From: Pirellulales bacterium | GTDB lineage: Bacteria; Planctomycetota; Planctomycetia; Pirellulales; JADZDJ01 | Length of the DNA stretch: 57,338 nt | NCBI GenBank assembly: GCA_035499655.1 | Contig: DATJYL010000048.1 | Coordinates: 1-57,338, forward strand | Direction of reading: 5' to 3' | In this document: positions 1 to 57,338 of the stretch, piece by piece | How the letters are laid out: each line of letters begins with the position of its first letter | Position numbering within the stretch: the first letter of the stretch is position 1 | Notes under the pieces: model-generated | Told to the model about the DNA's origin: nothing | The model's database searches: none | Seen by the model: only the letters and a program-made list of their open reading frames with translations | Program-made: the position numbers and the translations under genes

Positions 1-1
1 G

Positions 2-130
2 ATCCACAAAGCGCAGGTCCTAAGTTACATGAAACTTCTTAATGTGCCGCTCGGGCTGCTACTGAATTTTCACGAACTGAAGCTAACAGACGGCATCAGT
101 AGACTCATCCTGCCTGGAGCAAATATTTGA
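2..130 (+). CDS. GxxExxY protein, C-terminal fragment (gene enters from the left edge)
   Basis: The frame starting at base 2 is open from the window edge to TGA at 128-130 and gives 42 residues. It reads IHKAQVLSYMKLLNVPLGLL, then a segment with LLNFHE and LTDGISRLI. This pattern (AQxLSYLKL, GLLxNF, L..GI.R.I) is the usual C-terminus of the GxxExxY family, small proteins of unknown function once linked to Fe3+ hydroxamate or nuclease-like roles. The N-terminal GxxExxY motif itself lies outside the window. An imperfect purine-rich inverted repeat follows (162-328). The assignment rests on the C-terminal motif only. Confidence 0.7.
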   Translation: MHKAQVLSYMKLLNVPLGLLLNFHELKLTDGISRLILPGANI

Positions 131-161
131 CACAATGAGAAATTTCCCGAAACCAAATTTT

Positions 162-328
162 ACAGGAGGAAACGGAGGAAACAGAGTTCCGCTGAAGAAA
201 TTTCGTCTTTTCCTTCTGTTGGTTTCAGCGAATATCTTTTTTTAGAAAAAGAGCTAAAACAAGCGGCAACTAAACAATTGAATGTGTTTCTGAAAGTTTT
301 TCTCTCCGTTCCCTCCGTTATCTTCTGT
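162..328. repeat. Imperfect inverted repeat downstream of the GxxExxY gene
   Basis: Bases 162-186 (words GGAGGAAACGGAGG and AACAGAG) are an approximate reverse complement of 304-328 (CTCCGTTCCCTCCGTTATC), with about five mismatches in 25 positions. The arms are purine-rich tandem words, and the loop of about 117 bases holds no gene. Similar purine-rich inverted arms flank the S23 genes elsewhere in the window. Confidence 0.65.
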
Positions 329-365
329 TCAATGTCCGGTTTCCGACAGCTTTACCAACAGCGTT

Positions 366-983
366 ATGGCCGAAACACAACCGCCGGAACCACGCCGCAG
401 CCGGGAGGAAATTCTAGCGACGGTTCGCGCACATCAACCGCTCGCCAGTGAGTTGCCCACGCTGGATCGCCAGTGGATCACCTACCCAGACCGGCCGGCC
501 CAATTCGCCAAGGTTCTTTCTGAAATCGGCGGGCAATTTGTGCGCGTGTCCTATGCGGCAGCGGCTCATGTTGCGCTGGGCGAAATTCCAGCGTATCGCG
601 ATGCCAAGCAATTCATCTCGCTCGTGCCTGGCATTGGCACATCAAATGTCGATTTGACCGCAATCAGCGATCCGCACGCCTTGGAGCCGATCGACTTCGC
701 CATTCTATCGGGCAATTTCGGCGTGGCGGAAAACGCCGCCATTTGGGTGACCGACCGCAATTTGCCGCTGCGGGCCCTGTTTTTTATTGTGCAGCATTTA
801 GCACTGGTGTTGCCGGCCGGCCAAATTGTTGACAATATGCACCAAGCCTACGAACGAATAAAGTTCGATCGGGCGGAGTTCGGCGCGTTTATTGCCGGGC
901 CTTCCAAAACGGCGGATATCGAGCAATCGCTGGTCATTGGGGCGCACGGGCCGCGGTCGCTGACAGTGTTTTGCATCGGATGA
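366..983 (+). CDS. LutC/YkgG-type LUD domain protein
   Basis: This 205-residue protein matches the LUD family, typified by LutC, a subunit of the LutABC L-lactate oxidation system. Support comes from the C-terminal stretch GPSKTADIEQSLVIGAHGPR, which is diagnostic for LUD proteins, and from AIWVTDRNLPLRA before it. No lutA or lutB is visible in the window, although the partners could lie to the left. The ATG at 366 follows a region without a strong Shine-Dalgarno sequence. A stand-alone LUD protein of unknown substrate is the cautious reading; a direct role in lactate use is inference. Confidence 0.8.
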   Translation: MAETQPPEPRRSREEILATVRAHQPLASELPTLDRQWITYPDRPAQFAKVLSEIGGQFVRVSYAAAAHVALGEIPAYRDAKQFISLVPGIGTSNVDLTAISDPHALEPIDFAILSGNFGVAENAAIWVTDRNLPLRALFFIVQHLALVLPAGQIVDNMHQAYERIKFDRAEFGAFIAGPSKTADIEQSLVIGAHGPRSLTVFCIG

Positions 984-1120
984 CGCGGGCTACCGCTCAT
1001 GCACCAGAAATCGGCTGGAACGCGGCCTCCGGCTGCGGGCCACTGCCGGCGACCCACACCGCGGGCGAATTCGTAGAAAAAAACATTGGACCCTGATTTT
1101 GTCTCACGGCGAGGATGTTC

Positions 1121-3184
1121 ATGATGATTCGGCAGAACTGGCATCGACTGATTCCCTGCGTACTCCTTGGGTTAGTGATGAACTGGGCCGTCAGCCTGCG
1201 GGCTGATACGATCGAAAAGCCGCAGTTGAAGAGCGGCATCGACCGCGACACATTCGATTCATCCGTCAAGCCCGGCGACGATTTCTTTCAATACGTCAAC
1301 GGCCAATGGATCAAGGAAAACCCCATTCCCGCCGAATATAGCCGCTGGGGCGCGTTCCCGAAGCTGCACGACGACAATCTCACGCACTTGCGCGAAATTG
1401 TGGAAGGGCTTTCCAATCAAACCACGCCGCTGGATGCCGATTCGCGGAAGCTCCGCGATTTCTATCAAACGGCCATGGACGAAAAACAGCTCAACGACCA
1501 GGAAGCCAAGCCGCTGGCGGACACGTTTGAGAGCATTTCAAAAATTAAAAGCACCGACGAATTGATCTCGCTGATCGGGCAGTTGCGCGCTTCGGGGCTT
1601 TCAGCGGGGCTATTCGGATTTTCCGCCGATCAAGACGAAAAGCACAGTTCGCAGTATACCATCGTCCTTTGGCAAGGCGGACTCGGTTTGCCGGATCGCA
1701 GTTATTATTTAGACACTACCGACGACTCAAAGCGCATTCGCGATCAATATCGGCAGCACATCGAAAACATGTTTAAGCTGCTCGGAGATTCGCCGGAAGC
1801 GGCCAAAGCGGCCGCCGACACAGTCTTGCGAATTGAAACACAACTGGCCGAGGCTTCCCGCACGCCGGTGCAATTGCGCGATCGGGAAGCGCAATACAAC
1901 AAAATGACCTCGGCCGAACTGGCCGAGTTGACGCCGAATTTAGATTGGAGCGCATTTTGGAAACTCGTGAATGCCCCCGCAGTGACCGAAGCGGTCGTCG
2001 GCCAGCCGGAATTTTTCAAGCGCGTCAATGAATTGCTGAAATCGACACCGATTGCCGATTGGCAAACCTATCTGCGCTGGCACGTCATTCACTCCGCCGC
2101 GCCCTATTTGAGCGACGATTTTGTCAACGAAAACTTCCATTTTTATGGCGCCCAGTTGCGCGGCATCAAGCAATTGCAGCCCCGCTGGAAACGGGCGATT
2201 GGCACATTGGACGGCCAAATGGGCGAGGCGCTGGGCCGGCTGTACGTCCAAAAATATTTTCCGCCGCAGGCCAAACAGCGAATGGACGAGCTGGTCAAAA
2301 ACCTGATGCTGGCCTACAAGGAACGCATTGAATCGCGCGATTGGATGAGCCCGGAAACCAAGCAGGAAGCGCTGGCCAAGTTGGCGGCGGTGCGACCGAA
2401 AATCGGTTATCCGAACAAATGGCGCGATTATACCGCACTCGAAATTGGGACCGATTCTTACCTTCAAAACGTAATGCGGGCCGATGCCTTCGACATGCAG
2501 TACCGATTGGCGCGACTGCACAAGCCCGTGGATCGCGACGAATGGTCCATGTCGCCGCCGACGGTGAATGCCTACTACAATCCAAATCTCAACGAAATTG
2601 TCTTCCCCGCGGGCATTTTACAGCCGCCGTTTTTCGACATGACCGCTGACGACGCCGTGAATTATGGCGGCATTGGCGCGGTCATTGGCCACGAAATTAC
2701 GCATGGCTTTGACGATCAAGGAAGCCGCTCCGATGCCGACGGAAATTTACGCAACTGGTGGACCGCCGACGACCGCGCTCATTTCACCGCCAAAACCGAC
2801 AAGCTGGTCAAGCAGTACAACGAGTGCAATCCCATCGAAGACCTGCATATTAACGGCCTCTTGACATTGGGCGAAAACCTGGCCGATTTGGGCGGCGTCA
2901 CCATTTCCTATGCGGCGTATCAAAAATCGCTGAACGGCAAGCCGGCGCCGGTCATCGACGGCTTCACCGGCCCGCAGCGGTTCTTCATCGGTTACGCCCA
3001 GGTGTGGCGCGGCTCGCAGCGCGACGCCGATTTGAAAGTGATGCTCCGCACCAATCCGCACTCGCCGGAGCATTTCCGTACTTTGGTGCCGCTTTCCAAC
3101 GTCCCGGCTTTTTACGAAGCGTTTGACATTCAGCCCGGGCAGAAAATGTATCGCCCACCGGAGCAGCGGCTGGAAGTGTGGTAG
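1121..3184 (+). CDS. M13 family (neprilysin-like) zinc metallopeptidase
   Basis: The product is about 687 residues, normal for the M13 family of exported endopeptidases. An N-terminal hydrophobic stretch (IPCVLLGLVMNWAVS) is a probable signal peptide. The zinc site is clear: GHEITHGFDDQG supplies the HExxH pair and ENLADLGG supplies the downstream Glu of the ExxxD motif. The N-terminal M13 fold is also recognisable (PGDDFFQYVNGQW), as is NAYYNPNLNEIVFPAG near the active site. GAGG-like purines at 1111-1114 fit ATG 1121 or 1124 better than ATG 1115, which they touch. It is probably a single transcription unit. Confidence 0.93.
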   Translation: MMIRQNWHRLIPCVLLGLVMNWAVSLRADTIEKPQLKSGIDRDTFDSSVKPGDDFFQYVNGQWIKENPIPAEYSRWGAFPKLHDDNLTHLREIVEGLSNQTTPLDADSRKLRDFYQTAMDEKQLNDQEAKPLADTFESISKIKSTDELISLIGQLRASGLSAGLFGFSADQDEKHSSQYTIVLWQGGLGLPDRSYYLDTTDDSKRIRDQYRQHIENMFKLLGDSPEAAKAAADTVLRIETQLAEASRTPVQLRDREAQYNKMTSAELAELTPNLDWSAFWKLVNAPAVTEAVVGQPEFFKRVNELLKSTPIADWQTYLRWHVIHSAAPYLSDDFVNENFHFYGAQLRGIKQLQPRWKRAIGTLDGQMGEALGRLYVQKYFPPQAKQRMDELVKNLMLAYKERIESRDWMSPETKQEALAKLAAVRPKIGYPNKWRDYTALEIGTDSYLQNVMRADAFDMQYRLARLHKPVDRDEWSMSPPTVNAYYNPNLNEIVFPAGILQPPFFDMTADDAVNYGGIGAVIGHEITHGFDDQGSRSDADGNLRNWWTADDRAHFTAKTDKLVKQYNECNPIEDLHINGLLTLGENLADLGGVTISYAAYQKSLNGKPAPVIDGFTGPQRFFIGYAQVWRGSQRDADLKVMLRTNPHSPEHFRTLVPLSNVPAFYEAFDIQPGQKMYRPPEQRLEVW

Positions 3185-3294
3185 CAGACCTCGGAAATTT
3201 ACACTTCGCTGTGGCCTCTGAGCACGCTTTTAGGCGTAGTCCACGGTTTGGCATAAGCCGAAATCAAGAAGGCAGGCGGCCACAACAGTCATGT

Positions 3295-4722
3295 CTATTC
3301 AACCACGGCAAGCAACCGTCGTTTGCGGACGGCCCGCACGAATTCCCGGTAATCTTTTTCATTTTGATCGGCGTAAGATTCCGCAAAGTCGGCAATGGAT
3401 TGATCGAACCGATCGCTGGCCCCAAGATATTCGCTGATCGTCTTGGGGTTCCCGCTGCGGGCATGAGCACGCGCCAACACCCATCCGCAATATTGCGCAT
3501 AGACATTCATGGTAGGCGGGTCATACACCTCGACCATGGGCTTGACTTTGACATCGTGCAATTGGCGGATGTAGAAATGCCGGCCCCCGCGGCCGTAAGT
3601 CCAACCGAGGAATAAATCGCTGGCCGCCTGCATCAGCCGCTGCCCAATCACCACACGCTCGCCATGACTATCGTATTCCGACTTTCCTAAATACGGCTCC
3701 AACACCGACGAATTGGCTTCCTTCACCTGCAAGAACAGCGGATCCTCAGGGCCAGCCATCAGCAGCAAAATTCCACAGCGCGTTCCGACGCTGCCAACCC
3801 CGACGACCTTGACGGCATGATCGGTCAACGTATAGCGGTCGATCAGCACTCGGCGCTCGTCAGGCAGCGTTTTGCGGTAACGATGAAAGGCTTGCTGCAA
3901 GTCTTCAATAAACTCGCGCGCTTCGGCATGCCGTGGGTGATACACCAGCGGCGGATTATCGCGGATTTTCGGCTGATCTTTCTCCAGTTCGACGAGTTTT
4001 GGAAAATCGTGTTCCGTACCGCCGTGGGCAGCCTTGCGAATGTCGGCTTGGGCCTGCTCGCGAAACGATTTTTCGGGCAAGTGATCGAGCAATTCGTCGA
4101 CATCGATTCGCTCATACCAAATTTCGAGGGCCGGCATTTGCGAATATCTGGCCATTTGCTCGCGATAGCTGCAGGCACAGGCCAAGGCCGCGCCGCGCGC
4201 TTGCCCACGCTTAAATTGGTTGTGGCGACCGGCGATCATGAAGCTGGCGGTCAACCGTTTCAAATCCCATTCCCAGGGCCCGGGCAAGGTTTCGTCGAAG
4301 TCGTTCACGTCGAAAATTAAATGCCGCTCAGGCGTGGCGAAGACGCCGAAATTCATCAAGTGGCAATCGCCGCAGAGCTGGACCTTCAAACCCGTGATGG
4401 GAGTGCGCGCCAGGTCGGCGGCCATAATCGCGGCGGCCCCTCGATAAAAAGCGAACGGCGATTGGAGCATCCGGCCATAACGGATCGGCACCAAATGCTT
4501 GACGCGCCGCGCGCTGGAGGCAACCAGAATCGCAATCGGATCGTCCCGATCGGCCGGCGCCGACCAGTCGGCATGGCTGGAACGCGGCACATGCTGACGC
4601 AATTCTTTGCCATGCACGTGGCGGTGGCTGATCAGGCGATGCTTGCTTGCCAAAGCATTTGCACGCGATGGCGAGGGAGCTTTTTCGGTTTTCTCTCGTT
4701 CGGTTACGATTGTTTTGTTCAT
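3295..4722 (-). CDS. DUF2252 family protein
   Basis: This protein of 475 residues belongs to DUF2252, a kinase-fold-like family of unknown function. Recognisable blocks are RYGRMLQSPFAFYRGAA, QLCGDCHLMNFGVFATPE, FDVNDFDETLPGPWEWDLKR and, towards the C-terminus, YIRQLHDVK and YCGWVLARAHARSG. Start choice: ATG at 4722 has AGGTGA five bases upstream; a GTG at 4731 overlaps that site and is less likely. The gene converges on the M13 peptidase gene, and a MITE copy lies just upstream of its start. The biochemical activity is unknown. Confidence 0.88.
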   Translation of the reverse strand: MNKTIVTEREKTEKAPSPSRANALASKHRLISHRHVHGKELRQHVPRSSHADWSAPADRDDPIAILVASSARRVKHLVPIRYGRMLQSPFAFYRGAAAIMAADLARTPITGLKVQLCGDCHLMNFGVFATPERHLIFDVNDFDETLPGPWEWDLKRLTASFMIAGRHNQFKRGQARGAALACACSYREQMARYSQMPALEIWYERIDVDELLDHLPEKSFREQAQADIRKAAHGGTEHDFPKLVELEKDQPKIRDNPPLVYHPRHAEAREFIEDLQQAFHRYRKTLPDERRVLIDRYTLTDHAVKVVGVGSVGTRCGILLLMAGPEDPLFLQVKEANSSVLEPYLGKSEYDSHGERVVIGQRLMQAASDLFLGWTYGRGGRHFYIRQLHDVKVKPMVEVYDPPTMNVYAQYCGWVLARAHARSGNPKTISEYLGASDRFDQSIADFAESYADQNEKDYREFVRAVRKRRLLAVVE

Positions 4723-4816
4723 GACATTCACCTAGCTGGTACGTCGGCGAAAATCGTCGGTTTCTATAGAGTTAATAGAACAGTGAAAAAACCTCAGTCA
4801 AGCATAATCGAGGGAT

Positions 4817-4896
4817 AGTAGTGGGCCAATTTGAACATAGCCCGACTGTGTCAGTCGGGAAAAGCGGCTGTCGGAATTTCAAATTGTCCCAACACC
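4817..4896 (+). mobile_element. MITE-like palindromic element, copy 1
   Basis: The 70-bp core 4822-4891 has 14-bp terminal inverted arms (TGGGCCAATTTGAA and TTCAAATTGTCCCA, one mismatch) around a hairpin CCCGACTGTGTCAGTCGGG. Adding the 5 bp on each side gives the 80-bp unit seen in the other copies. It is flanked exactly by the 8-bp direct repeat CGAGGGAT at 4809-4816 and 4897-4904, as expected for a target-site duplication. There is no ORF of its own. The core is identical to the reverse complement of copy 3 (46296-46375). Confidence 0.82.
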
Positions 4897-5001
4897 CGAG
4901 GGATTGTGGCATCGGCCACGCCCAGGCCATTTTTTTCAGGGCCATCAAGCGAGTTACAGAAGCGGGAAGGCCAATTGATAGCAACTGTGCTTTCGGCAAA
5001 A

Positions 5002-5090
5002 CGGAGAGGATGGGATTCGAACCCATGGTGGGCTGTGACACCCACACCGATTTAGCAAACCGGCGCTTTCGACCACTCAGCCACCTCTCC
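5002..5090 (-). tRNA. tRNA-Ser (anticodon GCT)
   Basis: Read on the minus strand, the gene begins GGAGAGGTGGCTGAGTGG and ends with the T arm GGTTCGAATCC, acceptor CCTCTCC and discriminator G. The anticodon loop TTGCTAA gives anticodon GCT, reading AGC/AGT. A long variable arm (about 20 bases with a GTGGG/CCCAC stem) is typical of tRNA-Ser. The 3' CCA is not encoded. It lies downstream of tsaD on the same strand. Confidence 0.95.
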
Positions 5091-5209
5091 AGCGATGGCG
5101 CAAACCGCCACAGCGTAACGGTTGCCAGGCCGTAATTCTATTGATTCCACTCCACGCCGCAAGGTTCAGTTGATTCCCGGTGGAGTGGATGGCAAGAAGT
5201 TTCCGGATT

Positions 5210-6232
5210 TTATCTCACCAGGCCGGGTTTGACGTCGAGACTCAATGGCTCGGTCAAACCTGCTTTCAGCCGCTCCAGGGCAATCGCCCCCATCACGGCG
5301 TTGTCGGTGCACAGTTGCGGCGGAGCAATGTGCAGCGTGAAGTCGCGCTGGCGGCAAGCTTCCTCCAGGCGCTTTCGCAACCGCAAGTTGGCCGCCACGC
5401 CGCCGCCGACGGCCAACGTCTTCAGGCCGGTTTTATCGAGCGCCAACGCCGATTTGTCGACCAAACAATCGACCACCGCTTCCTGAAAGCTGGCCGCTAA
5501 GTCGGCCACGGTTTTTTCGTCCAGATGCAATGTGTCGGCCGGCGGCGCCTTGCCGGGCGGATAAATTTGATACCGCACCGCTGTTTTCAGTCCACTAAAA
5601 CTGAACGCCAGTCGATCGCGGTCTTGCAAAAAGGCGCGGGGAAAATCGTAAGCCTGCGGATTTCCGCCGGCTGCGGCCTGCTGAATCGCCGGTCCGCCAG
5701 GGTACGGCAATCCCAGCAGGCTGGCCACTTTATCGAACGCTTCGCCCGCGGCGTCGTCGATGGTGCCCCCCAGCAATGTGAAGTCGAGCGCCGTCTGGCA
5801 GCGATACAAACTGCTGTGCCCGCCGCTGACAATCAATCCTACGCAGGGAAACAAATGCTCCGCGCCGGCCACGCGGCAGGCGTAAATGTGCGCTTGCAAA
5901 TGATCGACTGCCACCAGCGGCTTGCCCGTCGCCACGCACAAGGCCTTGGCCGCGGCCAGGCCGACGAGCAGCGAACCGGCCAGTCCCGGCGTGTTGGCCA
6001 CGGCCACAGCATCGAGTTCGTTCACCGTCAGGTTCGCCCGGCGAAGCGTCTCGTCGATAACGGGCAAAATCCGCTCCATGTGTGCCCGCGAGGCAATTTC
6101 CGGCACCACGCCGCCGAACCGCCGGTGCAAATCGTCCTGCGACGCCACCACCGAGGAAAGCACCACGAGCGGCTCGGCAATCACAGCCGCCGCCGTTTCG
6201 TCGCACGTAGTTTCCAAAACAAGGATGCGCAT
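5210..6232 (-). CDS. tsaD: tRNA N6-adenosine threonylcarbamoyltransferase TsaD
   Basis: TsaD transfers the threonylcarbamoyl group to A37 of ANN-decoding tRNAs, working with TsaB and TsaE. The 340-residue length is normal. The start MRILVLETTCDETAAAVI is the ASKHA-fold phosphate-1 motif. The metal-binding pair appears as EIASRAHMERI and DHLQAHIYA, followed by LIVSGGHSSLYR and the C-terminal AVGGGVAANLRLR and CTDNAVMGA. The family usually has HxxxH, and here the first motif reads HMERILP. A tRNA-Ser(GCT) gene, whose product reads AGC/AGU rather than ANN-start codons with t6A exception, lies just downstream on the same strand, which is probably coincidental. Confidence 0.96.
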   Translation of the reverse strand: MRILVLETTCDETAAAVIAEPLVVLSSVVASQDDLHRRFGGVVPEIASRAHMERILPVIDETLRRANLTVNELDAVAVANTPGLAGSLLVGLAAAKALCVATGKPLVAVDHLQAHIYACRVAGAEHLFPCVGLIVSGGHSSLYRCQTALDFTLLGGTIDDAAGEAFDKVASLLGLPYPGGPAIQQAAAGGNPQAYDFPRAFLQDRDRLAFSFSGLKTAVRYQIYPPGKAPPADTLHLDEKTVADLAASFQEAVVDCLVDKSALALDKTGLKTLAVGGGVAANLRLRKRLEEACRQRDFTLHIAPPQLCTDNAVMGAIALERLKAGLTEPLSLDVKPGLVR

Positions 6233-6298
6233 GGGGCAGTGCCAGTTGTCAGTGGTTGGTGCCAGAAGTAATTGGTCATTGAGCGGTGGCCGGGCGGG

Positions 6299-7411
6299 TT
6301 ACGAGCGGAACACGCTGTGCCACAGCAAGGCGGTGCCGGCGACCGCGAACATAATCCCGGCGGTAACCACATGGTAGGCATTGTGGTTGGCGCCCAGCAT
6401 CACATTTTGGTGATGCGTCGACATGCGATCCATGGCCGCCAGCAGGTTGCCCCAAAAGTGCGACAGGCCGCTGTCAGGGCTGAGGGTGATTAAGCCCGCC
6501 ATGAGAAGCAGAACCAGGCCGGCCATCAGTTCGAGGATGCGGCCGGCGGAGCCGCCGAGAAAGCGCAGCGGTTCGTCGTCGGCCGGCTCCCGTGGACCGC
6601 GCTCGATGAGTTTGGCCTCGGCCACGGCTTTGGCGTGCAGCTCTTCGGCGGCCTGCTGTTGCTGGACCACGGAAACCTGATTGGCGCGAACCAGGCCGCC
6701 GTCGTGAATCCACTGGATGATGCGCGGCAAATCGTCGGCATCGAGCCAGACGCCGTGACGACCGCAAATATCGATAATCACGCTGCTGCCGTGGCCGTAA
6801 TTTTGGCGGATCATCAATTGCTGACAGGTGGGGCAATGTCGGTAGTACAAATCACCGTCGGGCGGAGGAGCATCAGCGTGCGGCGCGCGGGCAGTGGTGG
6901 GAGTTAAACGGGGATCGATATTCAACCCTTGCTGGGCCGCTTGCTCGGTGAGCTGTTGAAACGACGCGTGGCTAAGCCACAGGCCGCCGCAGCGCTGGCA
7001 CTCCATCGTGGAAACATCTCCCAGAGCGCGGCTGCTGAGGACGTGGCCCTCGCCGCAGGCGGGGCAAACCAATTGCGAGGCGTCGCCGGCCGTGGTTTCC
7101 GGGTGAATGGCGGCGCCGCAGAATTCGCAAAACCGGGCCTGATTGCTGACGCGGGCAAAGCAGTGCGGGCAAACGGTGTCGAGATCGCGGTCATGGAGCG
7201 AGAATTCCGCGCCACAGTACGCGCAGCTGAGGGCGCCTTCGGTGCGCGGGGCGCCGCAGTGAGAGCAGCACACCGGTTTGGCTTCCTGTGATTGCGGGGC
7301 CGGAACGGTGAGAATTTGCCCACAGCGGCAGTGAAAGCGAGTGCCCACGCCCAGTTGGGTGGCATCGTACTGACGTTTGCATTGCGGGCAAGCGACCAGG
7401 AGGCGGCGCAT
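6299..7411 (-). CDS. Multi-zinc-ribbon membrane protein (zf-TFIIB type)
   Basis: This protein of about 370 residues begins MRRLLVACPQCKRQYDATQ, chosen over an upstream start because the first CPxC ribbon follows directly. It carries a chain of CxxC ribbons in the first 200 residues (CPQCKRQY, CCSHCGAPR, CAYCGAEF, CPHCFARV, CEFCGAAI, CPACGEGH, CQRCGGLW). A TFIIB-like ribbon pair with RHCPTCQQLMIR and GVWLDADDL follows. Two hydrophobic segments near the C-terminus (ILELMAGLVLLLMAG and the last about 25 residues) suggest membrane anchoring. The function is unknown; zf-TFIIB proteins of this layout are common in Planctomycetota. Confidence 0.8.
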   Translation of the reverse strand: MRRLLVACPQCKRQYDATQLGVGTRFHCRCGQILTVPAPQSQEAKPVCCSHCGAPRTEGALSCAYCGAEFSLHDRDLDTVCPHCFARVSNQARFCEFCGAAIHPETTAGDASQLVCPACGEGHVLSSRALGDVSTMECQRCGGLWLSHASFQQLTEQAAQQGLNIDPRLTPTTARAPHADAPPPDGDLYYRHCPTCQQLMIRQNYGHGSSVIIDICGRHGVWLDADDLPRIIQWIHDGGLVRANQVSVVQQQQAAEELHAKAVAEAKLIERGPREPADDEPLRFLGGSAGRILELMAGLVLLLMAGLITLSPDSGLSHFWGNLLAAMDRMSTHHQNVMLGANHNAYHVVTAGIMFAVAGTALLWHSVFRS

Positions 7412-7535
7412 GATGATACGATGCGGCAGTAATAAGATGAATTGTTTTGCGGCGGTAAATGACGGCCCGGCCACGCGAGCGGGAGCCTTTTGTTATTCGC
7501 GATACGGGAGAAAATATTGCTGCGGAAGGAAATAG

Positions 7536-7556
7536 CCGGACGGCCACGCCGTCCGG
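7536..7556. repeat. Perfect 9-bp-stem hairpin in the intergenic region
   Basis: CCGGACGGC and GCCGTCCGG flank a 3-base loop in the gap between the stop of the S41 protease gene (7608) and the start of the zinc-ribbon gene (7411), both on the minus strand. No run of T follows on either strand, so an intrinsic terminator is unlikely. It resembles a REP-type hairpin. Confidence 0.55.
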
Positions 7557-7607
7557 TCCTGAGGCTGTGAGCATCCAGCTATGGCTACCGCAGGTTCGTG
7601 AAAGTGT

Positions 7608-9434
7608 TTATTGCGTGTGGGCCAGCTCGGTGGACAAGTAATCCAGCGCTTTTTGCAGTTGACGGTCGGTGAACTTCGAGGTGTGAGGGACGAGGGACGA
7701 GGGTTGAGCGGCGGCGGATTTTTCCGATTTGCCCGGTGCGGTGACATCGGCGGAGGATTTGGCGTCGTCGTGGTGGACCTCATCGTGATGCGCGTCGTCG
7801 TGATGAGCATCATCATGCGCGTCCGCGGATGGTTTTTCTGGGCTGGCGGCGGCCAGGGTTTGCGGCGGTTTCTCCTCGTGGGAGTGGCCGGGGACAATGT
7901 CGCGCTGGCGGCGGTCTGCCAGCAGGGCGCCCATTTCGCCGTCGGACAAACGCACCTCGTAGCCGTCGTTGGGCTTCACGCCCCATTCGTCCGTTTCCTT
8001 GGAATCGGGAAAGCGATGGATGTTGTGACCGTTGGGCCGCGTGTAAGTGGCGGTGGTCAACTTCAGCGCGCTTTTGCCGTCTTCCAGCTCGATCACGTTT
8101 TGCACGCTGCCTTTGCCCCAGGTCCGCTCGCCGATGATGACGGCCCGATCGTGGTCTTGCAGGCAGGCGGAAACAATTTCGCTGGCGCTGGCGCTGTATT
8201 CGTTCACCAGCACGGCCATGGGGAAGCCTTCGAACTTGGTCGCGGGGGTGGCATCCCACACGCGCTCCGGACTGTTGCGCCCCTTGGTGCTGACAATGCG
8301 CCCCTCGCTAATGAACATGTTGCACACGTCGATGGCCGACGTGAGCAGCCCGCCGGGGTTGAATCGCAAATCGAGCACCAGGCCGCGCATTTTTTGCTGC
8401 TTCAGCGTTTCCAGGGCGCGCTTCAAATCGTCGGCGGTATCCCGGCTGAAGGCGGAAATGCGGATATAGCCGATGTGCTGGTCCGTGTCGAGCATGTAAT
8501 TCCACGTATCGTCGCTCTGGTGCGAATCGCCCATCACCGTGTCGACGTGAATCAGTTCGCGCTGGATGGTAAAGGTTTCTTCCTTGCCGGTCAGGGCGTG
8601 GCGCACGGTGAACGAGACGGTGGTGCCGACTTCGCCCTTCAGCTTGCGGACCACATCGTCCAGCGACATGCCGCGAATCGATTCGCCTTCGATCCGGATG
8701 ATTCGGTCACCCGCCAACACGCCCGCCTTATAGGCCGGCGTGCCGACCAGGGGCGTGCTGACTTTCACCTGGCCGTCGTCGGGAGTGATTTGAATGCCGA
8801 TGCCGCCGAACTGGCTTTCGACCGTGGTGCGGAAGCCGTTGATTTCGTCGGGGCTGATGTAACTGGAATAGGGATCGAGCTTGCCCAGCACCCCTTTAAT
8901 GGCGGCTTCCATCAGCTCGCGCCGGTCGATCGGCTTCACATAGTTGCGTTCCACCTGGTCGATCGTGTCGGCCAGCGATTTATAAAATTCGTAATCTTGA
9001 TCTTCCAACTGGCGACGGGCCGCGGCTTCGGCAGGGGTAACCGGGCCGGGTTTGGCGCCATCGGCGGCTGATCCTGAGCTTTTATCGTCGGCGGGTTTCG
9101 CGGAATCAGTCGATTGATCGTCCGACGATTTGGCGGAGTCGCCGGCAGGCGGGGTGGACTTTTTCTCAGATTTCTCCAGCGATCCCGGCGCGTCGGGGTC
9201 GGCTTGCGATTTGCCCTCGGCGGGTTTTGCGTCCTCGGATTTGGGGTCAGCGGGTTTGCCGTCGGCGGGTTTAGCGTCCGTGGCGGCGCCGTCGGCCGCA
9301 TGGGCGGTTCTGGCCAAAGGAGTTGTGAACACCAGCGGGGCCACGGCGGCGCCGCAGGCTGCGGCAAACATCCACAATCCAAGCAGGCGGCCCAGAGCAG
9401 AAAATTTGCCGATGCGACGAACAGACGCCTTCAT
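7608..9434 (-). CDS. S41 family C-terminal processing peptidase (CtpA/Prc-like) with charged linker and His-rich tail
   Basis: This exported serine protease has 608 residues. The order is: signal peptide (about 1-46), an Asp/Lys/Pro/Ala-rich linker (to about 130), N-terminal helices with DPYSSYISPDE, a PDZ domain (FGGIGIQITPDDGQ, YKAGVLAGDRIIRI) and the S41 core. The Ser-Lys dyad is visible as EYSASASEIVSA (about residue 415) and GERTWGKGSVQ (about 440). The C-terminus carries HDDAHHDDAHHDEVHHDD, a possible metal-binding tail not usual in CtpA. The start has GGAG about nine bases upstream. The likely role is processing of periplasmic or envelope proteins. Confidence 0.93.
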   Translation of the reverse strand: MKASVRRIGKFSALGRLLGLWMFAAACGAAVAPLVFTTPLARTAHAADGAATDAKPADGKPADPKSEDAKPAEGKSQADPDAPGSLEKSEKKSTPPAGDSAKSSDDQSTDSAKPADDKSSGSAADGAKPGPVTPAEAAARRQLEDQDYEFYKSLADTIDQVERNYVKPIDRRELMEAAIKGVLGKLDPYSSYISPDEINGFRTTVESQFGGIGIQITPDDGQVKVSTPLVGTPAYKAGVLAGDRIIRIEGESIRGMSLDDVVRKLKGEVGTTVSFTVRHALTGKEETFTIQRELIHVDTVMGDSHQSDDTWNYMLDTDQHIGYIRISAFSRDTADDLKRALETLKQQKMRGLVLDLRFNPGGLLTSAIDVCNMFISEGRIVSTKGRNSPERVWDATPATKFEGFPMAVLVNEYSASASEIVSACLQDHDRAVIIGERTWGKGSVQNVIELEDGKSALKLTTATYTRPNGHNIHRFPDSKETDEWGVKPNDGYEVRLSDGEMGALLADRRQRDIVPGHSHEEKPPQTLAAASPEKPSADAHDDAHHDDAHHDEVHHDDAKSSADVTAPGKSEKSAAAQPSSLVPHTSKFTDRQLQKALDYLSTELAHTQ

Positions 9435-9806
9435 TGCAAGTACTCCAATTTTCCTTGTTCCATAACGCCCAGGTGCAATCGAAAAGCCCGGTCCTCAATG
9501 GTCACTTCATTATAAACGACTTTCTGGGAGGGGAGCATAGCGTTTATGCAGAACATTCTGGCCTTGCGGGGAGCATGCCACCGAGCCCTTGCCGCACGAA
9601 TCGGCTTGTACGGCAGCGGCTGAAAGACCGTCCTGCACGGCATTTTACGCGCCACTGGTTTGTGGCTGCGGTGACTACAGTCGTTGCCCGGAGACATCCG
9701 ATTGGTAAGAGCGGCATGGTCTAGCGCAGGGCAGCGCATAAGTTCCACCACCGCGCGAAAGCTGGGAGCCCTAACGCGCGCATTTTCGTGTGGAAGGGGG
9801 ACCCGT
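9435..9806. other. Divergent intergenic region between the protease and GT2 genes
   Basis: These 372 bases separate two divergently oriented genes and should hold both promoters. Open frames cross it on both strands but show no family motifs. A weak inverted pair ATAAACG/CGTTTAT (about 9513-9546) is visible. No tRNA, terminator or clear sigma-70 promoter was recognised. Confidence 0.4.
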
Positions 9807-10502
9807 TTGAAACCGTCGTTAAGCGTGCTGCTGTCGGTCCATAACGCCCAGGCGGTGCTCCAGGCCGGCGTGCATAAATTGTTGGACACGTTGCCGGAAC
9901 TGACCAACCGCTTTGAAGTATTGATCATCGACGACGGCTCGACCGATGCCACCTCCGAAGTGGCCTACGATTTGGCCCGCGATTTCCCCCAAGTAAAGGT
10001 GACCCGCCACGCCACCGCCTTGGGTTGGGCCGCCGCCCTGGCCAAGCAAGCGCGATGTGCCCGGGGTGAATTTTTGATGATTCATTGCGGCGGCGCGATC
10101 GACGCCGACGAAGTGGTTTCGCTGTGGCGAATGCGCAATCGCATGGCCGCGGCGGCAGGTGCGCACACAAATGCAAAGGATAAGGCCGGGCCGCGCGGAA
10201 AATCGTGGCGGGTGGACGCCCAATCGCAGACAACCGTGCCGCCGGCGGCGGGGAAAATCCAGTTCACCCAACTGCTCGGCGGAAAGTGCCTTCACGCCCG
10301 GGCCCCCAAATCCAACTTCTTATTGCTCGGGCGGGGGCAGTTGGAGCGGCTGGAGCATTCGCTGGCGGCCATTCCGCGGCCCAATTGGTTGGAAGCACCC
10401 GCCCCGAAACGGAGCCACAGCCAGCAGGCACTGAATAAACAGCACAACCTGAAATCGCCCAGCATTTTGGGGCGCGTGCGGAATTTCACGTTGGGTGAGT
10501 AA
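9807..10502 (+). CDS. GT2-like glycosyltransferase, short and with a degenerate second motif
   Basis: The frame extends upstream to 9684, but homology starts at KPSLSVLLSVHNAQA. TTG at 9807 is therefore the likely start, with GGAAGGGGG at 9792-9800. The 231-residue product shows the nucleotide-sugar-binding GT-A motif EVLIIDDGSTDAT and GWAAALAKQARCARGEFLMI. Where GT2 enzymes normally have an Asp-x-Asp at the end of this segment, the sequence reads IHCGGAIDADE. The rest is short and Lys/Arg-rich. It may be an inactive or specialised GT2 homologue. Confidence 0.7.
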   Translation: MKPSLSVLLSVHNAQAVLQAGVHKLLDTLPELTNRFEVLIIDDGSTDATSEVAYDLARDFPQVKVTRHATALGWAAALAKQARCARGEFLMIHCGGAIDADEVVSLWRMRNRMAAAAGAHTNAKDKAGPRGKSWRVDAQSQTTVPPAAGKIQFTQLLGGKCLHARAPKSNFLLLGRGQLERLEHSLAAIPRPNWLEAPAPKRSHSQQALNKQHNLKSPSILGRVRNFTLGE

Positions 10503-10715
10503 GCCGATAGGCAGAACCTGCCCAGCTGTAAGCCGGTGATGTCATGGCCGGCGATTTGTGGCGCTGCAGCTCGCTTTGTTCCATCCCCGTCCCCGTTTTA
10601 TTGCGCCGAACTCTCGGTTAGAATGCACCGCTTGCGGCAATCACAGAATTGCCGACTTTTCAGTCTAAATGCGCGGTGCATTGGGTCCGCGCTTTCTTAC
10701 GGGGAGGTTTCGGCC

Positions 10716-11963
10716 ATGAGGCGTTCGAAAATCGCTTCGAAAGATAACGTTAGCAAAATTCTGGAACGCGCGCTTGACGCCGGCGAGGGTCTGCTGCGGC
10801 TCACGCCCACGTGGGTGCCGCGCAGCTTTTTGCACCCAGGCAAGCGCATCAAACTGCATCCGGACGATTGGTATGCCTACGGCGCCCAGCGCGGCGGCAT
10901 TGACGAACGCTGGTTCGCCAGCACCACCGAAGCCGCCAACGAAGGCCGGCTGCCCGACGAAGGGTTAAGTTACGCAGCGTTTGGCGGCGAGCGATTCACG
11001 CTGCGCGATGCCGTGGCCGAGGCGGGAGCGCGGCTGATCGGCCGAGCGATGTTCGACAAATACAAACACTGGCCGGTGTACTCCAAATTCTTCGACAACA
11101 TGGGCCCCATTCCGCATCACATGCACCAGGGCTTCGAGCACGCCAAGCTCGTGGGCCAGGAAGGCAAGCCGGAAAGTTATTATTTCTGCCCGCAATACAA
11201 CAACTGCGACAATCATTTTGCGTACACCTTCATGGGCTTGGAGCCGGGCACGACGAAAGCCCAAGTGCGGCGGTGCCTGGAGAATTGGAACCAAGGGGAC
11301 AATGGCATTTTAGATTTGTCGCGGGCCTACCGGTTGAAGCGCGGCACGGGTTGGTTGATTCCGCCGGGGGTGCTGCACGCGCCGGGCTCGCTCTGCACGT
11401 ACGAGCCGCAATGGGGAAGCGACGTGTTCGGCATGTTTCAATCGATTGTCGAAGGGCGGTACGTGCCCTGGTCGCTGCTGGTGAAAGACATGCCCCAGGA
11501 AAAACACCACGATTTGGATTTCATCGTCAGCGAGCTCGATTGGGAACGCAACGTCGACACGCATTTCAAAGAACACAATTATTTGGAACCGATTGCGGAC
11601 AGCGCGAAATCGGGCTCAGGCTTCACCGACCGCTGGATTGTGTACGGCACAATCGACGGCGTGCAGCTGTTCAGCGCCAAGGAATTGACCGTGGAGCTCG
11701 GCGCGAAGTGTGTGCTGAAAGAACCCGGCGCCAGCGGTTGGATCACCGTACAAGGCAAGGGACGGATGGGGAAGCTGAATTTGCAAACCCCGGCGATGAT
11801 TCGCTTCGGCGAGGAAACCGAGGACGAAGTTTTCATTTCGCACGAAGCAGCGGCCCGCGGCGTGGAAATCGAAAACACCGGCAGCGAACCGCTCGTCGGG
11901 CTACGTTATTTCGGCCCCGACGTGCACGCCAATTTGCCGAAGGTGGGTGATCACACGAGATAA
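10716..11963 (+). CDS. Cupin-like protein of a sugar cluster (phosphomannose-isomerase-like)
   Basis: ATG 10716 has GGGGAGG at 10701-10707; the upstream extension of the frame lacks homology. The protein has 415 residues. PIPHHMHQGFEHAKL has the closely spaced His residues of a metal-binding cupin, and GTGWLIPPGVLHAPGS is the second cupin motif. The general look recalls type I phosphomannose isomerases, but I do not recognise a precise family. Its neighbours are a xylose-isomerase-like TIM barrel and a Gfo/Idh dehydrogenase, so a role in sugar or polyol metabolism is inferred. The stop codon is immediately followed by a REP repeat. Confidence 0.7.
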   Translation: MRRSKIASKDNVSKILERALDAGEGLLRLTPTWVPRSFLHPGKRIKLHPDDWYAYGAQRGGIDERWFASTTEAANEGRLPDEGLSYAAFGGERFTLRDAVAEAGARLIGRAMFDKYKHWPVYSKFFDNMGPIPHHMHQGFEHAKLVGQEGKPESYYFCPQYNNCDNHFAYTFMGLEPGTTKAQVRRCLENWNQGDNGILDLSRAYRLKRGTGWLIPPGVLHAPGSLCTYEPQWGSDVFGMFQSIVEGRYVPWSLLVKDMPQEKHHDLDFIVSELDWERNVDTHFKEHNYLEPIADSAKSGSGFTDRWIVYGTIDGVQLFSAKELTVELGAKCVLKEPGASGWITVQGKGRMGKLNLQTPAMIRFGEETEDEVFISHEAAARGVEIENTGSEPLVGLRYFGPDVHANLPKVGDHTR

Positions 11964-12073
11964 CCCAAGCCGACGGCTCCGCCGTCGAACGAATTGCAAA
12001 AAACATAACCATTTCAACCCCAAGCCGACGGCTCCGCCGTCGGATAACCGACGACCAAGTCGTCGGCTTGGGA
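11964..12073. repeat. REP/REPIN-like compound repeat, left of the RAYT gene
   Basis: A hairpin unit (GACGGCTCCGCCGTC after CCCAAGCC) is followed by an A-rich spacer (GAATTGCAAAAAACATAACC). A pair of hairpins in opposite orientation comes next (GACGGC-TCC-GCCGTC, then CCGACGAC-CAA-GTCGTCGG), bounded by outer arms CCCAAGCCGAC and GTCGGCTTGGG. It starts directly after the stop codon of the cupin gene. It is repeated almost identically at 12667-12775. Confidence 0.85.
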
Positions 12074-12103
12074 ATGAAATTGAATCCTCAATGGAATATA
12101 TCC

Positions 12104-12664
12104 ATGCCCAAATGGTGGCTCATCACCTGGACGACTTACGGCTCCTGGCTGCCGGGCGATCCACGTGGATTTCGCACTTGGCGAAAGCGCGAGTATGTGC
12201 CGCCGCCCAAACGGTACGCGGCTCCCGGAGAACCCGTTTACAATCCATCGGTTTATGCCGAGAGGCGTCGTATTGCACAGCAAACAACCGCCGCATCGAT
12301 TTCGTTAACCAAGCGGCAACAACTGTGCGTACTCAATGCGACAGTCGACGAAATCCGACAGATGGATGTAGTGCCAGCCATCATTTCCATCGGGACAACA
12401 CACGTGCACTGGCTGGCGCAATTTGAACGGCTTTCAATTCGCTTGGCAGTCGGTCGTATCAAAGCAAAGGCGACCCTCTCGCTAAGAGAGATTGGCTTTG
12501 ACGGTAAGCGACCCTGGACCAAAAACTGCCACATGGAATCGAAACAAACCGACGACGAATTTCATGGTGCCTTTCGATACATACACCATCACGTACATGA
12601 AAATTGCCTAATCCATGTCTGGCCGAGCTTTGCGGACATTATCGACGAGATCTTAAACTCGTAA
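12104..12664 (+). CDS. REP-associated tyrosine transposase (RAYT, IS200/IS605 Y1 superfamily)
   Basis: This protein of 186 residues begins [19 protein letters not shown], the N-terminal signature of TnpA-like Y1 proteins. The HUH metal motif is visible as HVHWL in [24 protein letters not shown] near the C-terminus carries the probable nucleophilic Tyr, in the position of the YIH.NP motif of RAYTs. RAYTs cut and join single-stranded REP hairpins and are normally single-copy genes framed by REPs. Here the gene is flanked on both sides by nearly identical REP/REPIN arrays (11964-12073, 12667-12775). It lies between two sugar-metabolism genes on the same strand. No disruption is visible. Confidence 0.87.
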
Positions 12665-12666
12665 TG

Positions 12667-12775
12667 CCCAAGCCGACGGCTCCGCCGTCGAACGAATTGC
12701 AAAAAAACATAACCATCCCAACCCCAAGCCGACGGCTCCGCCGTCGAATAACCGACGACCAAGTCGTCGGCTTGG
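12667..12775. repeat. REP/REPIN-like compound repeat, right of the RAYT gene
   Basis: It has the same arrangement as 11964-12073: single hairpin, A-rich spacer, then paired opposing hairpins with outer arms CCAAGCCGAC/GTCGGCTTGG. Only a handful of differences are visible, including one extra A in the spacer. The two copies are direct repeats framing the RAYT gene. Confidence 0.85.
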
Positions 12776-12807
12776 AAATCCATATTTCAAATCCGGAATC
12801 ATCCATC

Positions 12808-13837
<1,030 letters not shown>

Positions 13838-13839
<2 letters not shown>

Positions 13840-13871
13840 TGACGAATGTCTAATGTCTAATGAATGACGAA
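13838..13871 (+). repeat. Left arm of the inverted repeat around S23 gene 1
   Basis: It is built from the words AATGACGAATG, TCTAATG (twice) and AATGACGAA. It is the reverse complement of 14271-14297 apart from one extra TCTAATG unit. It overlaps the stop codon of the isomerase gene and supplies the start codon and first codons of the S23 gene. Confidence 0.85.
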
Positions 13872-14255
13872 GTACAAATGTCGAACGATGGCCAGCCACA
13901 ACAGCGCTCAAAATATGATCTCGAAGAACGAACCGCTAAGTTCGGCGAATCGGTGGTTCGCTTCGTTAAAGGCATTCAATTGACAGCGGTCACCAATCCA
14001 ATTATCGGTCAACTAGTTCGTAGTGCGACAAGCATCGGGGCCAACTACTGCGAGGCCGACGATGCCGGCTCTCGAAAAGAATTTCTATATCGCATCAGCG
14101 TTTGCAAACGAGAAGCTCGCGAAACAAAGCATTGGCTTCGAATGCTAGTCGCCGCTCTGCCGGAATTGAAAGCCAATGCACGCACATTGTGGGTTGAGGC
14201 GAAGGAATTACACCTTATCTTTGCCGCCATTTTCCGCGCCAAGACAAAGAAATGA
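13860..14255 (+). CDS. Four-helix-bundle protein, S23/Avd family (copy 1)
   Basis: This protein of 131 residues belongs to the family that includes 23S rRNA intervening-sequence proteins and the Avd accessory protein of diversity-generating retroelements. Diagnostic blocks are NPIIGQLVRSATSIGANYCE, AGSRKEFLYRISVCKREA and KHWLRMLVAALPE. The start MNDEVQMSNDG is encoded inside the flanking repeat; the native start may be this ATG or ATG 13878. There is no reverse transcriptase, template repeat or rRNA nearby. The molecular function of such stand-alone copies is not established. Confidence 0.88.
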   Translation: MNDEVQMSNDGQPQQRSKYDLEERTAKFGESVVRFVKGIQLTAVTNPIIGQLVRSATSIGANYCEADDAGSRKEFLYRISVCKREARETKHWLRMLVAALPELKANARTLWVEAKELHLIFAAIFRAKTKK

Positions 14256-14256
14256 T

Positions 14257-14312
14257 TTCGTCATTCGGAATTCGTCATTCATTAGACATTCGTCATTCGG
14301 AATTCGTCATTT
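14257..14312 (-). repeat. Right arm of the inverted repeat around S23 gene 1
   Basis: It carries tandem words TTCGTCATTC, ATTAGACATTC and GGAATTCGTCATT. Bases 14271-14297 pair with 13838-13871. The array begins at the S23 stop codon and ends about 20 bases before the start of the Gfo/Idh gene. Confidence 0.85.
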
Positions 14313-14333
14313 TCATCCCTCTCCCAAACTCAC

Positions 14334-15470
14334 ATGACTAAACCAATTAACCTCGGCCTCGTCGGTTACGGCTTTATGGGCCGGGCGCATTCCAATGCAT
14401 ATCGGAAGGTGAACAATTTTTTCAATCTGGAATACCGGCCGGTGCTGAAGGCGGTTTGTGCGCGCGATGAGAAGAAGGCGAAAGCCTTTGCCGAAAAATG
14501 GGGTTATGAATCGGTCGAGACCGATTGGCGAAAGCTCGTCGCCCGGAAAGATATTGACGCCGTCGATATTTGCACGCCCAACAATTTGCACAAAGAAATT
14601 GCCGTCGCGGCGGCTGCCGCAGGCAAAACCATTCTGTGCGAAAAGCCGCTGGCCATGAACGCCGCCGAAGGGGCCGAAATGGTAGCGGCCGTCGAAAAAG
14701 CCGGCGTGCCGAACTCGGTCTGGTATAACTACCGCCGCGTGCCGGCCGTCACCTTCGCCAAAAAGCTGATCGAGCAGGGCAAGCTGGGCCGCGTGTTTCA
14801 CTATCGGGCGAATTTTTTGCAAGACTGGACCATGTCGGCCGATTTGCCGCAAGGCGGCCCAGCGCTGTGGCGGCTCGATGTGGCGGCCGCCGGCAGCGGC
14901 GTCACCGGTGATTTGCTCGCCCATTGCATCGATACGGCCCTGTGGCTCAACGGCGGCATCAGCACCGTTAGCGCCATGACCGAAACCTTCATCAAGGAGC
15001 GAAAGCACACGCTCACGGGCAAAGTGGAAAAAGTCGGCATCGACGATGCCTGCGCGTTTTTGTGCCGATTTGGGAATGGCTCGCTGGGACTGTTCGAATC
15101 GACTCGTTACGCCCGGGGGCACAAGGCGCTGTACACGTTCGAAATCAATGGCGAGCATGCCAGCATCAAGTGGGATTTGCACGATCTGCACCGATTGGAA
15201 TGGTTCGATCATCGCGATGAAGGCCCGCTGCGCGGTTGGCGCAGCATTCACGTGACCGACGGCGAGCATCCCTACATGAGCCATTGGTGGGTGCCGGGCT
15301 TGCAAATCGGCTACGAGCATTCGTTCGTGCATCAGGTGGCCGATTTTTTGGATGGCCTGGCCAAAGGCAAACCGACCAGCCCGACATTCCGCGAAGCGCT
15401 GGAAACGCAAAAAGTTTGCGACGCCGTGCTAGCCAGCGGGAAAAGCGGGCAGTGGACGCGCATCGCCTAA
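14334..15470 (+). CDS. Gfo/Idh/MocA family NAD(P)-dependent oxidoreductase
   Basis: This protein of 378 residues starts with a Rossmann nucleotide-binding segment ([17 protein letters not shown]). It continues with [19 protein letters not shown] and the family motif [10 protein letters not shown], whose EKP lysine is catalytic. [17 protein letters not shown] holds the conserved Asp/His region. It probably oxidises a sugar, inositol or sugar acid. With the preceding isomerase-like and cupin genes it looks like one catabolic cluster, interrupted by the RAYT and S23 genes. The specific substrate is unknown. Confidence 0.93.
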
Positions 15471-15564
15471 AAATGCTACGCTGCTGGGGCACTTCCGCTT
15501 GAGCGGAATTTTCAAACGCATTCCAGCTTCCTCCCTTTGAACTTGCTTCACAGAATTTCCCGCC

Positions 15565-16422
15565 ATGCCCAAATACATTGTCCGTTATGGCGCGATGCGG
15601 TTTCTGGGGATCATGGCGACCCGCGGAGAGGAAGTGTTTACGCGCGGCTCGCAAGTGGTGGCGCGCACCGACCGCGGCTTGGAATGCAGCGTGGTGCTGA
15701 GCGAGGCCACGGAAGAAAGCACGAAGGAACTGAAGAATCCCGTTCAGGGACAGATTTTACGGGCGATGACGCCAGCCGATTCAGTGGAGCTGTCGCGTCT
15801 ATTGGCCCAGCAGCGCGACGAGTTTATCAAGTGCCGCGAGCTGGTGGCCGCTTCCGGCCTCCCGATGGAACTTGTCGATTTGGAACACATTTTCGGCGGC
15901 GAACGGATCGTGGTGTATTATCTGGCGGAAAATCGGGTCGATTTTCGCGATTTGGTGAAGCAGTTGGCCGGCGAGTTTCAAACCCGCATCGAATTGCGGC
16001 AGATCGGCGTGCGCGACGAAGCCAAACTATTGGCCGATTACGGCGATTGCGGCAAGCCGGTCTGCTGTAACACGCATTTGAGCGAAATGCCGCCGGTTTC
16101 GATGAAAATGGCGAAACTGCAAAAGGCCACGCTGGACCCCACAAAAATTTCCGGGCGTTGCGGGCGGCTTAAATGTTGCCTGCGTTACGAGTACGATACG
16201 TACGAGCAACTGCAGAAAGAGTTGCCGCCGGTCGGTTCCGAAGTGCTCACGCAGCGCGGCCGGCAGCGCGTGCTGGCTCACGAAATTTTAGCCCAGCAAT
16301 TGTTGGTGGAGACGGAAGACCATCGTCGGTTGCTGATTCCCGCGATGGATGTGCTGACGGTTCTGAAACGAGGAGCCGAAGACGCCGACACCGGCGGAAC
16401 GGCCGGCGAAGCGGAAGCGTGA
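15565..16422 (+). CDS. PSP1 C-terminal domain protein, RicT-like
   Basis: The 285-residue product begins MPKYIVRYGAMRFLGIMATR. It resembles the RicT/YaaT family, which in Bacillus forms the Fe-S-containing RicAFT complex acting on RNase Y. The PSP1 region (TRGSQVVARTDRGLECSVV) is followed by the conserved cysteines: DCGKPVCCNTHL and GRCGRLKCCLRYEYDTYEQL. The C-terminus (GSEVLTQRGRQRVLAHEILA) is also family-like. A Minf_1886 gene follows after 43 bases on the same strand. A role in RNA processing here is extrapolated from Bacillus. Confidence 0.88.
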   Translation: MPKYIVRYGAMRFLGIMATRGEEVFTRGSQVVARTDRGLECSVVLSEATEESTKELKNPVQGQILRAMTPADSVELSRLLAQQRDEFIKCRELVAASGLPMELVDLEHIFGGERIVVYYLAENRVDFRDLVKQLAGEFQTRIELRQIGVRDEAKLLADYGDCGKPVCCNTHLSEMPPVSMKMAKLQKATLDPTKISGRCGRLKCCLRYEYDTYEQLQKELPPVGSEVLTQRGRQRVLAHEILAQQLLVETEDHRRLLIPAMDVLTVLKRGAEDADTGGTAGEAEA

Positions 16423-16465
16423 TAACCCAATCGAATTCCTAGACCATACCTCTCGAATCACCACC

Positions 16466-16993
16466 ATGCCGATGCTTGATCCTGCCCATCCACTTGCCAA
16501 ACTTTTGCAGAGCGACAAACGCTATAAGTTCGAAGCGTATGCTTTCGTGTTCGAATCACTGAATTATGCCCAAGAGAAAATGGGGCTCGGGCAGGAACAA
16601 CCCACCGAAGAGGAAGAGGCGGAGCCGACCGCTAAACACAAAGAAGAACCCGCGGCCAAACGCAAACAGGAGCCCACGGCTAAACGCAAGGAGGAACCGG
16701 AGGCTAAACGCAAGCGCAAATTGGAGCGCCACATGACCGGCCAGCAATTGTGCGAGGCCATTCGCCAGTATGCCTTGGAGCAATTCGGACTGATGGCTAA
16801 GGCCGTGCTGAATAGTTGGGGCGTGCGCAGCACCAGCGATATTGGAAATATCGTGTTCAATTTGATCGAGATTGGGCAGATGCGGAAAACCAAACAGGAC
16901 AGCCGCGAAGATTTTAACGACGTATTCGATTTCGACACGGCCTTGGTGCGCGACTTTAAAATTACGCCGGCCCCGCAAGCCCAAGCGGAATGA
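16466..16993 (+). CDS. Minf_1886 family protein with a charged repeat insert
   Basis: This protein of 175 residues matches the Minf_1886 family: DKRYKFEAYAFVFESLNYAQ at the N-terminus, then HMTGQQLCEAIRQYALEQFG, MAKAVLNSWGVRSTSDIGNI and DFNDVFDFDTALV. The family has unknown function and is found mainly in Planctomycetota and Verrucomicrobiota. Between residues about 47 and 88 there is an insert of imperfect 8-residue repeats of the form TAKRKEEP. At the DNA level the insert is also a short tandem repeat, so its length may vary between strains. Confidence 0.88.
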   Translation: MPMLDPAHPLAKLLQSDKRYKFEAYAFVFESLNYAQEKMGLGQEQPTEEEEAEPTAKHKEEPAAKRKQEPTAKRKEEPEAKRKRKLERHMTGQQLCEAIRQYALEQFGLMAKAVLNSWGVRSTSDIGNIVFNLIEIGQMRKTKQDSREDFNDVFDFDTALVRDFKITPAPQAQAE

Positions 16994-17026
16994 CGGAAAC
17001 AAAATGGCTCGCACGAGCAAGGTTCG

Positions 17027-17191
17027 ATGGCCAACATCAGCAAACCACGCCGGCAACAAAAGGTTGTGGCCCAGCCCGCTCAGGAAGAACCTCGCCCCGC
17101 GCCTCGTCGCTGGCAAATTGTGTGCTTGGTGTTCAGCGCCATTCTGTTGATTGCTTGGCTGGGAGCATTGTCGTGGATGGCTTGGAAATGA
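17027..17191 (+). CDS. Small single-pass membrane protein (54 aa)
   Basis: The short frame encodes a Pro/Arg/Gln-rich N-terminus (MANISKPRRQQK), then one hydrophobic helix (IVCLVFSAILLIAWLGALSW) and ends MAWK. The positive-inside rule suggests a cytoplasmic N-terminus. AAGG sits 4-7 bases before the ATG. It starts 33 bases after the Minf_1886 stop and could be co-transcribed. I do not recognise a family, but the coding pattern is clear and the alternative frames here lack any motif. Confidence 0.65.
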   Translation: MANISKPRRQQKVVAQPAQEEPRPAPRRWQIVCLVFSAILLIAWLGALSWMAWK

Positions 17192-17392
17192 TGATTCGCT
17201 TTGCGCTCCGACCGTATGTGCCTACCGGCAAAGCAGTTTCCGCCGGTCCAGCTTCACCCGCTTGCAAGGCTCAAGTGGGCGTGCGAAAATCGGCCTCGTT
17301 CGCTCGCGGCTGACCATTCGCGGTTTACTTTTACCGCCACGTGATTGGCAAGCGATTTTTTCAGATCGGGTCCAGCGCGGAGGTGTCATTGG

Positions 17393-17680
17393 ATGAACGT
17401 GGTGCCAGTGGGGAATCATGTCGTAATTAAGCGTATGGAGGGAGAGAAAAAAACAGCCGGCGGCATTGTCCTGCCAGATAGCGCCCAGCAAAAGCCGCAG
17501 CAGGGGCGCGTGCTTTCGGTCGGCGACGGCCGGCGACGCAAAGACGGCGCCCGCCTGCAAAGCCAGGTTCAAGAAGGCGATCGAGTGCTGTTTTCGACGT
17601 ATTCGGGCATGGAAGTGGAAGTCGACGGCGAAAAATTGCTGATTATGACCGAAGACGATATTTTGGCGGTGATCGATTAG
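17393..17680 (+). CDS. groES: GroES co-chaperonin paralogue (orphan copy)
   Basis: This Hsp10 protein of 95 residues has GNHVVIKRMEGEKKTAGGIV at the N-terminus (the mobile loop follows the GGI region), GRVLSVGDGRR, GDRVLFSTYSG and the canonical C-terminus EDDILAVID. The start at ATG 17393 has GCGGAGG at 17377-17383; an upstream start in the same frame lacks homology. No groEL is adjacent; the window's groEL sits 5 kb away next to a second groES. Multiple GroES copies are known in Planctomycetota. Confidence 0.93.
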   Translation: MNVVPVGNHVVIKRMEGEKKTAGGIVLPDSAQQKPQQGRVLSVGDGRRRKDGARLQSQVQEGDRVLFSTYSGMEVEVDGEKLLIMTEDDILAVID

Positions 17681-17725
17681 CCAAGCCAGTGGCTGAGCGA
17701 TGATCGACTCTCCTGCAGCGTGTTG

Positions 17726-17731
17726 TATAAT
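17726..17731 (+). promoter_or_regulatory. Possible -10 box before the squalene-cyclase-like gene
   Basis: TATAAT lies about 78 bases before ATG 17809. No good TTGACA-type box is found at 16-18 bases upstream, so this is only a weak promoter candidate. Confidence 0.3.
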
Positions 17732-17808
17732 TAAGCATCTAACCAATCGCCGCCCAGCGATGTGCGAAACGCGGCCGAACTGCCTGTGTTCTTTCCTGGG
17801 AGGTGGAT

Positions 17809-18993
17809 ATGCGCATCTCGCGAAAGCATTTTCTGGCGTCTGTTGGCTGCATTGTCTTGGTTTCGGGTTTCTCGTTTTCTTATCCCGCGGCGGTCTTGGC
17901 GGCAGATAGTGCTCCGGCCACAACGGACCAAAAGGGGGCGGCTCCTGTCCAATTCGACCCGCAGCTTTATCAAACCACGGTCGATCGGGGCGTCGATTAC
18001 TTGCTGAAGAAGGGCGAGGCCGACGACGGCTCCTACAGCGCCCAAATTAGCCCGGCGGTAACCGCCATCTGCGTCGACGCGCTCTTGCGCAGCGGCCGTT
18101 CGCCGGATGATCCAGCCATTGCCAAAAGTTTGAAGTATTTGGAAGGCTTCGTGCAGCCGGATGGCGGCATCTACCGGCCGGACTCGGCCATTCAGAATTA
18201 CGAAACCAGCATTTCCATCATGTGCTTTGCCGAAGCGAACAAAGACGGCCGCTACAAAGACTTGATTAAAGCCGCTGAAAATTATGTGAAAAGCATCCAA
18301 TGGGGCGCCGACGGGAAAACCGACGATTCGGCCCTGCAATACGGCGGCGCCGGTTACGGCCGCACGAAAACTCGGCCCGATTTGTCCAATACCAGTTTCT
18401 TGCTCGATGCGCTGCAAGCCGCCGGCGCGGAAGCCAACGACGAAGCAGTGCAACGCGCGCTCGTGTTTGTGTCGCGCTGCCAAAATTTGGAAAACAAATA
18501 CAACACGACGCCGTTTGCAGGCAAAATCAACGACGGCGGTTTTTATTACACGCCGTGTGATGACGGGCAAAGCCCCGCCGGAAAAACCGAAGACGGCGGC
18601 TTGCGCAGCTACGGCTCGATGACCTACGCCGGGCTGAAAAGCATGATCTTCGCCGGACTCACGCCGGAAGACGAACGCGTCAAAGCCGCCCTCGACTGGG
18701 TGAAAAAACATTACGATTTATCGCGCAACCCGGGCATGGACCAAAAGGGCTTGTACTACTATTACCACACTATGGCCAAGGCGCTCAGCGAATTGAAAAG
18801 CGACACCTTCACCGACGACAAAGGCGTAGCGCATGCGTGGAAGGCCGAATTGCTGCAGGAATTGGCCAAGCGGCAGCAAGACACCGGCGCGTGGGTGAAC
18901 AGCGCCAACCGTTTTGACGAAGGCGACCGGAATTTGGTGACCAGCTATGCGCTGTTGTCCCTCAGTTACTGCAAGCCGGCCGGTGCCAAGTAA
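17809..18993 (+). CDS. Exported squalene-cyclase/prenyltransferase-repeat protein
   Basis: ATG 17809 is preferred over GTG 17803 because GGGAGG (17798-17803) is then five bases upstream. A signal peptide is visible (FLASVGCIVLVSGFSFSYPAA, cleaved near AVLAADS). The mature protein, about 360 residues, carries alpha/alpha-toroid repeats: YQTTVDRGVDYLLKKGEADD, DPAIAKSLKYLEGFVQPDGG and QQDTGAWVNSANRFDEGDRN. Squalene cyclase and related terpenoid enzymes share these repeats, but the cyclase catalytic DxDD motif is not evident. A secreted binding or structural role is as likely as catalysis. Confidence 0.8.
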   Translation: MRISRKHFLASVGCIVLVSGFSFSYPAAVLAADSAPATTDQKGAAPVQFDPQLYQTTVDRGVDYLLKKGEADDGSYSAQISPAVTAICVDALLRSGRSPDDPAIAKSLKYLEGFVQPDGGIYRPDSAIQNYETSISIMCFAEANKDGRYKDLIKAAENYVKSIQWGADGKTDDSALQYGGAGYGRTKTRPDLSNTSFLLDALQAAGAEANDEAVQRALVFVSRCQNLENKYNTTPFAGKINDGGFYYTPCDDGQSPAGKTEDGGLRSYGSMTYAGLKSMIFAGLTPEDERVKAALDWVKKHYDLSRNPGMDQKGLYYYYHTMAKALSELKSDTFTDDKGVAHAWKAELLQELAKRQQDTGAWVNSANRFDEGDRNLVTSYALLSLSYCKPAGAK

Positions 18994-19030
18994 ATGGTGC
19001 CCACTGCGTAAATGATTCAGCCACACGGCA

Positions 19031-19060
19031 GCCCGGGGAGTAAATTCCTCGGGCTTTTTT
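19031..19060 (+). terminator. Rho-independent terminator after the squalene-cyclase-like gene
   Basis: The stem GCCCGGGGA pairs with TTCCTCGGGC (one mismatch) around GTAAA and is followed by TTTTTT. It lies about 37 bases after the stop codon at 18993 and before the methyltransferase gene. Confidence 0.85.
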
Positions 19061-19103
19061 CATGCCGTCGTTTTTTTAAAGCGCTAAGCGTTACAATAAA
19101 ACC

Positions 19104-20258
19104 ATGTCGCCGCCAAACTTTATTTTCGTCACCTGCCAATGCGGCGCGGAAGCCGCCGTGAAAGCGGAAATCGCCCGTAAGTGGCCGGCCTTTCGGTTCG
19201 CATTCTCTCGGCCCGGTTTTCTCACGTTCAAAATCCCGCCGGGCGCGGCGCTGGCCGACGATTTTGATTTGCACAGCGCCTTCGCCCGGGCCTATGGTTT
19301 TTCGTTAGGCAAAGCGGATGGCGAGACCCTCGACGAACGCGCTCGCCAGGTGTGGCAGTTGGCCGCCGAGCGCGAGTTTGAAGTGCTGCACGTTTGGCAG
19401 CGCGATTTGCACGAGCCGGGCTATCGCGGTTACGAACCGGGTTTGACCGAAGCCGCCACGCAGGCCGATTCCGCAATTCGCGCGCAGGGCGCTGAGCGAT
19501 CGGCGCAGGAATTGTCGACGCCCGGTGAAAAATTAACGCCTCCATCCGCTAGCGGTTTAGCAAGCGCCTCGAGCGGTTTAGCGGTCGTCGTTAAAAAGGC
19601 GCGGCATTATGAGCCGCCGAACTCCGCGCGCGCCACTCAGCTCGTGCTCGATTGCGTCATCGTCGAACCCAATCAATGGTGGATCGGTTATCATCGGGCG
19701 AGTTCCATTTGCTCGCGCTGGCCCGGCGGAATGTTTCCGCTGGAATTGCCCGCCGATGCGGTTTCGCGGGCATATTTGAAAATGGAAGAAGCGCTGGCCT
19801 GGTCGCGCATGCCGCTGAAAGCCGGCGACGTGTGGGCGGAAATTGGCAGCGCGCCCGGCGGAGCCAGTCAGGCGCTGCTACGCCACAGCCTGAAAGTGAT
19901 CGGCATCGATCCGGCCGACATGGACCAGCACGTGCTGGCAAATCCCCATTTCACGCATTGGAAAAAACGGGGCGCCGACATCCGCCGCCGCGAATTTCGC
20001 AAAGTGAAATATTTGGCCGCCGACATCAACGTCGCGCCGGCATACACGCTTGATACCGTCGAAGCCATTGTCACGCACCCGGAAGTCAAAATTCAGGGGC
20101 TACTGTTGACGCTGAAGCTGCTCGATTGGAAATTGGCCGAACAACTTCCGGAATTTCTCGACCGAATTCGCTCCTGGGGCTACAGCCACGTCCGCGCCCG
20201 CCAACTGCACCACAACCGGCAGGAAGTGTGCGTGGCGGCGCGGCGAAAGGAAAAGTAG
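19104..20258 (+). CDS. RlmM-like SAM-dependent rRNA 2'-O-methyltransferase
   Basis: This protein of 384 residues has an N-terminal THUMP-like region (FIFVTCQCGAEAAVKAEI) and a C-terminal FtsJ/RrmJ-type domain. The SAM motif is WAEIGSAPGGASQALL, followed by VIGIDPADMD. Late segments ICSRWPGGMFPLELP and ALAWSRMPLKAGD resemble RlmM, which methylates 23S rRNA C2498 (E. coli numbering). The exact target is not certain from sequence. The last about 15 codons (AARRKEK stop) are duplicated about 169 bases downstream within a REP cluster. Confidence 0.85.
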   Translation: MSPPNFIFVTCQCGAEAAVKAEIARKWPAFRFAFSRPGFLTFKIPPGAALADDFDLHSAFARAYGFSLGKADGETLDERARQVWQLAAEREFEVLHVWQRDLHEPGYRGYEPGLTEAATQADSAIRAQGAERSAQELSTPGEKLTPPSASGLASASSGLAVVVKKARHYEPPNSARATQLVLDCVIVEPNQWWIGYHRASSICSRWPGGMFPLELPADAVSRAYLKMEEALAWSRMPLKAGDVWAEIGSAPGGASQALLRHSLKVIGIDPADMDQHVLANPHFTHWKKRGADIRRREFRKVKYLAADINVAPAYTLDTVEAIVTHPEVKIQGLLLTLKLLDWKLAEQLPEFLDRIRSWGYSHVRARQLHHNRQEVCVAARRKEK

Positions 20259-20492
20259 CTGGCGCGGCCACCGTCCCAGCCGACGGCTTTGCCGTCGAAC
20301 GAATTACAAAAAAACATAACCATTTCAACACCAAGCCGACGGCTCTGCCGTCGCATACCGATGACCAAGTCGTCGGTGCCATAACCGCCAGAAAGTTTGC
20401 CTGGCGGCGCGGCGAAAAGAAAAGTAGTTGGCGCGGCCACCGCCCAAGCCGACGGCTTTGCCGTCGCATACCGACGACCAACTCGTCGGCCT
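20214..20492. repeat. REP cluster with a duplicated gene end
   Basis: Three REP-like hairpins are present (20276-20301, about 20329-20378, about 20442-20492) of the same family as around the RAYT gene, including the A-rich spacer ACAAAAAAACATAACC. The last about 45 bases of the upstream methyltransferase gene plus about 25 bases after it (20214-20283) recur at about 20382-20452 with roughly ten differences. The two stop codons (20256-20258 and 20425-20427) are 169 bases apart, so this is a diverged tandem duplication containing REPs. Confidence 0.85.
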
Positions 20493-20496
20493 GAAC

Positions 20497-21279
20497 TCAC
20501 CAATCCGCCGGTGGATGCAGCGTGCCGCTGGTGATTTCACGGCGGCCTGCTGTCGTATCCAACAGCAGTGCGCCATCGGGCGCAATCCCAGCGCAGCGGC
20601 CGGTGATGGTTTGTTCTCCCTGATAAACCGTCAGCATTTTGCCGCGCTGCAGGCACAGCATATCGAATCGCTGGCCGAGAATTTCCAGCGGCTGGCCCAG
20701 TTGCACGAGCGCGGCTTCCATGTTTTCCAAAATGGCCAGCAGCAATTCCGTGTGATCGTGCGTGCGGCCGGTGAGATCGCGCAGCGTGGCGATAGCATTC
20801 CGCAACGGCGGCGGCGCATCCGTGGCCGTGTTGTTGCTGTTCAGGCCAACGCCAATGATGTGGTACCCAGCCGGCAGCACTTCGACCAAAATGCCCGCCA
20901 GCTTTTTGCCGCCGACAAAAACATCGTTGGGCCAGTGCAGACCCAGCGGTTGTTCCGCCAGCCGCGGAGCCAGCGCATCGATCAAGGCCACACCGACGGC
21001 CAGCGACAGCCGAGGCACCATGCGGCGCTCGAAACCGAACTGTTGCGGATCAACCAGCAGGCTAAACGCCAAGCTACCCTCACCCGTCCACCAGCGATTG
21101 CTGGCCCGGCCGCGGCCCGCGGTTTGAGTTTCGGCCACAACCAGCGCCGGCAGCGCGATTCGGCCGGCGGCAGCCTCGTCGGCCAAAGCCCGGGCGCGCG
21201 TTTGCGTGCTATCCAGCTCCGGATGATGCTCGGCGTGCGCCAGAAACGTGCTGCTCAGAAGTGCTTGGGTATCAATCAT
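20497..21279 (-). CDS. birA: Biotin--[acetyl-CoA-carboxylase] ligase BirA
   Basis: This protein of 260 residues attaches biotin to BCCP-type carrier proteins. LDSTQTRARALADEAAAG is the N-terminal catalytic-domain motif, AETQTAGRGRASNRWWT is the biotinyl-AMP loop (GRGR), and LHWPNDVFVGGKKLAGILVE and GVGLNSNN follow. The C-terminal capping domain is present (TVYQGEQTITGRCAGIAPDG). There is no N-terminal winged helix, so this is a ligase-only (type I) BirA without repressor function. It converges on the RlmM-like gene across the REP cluster. Confidence 0.95.
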   Translation of the reverse strand: MIDTQALLSSTFLAHAEHHPELDSTQTRARALADEAAAGRIALPALVVAETQTAGRGRASNRWWTGEGSLAFSLLVDPQQFGFERRMVPRLSLAVGVALIDALAPRLAEQPLGLHWPNDVFVGGKKLAGILVEVLPAGYHIIGVGLNSNNTATDAPPPLRNAIATLRDLTGRTHDHTELLLAILENMEAALVQLGQPLEILGQRFDMLCLQRGKMLTVYQGEQTITGRCAGIAPDGALLLDTTAGRREITSGTLHPPADW

Positions 21280-21349
21280 GTTGTTTCTCGACGCGCGGCC
21301 CTCTCAATCTAAAGTCCCCAGCCGAATTTAAGCCACAACTGGCCCAATT

Positions 21350-21429
21350 GGTGGTGGGACAATTTGAACACAGCCCGACTATGTCAGTCGGGAAAAGCGG
21401 CTGTCAGAATTTCAAATTGTCCCACAACT
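21350..21429 (+). mobile_element. MITE-like palindromic element, copy 2
   Basis: The core 21355-21424 is a perfect 14-bp inverted pair (TGGGACAATTTGAA/TTCAAATTGTCCCA) around CCCGACTATGTCAGTCGGG. It differs from copies 1 and 3 at only a few positions. The 80-bp unit is flanked by GGCCCAATT at 21341-21349 and 21430-21438. The direct repeat extends leftward to 17 bp (CCACAACTGGCCCAATT) because the right element end also reads CCACAACT. Confidence 0.8.
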
Positions 21430-21439
21430 GGCCCAATTC

Positions 21440-21849
21440 CACGGCTTGAAGTCGTCGCGGTTCATTTGCGATAATGCCCAGTTCACCCGCACAGCCAAAG
21501 TTTGTGCTGCCAACGCGCCGCATCCCAAATTGGTTCGCAGCAGCCAATATGGCAGCCCTGCGGGTTCCCAGTCAAAGCCCTGGCCATGCTTACATATCGC
21601 TTTCAAATCATTGCCGTCCAATTACTTATGCCGCAAATTCAGTTTATGGCGCGCCGCTTGCATTTTACCGGGCCGACTGGCCGGTTCCCTGCGCCGATTG
21701 GCAGGTTCCCCAGGTCGTCGGCCGATCGTCGCCGCATCGAGCATGCTTCTACGGTTGCCTGCGGTTTTCGGCCGTTTTTCCACCGGTTTTCGACCGTTTT
21801 TCACCGTTTTTACCGTTTTTCATCCAACGATAACTCTGGGAGTTAGGCA
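21440..21849 (+). other. Leader region upstream of groES-groEL
   Basis: About 410 bases with open frames but no recognisable protein. Bases about 21770-21825 contain repeated CCGTTTTT/CCGGTTTT words (five in about 55 bases). No CIRCE operator (TTAGCACTC-N9-GAGTGCTAA) was seen, and no clear sigma-32-type promoter. GGGAG at 21838-21842 precedes the groES ATG. Confidence 0.5.
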
Positions 21850-22173
21850 ATGAGTGCGACGGCAACTAAATCCAAACCCAAAACCTCGAGCAAGACACGT
21901 CTGCAACCCTTGGGCGACCGCGTAGTCGTGGAACGTGACGAATCGGAAACACGCACCTCCGGCGGCATTTTGCTCCCCGACACCGCCAAGAACAAGCCGG
22001 CCCGGGGAACGGTCATTAGCGTCGGCGACGGCAAGCTCACCGACGACGGCAAACGCAAGCCGCTGCAAGTCAAACCGGGCGACCGCGTGCTGTTCACCAG
22101 TTACGCTGGCGAACAATTCAAAGTCGGCGACAACGAACTGCTGCTCATGCACGAAGAAGCATTCTGGCGGTGA
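21850..22173 (+). CDS. groES: GroES co-chaperonin of the groESL pair, with C-terminal frameshift
   Basis: This product of 107 residues has a Ser/Thr/Lys-rich N-terminal extension of about 15 residues, then LQPLGDRVVVERDESETRTS, GGILLPDTAKNKPARGTV, SVGDGK and GDRVLFTSYAGEQFKVGD. It ends LLLMHEEAFWR rather than the family-typical E-[DS]-ILAVIE. Shifting the frame by one base at about 22159 reads ATT CTG GCG GTG ATC GAA GGC TGA, that is ILAVIEG, ending at 22184. One base, most simply an A after GAAGAAG, therefore appears to be missing. groEL follows after 157 bases. GroES caps the GroEL folding chamber, and its C-terminal strand supports the heptamer interface. Confidence 0.92.
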   Translation: MSATATKSKPKTSSKTRLQPLGDRVVVERDESETRTSGGILLPDTAKNKPARGTVISVGDGKLTDDGKRKPLQVKPGDRVLFTSYAGEQFKVGDNELLLMHEEAFWR

Positions 22174-22192
22174 TCGAAGGCTGAAATCTATT

Positions 22193-22281
22193 GAACCGCA
22201 GAGGCGCGGAGATGCTGAGAAAACAGGAAGATAAAATTGGCAAGTCTTTCTCCTCTCCGCGACTCAGCGTCTCTGCGGTTC
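22193..22281. repeat. Empty inverted repeat between groES and groEL
   Basis: Bases 22193-22220 (GAACCGCAGAGGCGCGGAG, then ATGCTGAGA) and 22254-22281 are imperfect reverse complements with about five mismatches. They are built from GACGCTGAG-like words and separated by 33 bases. It resembles the purine-rich arms that flank the S23 and GxxExxY genes, but has no gene inside. It could fold in the groESL transcript. Confidence 0.75.
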
Positions 22282-22309
22282 TCCCAATGCGAAAAAATCA
22301 AACTCATAA

Positions 22310-23959
<1,650 letters not shown>

Positions 23960-23960
23960 T

Positions 23961-23991
23961 GAGGGCGCAGGGAGTAGGATTCAGGGCGCAG
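23961..23991 (+). repeat. Purine-rich repeat directly after the groEL stop
   Basis: Directly after TAAT it reads GAGGGCGCAGGGAGTAGGAT, then TCAGGGCGCAG. The 29 bases starting at GGGCGCAGG differ at only a few positions from the reverse complement of 27230-27258, which lies directly after the ispD stop. Confidence 0.8.
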
Positions 23992-24041
23992 CTCATAAAG
24001 CCGCGACCGCTGGTCGCGCTTGTTATCTGGGAAAATTATTT

Positions 24042-24073
24042 AGCCCCCGGCGAAAACGCCGGGGGCTTTTTTT
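24042..24073 (+). terminator. Strong rho-independent terminator after groEL
   Basis: AGCCCCCGGCG and CGCCGGGGGCT form a perfect stem around AAAA, followed by a run of seven T. A smaller hairpin (CGCGACCGCTGGTCGCG, 24003-24019) precedes it. Confidence 0.95.
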
Positions 24074-24211
24074 GCGTGCCGATTACTGGCCGCGTAGCGA
24101 AAATGCTTGCCTTTGGCGAAGAATTTGACCAGACTAACGAGGCGGTGCAACGGCCGCTGCGGGCCAGCGCGATCGCAAACTCCGGAAATCGGCACAGTAG
24201 GAGCTACGGGC

Positions 24212-25390
24212 ATGGCAAAGAGGAAGAGACGGGGGCAACATCCGGCAGTTCGCACGGCGCGAAAGTGGCCCGGGTTTGCGCATGCCGTTGGGGCAGTGCT
24301 GGCCGGCGCGTTATTCCTGGCGGGCGTGGTGGAGGCGGCCATCACCGGCACCGTGACCGCCCACGATCCGTCGCCGGTTGTCGCCGACGGGAGCATGTTC
24401 TACTATTACGCCACGGGCAGCAGCACCGGATTGATCACGCGGTCGTCGTCGAACTTAAGTGCCTGGCAACGCGGTCCGACGATTTTTTCCACGCCGCCCT
24501 CGTGGGTCACGACCGATGTGCCCAATTACGGCGGCAACTTGTGGGCGCCCGATATTGAATACTTCGACGGGCAATATCATTTGTATTATGCGGCGTCTTC
24601 GTTCGGTAGCCAGGTGTCGGCAATCGGCATGGCCACCTCGCCCACGTTGAACACGTCGTCGCCAAGTTTCGGTTGGGTCGATCAGGGTGCGGTGATTCAA
24701 TCGACCACGGGCAGCCTATATAACGCCATCGACCCGTCTGTTTTTCTGGATACGAACGGATCGCTGTGGATGTCGTTCGGTTCGTTCTGGCAGGGAATTT
24801 ATTTGACGCAGTTGAATCCGACGACCGGGCAGTTGCTGAATCCGTCGACGCCGCCGACCCGCATTGCTCGGAAAGACACGGGGACCGACGCCATTGAGGC
24901 GTCGTATTTATACAAGCGCGGCAACTACTATTACTTGTTCGTCAATTGGAACGACTGCTGCCAAGGGGTGAACAGCACTTACGAAGTGCGCGTCGGCCGC
25001 AGCACCAGCATTAACGGGCCATTTTTGGATAAGAACGGCGTGGCGTTGACCGACGGGGGTGGAACACTGTTTTTAGACGACGCCGGGGCAATTCTGGGCA
25101 ATAGCGCGATCATTGGGCCCGGACAAATCGGCATATTTTCCGACGCTGGGGTCGATTACTACTCGTTCCATTATTACGACGGCAACAATAACGGAACGGC
25201 CAAGTTCGATTTGCTGCCGTTGTATTGGACCGGTGACAACTGGCCTTCGGCGGTGCCGGTTCCTGAGCCTGCTTCATGGGGATTAGCGGTGATTGCCGCA
25301 GTTGGCGGCTTCCTGCTGTGCATGTTGATTCCCCTGGCCACGGCGCGGCGAAAGTTAAATCGCGTCAAACGGCTGCAACAGGTTGCTTAA
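24212..25390 (+). CDS. Secreted GH43 family arabinanase-like glycosidase with PEP-CTERM anchor
   Basis: ATG 24212 has AGGAG at about 24200. An Arg/Lys-rich N-terminus precedes a signal helix (HAVGAVLAGALFLAGVVEAA). The five-bladed propeller residues of GH43 endo-1,5-alpha-L-arabinanases are visible: Asp in TAHDPSPVV (about residue 52, general base), Asp in NAIDPSVFLD (about 174) and Glu in DAIEASYLYK (about 229, general acid). VNWNDCCQGVNSTYEVRVGR is typical of the arabinanase subgroup. The C-terminus VPVPEPASWGLAVIAAVGGF followed by ARRKLNR is a PEP-CTERM sorting signal. The polysaccharide specificity is inferred. Confidence 0.9.
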   Translation: MAKRKRRGQHPAVRTARKWPGFAHAVGAVLAGALFLAGVVEAAITGTVTAHDPSPVVADGSMFYYYATGSSTGLITRSSSNLSAWQRGPTIFSTPPSWVTTDVPNYGGNLWAPDIEYFDGQYHLYYAASSFGSQVSAIGMATSPTLNTSSPSFGWVDQGAVIQSTTGSLYNAIDPSVFLDTNGSLWMSFGSFWQGIYLTQLNPTTGQLLNPSTPPTRIARKDTGTDAIEASYLYKRGNYYYLFVNWNDCCQGVNSTYEVRVGRSTSINGPFLDKNGVALTDGGGTLFLDDAGAILGNSAIIGPGQIGIFSDAGVDYYSFHYYDGNNNGTAKFDLLPLYWTGDNWPSAVPVPEPASWGLAVIAAVGGFLLCMLIPLATARRKLNRVKRLQQVA

Positions 25391-25441
25391 TTTTCGACGC
25401 CACTGTCGTGGCGTATCGTAGGTTTCCAATCGCGCCGCAAA

Positions 25442-26731
25442 CTATTCCACAAACCGCAGCAGGGCGTACGATTTTTTGCCGCTGCGGAGAACCATGACGG
25501 TTTCGCTGGCTAAATGTGCGGCGGTCAGCTTCGCTTCAAGTTCGCCGATGCGGCGGTTGTTGACGTAAGCGCCCCCTTGCTGGATGGTGCGGCGGGCGTC
25601 GCCTTTGCTTTTCGCCAGGCCGCTTTCGACCAGGGCTTCGACCAGCGGCAGGCCTTCGCCTGCCAGCCGGTTGCGCGGGAGTTCTCGGCTGGGCACATCA
25701 GCGAAAATTTCGCCCAGTTGTTTATCGTTCAACTGGCTGATTTCCGCGCCGAAGAAAATTTCGGTGGCGCGCTGGGCGGCAGTTAAGCCCGATTCGCCGT
25801 GAACCATGCGCGTAAGTTCCTCGGCCAGACGGCGCTGGCTTTCGCGCTGGCCGGGATTGGCGGTTCTGGCGGCATCGAGCGGTTCCACGTCGGCCTGCGA
25901 TAATTCGGTGAGAAAGCGCAGGCACTTGCCGGCATCGGCATCGTCGACGTTGATCCAGTATTGATAAAACTGGTACGGGCTGGTGCGCTGGGCAGATAGC
26001 CAGAGCGTGCCGCTTTCGGTCTTGCCCATTTTTCCCCCGTCGCTTTTCGTGAGCAGCGGGTTGGTGAGGCCGTACAGTTGCACGCCGTGCATGCGGCGGG
26101 CCAAGTCGATGCCGGCGGTGATGTTGCCCCATTGATCGCTGCCGCCGATTTGCATTTCGCAGCCGTGATTTTGGTAGAGATACACAAAATCGTAGGCTTG
26201 CAGCAACATGTAGCTGAATTCCGTGTAGCTGATGCCGCTGTCGCGCTCCAGGCGGCCTTTGACGGAATCTTTGGCGAGCATCACGTTCACGGGAAAATGC
26301 TTGCCGACATCGCGCAGGAATTCGAGATAGCTGAAACGGTTCATCCAATCGAAGTTATTCACGAGCAGGGCGGCGCTTTTGCTGGGGGAATCGAAATCGA
26401 GGAACCGCCGCATTTGCGCCGCCATACCATCGACATTTTTTTGCAGCGACTCTTTAGAGAGCAGATTGCGCTCCTCGCTTTTGCCACTGGGGTCGCCAAT
26501 CATGCCGGTCGCGCCGCCCACCACGGCAATGGGCTTGTGGCCGGCCTGCTGAAAACGCCGCAGCATGAGCAGCGGAATTAAATGGCCCACGTGCAAACTG
26601 TCGGCCGTGGGATCGAACCCGGCGTAAACCGCGCGGGGCTTTTCGTTCAGCCAGGCGGCCATTTGTGGCGCCGGCTCGGTCGTTTGATGGATGAGCCCGC
26701 GCCACGTGAGTTCGGTGATGATATCGATCAT
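25442..26731 (-). CDS. tyrS: Tyrosyl-tRNA synthetase
   Basis: This class Ic aminoacyl-tRNA synthetase of 429 residues has AGFDPTADSLHVGHLIPLLM (HIGH-type motif), GGATGMIGDPSGKSEER, GGSDQWGNITAGIDL and KMGKTESG in the KMSKS position. The C-terminal S4 RNA-binding domain reads ALVESGLAKSKGDARRTIQQ and then AYVNNRRI. The start at ATG 26731 is set by homology (MIDIITELTWRGLIHQ). The bases directly upstream on the coding strand are the purine/pyrimidine repeat CCCTGCCCCCTT, so no Shine-Dalgarno sequence is present. Confidence 0.96.
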   Translation of the reverse strand: MIDIITELTWRGLIHQTTEPAPQMAAWLNEKPRAVYAGFDPTADSLHVGHLIPLLMLRRFQQAGHKPIAVVGGATGMIGDPSGKSEERNLLSKESLQKNVDGMAAQMRRFLDFDSPSKSAALLVNNFDWMNRFSYLEFLRDVGKHFPVNVMLAKDSVKGRLERDSGISYTEFSYMLLQAYDFVYLYQNHGCEMQIGGSDQWGNITAGIDLARRMHGVQLYGLTNPLLTKSDGGKMGKTESGTLWLSAQRTSPYQFYQYWINVDDADAGKCLRFLTELSQADVEPLDAARTANPGQRESQRRLAEELTRMVHGESGLTAAQRATEIFFGAEISQLNDKQLGEIFADVPSRELPRNRLAGEGLPLVEALVESGLAKSKGDARRTIQQGGAYVNNRRIGELEAKLTAAHLASETVMVLRSGKKSYALLRFVE

Positions 26732-26733
26732 AA

Positions 26734-26766
26734 GGGGGCAGGGCGCAGGGGGCAGGGCGCAAGGGG
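26734..26766 (+). repeat. Purine-rich repeat between tyrS and S23 gene 2
   Basis: GGGGGCAGGGCGCAGGGGGC and then AGGGCGCAAGGGG begin 2 bases from the tyrS start codon. It is in inverted orientation to 27230-27258, so the two arms enclose S23 gene 2. A partial further unit GGCGCAGGGGGTAG lies near 26799. Confidence 0.8.
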
Positions 26767-26831
26767 AAAAGCACAGCGGAAAGAGTGCACGACGCACGGC
26801 GCAGGGGGTAGAAAGGTAAGGCTTAGCACGG

Positions 26832-27197
26832 CTATCCTCTGTTTGGAAGTGAATTTAATAACCCATTAATTAAACGACCGACTTCTTCAATCTGCTCGAT
26901 TAAATTAGCACGTTGGGCATCGTCAAAATACTTTAGTCTGGCCGACAATAAAACCTGAGTTCCGATTTCTGCCCGGGATCCGTTCGCAATCGATAAGAAC
27001 CGGCGATATTCTTGCGTGCTTCGGCGTGCATGGCCTTCTGCAATATTTGAAGGAATTGAAACAACAGCCCGGCGCATTTGCTGTGTCAAGCCAAATCGTT
27101 CGTCAGCGGGAAAATGGGCGGTAGCCTGGTAAACCATCTCGGCTAAGTCCATGCTTTTTTGCCAAGCAATCAAATCTCGATAATTTTGGATGCTCAT
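26832..27197 (-). CDS. Four-helix-bundle protein, S23/Avd family (copy 2)
   Basis: This protein of 121 residues begins MSIQNYRDLIAWQKSMDLAE, a very typical family start. It continues with HFPADERFGLTQQMRRAVVS, IPSNIAEGHARRSTQEYRRF and LSIANGSRAEIGTQVLLSAR. It is a different subgroup from copy 1 (13860-14255). It sits between ispD and tyrS on the same strand and is enclosed by inverted GGGCGCAGG-type repeats. No DGR components or rRNA are nearby; the function of free-standing copies is unknown. Confidence 0.92.
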   Translation of the reverse strand: MSIQNYRDLIAWQKSMDLAEMVYQATAHFPADERFGLTQQMRRAVVSIPSNIAEGHARRSTQEYRRFLSIANGSRAEIGTQVLLSARLKYFDDAQRANLIEQIEEVGRLINGLLNSLPNRG

Positions 27198-27229
27198 TTC
27201 ATGCCCCTGTTTTCTAGTCGCCTATTTTT

Positions 27230-27258
27230 CTGCGCCCTGCATCCTGTCCCCTGCGCCC
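27230..27258 (-). repeat. Purine-rich repeat directly after the ispD stop
   Basis: On the minus strand it reads GGGCGCAGGGGACAGGATGC and then AGGGCGCAG, touching the ispD TGA. It is inverted relative to 26734-26766 and similar to the repeat after groEL. Confidence 0.82.
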
Positions 27259-27990
27259 TCACCGCCACATATCGTCCATGGGGTTTGTCGGTCCTAGCAG
27301 TTTGGCCTTGGGGAGCGCTTTCAGGGCCAGTTCGGCCAGGCGCAAATCTTCGCGATTCGTAATTTTTAGATTGATACTGGAGCCGGGCACGATGTTCACT
27401 TTTTGCCCGGTGCGCTCGACGAGTTGGGCATCGTCGGTGGCGACAAAACCGCCGCGCTGCGCGTAGGCTTTGAGCAACAACTCGCGCCGAAATACTTGCG
27501 GCGTTTGCGCTTCCCACAGGCCGTCGCGGGAAACAGTTTCGACAATGACGCCGCCGCTGACGCGCTTGAGCGTATTGCCCACCGGAATGGCCGGAATGGC
27601 GGCGCCGGTTTTGACGGCGGCGGAAAAAATTTCGTCGATCCACTCGTTGGCGATGCACGGCCGGGCGGCATCGTGCACAGCAATGAAATCGATTTCCGGT
27701 TTCACTTTTTCCAGCGCCTTTTGAATTGAATCGGCCCGTTCCGCGCCGCCATCGACCACGTCGATGCCGAGAATGGCGGCGTTGGCGGCGAATTTGGATT
27801 GAAAGTATTCTCGGTCTTCGGCTGAGATGACCAAAATCAACTGCGGCACGTCGGGGCGGTTCAAAAATTTTTCGGCCGAGTGGAGCCAGACGGGCCGGCC
27901 TTCCAACGGCGCAAAGGGTTTTTTGTAATTTTTATCTTTGAATCGGCTGCTTTTTCCGGCTGCGGCGAGGATGACGGCAAACGTGGGCAT
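27259..27990 (-). CDS. ispD: 2-C-methyl-D-erythritol 4-phosphate cytidylyltransferase IspD
   Basis: This MEP-pathway enzyme of 243 residues converts MEP and CTP to CDP-ME. FAVILAAAGKSSRFKDKNYK contains the CTP-binding loop, FAPLEGRPVWLHSAEKF follows, AVHDAARPCIANEWIDEIF holds the conserved HDAARP motif, and RDGLWEAQTPQVFRRELL and ATDDAQLVERTGQKV are also typical. ATG 27990 has GGAG about eight bases upstream; an in-frame TTG at 28002 overlaps that site. Its stop codon touches the repeat at 27230-27258. Confidence 0.95.
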   Translation of the reverse strand: MPTFAVILAAAGKSSRFKDKNYKKPFAPLEGRPVWLHSAEKFLNRPDVPQLILVISAEDREYFQSKFAANAAILGIDVVDGGAERADSIQKALEKVKPEIDFIAVHDAARPCIANEWIDEIFSAAVKTGAAIPAIPVGNTLKRVSGGVIVETVSRDGLWEAQTPQVFRRELLLKAYAQRGGFVATDDAQLVERTGQKVNIVPGSSINLKITNREDLRLAELALKALPKAKLLGPTNPMDDMWR

Positions 27991-28115
27991 GGCAAACTCC
28001 AACCCTGCGAACAGAAGATGCTCGCCATTGTGCCGATTGCATGGTGTCGGTCAATTGGTTTTGAGCGGAAGTCGTTTCGGGCGGTCGGCTTCCGCCGCGG
28101 CGGAAAATGGAGAAT

Positions 28116-28143
28116 TTGACTCCCGCCGGCGTGGGTCTATAAT
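28116..28143 (+). promoter_or_regulatory. Sigma-70-type promoter upstream of the long nfeD gene
   Basis: TTGACT (28116-28121) and TATAAT (28138-28143) are separated by 16 bases. They lie 66 bases before ATG 28210 in the divergent gap between ispD and nfeD. Confidence 0.65.
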
Positions 28144-28209
28144 CGGTCGTGTAATTATTGACTGCGCAAGAGCTTGCGCATTTTCACATGGACTGGTTTC
28201 TGGCCCGAT

Positions 28210-30540
28210 ATGGCACCGGCAAAACTAGCCTGTGGCATGCCCGAACGGAGTGGCGTGCGGCGTTATTCCCGGCGGTGGAGATCGCATTGCTTCGCTTTGG
28301 GCGGGATTGTAGCCGCAGCGTTCGTTTTGTGGCTTAATCAATCGACCGCTTGTGCGGATGACGCTCCAACGGCGCCTACTGCCGGCGAAAAGTCAGCCAC
28401 CGATCAGCCATCTCCCGAGAATCAAAAACCCAATCCTGCCGATGCTGAAAAGCCGGCGGAGGCACAGCCGGGGCAGGGATTTCTGATTCGCGTCAACTTG
28501 CCCATTACCGACGATGTCGACACGCAAGTGCGGCGCGGCATTCAGCAGTTGTTGGGGAACATCAAGCAGGGGAGCCCGCGTCCAGTGCTGGTGGTGGAGT
28601 TGTGGCCGGGACAGACGGATGGAGGCGTCGGGAGCGATTTTTACCGCTCGTTGTCGCTGGCGAAATTTCTGTCGCACGATTTGCACGATATGGCCCCGGG
28701 AGTGAAAACCGTGGCCTACATTCCCAAAACCGTGAAGGGGCACGCGGTGCTGGTGGCAATGGCGTGCGAAGAAATCATCATGGCCCCGGATGCGGAAATG
28801 GGCGAGGCGGGCATTGACGAAGCCACGATTGGGCCGACCATCCGCAGCGGTTACAAAGAAATTGCCGATGCCCGGGGAACTATTCCCGCCGCGATAGCCC
28901 TGGGCATGCTCGATAAAAATCTCAAAGTGCTCAAGGTGACGACCGAAGTTGGCACCGAGTACGTTTTGGCAGACGATCTGGACGAGTTGAAGAAGCACCG
29001 CGTGGTACAAAATGTCGAGGAATTAAAGCCCCAACCGCTCTTGGTCGACGGCCAACAAGCACGGCAAGAGTTGGGCTTTGTGAGCTACCTGGCCGACGAT
29101 CGGGCCGACGTGGCCAAGGCGCTTAAAATTCCGGTCGATGCGCTGCAAGATAATCCCGCCTTGGCGGGCGGCTGGCGGCCGGTGCAAGTGGATTTGAAGC
29201 GGCCGATCACCTCTACCACCGTGAACCGGGTGCAAAAGCTGATTGAAGACCAAATTCGCGTCAACGACGTGAACCTGGTGGTGCTGTTCATCGACAGCGA
29301 AGGTGGCTCGTACGATCAAAGTTTGCGATTGGTGAATTTTCTGGCGGGGCTTGATTCGAGCCAAGTTCGCACGGTGGCCTATGTTCCGCGGCAGGCCCGA
29401 GGCGATGCGGCCTTAGTGGCCTTGGCGTGCGATCAGCTCGTGGTTGGTCCCAATACAAAACTGGGAGGCGAAGGGGCTGATGCGCTTAAGCCCGACGACC
29501 GGCAGTTGGCCGTGAACGTGTTGGAAGACGCGCTGAAGAAGAACAAATCGCGGTCGTGGTCGCTGCCGGCGGCGATGATTGATCCGGAACTCAAGGTGTA
29601 TCGCTACACCAATCCCGGCGCCAACATCACTGCCTATTTCTGCGAAGAGGAACTTAAGCAGCAGCGTGATCCGGGCGCGTGGCGGCAGGGGGAATTGGTT
29701 ACAGGCAGCCGCGGGTCTTTGCAAGTGACCGGCCAGAAGGCCGAGCAATTGGGGCTGGCTTGGAAAGTGGTCGACAATTTCGAACAGTTCAAGCAAGCCT
29801 ACGGGTTGGAGCGCAATCCGGCGATGGTCGAGCCGGGTTGGGCCGATTTTTTGATCGACGCGCTAACGTCCGAGGGCGCGCAGATGTTTTTGCTGATCAT
29901 GATTTTCGTGGGCGTGTATTTGGAAGTGCATGCGCCGGGGGTTGGCGTGGGCGGGTTTGTGGCACTGTTAGCGGCGCTGTTGTACTTTTGGGCGCAGCAC
30001 ATGCAAGGCAATCCGGTGGCGCTGCAAGTGCTGCTGTTTATTGCCGGCATTTTGTGCGTTGCCCTGGAGATATTTGTGCTGCCGGGGTTTGCGATATTTG
30101 GCTTTGGGGGCGGGTTGATGATTATCGCTTCGTTGGTGCTGGCCAGCCAAACCTTTGTCATTCCTGGAAACGAGTATCAGTGGGAAAAATTACGCAACTC
30201 GCTGTTGGTGTTGGGCGGGGCAGTGACGGGCAGCCTGGTGGCGGCGATTGCCATGCGCAAATTCTTGCCGCATGCGCCGGTGTTCAATCGCATGATGCTT
30301 GCGCCGCCATCGAGTGAAGAAATGGAAGCCATTTCGCACCGCGAAGCGCTGGCCGATTATCGGCATCTACTGGGTCAGCAAGGGGTGGCGACAACACGGT
30401 TGGTTTTGTCAGGGAAAGCCCGCATTGGCGATCAATTGGTGGATGTGATTGCCGACGGCGAGGCCATCGATCGGGGCGCCCCAATCACGGTGGTCGACGT
30501 GATTGGCAGCCGGGTGGTGGTGCGACCGGTGCGCGGGTAA
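28210..30540 (+). CDS. nfeD: Long-form NfeD membrane protein with two ClpP-like domains
   Basis: The frame is open from TTG 28174; ATG 28210 and ATG 28237 are the plausible starts, both with weak ribosome sites. The order is: signal anchor (FALGGIVAAAFVLWLN), Pro/Ala/Glu linker, ClpP-like domain 1 (about 95-260), ClpP-like domain 2 (about 330-500; VLFIDSEGGSYDQSLRLVNF), a multi-pass membrane block with FVGVYLEVHAPGVGVGGFVA, and a C-terminal NfeD OB-fold (GKARIGDQLVDVIADGEAID). In active NfeD proteases the segment reads AASAG; here the equivalents are TVKGHAVLVAMAC and QARGDAALVALAC, so the serine is missing in both. It heads a floA-containing cluster. Confidence 0.88.
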   Translation: MAPAKLACGMPERSGVRRYSRRWRSHCFALGGIVAAAFVLWLNQSTACADDAPTAPTAGEKSATDQPSPENQKPNPADAEKPAEAQPGQGFLIRVNLPITDDVDTQVRRGIQQLLGNIKQGSPRPVLVVELWPGQTDGGVGSDFYRSLSLAKFLSHDLHDMAPGVKTVAYIPKTVKGHAVLVAMACEEIIMAPDAEMGEAGIDEATIGPTIRSGYKEIADARGTIPAAIALGMLDKNLKVLKVTTEVGTEYVLADDLDELKKHRVVQNVEELKPQPLLVDGQQARQELGFVSYLADDRADVAKALKIPVDALQDNPALAGGWRPVQVDLKRPITSTTVNRVQKLIEDQIRVNDVNLVVLFIDSEGGSYDQSLRLVNFLAGLDSSQVRTVAYVPRQARGDAALVALACDQLVVGPNTKLGGEGADALKPDDRQLAVNVLEDALKKNKSRSWSLPAAMIDPELKVYRYTNPGANITAYFCEEELKQQRDPGAWRQGELVTGSRGSLQVTGQKAEQLGLAWKVVDNFEQFKQAYGLERNPAMVEPGWADFLIDALTSEGAQMFLLIMIFVGVYLEVHAPGVGVGGFVALLAALLYFWAQHMQGNPVALQVLLFIAGILCVALEIFVLPGFAIFGFGGGLMIIASLVLASQTFVIPGNEYQWEKLRNSLLVLGGAVTGSLVAAIAMRKFLPHAPVFNRMMLAPPSSEEMEAISHREALADYRHLLGQQGVATTRLVLSGKARIGDQLVDVIADGEAIDRGAPITVVDVIGSRVVVRPVRG

Positions 30541-30618
30541 TGTTCTCCCGTCTTCAAGAAGCAGCACTTGCAAACGAGCGATAACTCGGCTGGTAACTGT
30601 GCATTACTTCTTCGGGCC

Positions 30619-31152
30619 ATGTCAACCATCAAGTTTCAAGCGACGCCCTATGCCATTGGCTCCTGGACCGTGCTTAGACTGCCGCAGACCGCGAGCAAGA
30701 AGCTGCCGTCGCGCGGCATGAGCATGGTGGAAGGGACCATCAACGGTTTCCACTTTCGGGCACCGCTTGAACCGGACGGAAAGGGAAGCCACTGGCTGAA
30801 GATCGAGAAAAGCATGCAAGCGAAAGTGGGGGACACGGCGAGCGTGGAAATCGAACCGATCGAGCAGTGGCCAGAGCCCAAGATTCCGGCGGATGTGAAA
30901 CAGGCGCTTGCGGGCGCCCCCAAATCGCTCAGAGTCTGGAACGAAGCGACGCCAATGGCGCACTGGGATTGGATTCGCTGGGTGGGCATGTCCAAAAATC
31001 CCGACACACGGAAGAAGCATATTTTGGTGGCACTTTCCAAGCTTGCGCGCGGCGAGCGGCGACCGTGTTGTTTCAACCGGAGCGTGTGCTGCGAACCCGC
31101 AGTGTCCAAAAATGGAGTGTTACTGGACCCGGCCGCTACGGGGCCAAAGTGA
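30619..31152 (+). CDS. DUF1905 / YdeI-OmdA domain protein
   Basis: This protein of 177 residues has a DUF1905 beta-barrel at the N-terminus (WTVLRLPQTASKKLPSRGMS, VEGTINGFHFRAPLEPDGKG, HWLKIEKSMQAKVGDTASVE). A YdeI/OmpD-associated-like helix block follows (AHWDWIRWVGMSKNPDTRKK). The C-terminus is Cys-rich (RRPCCFNRSVCCEPAVSKNG). Its function is unknown. It lies between the two nfeD genes on the same strand, but its start has no strong ribosome site. It may simply be a passenger in this cluster. Confidence 0.82.
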   Translation: MSTIKFQATPYAIGSWTVLRLPQTASKKLPSRGMSMVEGTINGFHFRAPLEPDGKGSHWLKIEKSMQAKVGDTASVEIEPIEQWPEPKIPADVKQALAGAPKSLRVWNEATPMAHWDWIRWVGMSKNPDTRKKHILVALSKLARGERRPCCFNRSVCCEPAVSKNGVLLDPAATGPK

Positions 31153-31296
31153 GGAGCGGGAATCACCCGGTCCGCCACCCAAACACAATGAGGGGATTAT
31201 CTGATTTCCGGTTGAGTTCCAATCTGGCGCGTTTCGGCGTAAAATTCTCGGCGTGCCGTTCACTGCCTCGTTCCTTTTCCTTCGCCCCGCATTTGC

Positions 31297-31896
31297 ATGT
31301 CTCCTGTTTTTTGGGCCGCCATATTGTTGGTGGTTGGCTTAACACTGGTGATGGTTGAGATATTCGTCCCCTCGGGGGGCGTGATTGGGTTTTTGTCGTT
31401 CACCTCGATCATCACCGCAATTGTCATGGCATTTTATCAAAGCGGCCCGACGGTGGGCATCATGTTTTTGTCGGTGTCGTGCGTGGCGGTTCCGGTCCTG
31501 CTGATGATGGCGTTTCGTGTGTTGCCGCGCACGCCGATGGGCCGTCGCTTGCTGCCTGACATTCCCACGGCCGATGAAGTGCTGCCCGATCGGGAGGAGC
31601 GACGCCGCTTGCGGCAACTGGTGGGGCGCGTGGGGAAAGCAAAATCGCTGATGTTGCCCAGTGGGGCGGTCATGATCGACGGTCACACGATTGACGCCAT
31701 GAGCGAAGGACAGCCGATCGAAGCGGGGCAAAGCGTGCGCGTGATCGATGTGCGCGGGACCATGGTGGTGGTTCGTGCGGTCGATGAACACGCGGTCGAT
31801 CAGGTGGGCGGGGAGAAATCGCAGGAGGAGGACGACATTCTTTCGCGGCCCATCGATTCGCTGGGGCTTGATCCGTTTGAAGATCCTTTGCAATAA
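31297..31896 (+). CDS. Short-form NfeD-like membrane protein
   Basis: This protein of 199 residues has N-terminal membrane helices (VFWAAILLVVGLTLVMVEIF, IGFLSFTSIITAIVMAFY and SVSCVAVPVLLMMAF), the NfeD-type EIFVPSGGVIG turn, and a C-terminal OB-fold (LMLPSGAVMIDGHTIDAMSE, IEAGQSVRVIDVRGTMVVVR). Short NfeD proteins partner flotillin-like SPFH proteins, and floA follows 138 bases downstream. It lacks any protease domain. Confidence 0.88.
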   Translation: MSPVFWAAILLVVGLTLVMVEIFVPSGGVIGFLSFTSIITAIVMAFYQSGPTVGIMFLSVSCVAVPVLLMMAFRVLPRTPMGRRLLPDIPTADEVLPDREERRRLRQLVGRVGKAKSLMLPSGAVMIDGHTIDAMSEGQPIEAGQSVRVIDVRGTMVVVRAVDEHAVDQVGGEKSQEEDDILSRPIDSLGLDPFEDPLQ

Positions 31897-32034
31897 AGTG
31901 CTGGTTTGCCGGCTCTCGTTGGCTACAAAAAGTTGCATCGGCTTGACACCGGCGCCTCGGTTGGCAACACTGCGCAGGTAGCCAGATCGGTAAATTGAAG
32001 TCGTTTTTATTCGCTCCACACCTCCGGTGCAGCC

Positions 32035-33081
32035 ATGCCATTTGTCGTTGCCGATGCGGAAGTCAATCAGGTGATCACGATTGCCGTGATCCTCGTGCTG
32101 CTGGTCGTAGCATTGGTCATGCTGGTGGTATTTGCACGGTATTTCCGGTTGTGGATTCAATCGGTGACCACCGGGGCTGGCATCGGGATTTTTGATTTGT
32201 TGGGGATGACATTTCGGAAGGTGAACCCGGCGGTGATTGTGCGCAGCAAAATTATGGCCGTGCAGGCGGGCTTGGGGGACGAGACCGGCGTGACCAGCAA
32301 AGCGCTGGAAGCCCATTATTTGGCTGGCGGGCGTGTGCCGCTGGTGATCCGGTCGATCATCGCGGCAAACAAGGCGAAAACGATCAAGCTGGACTATAAA
32401 CTTGCCACGGCCATTGACCTGGCAGGCCGCGATATTTTGGAAGCGGTAAAGACCAGTGTCTATCCGAAAGTGATCGATTGCCCGGCCCGGGGTTCCGGCA
32501 AAGAAACGCTGGATGCCGTGGCGAAAAACGGCATTCAATGCAAGGTGAAGGCCCGCGTCACGGTGCGGACAAATTTGAACCAGGTGATCGGCGGTGCGAC
32601 GGAAGAGACCATTATTGCTCGTGTCGGCGAAGGAATTGTCAGCGCCATCGGCTCTTCGGAAACGCACATGGACGTGCTGGAAAACCCAGACCGCATTTCC
32701 AAGGCGGTGTTGGCGCGGCGGCTTGACTCGCAAACGGCGTTTGAGATTGTGTCGATCGACATTGCCGATATTGACGTGGGGGAGAACATCGGGGCCCGGT
32801 TGCAGGCTGATCGGGCCGAGGCAGACATGCGCGTGGCCCGGGCCAATGCCGAGGGGCGCCGGGCGATGGCCGTGGCGTTGGAGCAAGAAAACATTGCCTC
32901 GGTTGAAGGCGCCCGGTCCGAACTAGTGGCGGCGGAAGCGGAAGTGCCCAAAGCGATTGCCGCCGCGTTCCAAGACGGGGTTTTGGGGATCGTGGATTAC
33001 TACAAGTTGCGGAATATTCAGGCCGATACGGAGATGCGGCACAGTATTTCCGGTGTAGGCACGACTTCGACGCCCACGTAA
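32035..33081 (+). CDS. floA: Flotillin-like SPFH protein FloA
   Basis: This protein of 348 residues has one N-terminal membrane helix ([20 protein letters not shown]) and the FloA-specific region [20 protein letters not shown]. The SPFH/PHB domain follows ([40 protein letters not shown]), then a coiled-coil Ala/Glu-rich tail ([18 protein letters not shown]). FloA scaffolds functional membrane microdomains. Two NfeD genes upstream support the known nfeD-floA association. The stop is followed directly by a GGGACGAGG-type repeat. Confidence 0.95.
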
Positions 33082-33113
33082 GGGACGAGGGGGTGCGGGA
33101 CGCGGGGTGAGAC
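33082..33113 (+). repeat. Purine-rich repeat directly after the floA stop
   Basis: It reads GGGACGAGGGGGTGCGGGAC and then GCGGGGTGAGAC from the first base after TAA. It is similar in style, but not in exact sequence, to the repeats after groEL and ispD. Confidence 0.6.
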
Positions 33114-33148
33114 AAATCAGTGAAATGTGAATTGGTGAACGGATAGCG

Positions 33149-34015
33149 ATGTCCATACTTTTACTTGCCGCCGGCTGGAACGATTTTTTAAGGCTGCTGC
33201 CGTTCGTGATCGCGTTTTTGGTGTGGGTGATCGGCCGCTTTGCCAGTCAGGTTCCGCAAAAGCCGCCGCAGCGTGGCGCAGCGCCCCCGAAACCAGCGCT
33301 GCCGCAACCGCCCAAGCAGGCCGGCGATTCGCTCCAAAGCGAAATCGATCAATTCCTCCGGCAGGCGCAGGCAGCGCGCGAAGGGCGCGCGGCTGCCAAG
33401 CCCGGCGAAGCCACGCCTGCCGCGGGAAAAATGCGGGACCCGATGTTTCCTTCCAAGGACGCGCGGCTGCCGTCCAGCGGACGACCGGGCGATTCGGGAC
33501 AGCAGCGAACGGCGCGTCGTCAGCCCCCAGCAAAACAGAAGCCCGACGCTGGCCAGAAAGAATTTGCTCCAGGTTCGGGCACAACGCCGACAACCATCGC
33601 TGCCGATGTGGCGCGCGATTTGCCCCAAGCCGGTCGTGGCTCGGTGGCGCAGCATGTGGCCGAGATGCTTGACAGCTCCAAGTTCACAAAACGGGCCACT
33701 GAACTTAGCCAGGTGCAGCAATCGACGGATGCGGAATTTCGAGCGCACATGCAGCGTGTGTTCCAGCATGATTTGGGGAACCTGAAGAAAGAAGCGGCCG
33801 GAATTTTTGAAGCGGCTGGCGCCACGGCCAACGCCGCCTCCGCCGCCGTGATGGCAAAAGCAAACCTGGCAGCCGCGGGGGCGGAATCGGGCACGGCGCC
33901 GGTCGCCACTCGCAAGCGCACCAGTGATATAGCGCTGTTTTTGGCCGGCCGAAAGAACATGCGGGACGCAATTATTTTGACTGAAATTCTACAGCGGCCG
34001 GAACACCGTTGGTGA
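33149..34015 (+). CDS. Membrane-anchored low-complexity protein of the floA cluster
   Basis: This protein of 288 residues has one N-terminal hydrophobic helix (LRLLPFVIAFLVWVIGRFAS). A long Pro/Gln/Ala/Lys-rich linker follows (to about residue 150), then a helical part with VARDLPQAGRGSVAQHVAEM. The C-terminus KRTSDIALFLAGRKNMRDAI followed by LTEILQRPEHRW recalls a motif seen at the end of several planctomycete proteins. I do not recognise a named family. Its position 67 bases after floA suggests a link with membrane organisation, which is only inference. Confidence 0.75.
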   Translation: MSILLLAAGWNDFLRLLPFVIAFLVWVIGRFASQVPQKPPQRGAAPPKPALPQPPKQAGDSLQSEIDQFLRQAQAAREGRAAAKPGEATPAAGKMRDPMFPSKDARLPSSGRPGDSGQQRTARRQPPAKQKPDAGQKEFAPGSGTTPTTIAADVARDLPQAGRGSVAQHVAEMLDSSKFTKRATELSQVQQSTDAEFRAHMQRVFQHDLGNLKKEAAGIFEAAGATANAASAAVMAKANLAAAGAESGTAPVATRKRTSDIALFLAGRKNMRDAIILTEILQRPEHRW

Positions 34016-34073
34016 TACGCAATTGGGCATCGTTTAATAGTAATCGAAACGCAAGGAAAACTGGACCAAGCCC

Positions 34074-34985
34074 ATGGACACGGTTGTTCCAGGAAAAACC
34101 CGGTTAGGATGGATCGGCACCGGCGTGATGGGGCGCAGCATGTGCGGCCATTTGCTCGACCGCGGCTTCGTGATGACGGTGTACAGCCGCACGAAGTCCA
34201 AGGCCGAAACCGTATTGGCAAAGGGGGCCAAGTGGGCCGATTCGCCCAAAGCCGTGGCGGAACATGCGGACGTGGTGTTCAGCATTGTCGGGTTTCCAGC
34301 CGACGTGCGCGAAATTATGCTCGGCCCGCAAGGGGCTTTAGCGGGTAGCAAGCCGGGGACCGTGCTGGTCGACATGACAACCAGCCAGCCGTCGCTGGCC
34401 GTGGAAATTGCGGAGCAAGCAAAAGCCAAGGGCGTACACGCCATCGACGCGCCGGTTTCCGGCGGTGATGTTGGCGCCCGAGAGGCGCGGCTTTCGATCA
34501 TGATCGGCGGTCAGCGCGATGTGGTGGAGGCCTTGCGTCCGTGTTGGGAAGCGATGGGTAAAACCATTGTTTATCAAGGCCTGCCCGGCGCGGGGCAGCA
34601 CACGAAAATGGTGAACCAAATTCTCATCGCCACCGGCATGATCGGTGTGTGCGAAGCGCTGCTGTACGGCTACAAAGCGGGGCTGAATTTGGAAAGCGTG
34701 ATGCAGTCGGTCTCGTCGGGGGCGGCGGGCAGTTGGTCGCTTTCCAACTACGGTCCGCGGATGATGGCCAACAACTTTGACCCCGGCTTTTTCGTCGAAC
34801 ATTTCATCAAAGACATGGGCATTGCCCTGGAAGAATCGAAGCGGATGGGCCTGTCGATGCCGGGGTTGGCCTTGGCTCATCAGTTGTACGTGGCGCTGCG
34901 GGCCCAAGGGCACGGGCGCGACGGCACGCATTCGCTGATGTTGGCCCTGGCTGCGCTGTCGAACGTCGATTGGAAAAACCGTTAG
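34074..34985 (+). CDS. NAD(P)-dependent beta-hydroxyacid dehydrogenase (3-hydroxyisobutyrate dehydrogenase family)
   Basis: This protein of 303 residues starts with the Rossmann motif [20 protein letters not shown]. The substrate-binding signature [13 protein letters not shown] follows, then [20 protein letters not shown] with the catalytic Lys in the usual helix, and [17 protein letters not shown]. Relatives include tartronate semialdehyde reductase (GlxR) and 3-hydroxyisobutyrate dehydrogenase. The substrate is not resolved. There is no obvious functional link with the preceding floA genes. Confidence 0.92.
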
Positions 34986-35012
34986 CGACTGTTCTGGTGA
35001 GGCAATCTACTC

Positions 35013-35040
35013 TTGGCGCTTAGCTATGCCATGTTAAAAT
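35013..35040 (+). promoter_or_regulatory. Possible sigma-70-type promoter for the small ribosomal protein gene
   Basis: TTGGCG (35013-35018) and TAAAAT (35035-35040) are separated by 16 bases, about 110 bases before the GTG start at 35149. Confidence 0.4.
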
Positions 35041-35148
35041 CAGCGGCCAATTAGGCGGCGGAATTTGCAGCCGGCGAGGAGCCGGCCCACGCCGCTGCAG
35101 ATTGATTTGCTTGATCTGCCAACATTTCCTCATCACACGGAGTCTGCT

Positions 35149-35238
35149 GTGGGTGTCAAGAAGACCGGCAAGGGCCGCCGTAAATTAGGCCGTAAGAAAC
35201 GCCGCATGCGTTCCCGCATTCGGCATCGTAAAGGTTAG
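35149..35238 (+). CDS. AURKAIP1/COX24-domain small ribosomal protein (29 aa)
   Basis: GTG at 35149, with ACGGAG six bases upstream, opens a 29-codon frame ending TAG. The product is extremely basic: about half the residues are Lys or Arg, with KKTGKGRRKLGRKKRRMRSR near the N-terminus and an RHRKG end. This matches the AURKAIP1/COX24 family, small proteins of the bacterial ribosome (bS22/bL37-like) also found in mitochondria. The clear ribosome site and lone intergenic position support it as a real gene. The family assignment is by composition and pattern, since the protein is very short. Confidence 0.72.
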   Translation: MGVKKTGKGRRKLGRKKRRMRSRIRHRKG

Positions 35239-35427
35239 GCGCCGGTCGCCACGGGTCCCAAAAAGTGCTAAGCGACTTTTGCGGGGAAGGCAGTATTGGG
35301 CCTTATTCGGTCAAAATTGTCCGAATTTTCCGTGCTGTGGCGTTTGCACATCGCCAGCCGCAAGCTAGGGTTGCATAACCGCCACGACAGGGCACGATTG
35401 CAACGTGGCAACTGGAGCGGCCCAACC

Positions 35428-35847
35428 ATGCGCAAACTGTTGATTTTTTCGATTCTGTCGATTTTACCGGCGTTCGGCTGCGCCGACGGTATTGAAACGA
35501 TGCGGCGGATCGAGGTTTGGAAAGCCCAAACCTTCTTTACCCCGACACAGCCGGTCGTCATGGCTCCGGCAGGCAGCAATCCGTGCGGCGCACCGGTGGC
35601 AGCCACACCTGGCTGTAATTGCCAACAGGGTGCGGCAGCGCAAGCTATTGCGGTCCCCGCGGCTGCCGCAGCCACGCAGATCGGAAGTTCTGCGGTAAAC
35701 GGTGTCCCAGGCACGGTAAGCGCCGGCTATCCGGCAGAATCGAGCGAAACGGATGTTCCCATGCCAGGCACGGTCACCGTGGGTCCAGAACGACCCGCCG
35801 AAACGGTCTCAACGGAAGAATTGAACGGCGTTTTGAAACAGCCGTAA
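35428..35847 (+). CDS. Small exported Ala/Pro-rich protein
   Basis: ATG 35428 has GGAG at about 35414. The first 20 residues (MRKLLIFSILSILPAFGCAD) form a signal peptide with a Cys that could be a lipobox residue, although AFGC is a poor lipobox. The mature 120 residues include IETMRRIEVWKAQTFF, a Cys cluster (NPCGAPVAATPGCNCQQG) and a Pro/Thr/Glu-rich tail. No known domain is seen. Its 3' end overlaps the 3' end of purQ by 39 bases on the opposite strand. Confidence 0.65.
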   Translation: MRKLLIFSILSILPAFGCADGIETMRRIEVWKAQTFFTPTQPVVMAPAGSNPCGAPVAATPGCNCQQGAAAQAIAVPAAAAATQIGSSAVNGVPGTVSAGYPAESSETDVPMPGTVTVGPERPAETVSTEELNGVLKQP

Positions 35848-36609
35848 TCCGTCGCCGACTTCGCCAGCTTCGCCCCGCGTCCAGCGCGGATGGTGCGTCG
35901 GATCGATATGCCGCTCCGGATGCGGCATCAGGCCGAATACACGGCCCGTCTCGTCGCACATGCCGGCCACGTTGCAGTGCGCCCCGTTCGGATTATCGGG
36001 ATACGAAATCGGCTGATCGACATCGGCTGTGGATTTCGGCCCATGCTCATTCAACGGCGCGTACCGCAACGGCAATTGCCCGCGCCGCTTGAGTTCCGAC
36101 AACACGCTTTCGTCGGCGACGAAAAAGCGTCCTTCGCCGTGCGCCACCGGCAGGTACATTTGCGAAATGCCAGCCAGGAAAACGCATTGGCTTTTCTCTA
36201 CGGCCAGGTTCACCCAGCGATCTTCGAATTTTCTGGATGTGTTCCAGGCCAGCGTGACCGGCAACGCCGGGCCTGCAATACCATCGGTCAGCAAACCGCA
36301 TTTCACAAGCACTTGAAACCCGTTGCAAACGCCCAGAATAAGTTTTCCCGCTGCTTTGAATTGTTGCATGGCGTCGGCCAGGTGATGCTGTAATTGCACG
36401 CCGAAAATGCGGCCCGAGGCGATGTCGTCGCCGTAACTGAAGCCACCCGGGACGCACAAGACTTGATAATTTGCCAGAATCTGCGGTGATTCAATGGCGC
36501 GGCCGACGTGCAAAATATCCGCCTGCGCGCCGGTCCGCTGAAATGCATAGGCGGTTTCGGCGTCGCAATTGGTGCCGGGGGCTCGCAGAATTAGAACACG
36601 CGGTTGCAT
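35809..36609 (-). CDS. purQ: Phosphoribosylformylglycinamidine synthase glutaminase subunit PurQ
   Basis: This protein of 266 residues is the class I glutamine amidotransferase that feeds ammonia to PurL in de novo purine synthesis. ATG 36609 starts MQPRVLILRAPGTNCDAETA. The nucleophilic Cys is in LILGVCNGFQVLVKCGLL, the oxyanion region is VPGGFSYGDDIASGRI, and His/Glu are in LMPHPERHIDP. It follows purSL by 38 bases, a gap mostly filled by a REP-like hairpin. The C-terminus overlaps a convergent small exported protein gene. Confidence 0.96.
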   Translation of the reverse strand: MQPRVLILRAPGTNCDAETAYAFQRTGAQADILHVGRAIESPQILANYQVLCVPGGFSYGDDIASGRIFGVQLQHHLADAMQQFKAAGKLILGVCNGFQVLVKCGLLTDGIAGPALPVTLAWNTSRKFEDRWVNLAVEKSQCVFLAGISQMYLPVAHGEGRFFVADESVLSELKRRGQLPLRYAPLNEHGPKSTADVDQPISYPDNPNGAHCNVAGMCDETGRVFGLMPHPERHIDPTHHPRWTRGEAGEVGDGLRLFQNAVQFFR

Positions 36610-36616
36610 AGCAGAT

Positions 36617-36645
36617 ATCCAGCCGACGACTTCTCGTCGGAATGA
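36617..36645. repeat. REP-like hairpin between purSL and purQ
   Basis: CCGACGA and TCGTCGG form a stem around CTTC, with flanks matching the second REP half-unit near the RAYT gene (CCGACGAC-CAA-GTCGTCGGCTTGG on one strand). It nearly fills the 38-base gap between the purSL stop and the purQ start. Confidence 0.6.
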
Positions 36646-36647
36646 GG

Positions 36648-39600
36648 TCACCACTTCAACGGTTTTTGCCACGCCTGTTTGAGCGCGGCGATGCCGACTT
36701 CGATGATGTGTCGTTCGGCAATCGGATTGGGATCGACGTCGACCACCAACAATTGCGGCGCGGCGGTCACTTCGCCGATGGCGGCATGCGGCACGTCGCC
36801 CATGGTTTGTTCAAAATGTCCGACACAATCGGGCGGCACTTCGACTAAAAAGCGACTGTTCGATTCGGAAAACAATAGCACCGTGGCCAATCCGCCGGGA
36901 ATTTCGGCCGCTTGGGTTGGCGGCACTTCGTGGGGCACTTCCAACAAATACAAGCGTGCGCCCAGTCCGCCGGCAAACGCCATTTCCGCGGCGGCAGCAG
37001 CCAAGCCCCCTTCGCTTAAATCGTGGCAGGCGCGCACATGCCCGGCATGAATCGCCGCGTGCATTGCCGCAAAAGTGGCTTTAGCCCGTGCAGGATCGAC
37101 CTGCGGCGCGTGGCCGCCCGACAAATTGGTCACGAGTGCAAAGTGCGAGCCTCCCAGTTCGCTTTTTGTCGCGCCGACCTGATACAACACATTGCCGGCC
37201 CGTTTGAGATCCATGGTGACGCAGCGGCCGACATCGTCCACTTGCCCCAACGCACTAATGAGAAGCGACGGCGGAATGGCCAGGCTGCGTTTCTCGCCGG
37301 CGGCGTCCACATATCGAAATTCATTGTTCAGGCTGTCTTTGCCGCTGATGAACGGCGTGCCCAAGGCAATGGCCACGTCGTGGCAGGCCAGCGCCGCCCG
37401 AACCAGCGAACCGAGCGTTTCCGGCCGCTCGCAATCGCCCCAGCAGAAATTATCCAGAATGGCAATGCGCGCGGGATCGGCCCCCACGGCCACGCAATTT
37501 CGCACCGCCTCGTCAATGGCGCTGGCGGCCATGTGGTAGGCGTCAAAATCGGCATAGCGCGGATTCATGCCGCAGGAAATCACCAGGCCGCGGCGGGAAT
37601 TCAACTCCGGGCGAATTACCGCGGCATCGCTGGGACCGTCGTTGTAAATGCCGACCAGCGGCTTGATGACGCTGCCGCCTTGCACTTCGTGATCGTACTG
37701 GCGAATGACCCATTCCTTGCTGCAGACGTTGAGCGAACCGAGGATGGCCAGCAGCGCGGCGTTGTAATCGGAAGATCGGCGAAGGGATTCGGTTCCTACA
37801 GTCTCTGCCGAATCCAGCGGCTTGGTTTCCGGCGGTGTGTACACGGCGGTTCGAACGATCTTCGGGCGGCCATCGTGCAAGAATTGCATTTCCAGTTCGG
37901 CCACTTGCTGATTGTGATAGAACAATTGCAAACGGCCCGTGGGGCGGAATTCGCCAATGGCCGTGGCTTCGACTCCCTCGGATTCGCATAGCGATTTTAA
38001 GGCCGGCCAATTCGCCGGCGGCACGGCCAGGACCATTCGCTCTTGGGCTTCGGAAATCCAAATTTCCGTGTACGACAGGCCCGAGTATTTCAGCGGCACG
38101 CGGTCCAAAAACACCGCCGCGCCGATGTCAGCGCCCATTTCGCCGACGGCGCTGGAAAATCCGCCGGCCCCGCAATCGGTAATAGCGGAATACAGACCGC
38201 GATCACGAGCCTGCAAGATTACATCGAGCAGCATTTTTTCCGTGATGGCGTTGCCAATTTGCACCGCGCCGCCGGAGAGCGATTCGCTTTCGCTGGTCAA
38301 CTCGGCGGAGCTGAACGTGGCGCCGTGAATGCCGTCGCGCCCGGTGCGACCGCCGACGGCGACAATCAAATCACCCGGCCGCGGCTGTTTGTGCGATTTG
38401 TCGACCGGCAGCAAACCGACATTGCCGCAAAAGACAAGCGGGTTGCCGAGATAGCGCGGGTCAAAATAAATGGCGCCGTTCACGGTGGGAATGCCCATGC
38501 GGTTGCCGTAATCGCGCACGCCGGCCACCACGCCCTTCATCACCCGGCGCGGATGCAGGACGCCCGGCGGCAGCGAATCGGCAGGGGTGTCGGGCGGGGC
38601 GAAGCAAAACACGTCGGTGCTGGCGACCGGCTTGGCGCCCAGGCCGGTGCCCAAGGGATCGCGAATAACGCCGCCCAAACCGGTATTCGCGCCGCCATAA
38701 GGTTCCAATGCCGAGGGATGATTGTGCGTTTCGACCTTGAAAACGACGTGGTACTGGTCGTCAAATTTTACGACGCCGGCATTGTCTTGAAACACGCTGA
38801 CGCACCAATCGTCGTGGCCGTCGGCTTGCCTCTGGGCGCGGATTTTTTGCGTGGCGGCGAAAATGGTTTCCTTCAGCATATTTTCGAAGTGGTGCGATTG
38901 CGGCTGGGCGCCGGCAGCGCTGCCATCGGCGCTTTTGGGCCCGGTGTAAGCGATGCGACCGGCCAAGGTTTTGTGGCTGCAATGCTCGCTCCAAGTTTGG
39001 GCCAGCGTTTCCAATTCGGCGTCGGTGGGGTCGCGCCCCAACTGGCAAAAATGGGTCTGGATGGTCTGCATTTCGTCTAGCGACAGAAATAATTGCCCAG
39101 TGCGGCTGAGCTTGACCAGGGCCGTATCGTCCATGTCGCGCAGCGGCACCGTAACAAGCTGGAACACGTAATCGCTGCCCACCGCTAAACGATCGAATTT
39201 CAACGGTCCGACGACAACTTGCTCGATGGCGTCGTTGGCCAGCACCTTGGCCGCCAGCAGCGGAAGTTTTTCCGCCGGCAAATCGCACAGCCAGAATTTT
39301 CGCAGCGTGCGGACTGCCTCCACCGCAACGCCAAAATCGGCAATCGCCGCCGCGGCGCTTTGTGCCACCGGGTCCATCACGCCGGGCTTAGTAAGGACGT
39401 GGACTAATGTGGATTTGAGGGACTGCGCTGCTCCCTCACCCTGCCGCGGCGAGTCGCCTGCGGAGACCTGCCCGCCCCCAGAGGGAGAGGGTTCGGAAGC
39501 GACCGAAGCGGCGCCGACTTGCGACACCACGGCCTGCTCCACCACACGGTCGGCAAACAACTCCTGGGCCAAGCGTTGCACTTGCTCGCGCTGCAATTTG

Positions 39601-39737
39601 CCTTGCAGCAAATAACCGCTGGCGGCCGTCACTTGCAATCCGGAAGCGAGCCCCAATTCGGCGGCGTCGGCAGCCACTTGCAAGGCCAACCGGTCTGGCT
39701 GGCCCGGCGCCGGATAGATGTCAATCTCCCAGAGCAT
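36648..39737 (-). CDS. purL: PurS-PurS-PurL fusion: phosphoribosylformylglycinamidine synthase
   Basis: ATG 39737 gives 1029 residues; small PurL proteins are about 740. Residues about 1-72 ([20 protein letters not shown]) and about 107-178 ([20 protein letters not shown]) each resemble PurS. The PurL synthetase follows: [64 protein letters not shown] and [17 protein letters not shown]. It lacks a glutaminase domain, supplied by purQ next in the operon. Residues about 76-104 are encoded by a REP-like GC-rich palindrome in frame. The gene start overlaps the tyrA stop by 17 bases. Confidence 0.93.
39424..39500. repeat. REP-like palindromic sequence inside the purSL reading frame
   Basis: On the minus strand the stretch begins CCCTCTCCCTCTGGGGGCGG and ends GGCAGGGTGAGGGAG. 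Such CCCTCTCCC...GGGTGAGGG palindromes are a common intergenic repeat type in bacteria. Here it is read as a Gly/Ser/Pro-rich linker ([20 protein letters not shown]) between the two PurS-like domains. Confidence 0.65.
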
Positions 39738-40572
39738 CGCGAACTTGTTTCCCTTCCGTGAGTAGGGCGTGAAGCTGTGCGGCATCGCCGCGCTCGATTG
39801 CCGTCCGAAACGCTGTCACCTTTTTCTCAAACCCGGCCAGCGACTTCAAGACGTGGGCTTGATTTTCCAGGAGAATTTGGGTCCACAAGGCGGGATCGCC
39901 CGCTGCGATGCGGGTTAAATCGCGCCAGCCACCGGCGGTGAGGGGCAAATCGGCCGGCGGTGTATTTGCCGCGACTGCCGCGGAAATCAAATGGGGAACG
40001 TGGCTGGTGCCGGCCAAAGCCAGATCGTGAATTTCCGGCGACATGGTCAGAACGTTGGACCCCAGGGCAGACCAAAAATCGGCGATTTCTTTTGCATCGG
40101 CGGCTTTGGTGCGCGAGGTGGGAGTGACAATCGCGACGCGGCCTTCGAATAAATCTGCCCGGGCGAATTCAACGCTTTTTTTTTCGCTGCCAGCCAACGG
40201 ATGACTGCCCACAAAGCGTTTGCCCGGCTTAAGCGCGGCTTCCACCTTGCGGATGATGGCGGCCTTGGTGCTGCCGGCATCGGTAAGAATTGTCTGATCG
40301 GACGATCCCTTCGCGGCTAGCAAAATGTGGTTGGCAATTTCGCCGACGGGCGTACACACGATGACAACATCGGCGGCGGCCATGCCTTGTGGCATGTCAG
40401 TCACCGACGAAGTAATGGCGCCAAGCTGTTTCGCTTTTTCCAGATTGGGACCCGATTGCGGTCGGCCGATGCCGACAATTTCGGCTGCCAGCCCTTTTTT
40501 GCGCAGCGCCAAACCGATCGAGCCACCGATCAAACCGACGCCGATAATGGCTACCGTATTCCAGCGAGGCAT
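39721..40572 (-). CDS. tyrA: Prephenate/arogenate dehydrogenase TyrA
   Basis: This protein of 283 residues in tyrosine biosynthesis begins [20 protein letters not shown], an NAD(P)-binding Rossmann motif. Also visible are [40 protein letters not shown] and [20 protein letters not shown] with the catalytic His, then [17 protein letters not shown]. No chorismate mutase or ACT domain is present. ATG 40572 has AGGA about eight bases upstream; a GTG at 40578 lies too close to it. It overlaps purSL by 17 bases, so the two are probably translated together. Confidence 0.95.
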
Positions 40573-40703
40573 GGGCACTATCCTGCCATAAGGACAAGGC
40601 TTTTACCAAGCCCCGGTTCGGCAGTGTCCTAGAACTGTGATGCTGCGGGCAAGCTGCTAAAATGCGCGTTGATACTGGCGGTAGTGTCTTAACTGTTTGT
40701 TAC

Positions 40704-40967
40704 TCAAGTGGGGTTGGTTGGCTGGTCGGTAAATAGCCATCGTATGAATGTAGCTGCAAAGATCACGCAACCAGTGGCAATCAAAAAGAGCGATACCTCC
40801 CGGTAAATTGCCTCGGGCGATCCCCAAGAATCCATGTATCTGCCTCCACTCATTCCCGTCACCGTGATCACGGGCGGCCACACGATACTGCCACACTGCC
40901 AGCGCAACACGAGTCCAATTGCCAACAGAACTGCTGCGCATAGATAACCGATAATAAGTTTCGCCAT
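40704..40967 (-). CDS. Small two-helix membrane protein (87 aa)
   Basis: A very good ribosome site (GGGGGG, about six bases before ATG 40967) precedes a frame encoding two hydrophobic helices: LIIGYLCAAVLLAIGLVLRW at the start and SLFLIATGCVIFAATFIRWL near the end. A short polar loop (TGMSGGRYMDSWGSPEAIYR) lies between. I recognise no family. It stands alone upstream of tyrA, on the same strand but 131 bases away. Confidence 0.65.
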   Translation of the reverse strand: MAKLIIGYLCAAVLLAIGLVLRWQCGSIVWPPVITVTGMSGGRYMDSWGSPEAIYREVSLFLIATGCVIFAATFIRWLFTDQPTNPT

Positions 40968-41080
40968 ATCAACCCCCCAGTGTTTGGTTGTCTGCCGATG
41001 CTAATTCTACCTTAGCGGGCCCGTCTGTTAAATGCCCGGCGCTTCTGAGTTCTAGGATGCTACCCTGGTTCGGTGCAGTT

Positions 41081-41107
41081 TTGAACCGAGACAGGTAGTG
41101 GTATAAT
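41081..41107 (+). promoter_or_regulatory. Possible promoter of the toxin-antitoxin pair
   Basis: TTGAAC (41081-41086) and TATAAT (41102-41107) are spaced by 15 bases, 44 bases before the antitoxin ATG. The spacing is slightly short for sigma-70. Confidence 0.45.
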
Positions 41108-41151
41108 TGAGGGCGCCCTAACTAAACCATCATTATTGGGCAGGTGCATTC

Positions 41152-41373
41152 ATGACACGCGTCACCGTCGACAGTTCGCTCCAGGCCAAATTGACCGGCA
41201 GCGATCCGTTGGTTTTGTGCAGCGAGACTGGGCAAGTATTGGGCTATTTTCATCCCGTGCCGCCGCCGGGAACCATCCAATCGCCGTTTACGGATGAGGA
41301 AATCGAGCGCCGCCGGCAAGATCGGAAGGGAAGCCCACTCACCGATGTGCTAAATCGCCTCGGTGAAAAATGA
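41152..41373 (+). CDS. Putative antitoxin of a type II toxin-antitoxin pair
   Basis: This protein of 73 residues has GGCAGGTG ahead of the ATG. It contains LVLCSETGQVLGYFHPVPPP, a segment seen in small antitoxin-like proteins of planctomycetes and cyanobacteria. A charged C-terminal helix follows (FTDEEIERRRQDRKGSPLTD), ending LNRLGEK, which is likely to bind the toxin. The stop overlaps the start of the downstream toxin-like gene by four bases (ATGA), typical of co-translated pairs. No DNA-binding domain is obvious. Confidence 0.72.
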   Translation: MTRVTVDSSLQAKLTGSDPLVLCSETGQVLGYFHPVPPPGTIQSPFTDEEIERRRQDRKGSPLTDVLNRLGEK

Positions 41374-41630
41374 GTTTCACCGTAATCTGGACAAAGTTCG
41401 CCGAGAGCGATCTGGCGGATATTTGGCTTCGCGCCGTAAACCGCCGGGAAATTGCCGAAGCCACTTCCAAGTTGGACGCGGTGCTGAAATCTGATCCGCA
41501 CAATTCCGGTGAATCACGAACCGGCAACGTTCGAATTACTTTCAGTGGCCCACTTGGAATCCACTTCGAAGTGCTGGCAGCTGATCGGATTGTATACGTC
41601 TTGGCCGTGTGGCGAATCGATCACAATTAG
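41370..41630 (+). CDS. RelE/ParE-like toxin
   Basis: This protein of 86 residues begins MSFTVIWTKFAESDLADIWL, the usual start of ParE/RelE-fold toxins (strand, then a helix with a Leu-rich face). It ends with strand pairs GIHFEVLAADRIVYVLAVWR. The conserved Arg/Tyr pattern (SRTGNVRITFSG) resembles RelE-type toxins, but whether it is an mRNA interferase or a gyrase poison cannot be decided. The gene overlaps the antitoxin gene by four bases. Confidence 0.8.
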   Translation: MSFTVIWTKFAESDLADIWLRAVNRREIAEATSKLDAVLKSDPHNSGESRTGNVRITFSGPLGIHFEVLAADRIVYVLAVWRIDHN

Positions 41631-41654
41631 GTGCTCGAAGTAGCCGCGCCACTT

Positions 41655-42509
41655 TTACACTTCGGCCGGTTGCACTTCGCCTTCCAGACCGGCGGCCAGC
41701 TTGTGCAGGGCTTCGGTTTCGATTTGCCGCACACGTTCGCGGGTCAGGCCCAGCGCTTCGCCAATTTCTTTCAGCGTGCGGGGCTCGTTGTCTTCCAGGC
41801 CGAAGCGCATCCGCAGGACGGTGGCTTCGCGGGCGTCCATGGTTTGCAACATTTGCATGACGTGGTGCAAATTGTCGCTGTTGAGCAGCATTTCCTCGGG
41901 GGGCTTGGTGGCGTCGTCGGTGACCATTTCGCCCAACGACCAGCCGGCTTCGGGCTGATCGGTTTGCGGTGTGCTGTTATAAATGCGGATGGCTTTTTTG
42001 ATGATCGACAGCTTTTTCCGCGGCAGCCCCAACACGCGGCCCACTTCTTCCGGCGTGGGAGAGCGGCCGAGCTCTTCGGTCAGGCGAGCACTGGCACGGC
42101 GCCACTTGGAAAGCAGCTCCACCATGTACGCTGGAATGCGGATGGTTTTGGCGGAGTTGATGAGGGCCCGTTTGATCGATTGTTTGATCCAATAACTGGC
42201 GTAAGTGCTGAAGCGGGTGCCCATGGCCGGATCGAACCCTTCGACCGCCCGCAACAGGCCCAGATTGCCTTCTTCGATCAGATCTTGCAGCCCCAGGCCT
42301 TTGCCGGTGTATCCGCGAGCGATGTTGACGACCAACCGCAAATTGGCGCGGACCATGCGATCCCGTGCTTTGACGTCGCCGTTGCCAATGGCAATGGCCA
42401 ATTCCTGCTCCTGCGGCCCATTGAGGAGGGCGGTTTCGTTGATCTCGCGGAGATAAGTCTCCAGCGGAGTTTGGACGGCCGCGGCAGGGCGGCGACGTGT
42501 GGTAGGCAT
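41655..42509 (-). CDS. RNA polymerase sigma factor of the RpoD/SigA (sigma-70) family
   Basis: This protein of 284 residues covers region 1.2 (TPLETYLREINETALL), region 2 (RMVRANLRLVVNIARGYTGK, IEEGNLGLLRAVEGFDPAMG, TRFSTYASYWIKQSIKRALI), region 3 (YMVELLSKWRRASARLTEEL) and region 4 (VLRMRFGLEDNEPRTLKEIG, then LTRERVRQIETEALHKL). The size and the absence of a long region 1.1 resemble group 2 or short primary sigma factors. ATG 42509 is chosen by homology; the ribosome site is weak. An extension to 42599 has no homology. Confidence 0.93.
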   Translation of the reverse strand: MPTTRRRPAAAVQTPLETYLREINETALLNGPQEQELAIAIGNGDVKARDRMVRANLRLVVNIARGYTGKGLGLQDLIEEGNLGLLRAVEGFDPAMGTRFSTYASYWIKQSIKRALINSAKTIRIPAYMVELLSKWRRASARLTEELGRSPTPEEVGRVLGLPRKKLSIIKKAIRIYNSTPQTDQPEAGWSLGEMVTDDATKPPEEMLLNSDNLHHVMQMLQTMDAREATVLRMRFGLEDNEPRTLKEIGEALGLTRERVRQIETEALHKLAAGLEGEVQPAEV

Positions 42510-43002
42510 AGTCGAGTGCGTTTCTCTTTTCTTGGCTAGTGGCAGCGGCGCAGCCACTTGAGAGACCATGGGAGCCTGCAGGGGGTTCCGTCTGCACAAA
42601 CGTAGCTATCGACCTCGCTTTCCGATCTTCTCCAATACCGTGCGGACTTGGCAACGTGAACCGGATATAGTCAGGATGCTGCCCGTACCGAACAGCACGC
42701 TTGGTGCGGATTGGCGCGGATCGACGATTGCACCGGTTTCTGACGATTGCTGCGGGCCAATAAAACGATTCAGCGTGTTCAACGGTTTCCGCAAGGCGCG
42801 CGCTGAGCGCATGGCCGAACGATTGTGCGTGCTATACCGGTCGTAGGCAGAAACGCATGCGCTGGCAGGTGAGTGCAAAGAATGCCAGGAGGTCGGCTTA
42901 CCGCCGTCTGGAGATCGCCTTTGTGGCCCTGGTTGGCTGCCACGTGCCGCAAATTAGGCCAACCGCCGAGTCGTTGGCGTTCCGATGGAAATATCTACTG
43001 AC
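42510..43002. other. Intergenic region upstream of the sigma factor gene
   Basis: About 490 bases between the rpsA stop and the sigma factor start, both on the minus strand. Some open frames cross it, but none has motifs or a ribosome site. I see no tRNA, repeat of the window families or clear terminator. It presumably holds the sigma gene promoter and leader. Confidence 0.45.
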
Positions 43003-44811
43003 TTATTCGCCAGCCGACTGAATCAGCGGGCCGCTTTTGCCCACGCCGCCTTTGAGTTCGGATGCAGGGGTGCCGGAGGCGCCATTGGCGCCGCCGCCAT
43101 TCTCGCCGCCAGAACCTTCGCCGCCGGCCCCGGCTCTTTCTTCCGCCTCATGCTCTTCGCTCCATTGCACCCGCTTACGTGAGAGGCCAATTTTGCGTTC
43201 CTCGGTGTCGACGCGCAGAATTTTGACTTCGATTTCGTCGCCCACTTTGACGATTTCTTCCGGGTTTTCCACCTTGTGGTCGGCCAACTCGGAAATGTGC
43301 AGCAAACCTTCCAGACCGTTTTCCAGGCCCACAAACACGCCGAAGTTGGTGAGCTTAGTCACTGTGCCTTTGACGATTTGGCCCGACTGGTAACGGCTGG
43401 GGATATCCGTGGCCCAGGGATCGTCTTCCATTTGCTTTAGTCCCAGGGCGATTCGGCGGCGCTGCTGATCGACCGAGAGGACCTTGCACTTGATTTTTTG
43501 TCCCTTCTCGACCACCTCGCTGGGATGGCTGATTTTGCGGGTCCAGGACATATCGCTGACGTGCAGCAGGCCGTCGATGCCTTCTTCAATTTCGATGAAG
43601 GCTCCGTAATTGGTGAGATTCCGCACGGTGCCTTCCACCAGAGTGCCAATCGGGTAGCGATCGGCCACTTTGTCCCAGGGATTGTCCTGGGTTTGCTTCA
43701 TGCCGAGCGAAATTTCGTGCTTTTCCTTGTCGATTTTGAGGACGACCACTTGTACTTCGTCGTCAATGTGCACCAATTCGTTGGGATGGCTGATGCGCTT
43801 GGTCCACGACATTTCGCTGATGTGAACCAAGCCTTCGATGCCTTCTTCCATTTTCACGAACGCGCCGTAGCTCATCACGTTGACCACGGTGCCCTTGTGC
43901 ACCGAGCCAACCGGATACTTTTCCGCCACATTGTCCCAGGGACTGGCGGTTTTTTGCTTGAGGCCGAGGGCGATTTTTTCCCGTTCGCGGTCGATGTGCA
44001 GAATTTGCACTTCTAATTCCTGATCGATGGCCACCATTTCGGACGGATGGCCGATGCGGCCCCAGCTCATGTCGGTAATGTGCAACAGGCCGTCGATGCC
44101 TCCCAAATCGACAAAGGCGCCGAACTCGGCGATGTTTTTCACCACGCCCTTGCGCAACTGGCCTTCCTGCAACGTTTCCAACAGTTGTTTTTTCTTTTCG
44201 GTCCGTTCTTGCTCGATGAGCGCACGGCGGCTGACGACAATGTTGCGGCGCGACTCGTCAATTTTGAGCACCAAGCATTGAATGGTGCGGCCCACGTAAT
44301 CGCCAATGTCGGACGGGCGGCGAATATCGACCTGGCTGGCAGGCAAAAAGACGTTCACGCCGCTTACATCGACCAGCAAACCGCCCTTGATTTTTCGCGT
44401 GACGGCGCCCGTCACTACGTCCCCTTCCTTGACCGAATCCATCACCTTGTTCCATTCTTCGATCTTGCGCGCTTTGCGCTTAGACAAGGCAATCAGGCCG
44501 CGGGCTTCGAGATCGGTGCTTTCATCGACTTCCTCGATCAGGACCTTCAGGTGCTGGCCGATTTCGGGCGGGTCTTCCGATTCATCCCATTCGTGGCGGG
44601 GAATTTGGCCTTCGCTTTTATAACCGACATCGACCAACACAAACTCATCATCAACACGGATAATGCGCCCCTCGACGATTGCATTTTCGTTCAGGTCAAC
44701 ATTGGCCACGGCCAAGGAGCCGCTGGCGGCATCGGACATGGCGAGATCTAGTTCCCGATCCAACTCTTCGTCGTCGATATCCAATCCGCGAATTAAGTTT
44801 CGATTGACCAT
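43003..44811 (-). CDS. rpsA: 30S ribosomal protein S1
   Basis: This protein of 602 residues has six S1 OB-folds in order: EGRIIRVDDEFVLVDVGYKS; GAVTRKIKGGLLVDVSGVNV; KGVVKNIAEFGAFVDLGGID; KGTVVNVMSYGAFVKMEEGI; EGTVRNLTNYGAFIEIEEGI; KGTVTKLTNFGVFVGLENGL. The N-terminal short domain pair and four canonical RNA-binding domains match S1. The C-terminus is a Gly/Glu/Ala-rich tail (AGGEGSGGENGGGANGA). The region before ATG 44811 has no good Shine-Dalgarno sequence, as is common for rpsA mRNAs. Confidence 0.96.
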   Translation of the reverse strand: MVNRNLIRGLDIDDEELDRELDLAMSDAASGSLAVANVDLNENAIVEGRIIRVDDEFVLVDVGYKSEGQIPRHEWDESEDPPEIGQHLKVLIEEVDESTDLEARGLIALSKRKARKIEEWNKVMDSVKEGDVVTGAVTRKIKGGLLVDVSGVNVFLPASQVDIRRPSDIGDYVGRTIQCLVLKIDESRRNIVVSRRALIEQERTEKKKQLLETLQEGQLRKGVVKNIAEFGAFVDLGGIDGLLHITDMSWGRIGHPSEMVAIDQELEVQILHIDREREKIALGLKQKTASPWDNVAEKYPVGSVHKGTVVNVMSYGAFVKMEEGIEGLVHISEMSWTKRISHPNELVHIDDEVQVVVLKIDKEKHEISLGMKQTQDNPWDKVADRYPIGTLVEGTVRNLTNYGAFIEIEEGIDGLLHVSDMSWTRKISHPSEVVEKGQKIKCKVLSVDQQRRRIALGLKQMEDDPWATDIPSRYQSGQIVKGTVTKLTNFGVFVGLENGLEGLLHISELADHKVENPEEIVKVGDEIEVKILRVDTEERKIGLSRKRVQWSEEHEAEERAGAGGEGSGGENGGGANGASGTPASELKGGVGKSGPLIQSAGE

Positions 44812-45239
44812 GAAAAATTTCTGCTGTCGGAAACTTGGCTACTTGTCACGAAACAGTTTTCGGCACGTGAAAGAATTTGATCTTCACCAAGCCGATGGGC
44901 GGCGACAAATCAGGAGCACACACCGCAACGGCGGATTGCCCTGAACACGGCCGGCTTACTCCCTCGATACGAACCATTGCAGAAGCCGCGTCGCGCTGAA
45001 AGAAAAGAAACCAATTCCGAGTTAAAGGACATCCCTCGCTGGCGGCCCAGAACCGTACACCGGCGCTGAAAACAGGCCCCTGAGGGTAGCCCGACAATAT
45101 ATCACGATTGTGCTCGTGCTACAATCGCGGGCAGCACGATCAGTTAGTTTGGGGGTTTTGTTCACTGCCGAACAGCGTTGTGGCAGCGCGGGTGCGTGAC
45201 CACTTTCGTGATTTACCGCCGGTTTGCTATGCTGAATTC
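44812..45239. other. Divergent intergenic region between rpsA and the M50 protease gene
   Basis: About 430 bases that should contain both promoters. Bases 45095-45125 hold AT-rich words (ACAATATATCACG and CTACAATCG) that could be -10 boxes, without a convincing -35 partner. No gene or repeat of the window families was found. Confidence 0.4.
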
Positions 45240-46289
45240 ATGAATCCCCTACCCGGCCCGTCCGATTTGCCCTCCGCCGCCGAAAAACCTGCAACTCCTT
45301 TTCCGGCGGCTGCATTCCCGACGGCGGTAGCCAAGCCCGTCATGTCGTCAGCTTCGGCTGCTTCGTATCCGTCCGTGCCACGGCAGATGTTGGACGAATT
45401 CGACTTGGGCATGCCGCGGCGGCGGCGGGCGCTGCCACTGGTGTTGTTTTTGCTGACCTGCTTTTTCACTTACGCGGCCGGCACGTATCATTGGGCGCCC
45501 ACTCTGTTTGGATTTCAAGGCGAACAATGGAATTGGAACGCAACCTGGCACCAACTGAAAGCCAACTGGGCAGATGGCTTAACCTACATGGGCTGTGTCA
45601 TGGCGGTGCTATTGGCCCACGAAATGGGGCACTTTTTGATGACCGTGCGGTATCGCGTGCCAGCCAGTTATCCCATTTTCATCCCGATGCCTATCATGCT
45701 TACCGGCACGATGGGAGCGGTGATCGGCATGGAGGGCTTTCGGGCCAACCGACGGCAAATGTTCGATATCGGATTAGCCGGCCCGTTGGCCGGATTGGCG
45801 GTGACCATTCCGCTGGTGTGGATTGGCATTAAAATTGGCGAACACGCGCTTCCACAACATGGCGGTTTTATCTTCGGCGATCCGCTGTTGGCCAGATGGC
45901 TCATTCACTGGTTACGGCCCGACATGGCGCCTGGTGAAGAACTGGTGATGAACCCGGTTTACATGGCCGGCTGGGTGGGAATGTTCGTCACCGGATTGAA
46001 CATGATGCCTGTCAGCCAGCTCGACGGTGGGCATGTGATTTATGCCTTATTCCTGGGGCGCTCGAGGATTATCGCGCGGGGGTTTTTACTGGCGGCGATT
46101 GCGTATATTGTTCTTGCCCACCAAGTTTCGTGGACGTTGATGATTGTGATTGTCACGTTCATTGGCGTCGATCATCCGCGCACTGCGGACGACACGGTTC
46201 CCTTGGGCGCGGTGCGAACCATTCTGGGCCTGCTCTCGCTGGCGCTGCCGGTGCTTTGTTTTACGCCGTTCCGCATGCAGTCGGTGTGA
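45240..46289 (+). CDS. Site-2 protease family (M50) membrane zinc metalloprotease
   Basis: The product is about 349 residues. A Pro/Ala-rich N-terminal region of about 60 residues precedes a multi-pass membrane domain. The intramembrane zinc site is visible: VLLAHEMGHFLMTVRYRVPA (HExxH) and MMPVSQLDGGHVIYAL (LDG motif with the third ligand). PIFIPMPIMLTGTMGAVIGM lies between them and resembles plant EGY and bacterial relatives. Which protein it cleaves is unknown. The start has a weak ribosome site, so an earlier start is possible. Its TGA overlaps the target duplication of MITE copy 3. Confidence 0.9.
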   Translation: MNPLPGPSDLPSAAEKPATPFPAAAFPTAVAKPVMSSASAASYPSVPRQMLDEFDLGMPRRRRALPLVLFLLTCFFTYAAGTYHWAPTLFGFQGEQWNWNATWHQLKANWADGLTYMGCVMAVLLAHEMGHFLMTVRYRVPASYPIFIPMPIMLTGTMGAVIGMEGFRANRRQMFDIGLAGPLAGLAVTIPLVWIGIKIGEHALPQHGGFIFGDPLLARWLIHWLRPDMAPGEELVMNPVYMAGWVGMFVTGLNMMPVSQLDGGHVIYALFLGRSRIIARGFLLAAIAYIVLAHQVSWTLMIVIVTFIGVDHPRTADDTVPLGAVRTILGLLSLALPVLCFTPFRMQSV

Positions 46290-46295
46290 CCACCG

Positions 46296-46375
46296 GGTGG
46301 TGGGACAATTTGAAATTCCGACAGCCGCTTTTCCCGACTGACACAGTCGGGCTATGTTCAAATTGGCCCACCACC
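46296..46375 (-). mobile_element. MITE-like palindromic element, copy 3
   Basis: This 80-bp unit has ends GGTGGTGGGACAATTTGAA and TTCAAATTGGCCCACCACC on the + strand (one internal mismatch). Its core 46301-46370 is the exact reverse complement of copy 1. It is flanked by the perfect 8-bp direct repeat GACCACCG at 46288-46295 and 46376-46383. The left duplication overlaps the stop codon of the M50 gene. It fills the gap between two convergent genes. Confidence 0.88.
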
Positions 46376-46386
46376 GACCACCGCTG

Positions 46387-47343
46387 TTACATCGACCTAA
46401 GATGTGCTCGCGCACTGCTTGGCCACGTGTAACGCAAAATCAAACCCAGCAGAATCATGGCCGCGCCGGCGACGGTCCACCAGGCAGGTTTTTCGCCGCG
46501 CACCAGAAATGCCCACAGCGGCAAGAGAATCGGTTCCAACAGCGCAATGGCGGCGGCCTCCTGGCTGGAAATGGATCGTAGCCCCCGACCAAACAGCGTA
46601 TATGGCAGCGCCATTTGGAAAAAGCCAAAGCCCACGAGCAGCGGCCATTGCCAACCACTGGGCCACAGACCGCACCACAACACAAAGGGCGCAAGGATTG
46701 CCGCAGTGGCCAAATGATTGACGCTGACCAGCCAAAAGGTATCTTCGCCGCGCAGGCTGCGGAACGACATGATGACTCCGGCATAGCTGACCGCCGCCGC
46801 CAGGCCGCACACCACGCCAATATGCGATTCGCTTCCCGCTTCGTGCAGCAAAATCAATCCCACGCCCAAAGCGCCGGGCAGCAAGGTGAATAAATCGCGT
46901 CGGTTGAGGGGCTCGCGCAAGACCAGCACACTGACGCCGAAAATCCACCAGGGTGCGGTATTTTGCAGCCAAATGGCATTGGCTGCCGTGGTCAACGACA
47001 TGGCAGACAGGTAAGTCACATTCATCACTGCAAAGCTGCCGATCATGGGCAAGAGCTTGATGGGCCAGCGCGGCCGGCGGACAGCCGGCAGAATGAGCAG
47101 CCCGGCAAACAGCGCCCGCCAAAAAGCCAGCAGCACGCCGCGCTGGTCGCTGGGCCAGGCATCGAAGGCGGGATTTTTGGCGAAAAACCCACTGGAACTC
47201 CACATCACCGCGGCGGCGACAATGCACAGCCGGTTGACGAAGGCATTCGCCGGGGCATCGGTGGCGCCGGGTGCCGGCTCCAAGGGCGCCAGTTCGCCGG
47301 GAACGTCCAGCGGAATCGGCGGCGGCGAACCGGGTTCACTCAT
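46387..47343 (-). CDS. EamA/DMT family transporter
   Basis: This 318-residue membrane protein has about ten hydrophobic helices, arranged as two EamA repeats: IVAAAVMWSSSGFFAKNPAF near the start, VTYLSAMSLTTAANAIWLQN with PWWIFGVSVLVLREPLNRRD, and in the second half FRSLRGEDTFWLVSVNHLAT and AIALLEPILLPLWAFLVRGE. The substrate is unknown; the family exports amino acids and other metabolites. The start ATG 47343 overlaps the end of the upstream gene by eight bases, so they are probably translated together. Confidence 0.9.
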   Translation of the reverse strand: MSEPGSPPPIPLDVPGELAPLEPAPGATDAPANAFVNRLCIVAAAVMWSSSGFFAKNPAFDAWPSDQRGVLLAFWRALFAGLLILPAVRRPRWPIKLLPMIGSFAVMNVTYLSAMSLTTAANAIWLQNTAPWWIFGVSVLVLREPLNRRDLFTLLPGALGVGLILLHEAGSESHIGVVCGLAAAVSYAGVIMSFRSLRGEDTFWLVSVNHLATAAILAPFVLWCGLWPSGWQWPLLVGFGFFQMALPYTLFGRGLRSISSQEAAAIALLEPILLPLWAFLVRGEKPAWWTVAGAAMILLGLILRYTWPSSARAHLRSM

Positions 47344-47920
47344 CCCGCACCTTGCCGAGGGCCGCGTGGTAGGAGAAGTCGAACAGCAATTCCCATTCGC
47401 GGCGTTGAATTTGACGGCACAATTCTTCGCTGGCCGTGCTTTTGTCGCTGGCGGCCACCACATCGACGAAGGCGAAGGGATCCCACTGGCTTTGGCGCTT
47501 CAAAAAATTCGCCGCTGGCTCCGCTGGAACCGCCTGGGCGATTTCTTTCGCCGCACTGCACAGCGGCGCGAACACTGGATGCCGGCCCACGCGCCGAAAC
47601 CAGTATTTGGCGTTGTCGTAATCCGGCTCGCGGCGGTGCAAAATGCCGTGCCAATAACTGCCCGTGGCGGTATGGATTTCCTGGCTGATGCCGTGGGAGC
47701 GGTCCAGAAAATCCCAGCGCAGCCACAGACCGGCCAAACAGGCCTAGGCCAATGCCTGATCGACGACGCGATGTGGAACAAAAGCGGCCGGGATCGAAAC
47801 GGCTTCCAATGGTTCGCGCATCTGGGCCGCGGCGCGGCCGGGTCCCAAGGCATTCAGGGGCGCTGTTTCCAACAACGGGGCAAATACTGGCCCATAATCG
47901 GGCGGGTGGAATCGCTTCAT
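47336..47920 (-). pseudogene. Conserved planctomycete protein interrupted by an in-frame TAG
   Basis: Read from ATG 47920 the frame gives MKRFHPPDYGPVFAPLLETA and continues to VVDQALA, meets TAG at 47744-47746, and continues in the same frame with ACLAGLWLRWDFLDRSHGIS to the stop at 47336 (194 codons in all). The ATG overlaps the upstream stop (ATGA), and the 3' end overlaps the EamA gene, so the gene borders are well defined. Motifs GSYWHGILHRREPDYDNAKY and WFRRVGRHPVFAPL look like a conserved family of unknown function. The TAG lies in the palindrome GGCCTAGGCC and would be CAG or GAG after one base change. It could be a real nonsense mutation, a readthrough site or a sequence error. Confidence 0.82.
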
Positions 47921-48975
47921 CCTTTGAGCCCCTTCATCGCTTGGTTAATGTTGCCCAGGTAGTCGCCAGCCAGCCGAAAAATGAGCACCGTAATTAAACC
48001 GGCCACCAGGCACCAAACGCCCCAGCCGGCCAGGCGCGTAAAAATGGCAAACGCGGTACGCGCTGCTTCCAACTGTTGCCGCGCTAAAATTTCCAAGGAT
48101 TCCACCAGCCGGCCGCTTTCTTCGCCCACTTGGACGGCATGCACCAGTTCGATGGGAAACACACCGGCTTCGGTCAAGGCTTCGTAAATGGGATGACCAC
48201 GTGCGATGACCTGCTCCATGCGCTTCCACTGCTCGGTGAATTCCACGTTGTGCGTGCTGGCCACGGCGAGCTGTAAAGACCGTTTGACGTCGAGTGCGGC
48301 GCCCAGCGTAATGTGGAGCGTCCAAGCAAAGCGTGCCACCGCCAAGGTTCGCAGCGCGTCGCCCAGCATGGGAAGGCGCAGGGCCAGGCGTTGAATGGGG
48401 TGGGTCCACATCTGTCCGGTCCGCGCTGCGCGGTAGAACAAAAATAATCCCACCCCCACCAGCGCGAGAAACATCAGGTAGACCACTAACCCGCCGACGC
48501 CCGTCAAGCCCAAGCCCAACAGATCGGTTTTTGTGCCGGTGATGTTGGTGATGGTCGCCGACATCCAAATCAAAAACCCAATGACCGCCAGCGCCATGGC
48601 CAGTTCCATCAGCGGCCAGGTAATCGTGGTCAAAAACATCCGCCGCAGGGCAAGTTGCTCGTCGTAATGCTCGGCCAGTTGTTTGAGTACTTCCGGCAAA
48701 TGTCCAGTTTGTTCGCCCACGGAAACGACTTCTCGCACCAATACGGGAAAGTAGTCGCCAGTTTCCTGCATGGCCACGGTGACGGTCGAACCGGTGTTGA
48801 CCATGCCGGACATGGTTTCGATCCGCTCGCGGAGGGCCGGGGACGAACGCCGCGCCTCGCTGCCCAGCGCCTTGCGAATGTCGATCCCCGCCGCTAGAGA
48901 CATCGATAGGCGGCGCAGAAAATCCGCCAATGTTTTGGTTGACGGCCGCGGAGCAAATAATTGGGCAAACGGCAT
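47917..48975 (-). CDS. Type II secretion / type IV pilus inner-membrane protein F (GspF/PilC-like)
   Basis: ATG 48975 gives 352 residues beginning MPFAQLFAPRPSTKTLADFL. Two T2SSF domains are present: LSMSLAAGIDIRKALGSEAR with VVSVGEQTGHLPEVLKQLAE, and later LHITLGAALDVKRSLQLAVA with AVQVGEESGRLVESLEILAR. Three membrane helices are visible (ELAMALAVIGFLIWM, VYLMFLALVGVGLFLFY, GWGVWCLVAGLITVLIF). No gspE, gspG or pilin gene is close by. Its stop overlaps the start of the downstream gene by four bases. Confidence 0.9.
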   Translation of the reverse strand: MPFAQLFAPRPSTKTLADFLRRLSMSLAAGIDIRKALGSEARRSSPALRERIETMSGMVNTGSTVTVAMQETGDYFPVLVREVVSVGEQTGHLPEVLKQLAEHYDEQLALRRMFLTTITWPLMELAMALAVIGFLIWMSATITNITGTKTDLLGLGLTGVGGLVVYLMFLALVGVGLFLFYRAARTGQMWTHPIQRLALRLPMLGDALRTLAVARFAWTLHITLGAALDVKRSLQLAVASTHNVEFTEQWKRMEQVIARGHPIYEALTEAGVFPIELVHAVQVGEESGRLVESLEILARQQLEAARTAFAIFTRLAGWGVWCLVAGLITVLIFRLAGDYLGNINQAMKGLKG

Positions 48976-49118
48976 TGCGCAGCTCGGGCAAAGGCACGGA
49001 TGGGACGGAACAGGCCAAGCGAGTTGCCTACTGCCAAGCATATCTAGCAGATATGTCACGGAACAGGGTGCGACCGCGCCCAAGTGTGCGCTGCAGCCGG
49101 CACTCTCGAAGCGGAGCC

Positions 49119-52100
49119 TTATCGGCCGATGCCAATGAAGAAGCTGAAGTTTTGGATTTGGTCGCCCGGCGCACTGGCGACAGGGAAGGCCAGGTCCAAT
49201 GCAATGGGCGCGGGACCCATCGCCGGAACGTTGATGCGTAAACCAAAGCCTGGCGATACGCGGATATTGCCCCAACGGACATCGGGCTCCACGGTGCCGA
49301 AATCACAGAATACGACGCCTCGTAACGCATCGTCCGCGGTAATCGGGAACAGGTATTCGGCGGTGCCCAGCAACATGAAGTCGCCGCCGACGCCCACGCC
49401 GTCGGACGCGCGGGGCGTGACTCCGCGGAAGGCAAAGCCGCGCAACGTGCTAAAACCACCCGCGTAGTAGGCGTCGTAAATGGGCGTGTCGGGGCCGCTG
49501 ATATCCATCTGTGCGCCAAGCCCAATTACGTGGCGGCCCGAACCGTCGGCCCGTTCGTGCAACAGAAAATACTGCTGCCCTTGCACGTCAACGCGCGGGT
49601 ACTGGAACGAGCCCACCACTTCTTCAAAGGTGGCGGAAACCAAATGGCCTTCGGTCGGCAGGAACGGGCTGTCGCGGGTATCGTGCGACATGCCCACCGA
49701 GAAGCCGTACAAATCGTTGTTGCCCAGCACTTCTTGCAATTGAGGGGGGGGGCTGGCCACGGCGTTGTAAATTTGCACTTGTTCGCCGCGGAAGCCAATC
49801 GTGCCTTTCAGGTCGGGAGTGAAGGCATAACCCAAACTGGTTGTACCGCCGACGCGGCCTTCCGTCCAACTGTCATAAATTCGGGTGAAGTAGTAAGCCG
49901 AAATACTGAACTGCACGGGCGTATCGAAAATGTACGGATCGCGGAATGTGACCGCGTAGCGCTGCAATTCGGTGCCTGGTTCGGCCTCCAAGCGGAACTG
50001 CTGTCCGCCGCCCCGCCAAGCGGTGCCGTTGGTAATATCGTCCCACGACCGGGGCAACCGGGTGATATCGAAGTTTTGCTCGTCCAAGACAAAGTTGCCC
50101 ACCAGGCCCGCGTCGGAGTTTATGCCGGCGCCAATCATCAACCGGCCGGTCATCGTTTCCTGGGCCGTGACGTTGATGTCGGTTACCGCGTCCCCTTCCG
50201 GAATGACTTGATAACCGACGTTGCCCGGCGGCTGCGGCGGCGCTTGCGGTGCAACACCCGGCGCGGGAAGTGTGCCGTAGCCTGTCGGCGGCGCGCCATA
50301 AGCGGGAGGCGGGACCGCACTATTGCCTGCATAACCCGGTCCGAAGGCGTTTCCGCCGCTGGTGGCAAAGCCCGGCGGATAACTATTGGGCTGCCCCGGC
50401 TGAGAGTAAGCCGGCGCCGTACTCGCTGGAGCTGACGGTTGTGCCATCGGCGGCGAATAAGCCGGTACGGGCGGTGAACTCGAGGGGGGCAAACCGCCAC
50501 CTTGATATTGTGCGTTGAAGGCCGGCGTCGAGCTGCCGCCGTAAACTGCGTTGGAATACAGACCGGCCGCCGGTGCAGACGTGGCCGGTGGAGTTGCCAT
50601 TACGGCCGGTGAGCCGCCAACGGGCGGCGGAGCATAAATCGGCGCTGTGGTAGCGGTGGGCGGATACGTTGCCGGAGAGTACGAAGTGGGCGGCGCGGCA
50701 GAATAGGCGCCGGGCTGCGTTGCCGACGATAATGGGGTCATCGCCGTGCTAGGCGACATGGGCTGCGCTCCCGGCGGCAAATAACTGGGCGTGGAACTGC
50801 CCGCCGGAACGTTCCATGCGGAGCGGGCTTGATCGCCCGTCGGCGTGTTGTAGCTGGACCAATCGGAATTCGAGGCCGCCGAGTTGGCGCTGCCATAGCC
50901 GGAACCAGGACTTTGGAACCGCGCTTGTTGAATATTGTGATCCGCGGGCCGCACCACCGGCTGCTGCTGCGGCGCGTAGATGTCGACTTCGTTTCCGTCG
51001 GAATCCAGCGTGCGCGTGATGTCGAGCACCACTTCATCATCGTCGGGCGCTTGTCCACGATAGCTGTCGTATCCGCCGCCGGCTGGATAACCGGGGCCCG
51101 AACCGACTCCGCCCCCATAGCCGTTTCCGTTTCCATAACCGCCCGGACTGTAATCGCCACCCGATCCAGCACCGCTGCCGTAGCCGCCGCTGCCAAAGCC
51201 TCCCACATGAGCGCCTCGCCGGCTGGGAGGGGTGTCAGGCTTTTGCGCGACGGCGTCGGCATCGTCGGGATTGGAGTCGGGCTTGTTGAAGGCAATTTTC
51301 GGAGCGCCCCCCTTGCTGGGATCGACATTGAACAGGGCACTGGCGCGCAAGCGGCGTTCGTCTTCGCGAATTTTCTTCGTGTCGACAATATCGCCGGGGT
51401 GCAGCGACAGCCGGTCATAAATGGTGGAGTGCTTGGTGTGCGGATCGTCGCCGGCGATGTTCACGTTGATTTTTCCCACGCGGTAGCGCTTGCCTTCGCT
51501 GACGTTGTAAACCAAGTCCATTTGGGGCTGGTCTTCCAGCAGGCGTGTTTCCGCCTGGACATCGGAAAAAATGTAGCCGTGCGTGCCATACACGTCGCGG
51601 ATGGCGACCAGATCGTGATCGAGCGTGGTCTGGTTGAACGGTTTGCCGCTCGTCTGTTCCAGCCCCTTGTTCAAATCTCCCACTTGAAATTTTTCGTTGC
51701 CAATGAACGAAACGTTGCGGATCGTGAAGCGCGGACCTTCGTCGATAATGTAGTTGAGCGAAAGCCAATCGTTGGCTTCGTTGTACTGCAGGTCGGGGGA
51801 AATTTTCGCGCGGAAAAATCCCAAGCCGCGGTAATAGGCGTAGAGCTTTTGCACGTCGTCGTCGATTTTTTTCCGATCGACCTTGCCGCCAAACAGCCAC
51901 AGCACGCCCGGCTTGATGGAAATTTGCGTGCGCAATCGGGCGGCGCTGGCGATGGTATTGCCTTGGAAGCTGACCCACAGCACGCGTTGTTCTTGCCCTT
52001 CGTCGACCAAAAATACGGCCTTGCGATCATTCGGTTTGTCCCCTTCCAGCGTGGTTATGACCACGTGGTTGTAGCCGGTTTCGTGATAATACGCTTCGAC

Positions 52101-53102
52101 GCGCCGCCGGGCCTCTTCAATGGCGTAGGGGTCCAAGGGTTGACCCTTTTCCAATTCTGATTTCTTCCGCAGCGTTTGCGTGCGCACATCTTGATTGCCG
52201 ACAAACTTCACTTCTTCAATCGTGGGCCGTTCCACCACTTGGAAAATTACGACAATGCCGTCAGGCACCGCCTGAAATTGCGACCGCACGTCGAGAAACT
52301 TTCGCGAACTGGCCAGGGCCCGCACGTCTTCTTGCACCAACCGCGGATCGAACGGTTGACCGACGCGGGTACTCAGCTTCGGCATTTTCGCCACCGGCGT
52401 GGTGTGATTTCCTTCCACGCGCACTTCGCGGACAATGGTTTCGCCGGATTGCGGGTTGCCTGCGTCAGACGAGCCCGCCGGGCCATTGGGTGGGCCGGGA
52501 TCGGCCATGGCCGGAGCGGTGTACGAGGGGAGCTTGGACACGCCGGCGGTATCCGTCGAAGACGCCGCGGCGCCGGTCGAAGAGGCCGCAAGATTAGGCG
52601 CGGTGGCAGGAGTTCGGGACGCCATCATCGGCACCGTGCCGTAAGTGCCGACGGCAGAAGTTTGCGGCAAATTACCGGCAACGGATGGTGTGGTAAGCGG
52701 GGCGCTGCTCGATGGCGCAGCAGCAGGTCTGGTTGGCGGCAAATAGCTTGGTCCTTCTGCAGCGGCTTGTGTTGGCGTTAAAGAATTGGATGTCGGCGGT
52801 ACATAACCCGCTATTGGCGCGGTGGTGGTTTCTGGCCGGCCAAAGGGCGCAGGCTGAGCATACGATGCCGGCGGGGCGCTCAATGAAGACGGCGCACTTG
52901 AAGGCGGTGGGGCGTAGGACGGCAGTGGCGAATAGGACGGCAGTGGCGATAATTGCCCGCCGGATGCCGTGGCCGAAGGGGGCAGGGGATAAGCGCTTCC
53001 GCCGTCATACGAATTCTGAGCGAAGGATGGGCGCAGGGCGAGCATTAGCCCGGCGGCTAGCGCCAGACTGCCGACGATCAAACGGCGACGGAGTGCGACC
53101 AT
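49119..53102 (-). CDS. bamA: BamA/Omp85 outer membrane protein with large low-complexity insertions
   Basis: This product of about 1327 residues compares with the usual about 800. The order is: signal peptide (VALRRRLIVGSLALAAGLML), Pro/Ser/Tyr-rich region (about 32-220), POTRA domains (about 222-605: ETIVREVRVEGNHTTPVAKM; VERPTIEEVKFVGNQDVRTQ; LWVSFQGNTIASAARLRTQI; FTIRNVSFIGNEKFQVGDLN; YRVGKINVNIAGDDPHTKHS), a Gly/Pro/Ser/Tyr-rich insertion (about 606-969), then the 16-strand barrel with YAGGFSTLRGFAFRGVTPRA and C-terminus NFSFFIGIGR. BamA inserts outer-membrane proteins. The insertion appears to sit inside the last POTRA domain. The start is ATG 53102 with AGGGAAG upstream. Confidence 0.92.
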   Translation of the reverse strand: MVALRRRLIVGSLALAAGLMLALRPSFAQNSYDGGSAYPLPPSATASGGQLSPLPSYSPLPSYAPPPSSAPSSLSAPPASYAQPAPFGRPETTTAPIAGYVPPTSNSLTPTQAAAEGPSYLPPTRPAAAPSSSAPLTTPSVAGNLPQTSAVGTYGTVPMMASRTPATAPNLAASSTGAAASSTDTAGVSKLPSYTAPAMADPGPPNGPAGSSDAGNPQSGETIVREVRVEGNHTTPVAKMPKLSTRVGQPFDPRLVQEDVRALASSRKFLDVRSQFQAVPDGIVVIFQVVERPTIEEVKFVGNQDVRTQTLRKKSELEKGQPLDPYAIEEARRRVEAYYHETGYNHVVITTLEGDKPNDRKAVFLVDEGQEQRVLWVSFQGNTIASAARLRTQISIKPGVLWLFGGKVDRKKIDDDVQKLYAYYRGLGFFRAKISPDLQYNEANDWLSLNYIIDEGPRFTIRNVSFIGNEKFQVGDLNKGLEQTSGKPFNQTTLDHDLVAIRDVYGTHGYIFSDVQAETRLLEDQPQMDLVYNVSEGKRYRVGKINVNIAGDDPHTKHSTIYDRLSLHPGDIVDTKKIREDERRLRASALFNVDPSKGGAPKIAFNKPDSNPDDADAVAQKPDTPPSRRGAHVGGFGSGGYGSGAGSGGDYSPGGYGNGNGYGGGVGSGPGYPAGGGYDSYRGQAPDDDEVVLDITRTLDSDGNEVDIYAPQQQPVVRPADHNIQQARFQSPGSGYGSANSAASNSDWSSYNTPTGDQARSAWNVPAGSSTPSYLPPGAQPMSPSTAMTPLSSATQPGAYSAAPPTSYSPATYPPTATTAPIYAPPPVGGSPAVMATPPATSAPAAGLYSNAVYGGSSTPAFNAQYQGGGLPPSSSPPVPAYSPPMAQPSAPASTAPAYSQPGQPNSYPPGFATSGGNAFGPGYAGNSAVPPPAYGAPPTGYGTLPAPGVAPQAPPQPPGNVGYQVIPEGDAVTDINVTAQETMTGRLMIGAGINSDAGLVGNFVLDEQNFDITRLPRSWDDITNGTAWRGGGQQFRLEAEPGTELQRYAVTFRDPYIFDTPVQFSISAYYFTRIYDSWTEGRVGGTTSLGYAFTPDLKGTIGFRGEQVQIYNAVASPPPQLQEVLGNNDLYGFSVGMSHDTRDSPFLPTEGHLVSATFEEVVGSFQYPRVDVQGQQYFLLHERADGSGRHVIGLGAQMDISGPDTPIYDAYYAGGFSTLRGFAFRGVTPRASDGVGVGGDFMLLGTAEYLFPITADDALRGVVFCDFGTVEPDVRWGNIRVSPGFGLRINVPAMGPAPIALDLAFPVASAPGDQIQNFSFFIGIGR

Positions 53103-53473
53103 CAGGTTCGCTTCCCTGCGACGAATGTCAGGCACAGATGTTGAAAAACCAGACGAGGTTGTTGCGAATCAAGTTCCCACCCAGAACTGGACGGGAATTA
53201 CCCCTTTCAGGCGCACGCGATAAGCCCACACTGGCCAGCCCGGCGCGCCGAGATGCCTGTGAAAGTTCCGCCCGAAGGGTGCGGAAAAATACTGCAAACC
53301 GCAATCACCGGCAAGTCGAACTGCGGGCGAATTAGCGAGAAATGTGCGATCACCGCCGCCGTGGCAGATTTGGCAAATTACGTAACTCGCTAGCACGGCA
53401 CGAAAGTATAGTCCAGTCGTCGGATTTACCGTCGGATGCCCGTCGTTCAAGCCATCGGCATGCAGAAATCAAA
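53103..53473. other. Intergenic region between the M28 peptidase gene and bamA
   Basis: About 370 bases. Open frames cross it on both strands, without motifs or ribosome sites. No terminator-like T run or window-family repeat was seen. It probably holds the bamA promoter. Confidence 0.4.
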
Positions 53474-55171
53474 TTACTGCTGTGCCATGGCCGGGAGAGG
53501 TGATGACGGCGTTGCAGAAGATGCAGCGGAGGCAGGCGTTGCTTTTTCCGGCGCGGCCGCGCCGGTCACAATCTCCAACCGTTCCACGGTAACGGGCCGG
53601 ATTTTGCCCCGAGTCTCGGTGAGCAATTCCAGCGGACTAGCGAGCGAATTGGTGAGCTGCCGAAATTCGTCGCTGGAAGAAAATCGCCGTCCGTTGACCT
53701 CGTAAATGCGATCGTATAATTGCAACCCGGCGTGCTCCGCCGGCGAGCCAGGCGTTATGCCGACCAGCAGCACCGCGTCGGGTTCGGCATCATCCACGCG
53801 CCATGCCAGACCCAATCGCACGGGTTCGCCCGCCGGCTGAATGCTCATTTCTATTGGTTGTTCGTTGGCGGCGCGCAAAACTTTGATTGGCACAGTGCCC
53901 TGGGTGGCCAACACCAACTGTCGCAATTGCTCCACGCCGGTTAGTTCGCTGCCGGCGTAATTCAGGATGCGGTCGCCCATTTTCAAACCGGCTTTGGCCG
54001 CGGCGCTATCAGGGGCAACCGCCGCGATTTGCAGCACGCCTTGCCTGGATTGGGTTTCGTCCCACGTGATGCCCAATCGTCCGGCCGGCGAGGGCGCGAG
54101 TTGTTCCACCAATGGCTGCGAGGCGGGCGACTCAGACCGGGCGGCCGTGCGGAATTTCGGCCGGGCCGTTTCGTCGGCCAAATCCAGCGCGGCGCGGAAC
54201 AGGAGCTGACTCACGGTTTTTAGCCCGGCCGAGTTGATTTTGTCGGCTTTGTCGCTGGGACGGTGATAATCTTCGTGCAAGCCGGTGTGCAGCATCAGCA
54301 CCGGAACGCCGGCGGCAAAAAACGGTTGATGATCGCTGTCGGCCTTCATCAGCCAATCGAAATCCAGCAGCAAACCGGTTTCCTCGTTGTCGCGGCTGAG
54401 CAGTTGCCGCCAGTCGTAACTGCTACGGCCGCCGTAAACAATGACTCGGCTGTTTCGCAACCGGCCGATCATGTCGACATTCAGCACGGCCGCCACATTG
54501 GCCAGCGGCACCGTGGGGTGATCGATCCAGTATTTTGAGCCCAGCAAGCCTTCTTCCTCCGCATCCCACAGTGCGAACATGACGCTGCGCTTGGGGGCCT
54601 GGGGAAGTTGATTGAACGCATTGGCCGTTTCCAAAATGCCAGCATCGCCGCTGGCATTGTCGTCGGCCCCGTTGTGAATTTGCCCCAGTGGGCCGAAACT
54701 ATTGGACGGCTTGCCATAGCCGATGTGATCGTAGTGGGCCGTGACCAGGACGAATTGCTTTTTGAGCTCCGGATCGCTCCCTTCAATCCAGCCCAACAAA
54801 TTTCGCGAGTTGGCTCCGAATGGTTGGTAATAGCCACCCCCCACGCCGCCGCCGCGCAGCTTGAGCCGTTGGAATTGCTCTCCTAAATAAGTTCCCGCAG
54901 CGCGGCCGCCCCGGGTTCCGGTTTCACGCCCTTCCAACGCATCGTCGGCCAGCACGTTGACGAAGTTTTGAGCATCGTCCGCCGTGATGGTTTCCATGGC
55001 GGATTTCGCCACCGAAAGATCGGCCGCCAACAACCGCGATGGCGCCGGCCCCGCAATTAATTCTCCAAAAAAGAGCCACCCGACTCCGCCGAGAATGATG
55101 GCAGTCCGGCGGACAAAGTACGGCTTTGTTGCTTGTTTAGAGAGCTGGCGTGCGGCGCACGATGTTGCCAT
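53474..55171 (-). CDS. Exported M28 family zinc aminopeptidase with two PDZ domains
   Basis: This protein of 565 residues has ATG 55171 with GGAG seven bases upstream. An N-terminal signal anchor (TAIILGGVGWLFFGELIAGP) is followed by the M28 domain with its zinc ligands: LVTAHYDHIGYG, IHNGADDNASGDAGILETA, FALWDAEEEGLLGSKYW, AVLNVDMIGRLRN and LMLHTGLHEDYHRPSDKADK. Two PDZ domains follow (VLQIAAVAPDSAAAKAGLKM and VLLVGITPGSPAEHAGLQLY). The tail is Ala/Ser/Pro-rich. It is probably a periplasmic peptide-trimming enzyme. It is upstream of bamA on the same strand. Confidence 0.94.
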   Translation of the reverse strand: MATSCAARQLSKQATKPYFVRRTAIILGGVGWLFFGELIAGPAPSRLLAADLSVAKSAMETITADDAQNFVNVLADDALEGRETGTRGGRAAGTYLGEQFQRLKLRGGGVGGGYYQPFGANSRNLLGWIEGSDPELKKQFVLVTAHYDHIGYGKPSNSFGPLGQIHNGADDNASGDAGILETANAFNQLPQAPKRSVMFALWDAEEEGLLGSKYWIDHPTVPLANVAAVLNVDMIGRLRNSRVIVYGGRSSYDWRQLLSRDNEETGLLLDFDWLMKADSDHQPFFAAGVPVLMLHTGLHEDYHRPSDKADKINSAGLKTVSQLLFRAALDLADETARPKFRTAARSESPASQPLVEQLAPSPAGRLGITWDETQSRQGVLQIAAVAPDSAAAKAGLKMGDRILNYAGSELTGVEQLRQLVLATQGTVPIKVLRAANEQPIEMSIQPAGEPVRLGLAWRVDDAEPDAVLLVGITPGSPAEHAGLQLYDRIYEVNGRRFSSSDEFRQLTNSLASPLELLTETRGKIRPVTVERLEIVTGAAAPEKATPASAASSATPSSPLPAMAQQ

Positions 55172-55333
55172 GAAAGGCTCCAATCAATCGGCAATTCTGT
55201 GGGCGGCTGAAACGGACTGCGCGGGAAAGGTTTATCGTCAAAGATACACTACAAAACCGGCAGCGTGTCCCAGACCTGCTGCCGGTCGGTGATATGGATG
55301 AGTAAAATCGCCTGCTTTTAGAATCTGCCGCGC

Positions 55334-57338
55334 CTAAAGCGTGGTGGTCGTGCCGCCCGTGGTTGTGGTGCCCGAGGTCGTGGTCGTGCCGCTGGTGGTC
55401 GTGGTGCCGCTGGTCGAGGAGGTCGACGTACCGGTTTGGCCAGTCGCGAAATTAAAGGTTGTCACGTTGCTCACGGTAGAAAACAACGGCAAAGCGGTAA
55501 TCCGCACATAGCGCCGATCGGCTGATACCACCGCAGTGGCAAATAAATTGGTGCCTTCGGGCAAGACCGTAATCACGGGTTGATAGCCCACGGCCCCGGC
55601 GCGGAAAAACGGGAAATTGAACGGCGTCACGGGGGCATTCCCGGCGCCTGCGCCGGCGTCCGGCAAATCGCTGGCGGAGCCGGAAGACGATTCGCTGTCA
55701 AACGCAGACAATTGTTCCGACAATACCGCGCGGCCGACCACTTCCTGATTTTCAGTCGCCAGGGCCAATTGCGCCTGATCCAGCGGATCTTTGCGGCTGC
55801 CATTGTTCAAATCAAAAAGAACCAAAGCATCGCGCTCGCTGACGGGAATTTGCTTGTGGATGTGCGCGACCTTGGTCGTGCCAAAATGCGTGTACACATC
55901 GACCGTGACCTTGTCGGTGGCCACATGTCCCCACAAACGCCGCACCAACACTTTGTATTGACCGCTGAATCCCTGCGGCAGAATGTACGACTGAGAATAC
56001 TCCGCGGCGCCGTCGCTGCCGGGCGATTTCAATTTGGCGTATGTGTCGCCCTGCATCACTCCGCCGCCGGTGGTGCGCGGGTTGCTGAACTTGCAGACGG
56101 CGCCGGTCGGTTCTTCCACCGCTAAATCGACGTCGGCATCGCCCGTCCAACTGACCTTCACCACACAATCGCGGGCTTGGGCCTCGTCAAGCTGACGACG
56201 GAAATCGTCGGCCTGATTCATTTGCCCCTGGCTGCGCAGTTTTTCTAAAAGCGCATCGGCGGCATAGCGGGCCGATTCCACAATTTCCTTTTTGTCGTTC
56301 GGCCAGGCCTGGCTGAGCACACCCAGACAAGCCCAGCGGATGCCATCGACATCGTTCAACCGCTGGGCAACGGTCAGGCCGTGCATGTACGGCTCGTGGC
56401 GATACGGCTGCATCACCGAAACCTGTCGAAGCAATTTTAGCGCCCGGGCATCTAAACCGATGCGCGCCATATACACCGCCACATTCACTAGATCGGTGGG
56501 GGAACGGGCAAAGTCGGCGGCCGACATCAACGCCCGTTCGATTTCGTCTTTGGGTGCGTCGGAGGCTTGGAGCGATAGCGCCAAGGCCTCGTACATCCAA
56601 GGTTGGGCATAACCGTTGCGCAGGGCCGCATTAATTAAGGCGGTAACCTCGACGAATTTGCGCTCGTTCATCAATTCCTTGGCCGTATCGGCAACGGCCG
56701 CATTACGTTTTCGGGCAATCTCGGCCGAGTGCTGTTCGTCGGGCTGGGGCAATCCGGCGAAGTAATCGTTCCACGCTTGATTGGGATCGGCGCTGGAGTC
56801 GATGGTGATTGTGCTCGCTGCCGTCGCACGCGCTGACGGCGCAGGTGCTGCCGCAGCCGGCGACGAATTCGACACGGGTCGAACTGTCGCGGAGGAGTGA
56901 TTATCTACGGACTGCGGCCGGCTTTCGGCGGGCTTGGCTGCGGATGAATTCTGCGAATCGTTTACATCCAGCGCGCCGCCGGTGCCACGTTCGGGCACAA
57001 GCGTACGGCCCGACTCGGCGGGCAGGCTAAATGCGCCGCCGCCGATGCCGCCGCCCAATCCACCGCCGCCGCCGCCGATGCCGCCACCTAATCCACCGCC
57101 GCCACCGATGCCGCCGCCACCGCCGCCAATGCCGCCCAAACCGCCGCCCAATTGTCCCAAATTGACGTTTTGACTTTGAATGGGCACCACCAAATCGCCG
57201 ACATAATACACCTTGGTGGTTAATGTGGTGTCAGCTTTTTCCTTCGTGGTGATTTGAAGGATTTCGTCCTTAATCAAATAACTCAAATTGAACCGCGACA
57301 GAATTAACTTCAACGCTGACTTCAAGGAAATATCTTTA
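55334..57338 (-). CDS. Large exported protein with STN-like, Gly-rich and DUF2135-like regions (5' end outside the window)
   Basis: The frame is open to the window edge, so the start is missing. The first visible residues (DISLKSALKLILSRFNLSYL, then IKDEILQITTKEKA) resemble the STN/secretin N-terminal fold used in many planctomycete exported proteins. A Gly-rich tract of about 45 residues, a Ser/Ala/Pro linker and TPR-like helices (about 220-370) follow. A beta domain with VVKVSWTGDADVDLAVEEPT and GQYKVLVRRLWGHVATDKVT resembles DUF2135 (YfaP). The C-terminus is a Thr repeat of GTTTTS units. The function is unknown. Confidence 0.8.
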   Translation of the reverse strand, partial: KDISLKSALKLILSRFNLSYLIKDEILQITTKEKADTTLTTKVYYVGDLVVPIQSQNVNLGQLGGGLGGIGGGGGGIGGGGGLGGGIGGGGGGLGGGIGGGAFSLPAESGRTLVPERGTGGALDVNDSQNSSAAKPAESRPQSVDNHSSATVRPVSNSSPAAAAPAPSARATAASTITIDSSADPNQAWNDYFAGLPQPDEQHSAEIARKRNAAVADTAKELMNERKFVEVTALINAALRNGYAQPWMYEALALSLQASDAPKDEIERALMSAADFARSPTDLVNVAVYMARIGLDARALKLLRQVSVMQPYRHEPYMHGLTVAQRLNDVDGIRWACLGVLSQAWPNDKKEIVESARYAADALLEKLRSQGQMNQADDFRRQLDEAQARDCVVKVSWTGDADVDLAVEEPTGAVCKFSNPRTTGGGVMQGDTYAKLKSPGSDGAAEYSQSYILPQGFSGQYKVLVRRLWGHVATDKVTVDVYTHFGTTKVAHIHKQIPVSERDALVLFDLNNGSRKDPLDQAQLALATENQEVVGRAVLSEQLSAFDSESSSGSASDLPDAGAGAGNAPVTPFNFPFFRAGAVGYQPVITVLPEGTNLFATAVVSADRRYVRITALPLFSTVSNVTTFNFATGQTGTSTSSTSGTTTTSGTTTTSGTTTTGGTTTTL

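Follow-up and report, generated by a model that had tools for sequence, protein, structure and literature searches.

The 80-bp palindrome found three times in the window (the whole stretch of 57,338 nucleotides that was analyzed, contig C48) is a MITE family with at least 40 copies in the genome to which the window belongs (G000). The hairpin at its center is a REP; one mobile repeat rides within another. The evidence points to IS1-like transposons as the best-fitting candidate parent, a group that was absent from the list of families considered in the first-pass annotation of this DNA. Very probably, the MITEs are moved in trans by an IS1-like transposase, their interior being a host REP/RAYT palindrome. 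Below, L001-L177 denote fetched loci, C numbers denote contigs and G001 is a sister genome.

Copies and target-site duplications of the MITE

Copies 1 and 2 lie on the plus strand at positions 4817-4896 and 21350-21429, and copy 3 on the minus strand at 46296-46375, exactly where the first-pass annotation had located them. The direct repeats claimed for them all proved exact on re-reading: the 8 bp of CGAGGGAT on either side of copy 1 (4809-4816 and 4897-4904), the 9 bp of GGCCCAATT around copy 2 (21341-21349 and 21430-21438) and the 8 bp of GACCACCG around copy 3 (46288-46295 and 46376-46383). Since the right tip of copy 2 equals the local host sequence, its direct repeat can alternatively be taken to span 17 bp (CCACAACTGGCCCAATT). 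Copies 1 and 3 are identical at 77 of 80 positions and differ at element positions 1, 4 and 76 only, which confirms the identical cores (positions 5-75) in opposite orientation that had been reported for them. Copy 2 is more diverged (71/80 to copy 1; 74/80 to copy 3). The central hairpin takes the form of the REP palindrome ATAG-CCCGACTGTGTCAGTCGGG in copies 1 (4837-4859, plus strand) and 3 (46333-46355, minus strand), and of GCCCGACTATGTCAGTCGGG in copy 2 (21373-21392, plus strand). With up to three mismatches allowed, the window contains six matches to the 19-bp end motif, compared to 0.02 expected from shuffles. The terminal repeats of copy 3 agree at 18 of 19 bases, and the ends of the 80-bp element pair with each other in the RNA fold. 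Copy 3 is flanked by two convergent ORFs, and its left duplication shares bases with the stop codon of an M50-peptidase ORF, whose end is at 46289. A promoter and terminator scan around this copy returned no site within the element. An Rfam scan of the window yielded one tRNA.

The genome-wide consensus search and flank listing that had been proposed earlier was run on the own genome and yielded 40 scored copies. Two further copies are decayed, and another is truncated where its contig ends. The 40 copies comprise 26 distinct sequences, and nine of them equal the consensus. An exact duplication of 8 or 9 bp flanks 28 copies, and 37 of the 40 have a duplication that matches at 7/8 or 8/9 bases or better; none of 1000 mismatched flank pairings gave such duplications. 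No two of the 25 exact 8-bp duplications are alike. Three copies are without a good flush duplication, two of which retain seven exact bases. As is typical of MITEs, the element is short (80 bp), carries no ORF, has terminal inverted repeats and occurs, within its own genome, in many copies at unrelated sites with target duplications. Gene disruption was assessed for the ten copies whose emptied sites are spanned by the longest open frames. Eight junctions fall within 25 codons of a frame end; those of L001 and L020 are interior, in frames that were judged by eye not to be gene-like.

The comparison of empty sites, also proposed earlier, succeeded in part. A similar-ended MITE of the sister genome (L114) lies within a different repeat, flanked by an exact 8-bp duplication, and the empty site is visible in copies of this host repeat that are not interrupted. 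For copy 3, the orthologous gap in the sister genome is without the element, and left of copy 1 the sister genome does not align; the comparison recovered no base-for-base empty site for these two copies. Copy number, duplications and the empty site of the similar-ended MITE together give strong support to the MITE reading of the first-pass annotation.

Similarity of the MITE ends to those of IS1-like transposons

The terminal inverted repeats of the MITE span about 19 bp (GGTAGTGGGCCAATTTGAA and GGTGGTGGGACAATTTGAA), and similar ends are observed on full-length transposons with long transposase ORFs. L125, on a short contig of a MAG labelled Asgard, is a 3168-bp element that encodes an IS1-related transposase and is flanked by an exact 8-bp duplication. 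One of its ends (GGTAGTGGGCCAATTTGAA) matches the MITE at 19/19 in a scan that selected for this end, and the other (GGTAGTGGGTCAATTTGGA) at 17/19. The locus is a single short MAG contig, for which mis-binning is possible. A 3284-bp element on C135 of the sister genome has ends that match the MITE at 17/19 and 16/19 and an exact GAGATGCC duplication, and a 2866-bp element on C1 of the own genome has two identical ends (13/19) and an exact GAATGAGC duplication. Three MITE copies of the own genome (L031, L034 and L035) carry the right end GGTRGTGGGTCAGTTTGAAATT that is also found on the C135 element, with one base off in L035. Among the 15 closest transposase loci (L141-L155), ten have an end of at least 15/19 within 200 bp downstream; among the 15 loci that are more distant (L156-L170), three do. 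Shuffled ends reach 14/19 at most. These end-match scores were computed against the two MITE ends alone, and they rise by one if the L125 form of the end is admitted as a third variant.

A search of the own genome for IS1-like transposases gave eight matches at E <= 1e-5, all outside C48, in agreement with the earlier statement that the window holds no matching transposase. A de novo end search at seven of the own-genome IS1-like loci found complete ends at C1, C236 and C146, and none for a second gene on C236 or at C158, C214 and C159. The C158 and C159 loci run into contig ends. In the sister genome, complete ends were found at C135 and C148 and none at C152 (C143 was left out), while among the 30 loci L141-L170, with flanks of up to 1.5 kb, complete ends were found for L154 only. 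The ends of complete IS1-like elements start with GGTnnTG, which we take to be the IS1 end motif and which agrees with the published ends of the IS bounding Tn6645, and are accompanied by 8-9 bp duplications; two elements have one end starting with GGC.

The transposases of L125, L154, L171 and L177 all have NF033558 (NCBIfam IS1) as best NCBIfam match (E from 1e-13 to 3e-15), with scores of 52-57 bits that are below the cut-off of 100. Pfam DDE_Tnp_IS1 exceeds its cut-off in L154 only; L125 falls just short of it, and L171 and L177 give no match to this model. Residues D68, D140 and E204 are invariant across nine aligned transposase proteins, and we read them as the putative catalytic residues. 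The four transposases are single ORFs of 280-316 aa in elements of 2.9-3.3 kb with passenger genes, in contrast to the two overlapping ORFs joined by a frameshift of classical IS1. Single-ORF subgroups exist within the IS1 family. The likeness to this family (NCBIfam NF033558) lies in the GG(T/C)nnTG ends, the 8-bp duplications and the related transposase. The proposed search for an IS with matching terminal inverted repeats was thus successful as far as similar ends on IS1-like transposons are concerned, but no full-length transposon with the exact ends of the MITE was found in the own genome, where the C1 element is the closest. The strict end form (A variant only) is absent from 395 other genomes of the order.

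Several further candidates were set aside. Nine of ten isolated end-like matches in the own genome were inspected (C196:19498 was left out), and none belongs to a full-length partner with exact ends. The match on C141 is a MITE cut by a contig end, those on C161 and C180 are decayed MITEs, the site on C168 has no visible partner, and the matches on C46, C98, C210, C214 and C223 look like chance. The C168 site and a MITE 2 kb from it might have bounded a 2.1-kb element, but this idea was abandoned: the MITE in question has a 7/8 duplication of its own, and no transposase was recognized by eye among the intervening ORFs. In the scan of named genomes, for which around 30 chance matches had been estimated by hand beforehand, 19 of 23 end-match stretches lack a convincing partner end and resemble chance matches; L123, L125, L130 (8/8 duplication) and L139 (7/8) were kept.

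The central hairpin as a REP

MITEs and REPs are usually handled as distinct bacterial repeat classes with separate transposases. The first-pass annotation had likewise set a REP-type palindrome against a MITE, an opposition that does not hold here: both apply, with the REP hairpin lying within the MITE. The REP segment at the center accumulates 7 mismatches over 25 columns, compared to 31 over 19 columns in the left end, 15 over 18 in the spacer and 23 over 19 in the right end. Most strict REP matches in the own genome are inside MITEs (35 of 43), and eight are outside; in an unanchored hairpin search, 7 of 8 non-MITE matches carry a 5' ATA. Of 35 REPs fetched from the sister genome, 25 lack a MITE end of at least 12/17 on either side, and the other ten keep such an end on at least one side. 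The hairpin is, in other words, a short tagged palindrome present in many copies independently of the MITE.

The same REP family also flanks RAYT-like genes. On C145 of the own genome, such a gene, whose product is 175 aa long, has REPs on both sides, and on C39 of the sister genome, an inverted REP pair lies on one side of the gene, with others around 1.5 kb further. The RAYT-like proteins of both genomes are 65% identical and score above the cut-off of Pfam Y1_Tnp and below that of NF047646. The stem of the RAYT-adjacent REPs differs by one pair from the MITE hairpin. These REPs occur as inverted pairs and carry paired stem changes (GACCG/CGGTC in the own genome; GACTC/GAGTC in the sister genome). 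Other MITEs with similar ends contain unrelated REP-like palindromes.

Alternative origins, proposed mode of spread and known systems

It is quite unlikely that the element is a plain MITE of a non-IS1 DDE family (IS66, ISL3, ISAs1, IS256 or IS1595) whose resemblance to IS1-like ends arose by convergence. Such an origin would agree with the observation that the exact MITE ends are found on no full-length element of the own genome, in which the transposase searches covered IS1595 and the IS1-like protein only. An IS1595 transposase is indeed present, at the end of contig C126. IS1595 was set aside as parent: this is its one transposase in the own genome, and the 1875 bp visible on one side contain no matching end (12/19 at best). 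The contig ends inside the match, which hides the other side. Convergence is also at odds with the ends that adjoin most of the closest IS1-like transposases at scores not reached by shuffled ends, and with the exact 8-bp duplications of complete IS1-like elements.

The REP invites two other readings. It is extremely improbable that a RAYT (HUH tyrosine) transposase spreads the 80-bp unit as a REP/REPIN-type repeat and that the direct repeats are incidental, even if the core hairpin of the unit belongs to a REP family adjoining a RAYT-like gene in both genomes and forms the least variable part of the element. To our knowledge, RAYT/IS200-type transposition leaves no target duplication, unlike what is seen for 37 of the 40 copies. 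Moreover, these duplications are flush with the 80-bp ends and not with the REP, and most of the REPs fetched from the sister genome are without a flanking MITE end. A RAYT route is contradicted by the duplications for the whole unit and may apply to the REP alone. There is a small chance that the relation is reversed, with the hairpin being original MITE sequence and the stand-alone 'REPs' being eroded MITEs, given the ten sister-genome REPs that retain a MITE end on at least one side and the single stem pair that separates the RAYT-adjacent form from the MITE hairpin. The 25 others, however, have no MITE end though their hairpin fits the strict pattern, and the paired stem changes and inverted pairs of the RAYT-adjacent REPs, as well as the unrelated palindromes in similar-ended MITEs, argue against erosion.

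Under the favored reading of a MITE family with a host REP inside and an IS1-like transposase acting on it, a DDE transposase from IS1-like transposons would bind the MITE ends in trans. It would excise or copy the 80-bp element and reinsert it, mostly intergenically, and repair of the staggered nicks would produce the 8-bp (sometimes 9-bp) duplications. Sequence comparison suggests both this movement and the identity of the driving transposase. A host REP was apparently captured between IS1-type ends, presumably via RAYT insertion, after which the element would have been amplified; the REP may have a functional role in the MITE. More tentatively, and with more doubt than confidence, MITEs with IS1-like ends may repeatedly form their interior from REP-like palindromes across the genus, the types found being ATAG-CCCGAC, GGTGGC-GGGGTCGA and GTAG-tagged. 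DDE and RAYT systems would then jointly spread a composite repeat, the DDE transposase duplicating targets and the RAYT moving single-stranded hairpins, and the REP would be retained as helpful to the MITE. Possible benefits are RAYT-assisted movement, hairpin-aided transposition or harmless intergenic insertion.

Because one genome contains many near-identical REP-carrying MITEs together with IS1-like transposases, a RAYT-like gene and REPs that match it, direct tests of how REPs originate and spread and of how MITEs form become possible. The MITE ends also link a bacterial family to the passenger-carrying IS1-like transposons of the order and of an Asgard-binned contig. A limited, partly narrow literature search found no account of REPs nested in MITEs or of MITEs that belong to transposons of this IS1-like kind. 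Tn6645 is described as having 8-bp duplications and as bounded by IS that are most similar to IS1-family ISAba3 and have ends GGTGGTGTTTCAAAAAGTATGCTG (PMC6382973, in excerpt). IS1-family ISCaa4 has two overlapping ORFs (PMC3196728, in excerpt), in contrast to the single transposase ORFs here. MITEAba12 of Acinetobacter is likewise short, non-coding and multi-copy, with target duplications and ends in common with a co-resident IS; it differs in being mostly 113 bp, in its 9-bp duplications and in its attribution to ISAba12, and the excerpted account does not mention a REP (PMC6382973). Similarly, REP/BIME/REPIN systems with RAYTs (PMC3733652, in excerpt) comprise short 5'-tagged palindromes that are mostly extragenic, form inverted pairs and adjoin a Y1 transposase gene, whereas most strict REP matches of the own genome are carried within a MITE that has target duplications. 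The IS1-like ISMae3 of Microcystis shows intergenic insertions that alter neighboring expression but is a complete IS that encodes its transposase itself (PMC11448079). A MITE in that Microcystis study is attributed to an ISL3-type transposase (PMC11448079, in excerpt).

Copies, target duplications and empty sites

The three 80-bp copies described in the first-pass annotation lie at 4817-4896 (+), 21350-21429 (+) and 46296-46375 (-), and their positions are borne out, as are the exact direct repeats beside them (8, 9 and 8 bp). Allowing up to three mismatches, the end motif has six matches in the window, versus 0.02 matches expected. Three of the 80 positions distinguish copy 1 from copy 3, and copy 2 has nine mismatches to copy 1 and six to copy 3. 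A 17-bp reading of the direct repeat of copy 2, CCACAACTGGCCCAATT (window 21333-21349 and 21422-21438), is also possible, since the element's right tip is identical to the host DNA. Searching the whole genome (a 4.54-Mb draft of 244 contigs, the window being contig C48) with the 80-bp element, as had been proposed, reveals at least 40 copies; these are all the matches scored from 61 first-look candidates, so that 40 may be an underestimate. Querying with the end motif, with nine of ten isolated sites fetched, added one MITE truncated at the end of contig C141. Decayed copies are found on C161 and C180 (64/80 and 68/80 bases). The 40 copies comprise 26 distinct sequences, and nine match the consensus GGTAGTGGGCCAATTTGAACATAGCCCGACTGTGTCAGTCGGGAAAAGCGGCTGTCGGAATTTCAAATTGTCCCACCACC exactly.

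Flush exact repeats surround 28 of these copies (8 bp, n = 25; 9 bp, n = 3). When the flanks of all 40 are listed, 37 reach at least 7/8 or 8/9, the others being L023 and L032, with seven exact bases each, and L027, with 5/8. Left and right flanks paired at random (n = 1000) never attain the exact or the near-exact level, and no two of the 25 exact 8-bp repeats have the same sequence. The repeats flanking the 80-bp MITE are target-site duplications. Non-coding DNA is favoured for insertion: for the 31 of 40 copies with loci of at least 2 kb, the median length of the longest open frame spanning the emptied site is 519 nt, compared to 1005 nt at random positions in the same loci.

The suggested comparison of empty sites gives a clean result for another MITE with similar ends, but no base-for-base site for copies 1 and 3. 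In the sister genome (G001), the two convergent genes around copy 3 align on contig C160 and the MITE is absent, with only 35 bp between the aligned parts where the window has 150 bp; divergence of the intergenic DNA is too high to recover the site base for base. The left side of copy 1 has no alignment in the sister. The clean case is a 119-bp MITE-like element (L114 1524-1642, G001) nested in one copy of the REP-carrying repeat of the sister. Its ends, GGCCGTCGCCTAATTTGG and GGTGGTCGTCTAATTTGA, are 14/19 alike, and TTTTACAT on both sides forms an exact 8-bp duplication. Of four host-repeat copies that lack the insertion, L096 and L110 each have TTTTACAT once, L091 carries TTTTACGT once at the target, and L088 is diverged there.

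The REP hairpin as MITE core

The core of the MITE is a REP. An unanchored search for the hairpin (up to two mismatches) hits the own genome at 49 places: 41 lie in MITEs (counting the truncated one) and eight elsewhere, seven of which are preceded by ATA. The strict pattern ATAG-CCCGAC-N7-GTCGGG has 43 occurrences in the own genome, of which 35 lie in MITEs; the sister contains 38, and the pattern is absent from the 28 other genomes searched. Of 35 sister REPs fetched out of these 38, 20 have the exact MITE hairpin. MITE-like ends (at least 12/17) lie on both sides of three, on one side of seven and on neither side of 25; random positions have such an end in 0.5% and 1.7% of cases per side. 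Variation across the 40 MITE copies is lowest in the REP segment (4/24 columns vary versus 30/56 elsewhere; Fisher p 0.003), with the caveat that copies were chosen by similarity and that one column accounts for 15 of 31 left-end changes.

REPs also lie beside RAYT-like genes, i.e., genes for Y1 (HUH tyrosine) transposases tied to REPs. Around the one on own C145 are three REPs of the form CCCGACCG-TGT-CGGTCGGG, two as an inverted pair to one side and the third on the opposite side. Its sister counterpart, 65% identical, has an inverted pair CCCGACTC-TGT-GAGTCGGG on one side. The paired stem changes in these REPs suggest that the hairpin is maintained independently of the MITE. Three Y1 transposase genes of the own genome (L074 on C80, L075/L069 on C145, L076 on C138) are each accompanied by different repeated palindromes, suggesting three RAYT/REP systems; the L074 match has one stop inside. 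The Y1 genes L071-L073 have no match to the two REP patterns checked.

IS1-like transposons as candidate parents

Of 396 genomes of the order, the own one is the sole genome in which the strict end GTNGTGGGACAATTTGNA (A variant only) was found. Scanning named genomes, a set that may omit the own one, with GGTRGTGGGMCAATTTGA gave 23 stretches, four with a partner end near by: L125 (433-3600; 3168 bp, MAG labelled Asgard), L123 (135 bp, MITE-like, Acidobacteriota MAG) and L130 (126 bp, MITE-like, Chitinophagaceae MAG), each with an 8/8 duplication, and L139 (852 bp, SAR202 MAG) with 7/8. The host of L125 is uncertain because it is a single 4.2-kb contig. L123 and L130 have ends similar to those of the MITE, and their cores hold CGCAAAGGCGC or CGCAGAGGCGCAGAG repeats. 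The L125 transposase has IS1 as its best NCBIfam match (E 1e-13, 51.7 bits, cut-off 100). With this protein as query (E <= 1e-5), relatives are found in 45 of 246 genomes of the order, including eight matches (seven loci) in the own genome and four in the sister.

Exact 8-bp duplications flank six further complete IS1-like elements: sister C135 (L177 893-4176; 3284 bp, ends GGTAGTGGGTCAGTTTGAAATC / GGCAGTGGGTCAGTTTGAAATT), own C1 (L171 72-2937; 2866 bp, GGTAGTGCGTCAGTCTAATC at both ends), G090, another genome of the order (L154 656-3703; 3048 bp), own C236 (4264 bp, end GGTACTGGTAAACGAACG), own C146 (2413 bp, end GGTAGTGTCTTAAGAGTG) and sister C148 (2361 bp, ends 14/18 alike). Complete ends were not found at the other four own IS1-like loci, at sister C152 or in 29 of the 30 transposase loci L141-L170, where flanks are short. 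D68, D140 and E204 (L171 numbering) are kept in nine aligned transposases and, in our reading, form a putative catalytic triad.

Scored out of 19 against the two MITE ends alone, the ends of L125 reach 19 (the end selected by the scan) and 17, those of sister C135 17 and 16, of G090 15 and 16, and of own C1 13 and 13. An end of at least 15/19 lies within 200 bp of the transposase 3' side in 10 of the 15 closest-transposase loci (L141-L155) and in 3 of the 15 next-closest (L156-L170), compared to a maximum of 14 in shuffled-end controls (30 per locus); also allowing the T variant of the L125 element gives 10/15 at 16 or more. Own C1 and sister C135 share 85% transposase identity, yet the ends of the two elements differ at several positions, which points to drift of the ends within the lineage. 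A right end of GGTRGTGGGTCAGTTTGAAATT type occurs in three own MITE copies (L031, L034 and, one base off, L035) and on the sister C135 element.

The best account of these sequence comparisons is that an IS1-like transposase of the C1/C135 clade would move the 80-bp MITE in trans, with the REP as its interior and candidate cargo. Two results count against an IS1-like parent: a full-length element with exact MITE ends was not found in the own genome, and the transposases score below the curated NCBIfam IS1 cut-off. The family assignment comes from a search with an IS1-like transposase; the first-pass annotation had named IS66, ISL3, ISAs1 and IS256 as examples. The MITE family is new, its kind known. 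Two features are unusual: passenger-carrying IS1-like transposons are its likely parent group, and its cargo is a REP; a literature search found neither REP cargo in MITEs nor such transposons as MITE parents.

Passenger genes and other MITEs with REP-like cores

The passengers of L171, L177, L154 and L125 are varied, comprising an AAA ATPase (weakly Orc1/Cdc6-like), a HigA/IrrE-like fusion, a P63C-domain protein (L154), and a weakly HicB-like protein plus an SDH/ClpP-like protease. L125, L171 and L177 share a small basic protein whose motif is GG(L/K)KGGKARA, and by eye the N-terminus of the L154 P63C protein resembles that of the small protein.

REP-like cores recur in other MITEs, making a single accident less likely. 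A 133-bp sister MITE with ends GGTAGTGGGCCAATTTGAT holds a palindrome pair of GGGTGGCYGGGGTCGA...GAGCCCC type; its duplications are 7/8 (L101), 8/8 (L112) and exact GAATTTTG (L097, by eye), and a fourth copy, L115, seems to miss its right end. Single occurrences of this palindrome are present in three further sister loci that were fetched, and no RAYT was tied to it. The nested L114 element contains a TGTAGCGACGGCTGTCC pair (GTAG-type palindromes), relatives of which flank the RAYT-like gene L074 of the own genome. Own C146 carries a MITE-like element of roughly 140 bp with a TGTAG-tagged GC-rich pair and a near-flush repeat. This element adjoins the 2413-bp IS1-like transposon, the two together at L176 1846-4407, and GGAGCGAT is repeated at or near the borders of both.

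Follow-up and report, generated by a model that had tools for sequence, protein, structure and literature searches.

A probable REPtron with CCAAG-footed repeats in a Pirellulales genome

The RAYT-like gene and its surroundings

The window, by which we mean the whole 57,338-nucleotide stretch of DNA analyzed, is contig C48 of a 4.54-Mb genome assembled in 244 contigs. The interval 11964-12775 holds an open reading frame encoding 186 amino acids (12104-12664, forward strand), bracketed by two 109-bp units that share 96% identity; the frame is annotated as a RAYT-like HUH-Tyr1 protein from the frame itself, motifs shared with homologues and an alignment with RayT. The upstream unit (11964-12072) and the downstream unit (12667-12775), delimited by sequence comparison, both lie on the forward strand and consist of a single REP hairpin, an A-rich spacer of ~32 bp and a REPIN, that is, two opposed hairpins with pairing outer arms. 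In the upstream unit, pattern search locates the REP monomer, a CCAAG foot followed by a CCGACGGC-TCC-GCCGTCG hairpin, at 11965-11987 (forward strand), and pattern search combined with folding places the REPIN at 12020-12072, where two inverted REPs (12020-12042, forward; 12049-12071, reverse) point their feet outward. The corresponding elements of the downstream unit, also identified by pattern search, are the REP monomer at 12668-12690 (forward strand) and the REPIN at 12724-12775. As a single strand, the unit folds with z = -8.1 relative to shuffles, and the window contains 10 matches to GACGGC-NNN-GCCGTC with at most one mismatch, where 0.5 would be expected.

The preliminary description of this DNA had reported an HVH-bearing Y1 transposase-like gene between two nearly identical units of about 110 bp, each with a hairpin, an A-rich spacer and two opposed hairpins with pairing outer arms, and all of these features are confirmed. 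Its inventory stopped at the two flanking units, but sequence comparison reveals a third composite unit on the forward strand at 20275-20376, 90% identical and without a RAYT, and a further REPIN at 20443-20493 that forms part of a local tandem duplication. The duplication (20213-20493) comprises a gene end and a REPIN; the stretch preceding the third unit recurs ahead of the further REPIN. Genome-wide, three composite units were found, all inside the window.

The RAYT site lies between two conserved genes on the forward strand. The upstream neighbor (10716-11963) has counterparts with 65-93% identity at the same site in genomes with and without the RAYT, and the downstream neighbor (12808-13839), likewise conserved at the site, is predicted from inspection by eye to be sugar isomerase/epimerase-like. 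Relatives of the latter come in two forms, one with identities to the window's gene from ~65% upward and the other with ~55-62%; the two forms cut across taxonomy, with gene order retained. After this gene, a small open reading frame (13860-14255) resembles, as judged by eye, a four-helix-bundle (S23-type) protein, and a similar frame, also judged by eye, follows the same gene in a locus from another order (L229).

The RAYT starts at the ATG at 12104, and its homologues begin at the same methionine. The protein contains an HUH motif (H100-V-H102), a conserved W138, a predicted catalytic Y159 and the signature YIHHH; in a sequence alignment, the first three match HMH, W94 and Y115 of Escherichia coli RayT. 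It is present in one copy in the genome. A Pfam search with the 186-amino acid protein gave no hit, and the match to the NCBIfam model REP_Tyr_transpos (NF047646) was weak (E = 0.0076, 16 bits against a cut-off of 80). The protein thus stays under the curated cut-offs of NF047646 and PF01797, although members of the wider family pass PF01797, and relatives within the order bridge it to Y1 proteins that do so. Its HUH identity is accordingly a prediction from the aligned motifs and these intermediates. A search of profiles of solved structures returned only IS608-type transposases, the right superfamily at a non-significant E of ~0.5, and an AlphaFold model built from three sequences was unusable (pLDDT 39.6), probably owing to the thin alignment. 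Between the RAYTs of two other genomes, G138 and G110, 25% of residues and 57% of fourfold sites differ, a pattern that would fit purifying selection.

Three IS200-like Y1 proteins are present in the same genome. The Y1 genes other than the RAYT encode different proteins, and most have their own flanking hairpins with ATAG, GTAG, AAAG or TCAG feet. One further Y1 gene (L033, on contig C80) has an internal stop codon and canonical GTAG hairpins on its flanks, and is possibly a decaying REPtron.

The REP family in the genome and across the order

A REP of this family consists of an unpaired 5' foot, (C)CCAAG, followed by CCGACNNC, a short loop and GNNGTCGG. The exact hairpin pattern occurs 33 times genome-wide and not once in the reversed control, and CCAAGCCGACG occurs 42 times versus 4 for its reversed control, so the population is modest, at about 33-40 copies. 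Such counts are lower bounds from exact matches, and many of the genomes compared are draft assemblies. The foot lies 5' in REP monomers; in REPINs, the outer arms pair because both feet point outward. REPINs occur beyond the units in the window, on contigs C29, C142, C153, C182 and C214; the dispersed hairpins and REPIN pairing that the preliminary description proposed to count are found. Several REPs sit just 3' of stop codons.

The hairpin singled out in that description, GACGGC-TCC-GCCGTC, is present but is one of several stem variants with differing inner base pairs. The two inner stem positions read GA, GG, GC, CG or AA, and 32 of the 33 copies have Watson-Crick or G-T pairs there, in five different combinations; in matches from other genomes, pairing is seen in 9 of 40. 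Given that these positions vary and yet pair, it is structure and foot that are conserved, whereas the sequence of the stem drifts. The pattern itself fixes the foot, such that its conservation is partly built in, and the relevant contrast is with other genomes searched with the same pattern. The recognition tag, which the preliminary description overlooked, is likely to be the unpaired CCAAG foot rather than the stem. Identity with CGTC-REPs was considered, as the stem ends in GTCG, and was dropped since the conserved unpaired tag is CCAAG.

Four of the order's 396 genomes contain the protein clade (G000, the genome studied here, G138, G110 and G029, with 100, 51, 50 and 42% identity, respectively). 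The pattern CCAAGCCGACNNC...GNNGTCG has 33, 14 and 8 matches in the first three and at most 4 in other genomes. In G029, one stem pair is changed (CCGAC to CCGGC), and the corresponding pattern CCAAGCCGGCNNC...GNNGCCG, which was chosen after the REPIN beside the G029 gene had been seen, yields 61 matches there and at most 6 in other genomes; this stem variant is that of the REPIN adjoining G029's own RAYT. On the better pattern for each, the four RAYT genomes hold the order's largest CCAAG-hairpin populations (33, 14, 8 and 61). Their joint placement in the top five of 396 would have a chance probability of ~5e-9, by arithmetic that ignores phylogeny. Besides the RAYT carriers, noticeable numbers of real hairpins (4 + 6 = 10) are seen solely in G060, where no protein match was obtained at E <= 1e-6. 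The contrast extends to close relatives: within the same genus, a genome with the protein has 33 hairpins and one without it has 2, and in genus g69 the carriers have 14 and 8 and a genome without the protein, 58% complete, has none.

For two clade members from another order, sampling 15% of the genome turned up cognate hairpins in small number or not at all; a large REP population is thus not required for the gene to persist. In the G467 sample (L264-L283, L304-L323), 28 hairpins in 0.8 Mb are preceded by AACGC; these possibly represent another REP family, similar to the hairpins with an AACG foot that adjoin Y1 genes in L079, L081 and L083.

The conserved locus and its history

In all four genomes of the order, the RAYT is flanked by the same two genes. 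A search for related loci with the single protein as the query found none, and one with the protein alignment retrieved two contigs. A class-wide profile search detected three more members of the clade, with 44-48% identity, in another order; they too lie between the same genes and have CCAAG or CTAAG palindromes alongside. All seven clade members found in the two orders therefore occupy one site in the same orientation, with hairpins of the same foot type alongside, and they form a single clade relative to the outgroups used (support 100/100).

How the gene came to reside at this site is a question of history rather than function, and either answer is compatible with the RAYT/REPIN explanation. 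The gene could have been gained there repeatedly, either by site-specific insertion or by horizontal transfer accompanied by recombination within the genes on either side, or it could have been inherited from the class ancestor and lost many times. The RAYT tree is star-like and out of step with taxonomy, divergence within the order (42-52%) being no smaller than that between orders (44-48%), and on the tree of a neighbor gene about five changes are needed to account for RAYT presence. At the site, the gap measures 28 and 52 bp in two of the genomes that lack the RAYT, the empty 52-bp one being that of the sister genome G001. The RAYT has a GC3 of 0.58 versus 0.72-0.75 in the neighboring genes, a difference that speaks for repeated gain but would fit either late gain or weak codon selection. 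Against repeated gain stand the site and orientation shared by two orders whose REPs have diverged, as well as the REP pair that G060 keeps at the syntenic site in the absence of the RAYT, a scar suggesting that losses happen. On balance, we regard repeated gain as plausible, at somewhat less than an even chance.

Comparison with G001 revealed no mobility event. At the eight REP sites examined, G001 has no intact REP, but the intergenic DNA has diverged so far that neither insertion nor loss can be dated, and the two are inseparable there. At the site matching one on contig C224 of our genome, this sister without a RAYT contains AACCAACGACAGGTAGCCGGCATGG (L218), a possible remnant of a decayed REP.

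A likely REPtron and its predicted guide motif

We consider it likely that the locus is a REPtron, in which a domesticated HUH tyrosine transposase (RAYT/TnpA-REP), present in one copy, is partnered by the REPs and REPINs cognate to it. The architecture of the locus, the single copy of the gene, the dispersed cognate hairpins, the order-wide co-occurrence of clade and hairpins, the compensated stem changes and the conserved site all support this reading, which the preliminary description had already favored. Recognition, cleavage and copying by the enzyme would then proceed as follows. When the DNA is single-stranded, probably as lagging-strand template, a REP would fold into an 8-bp hairpin; its 5' foot, CCAAG, would stay unpaired and serve as the guide, with CAAG standing where GTAG would otherwise be. 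Foot and hairpin together would be read by the enzyme, which would nick nearby single-stranded DNA via Tyr159 and rejoin it, with occasional copying of a REP or REPIN into a new intergenic site, and the RAYT gene itself would not hop but stay fixed at one chromosomal site. Weighing against a REPtron are the protein's scores under the family cut-offs, the foot other than GTAG, the small REP population, the scarcity of cognate hairpins in the genome samples of the two clade members from another order and the lack of any mobility event in the comparison with G001.

An ordinary mobile element of the IS200/IS605 kind, with REP-like terminal hairpins and with the dispersed hairpins as decayed ends of past insertions, would share the HUH-Tyr chemistry, the hairpins on both sides and the near identity of the flanking units, and the genome does hold IS200-like proteins. 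Such an element would be expected to leave near-identical mobile copies, but the gene is single-copy, its seven relatives are not scattered, the hairpins elsewhere stand alone or as REPINs with no gene match, and on the tree the protein falls outside the group of IS200-like proteins from the same genome; we therefore find this explanation very improbable. Hardly more probable is the notion that the dispersed hairpins are host terminators or mRNA stabilizers unrelated to a RAYT that merely adjoins some of them. The REPs directly after stop codons would suit such a role, and REPs elsewhere work as RNA hairpins according to the literature; yet, within the order, sizeable CCAAG-hairpin populations accompany the RAYT clade, the stem variant of G029 is that of the REPIN next to its own RAYT, and a terminator has no need of a conserved unpaired foot.

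Read as a REPtron, the system fits the accepted picture in which single-copy inherited RAYTs maintain REPINs (PMC8049555). The proposal that it widens the known range is not supported: REPs, RAYTs and class 3 TnpA-Y1 proteins have already been reported in Planctomycetes (PMC3733652, PMC6006769). With the E. coli REPtron and the Pseudomonas REPINs, it shares a single-copy HUH-Tyr protein, flanking cognate REPs/REPINs with a conserved unpaired 5' tag and a dispersed intergenic family; it differs in the CAAG tag, the size of the REP population, an N-terminal segment of 14 residues and the scores under the NCBIfam/Pfam cut-offs. In the same phylum, Rhodopirellula baltica has REPs as well as genes for tyrosine transposases that are bordered by repeats (Di Nocera et al. 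2013, PMC3733652), but its REPs belong to the GTAG superfamily, and a CCAAG family does not appear in the text consulted. TIRtrons/TIRYTs (PMC3733652) resemble our locus in that long palindromes border RAYT-like genes, but the flanks here are direct repeats of a REP plus a REPIN, with a tagged, dispersed hairpin family. Class 3 TnpA-Y1 proteins, which occur mainly in Planctomycetes (Quentin et al. 2018, PMC6006769), have extended N-terminal conservation and REPtron-like atypical hairpins in common with our system, but combine a CnGA foot with a Y----Q signature, in contrast to CAAG with YIHHH. The canonical class 2 foot, GTAG (GT[AG]G), is absent, and atypical feet are known elsewhere; by the published descriptions, the clade fits neither class 2, with its GT[AG]G foot, nor class 3, with its CnGA foot. 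What is new here is a predicted CAAG guide replacing GTAG, a clade under the Pfam/NCBIfam cut-offs, guide motifs that track RAYT clades and a fixed locus.

GTAG is the recognition and guide element for enzymes of E. coli, Stenotrophomonas and Marinomonas (PMC8266576) and, by analogy, the CCAAG foot is predicted to be the guide here. On the order's Y1 protein tree, part of which was scored with feet assigned by visual inspection of the hairpins beside the genes, feet group by clade, with CAAG in the clade of the 186-amino acid protein and CGAG/AGAG, AAAG and AACG in others; relatives of our protein have CCAAG or CTAAG hairpins adjoining the gene. We tentatively suggest that one RAYT lineage has been kept at a single operon-internal site across two planctomycete orders while the protein, its guide motif and the stems of its REPs diversified in concert.

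The host role of RAYTs and the reading of the REP tag have been studied almost solely with GTAG enzymes. The present clade, with its different guide, its fixed site and its natural presence or absence among sister genomes, offers a clean comparative setting for both, in which the REP population varies with the presence of the gene and the guide motif with the protein clade. If the suggested co-diversification is true, the planctomycete RAYT radiation would be a natural catalogue of guide specificities (CAAG, TAAG, CGAG, AAAG, AACG, ATAG and GTAG), from which one could read, and then test, the code by which the protein recognizes its guide.
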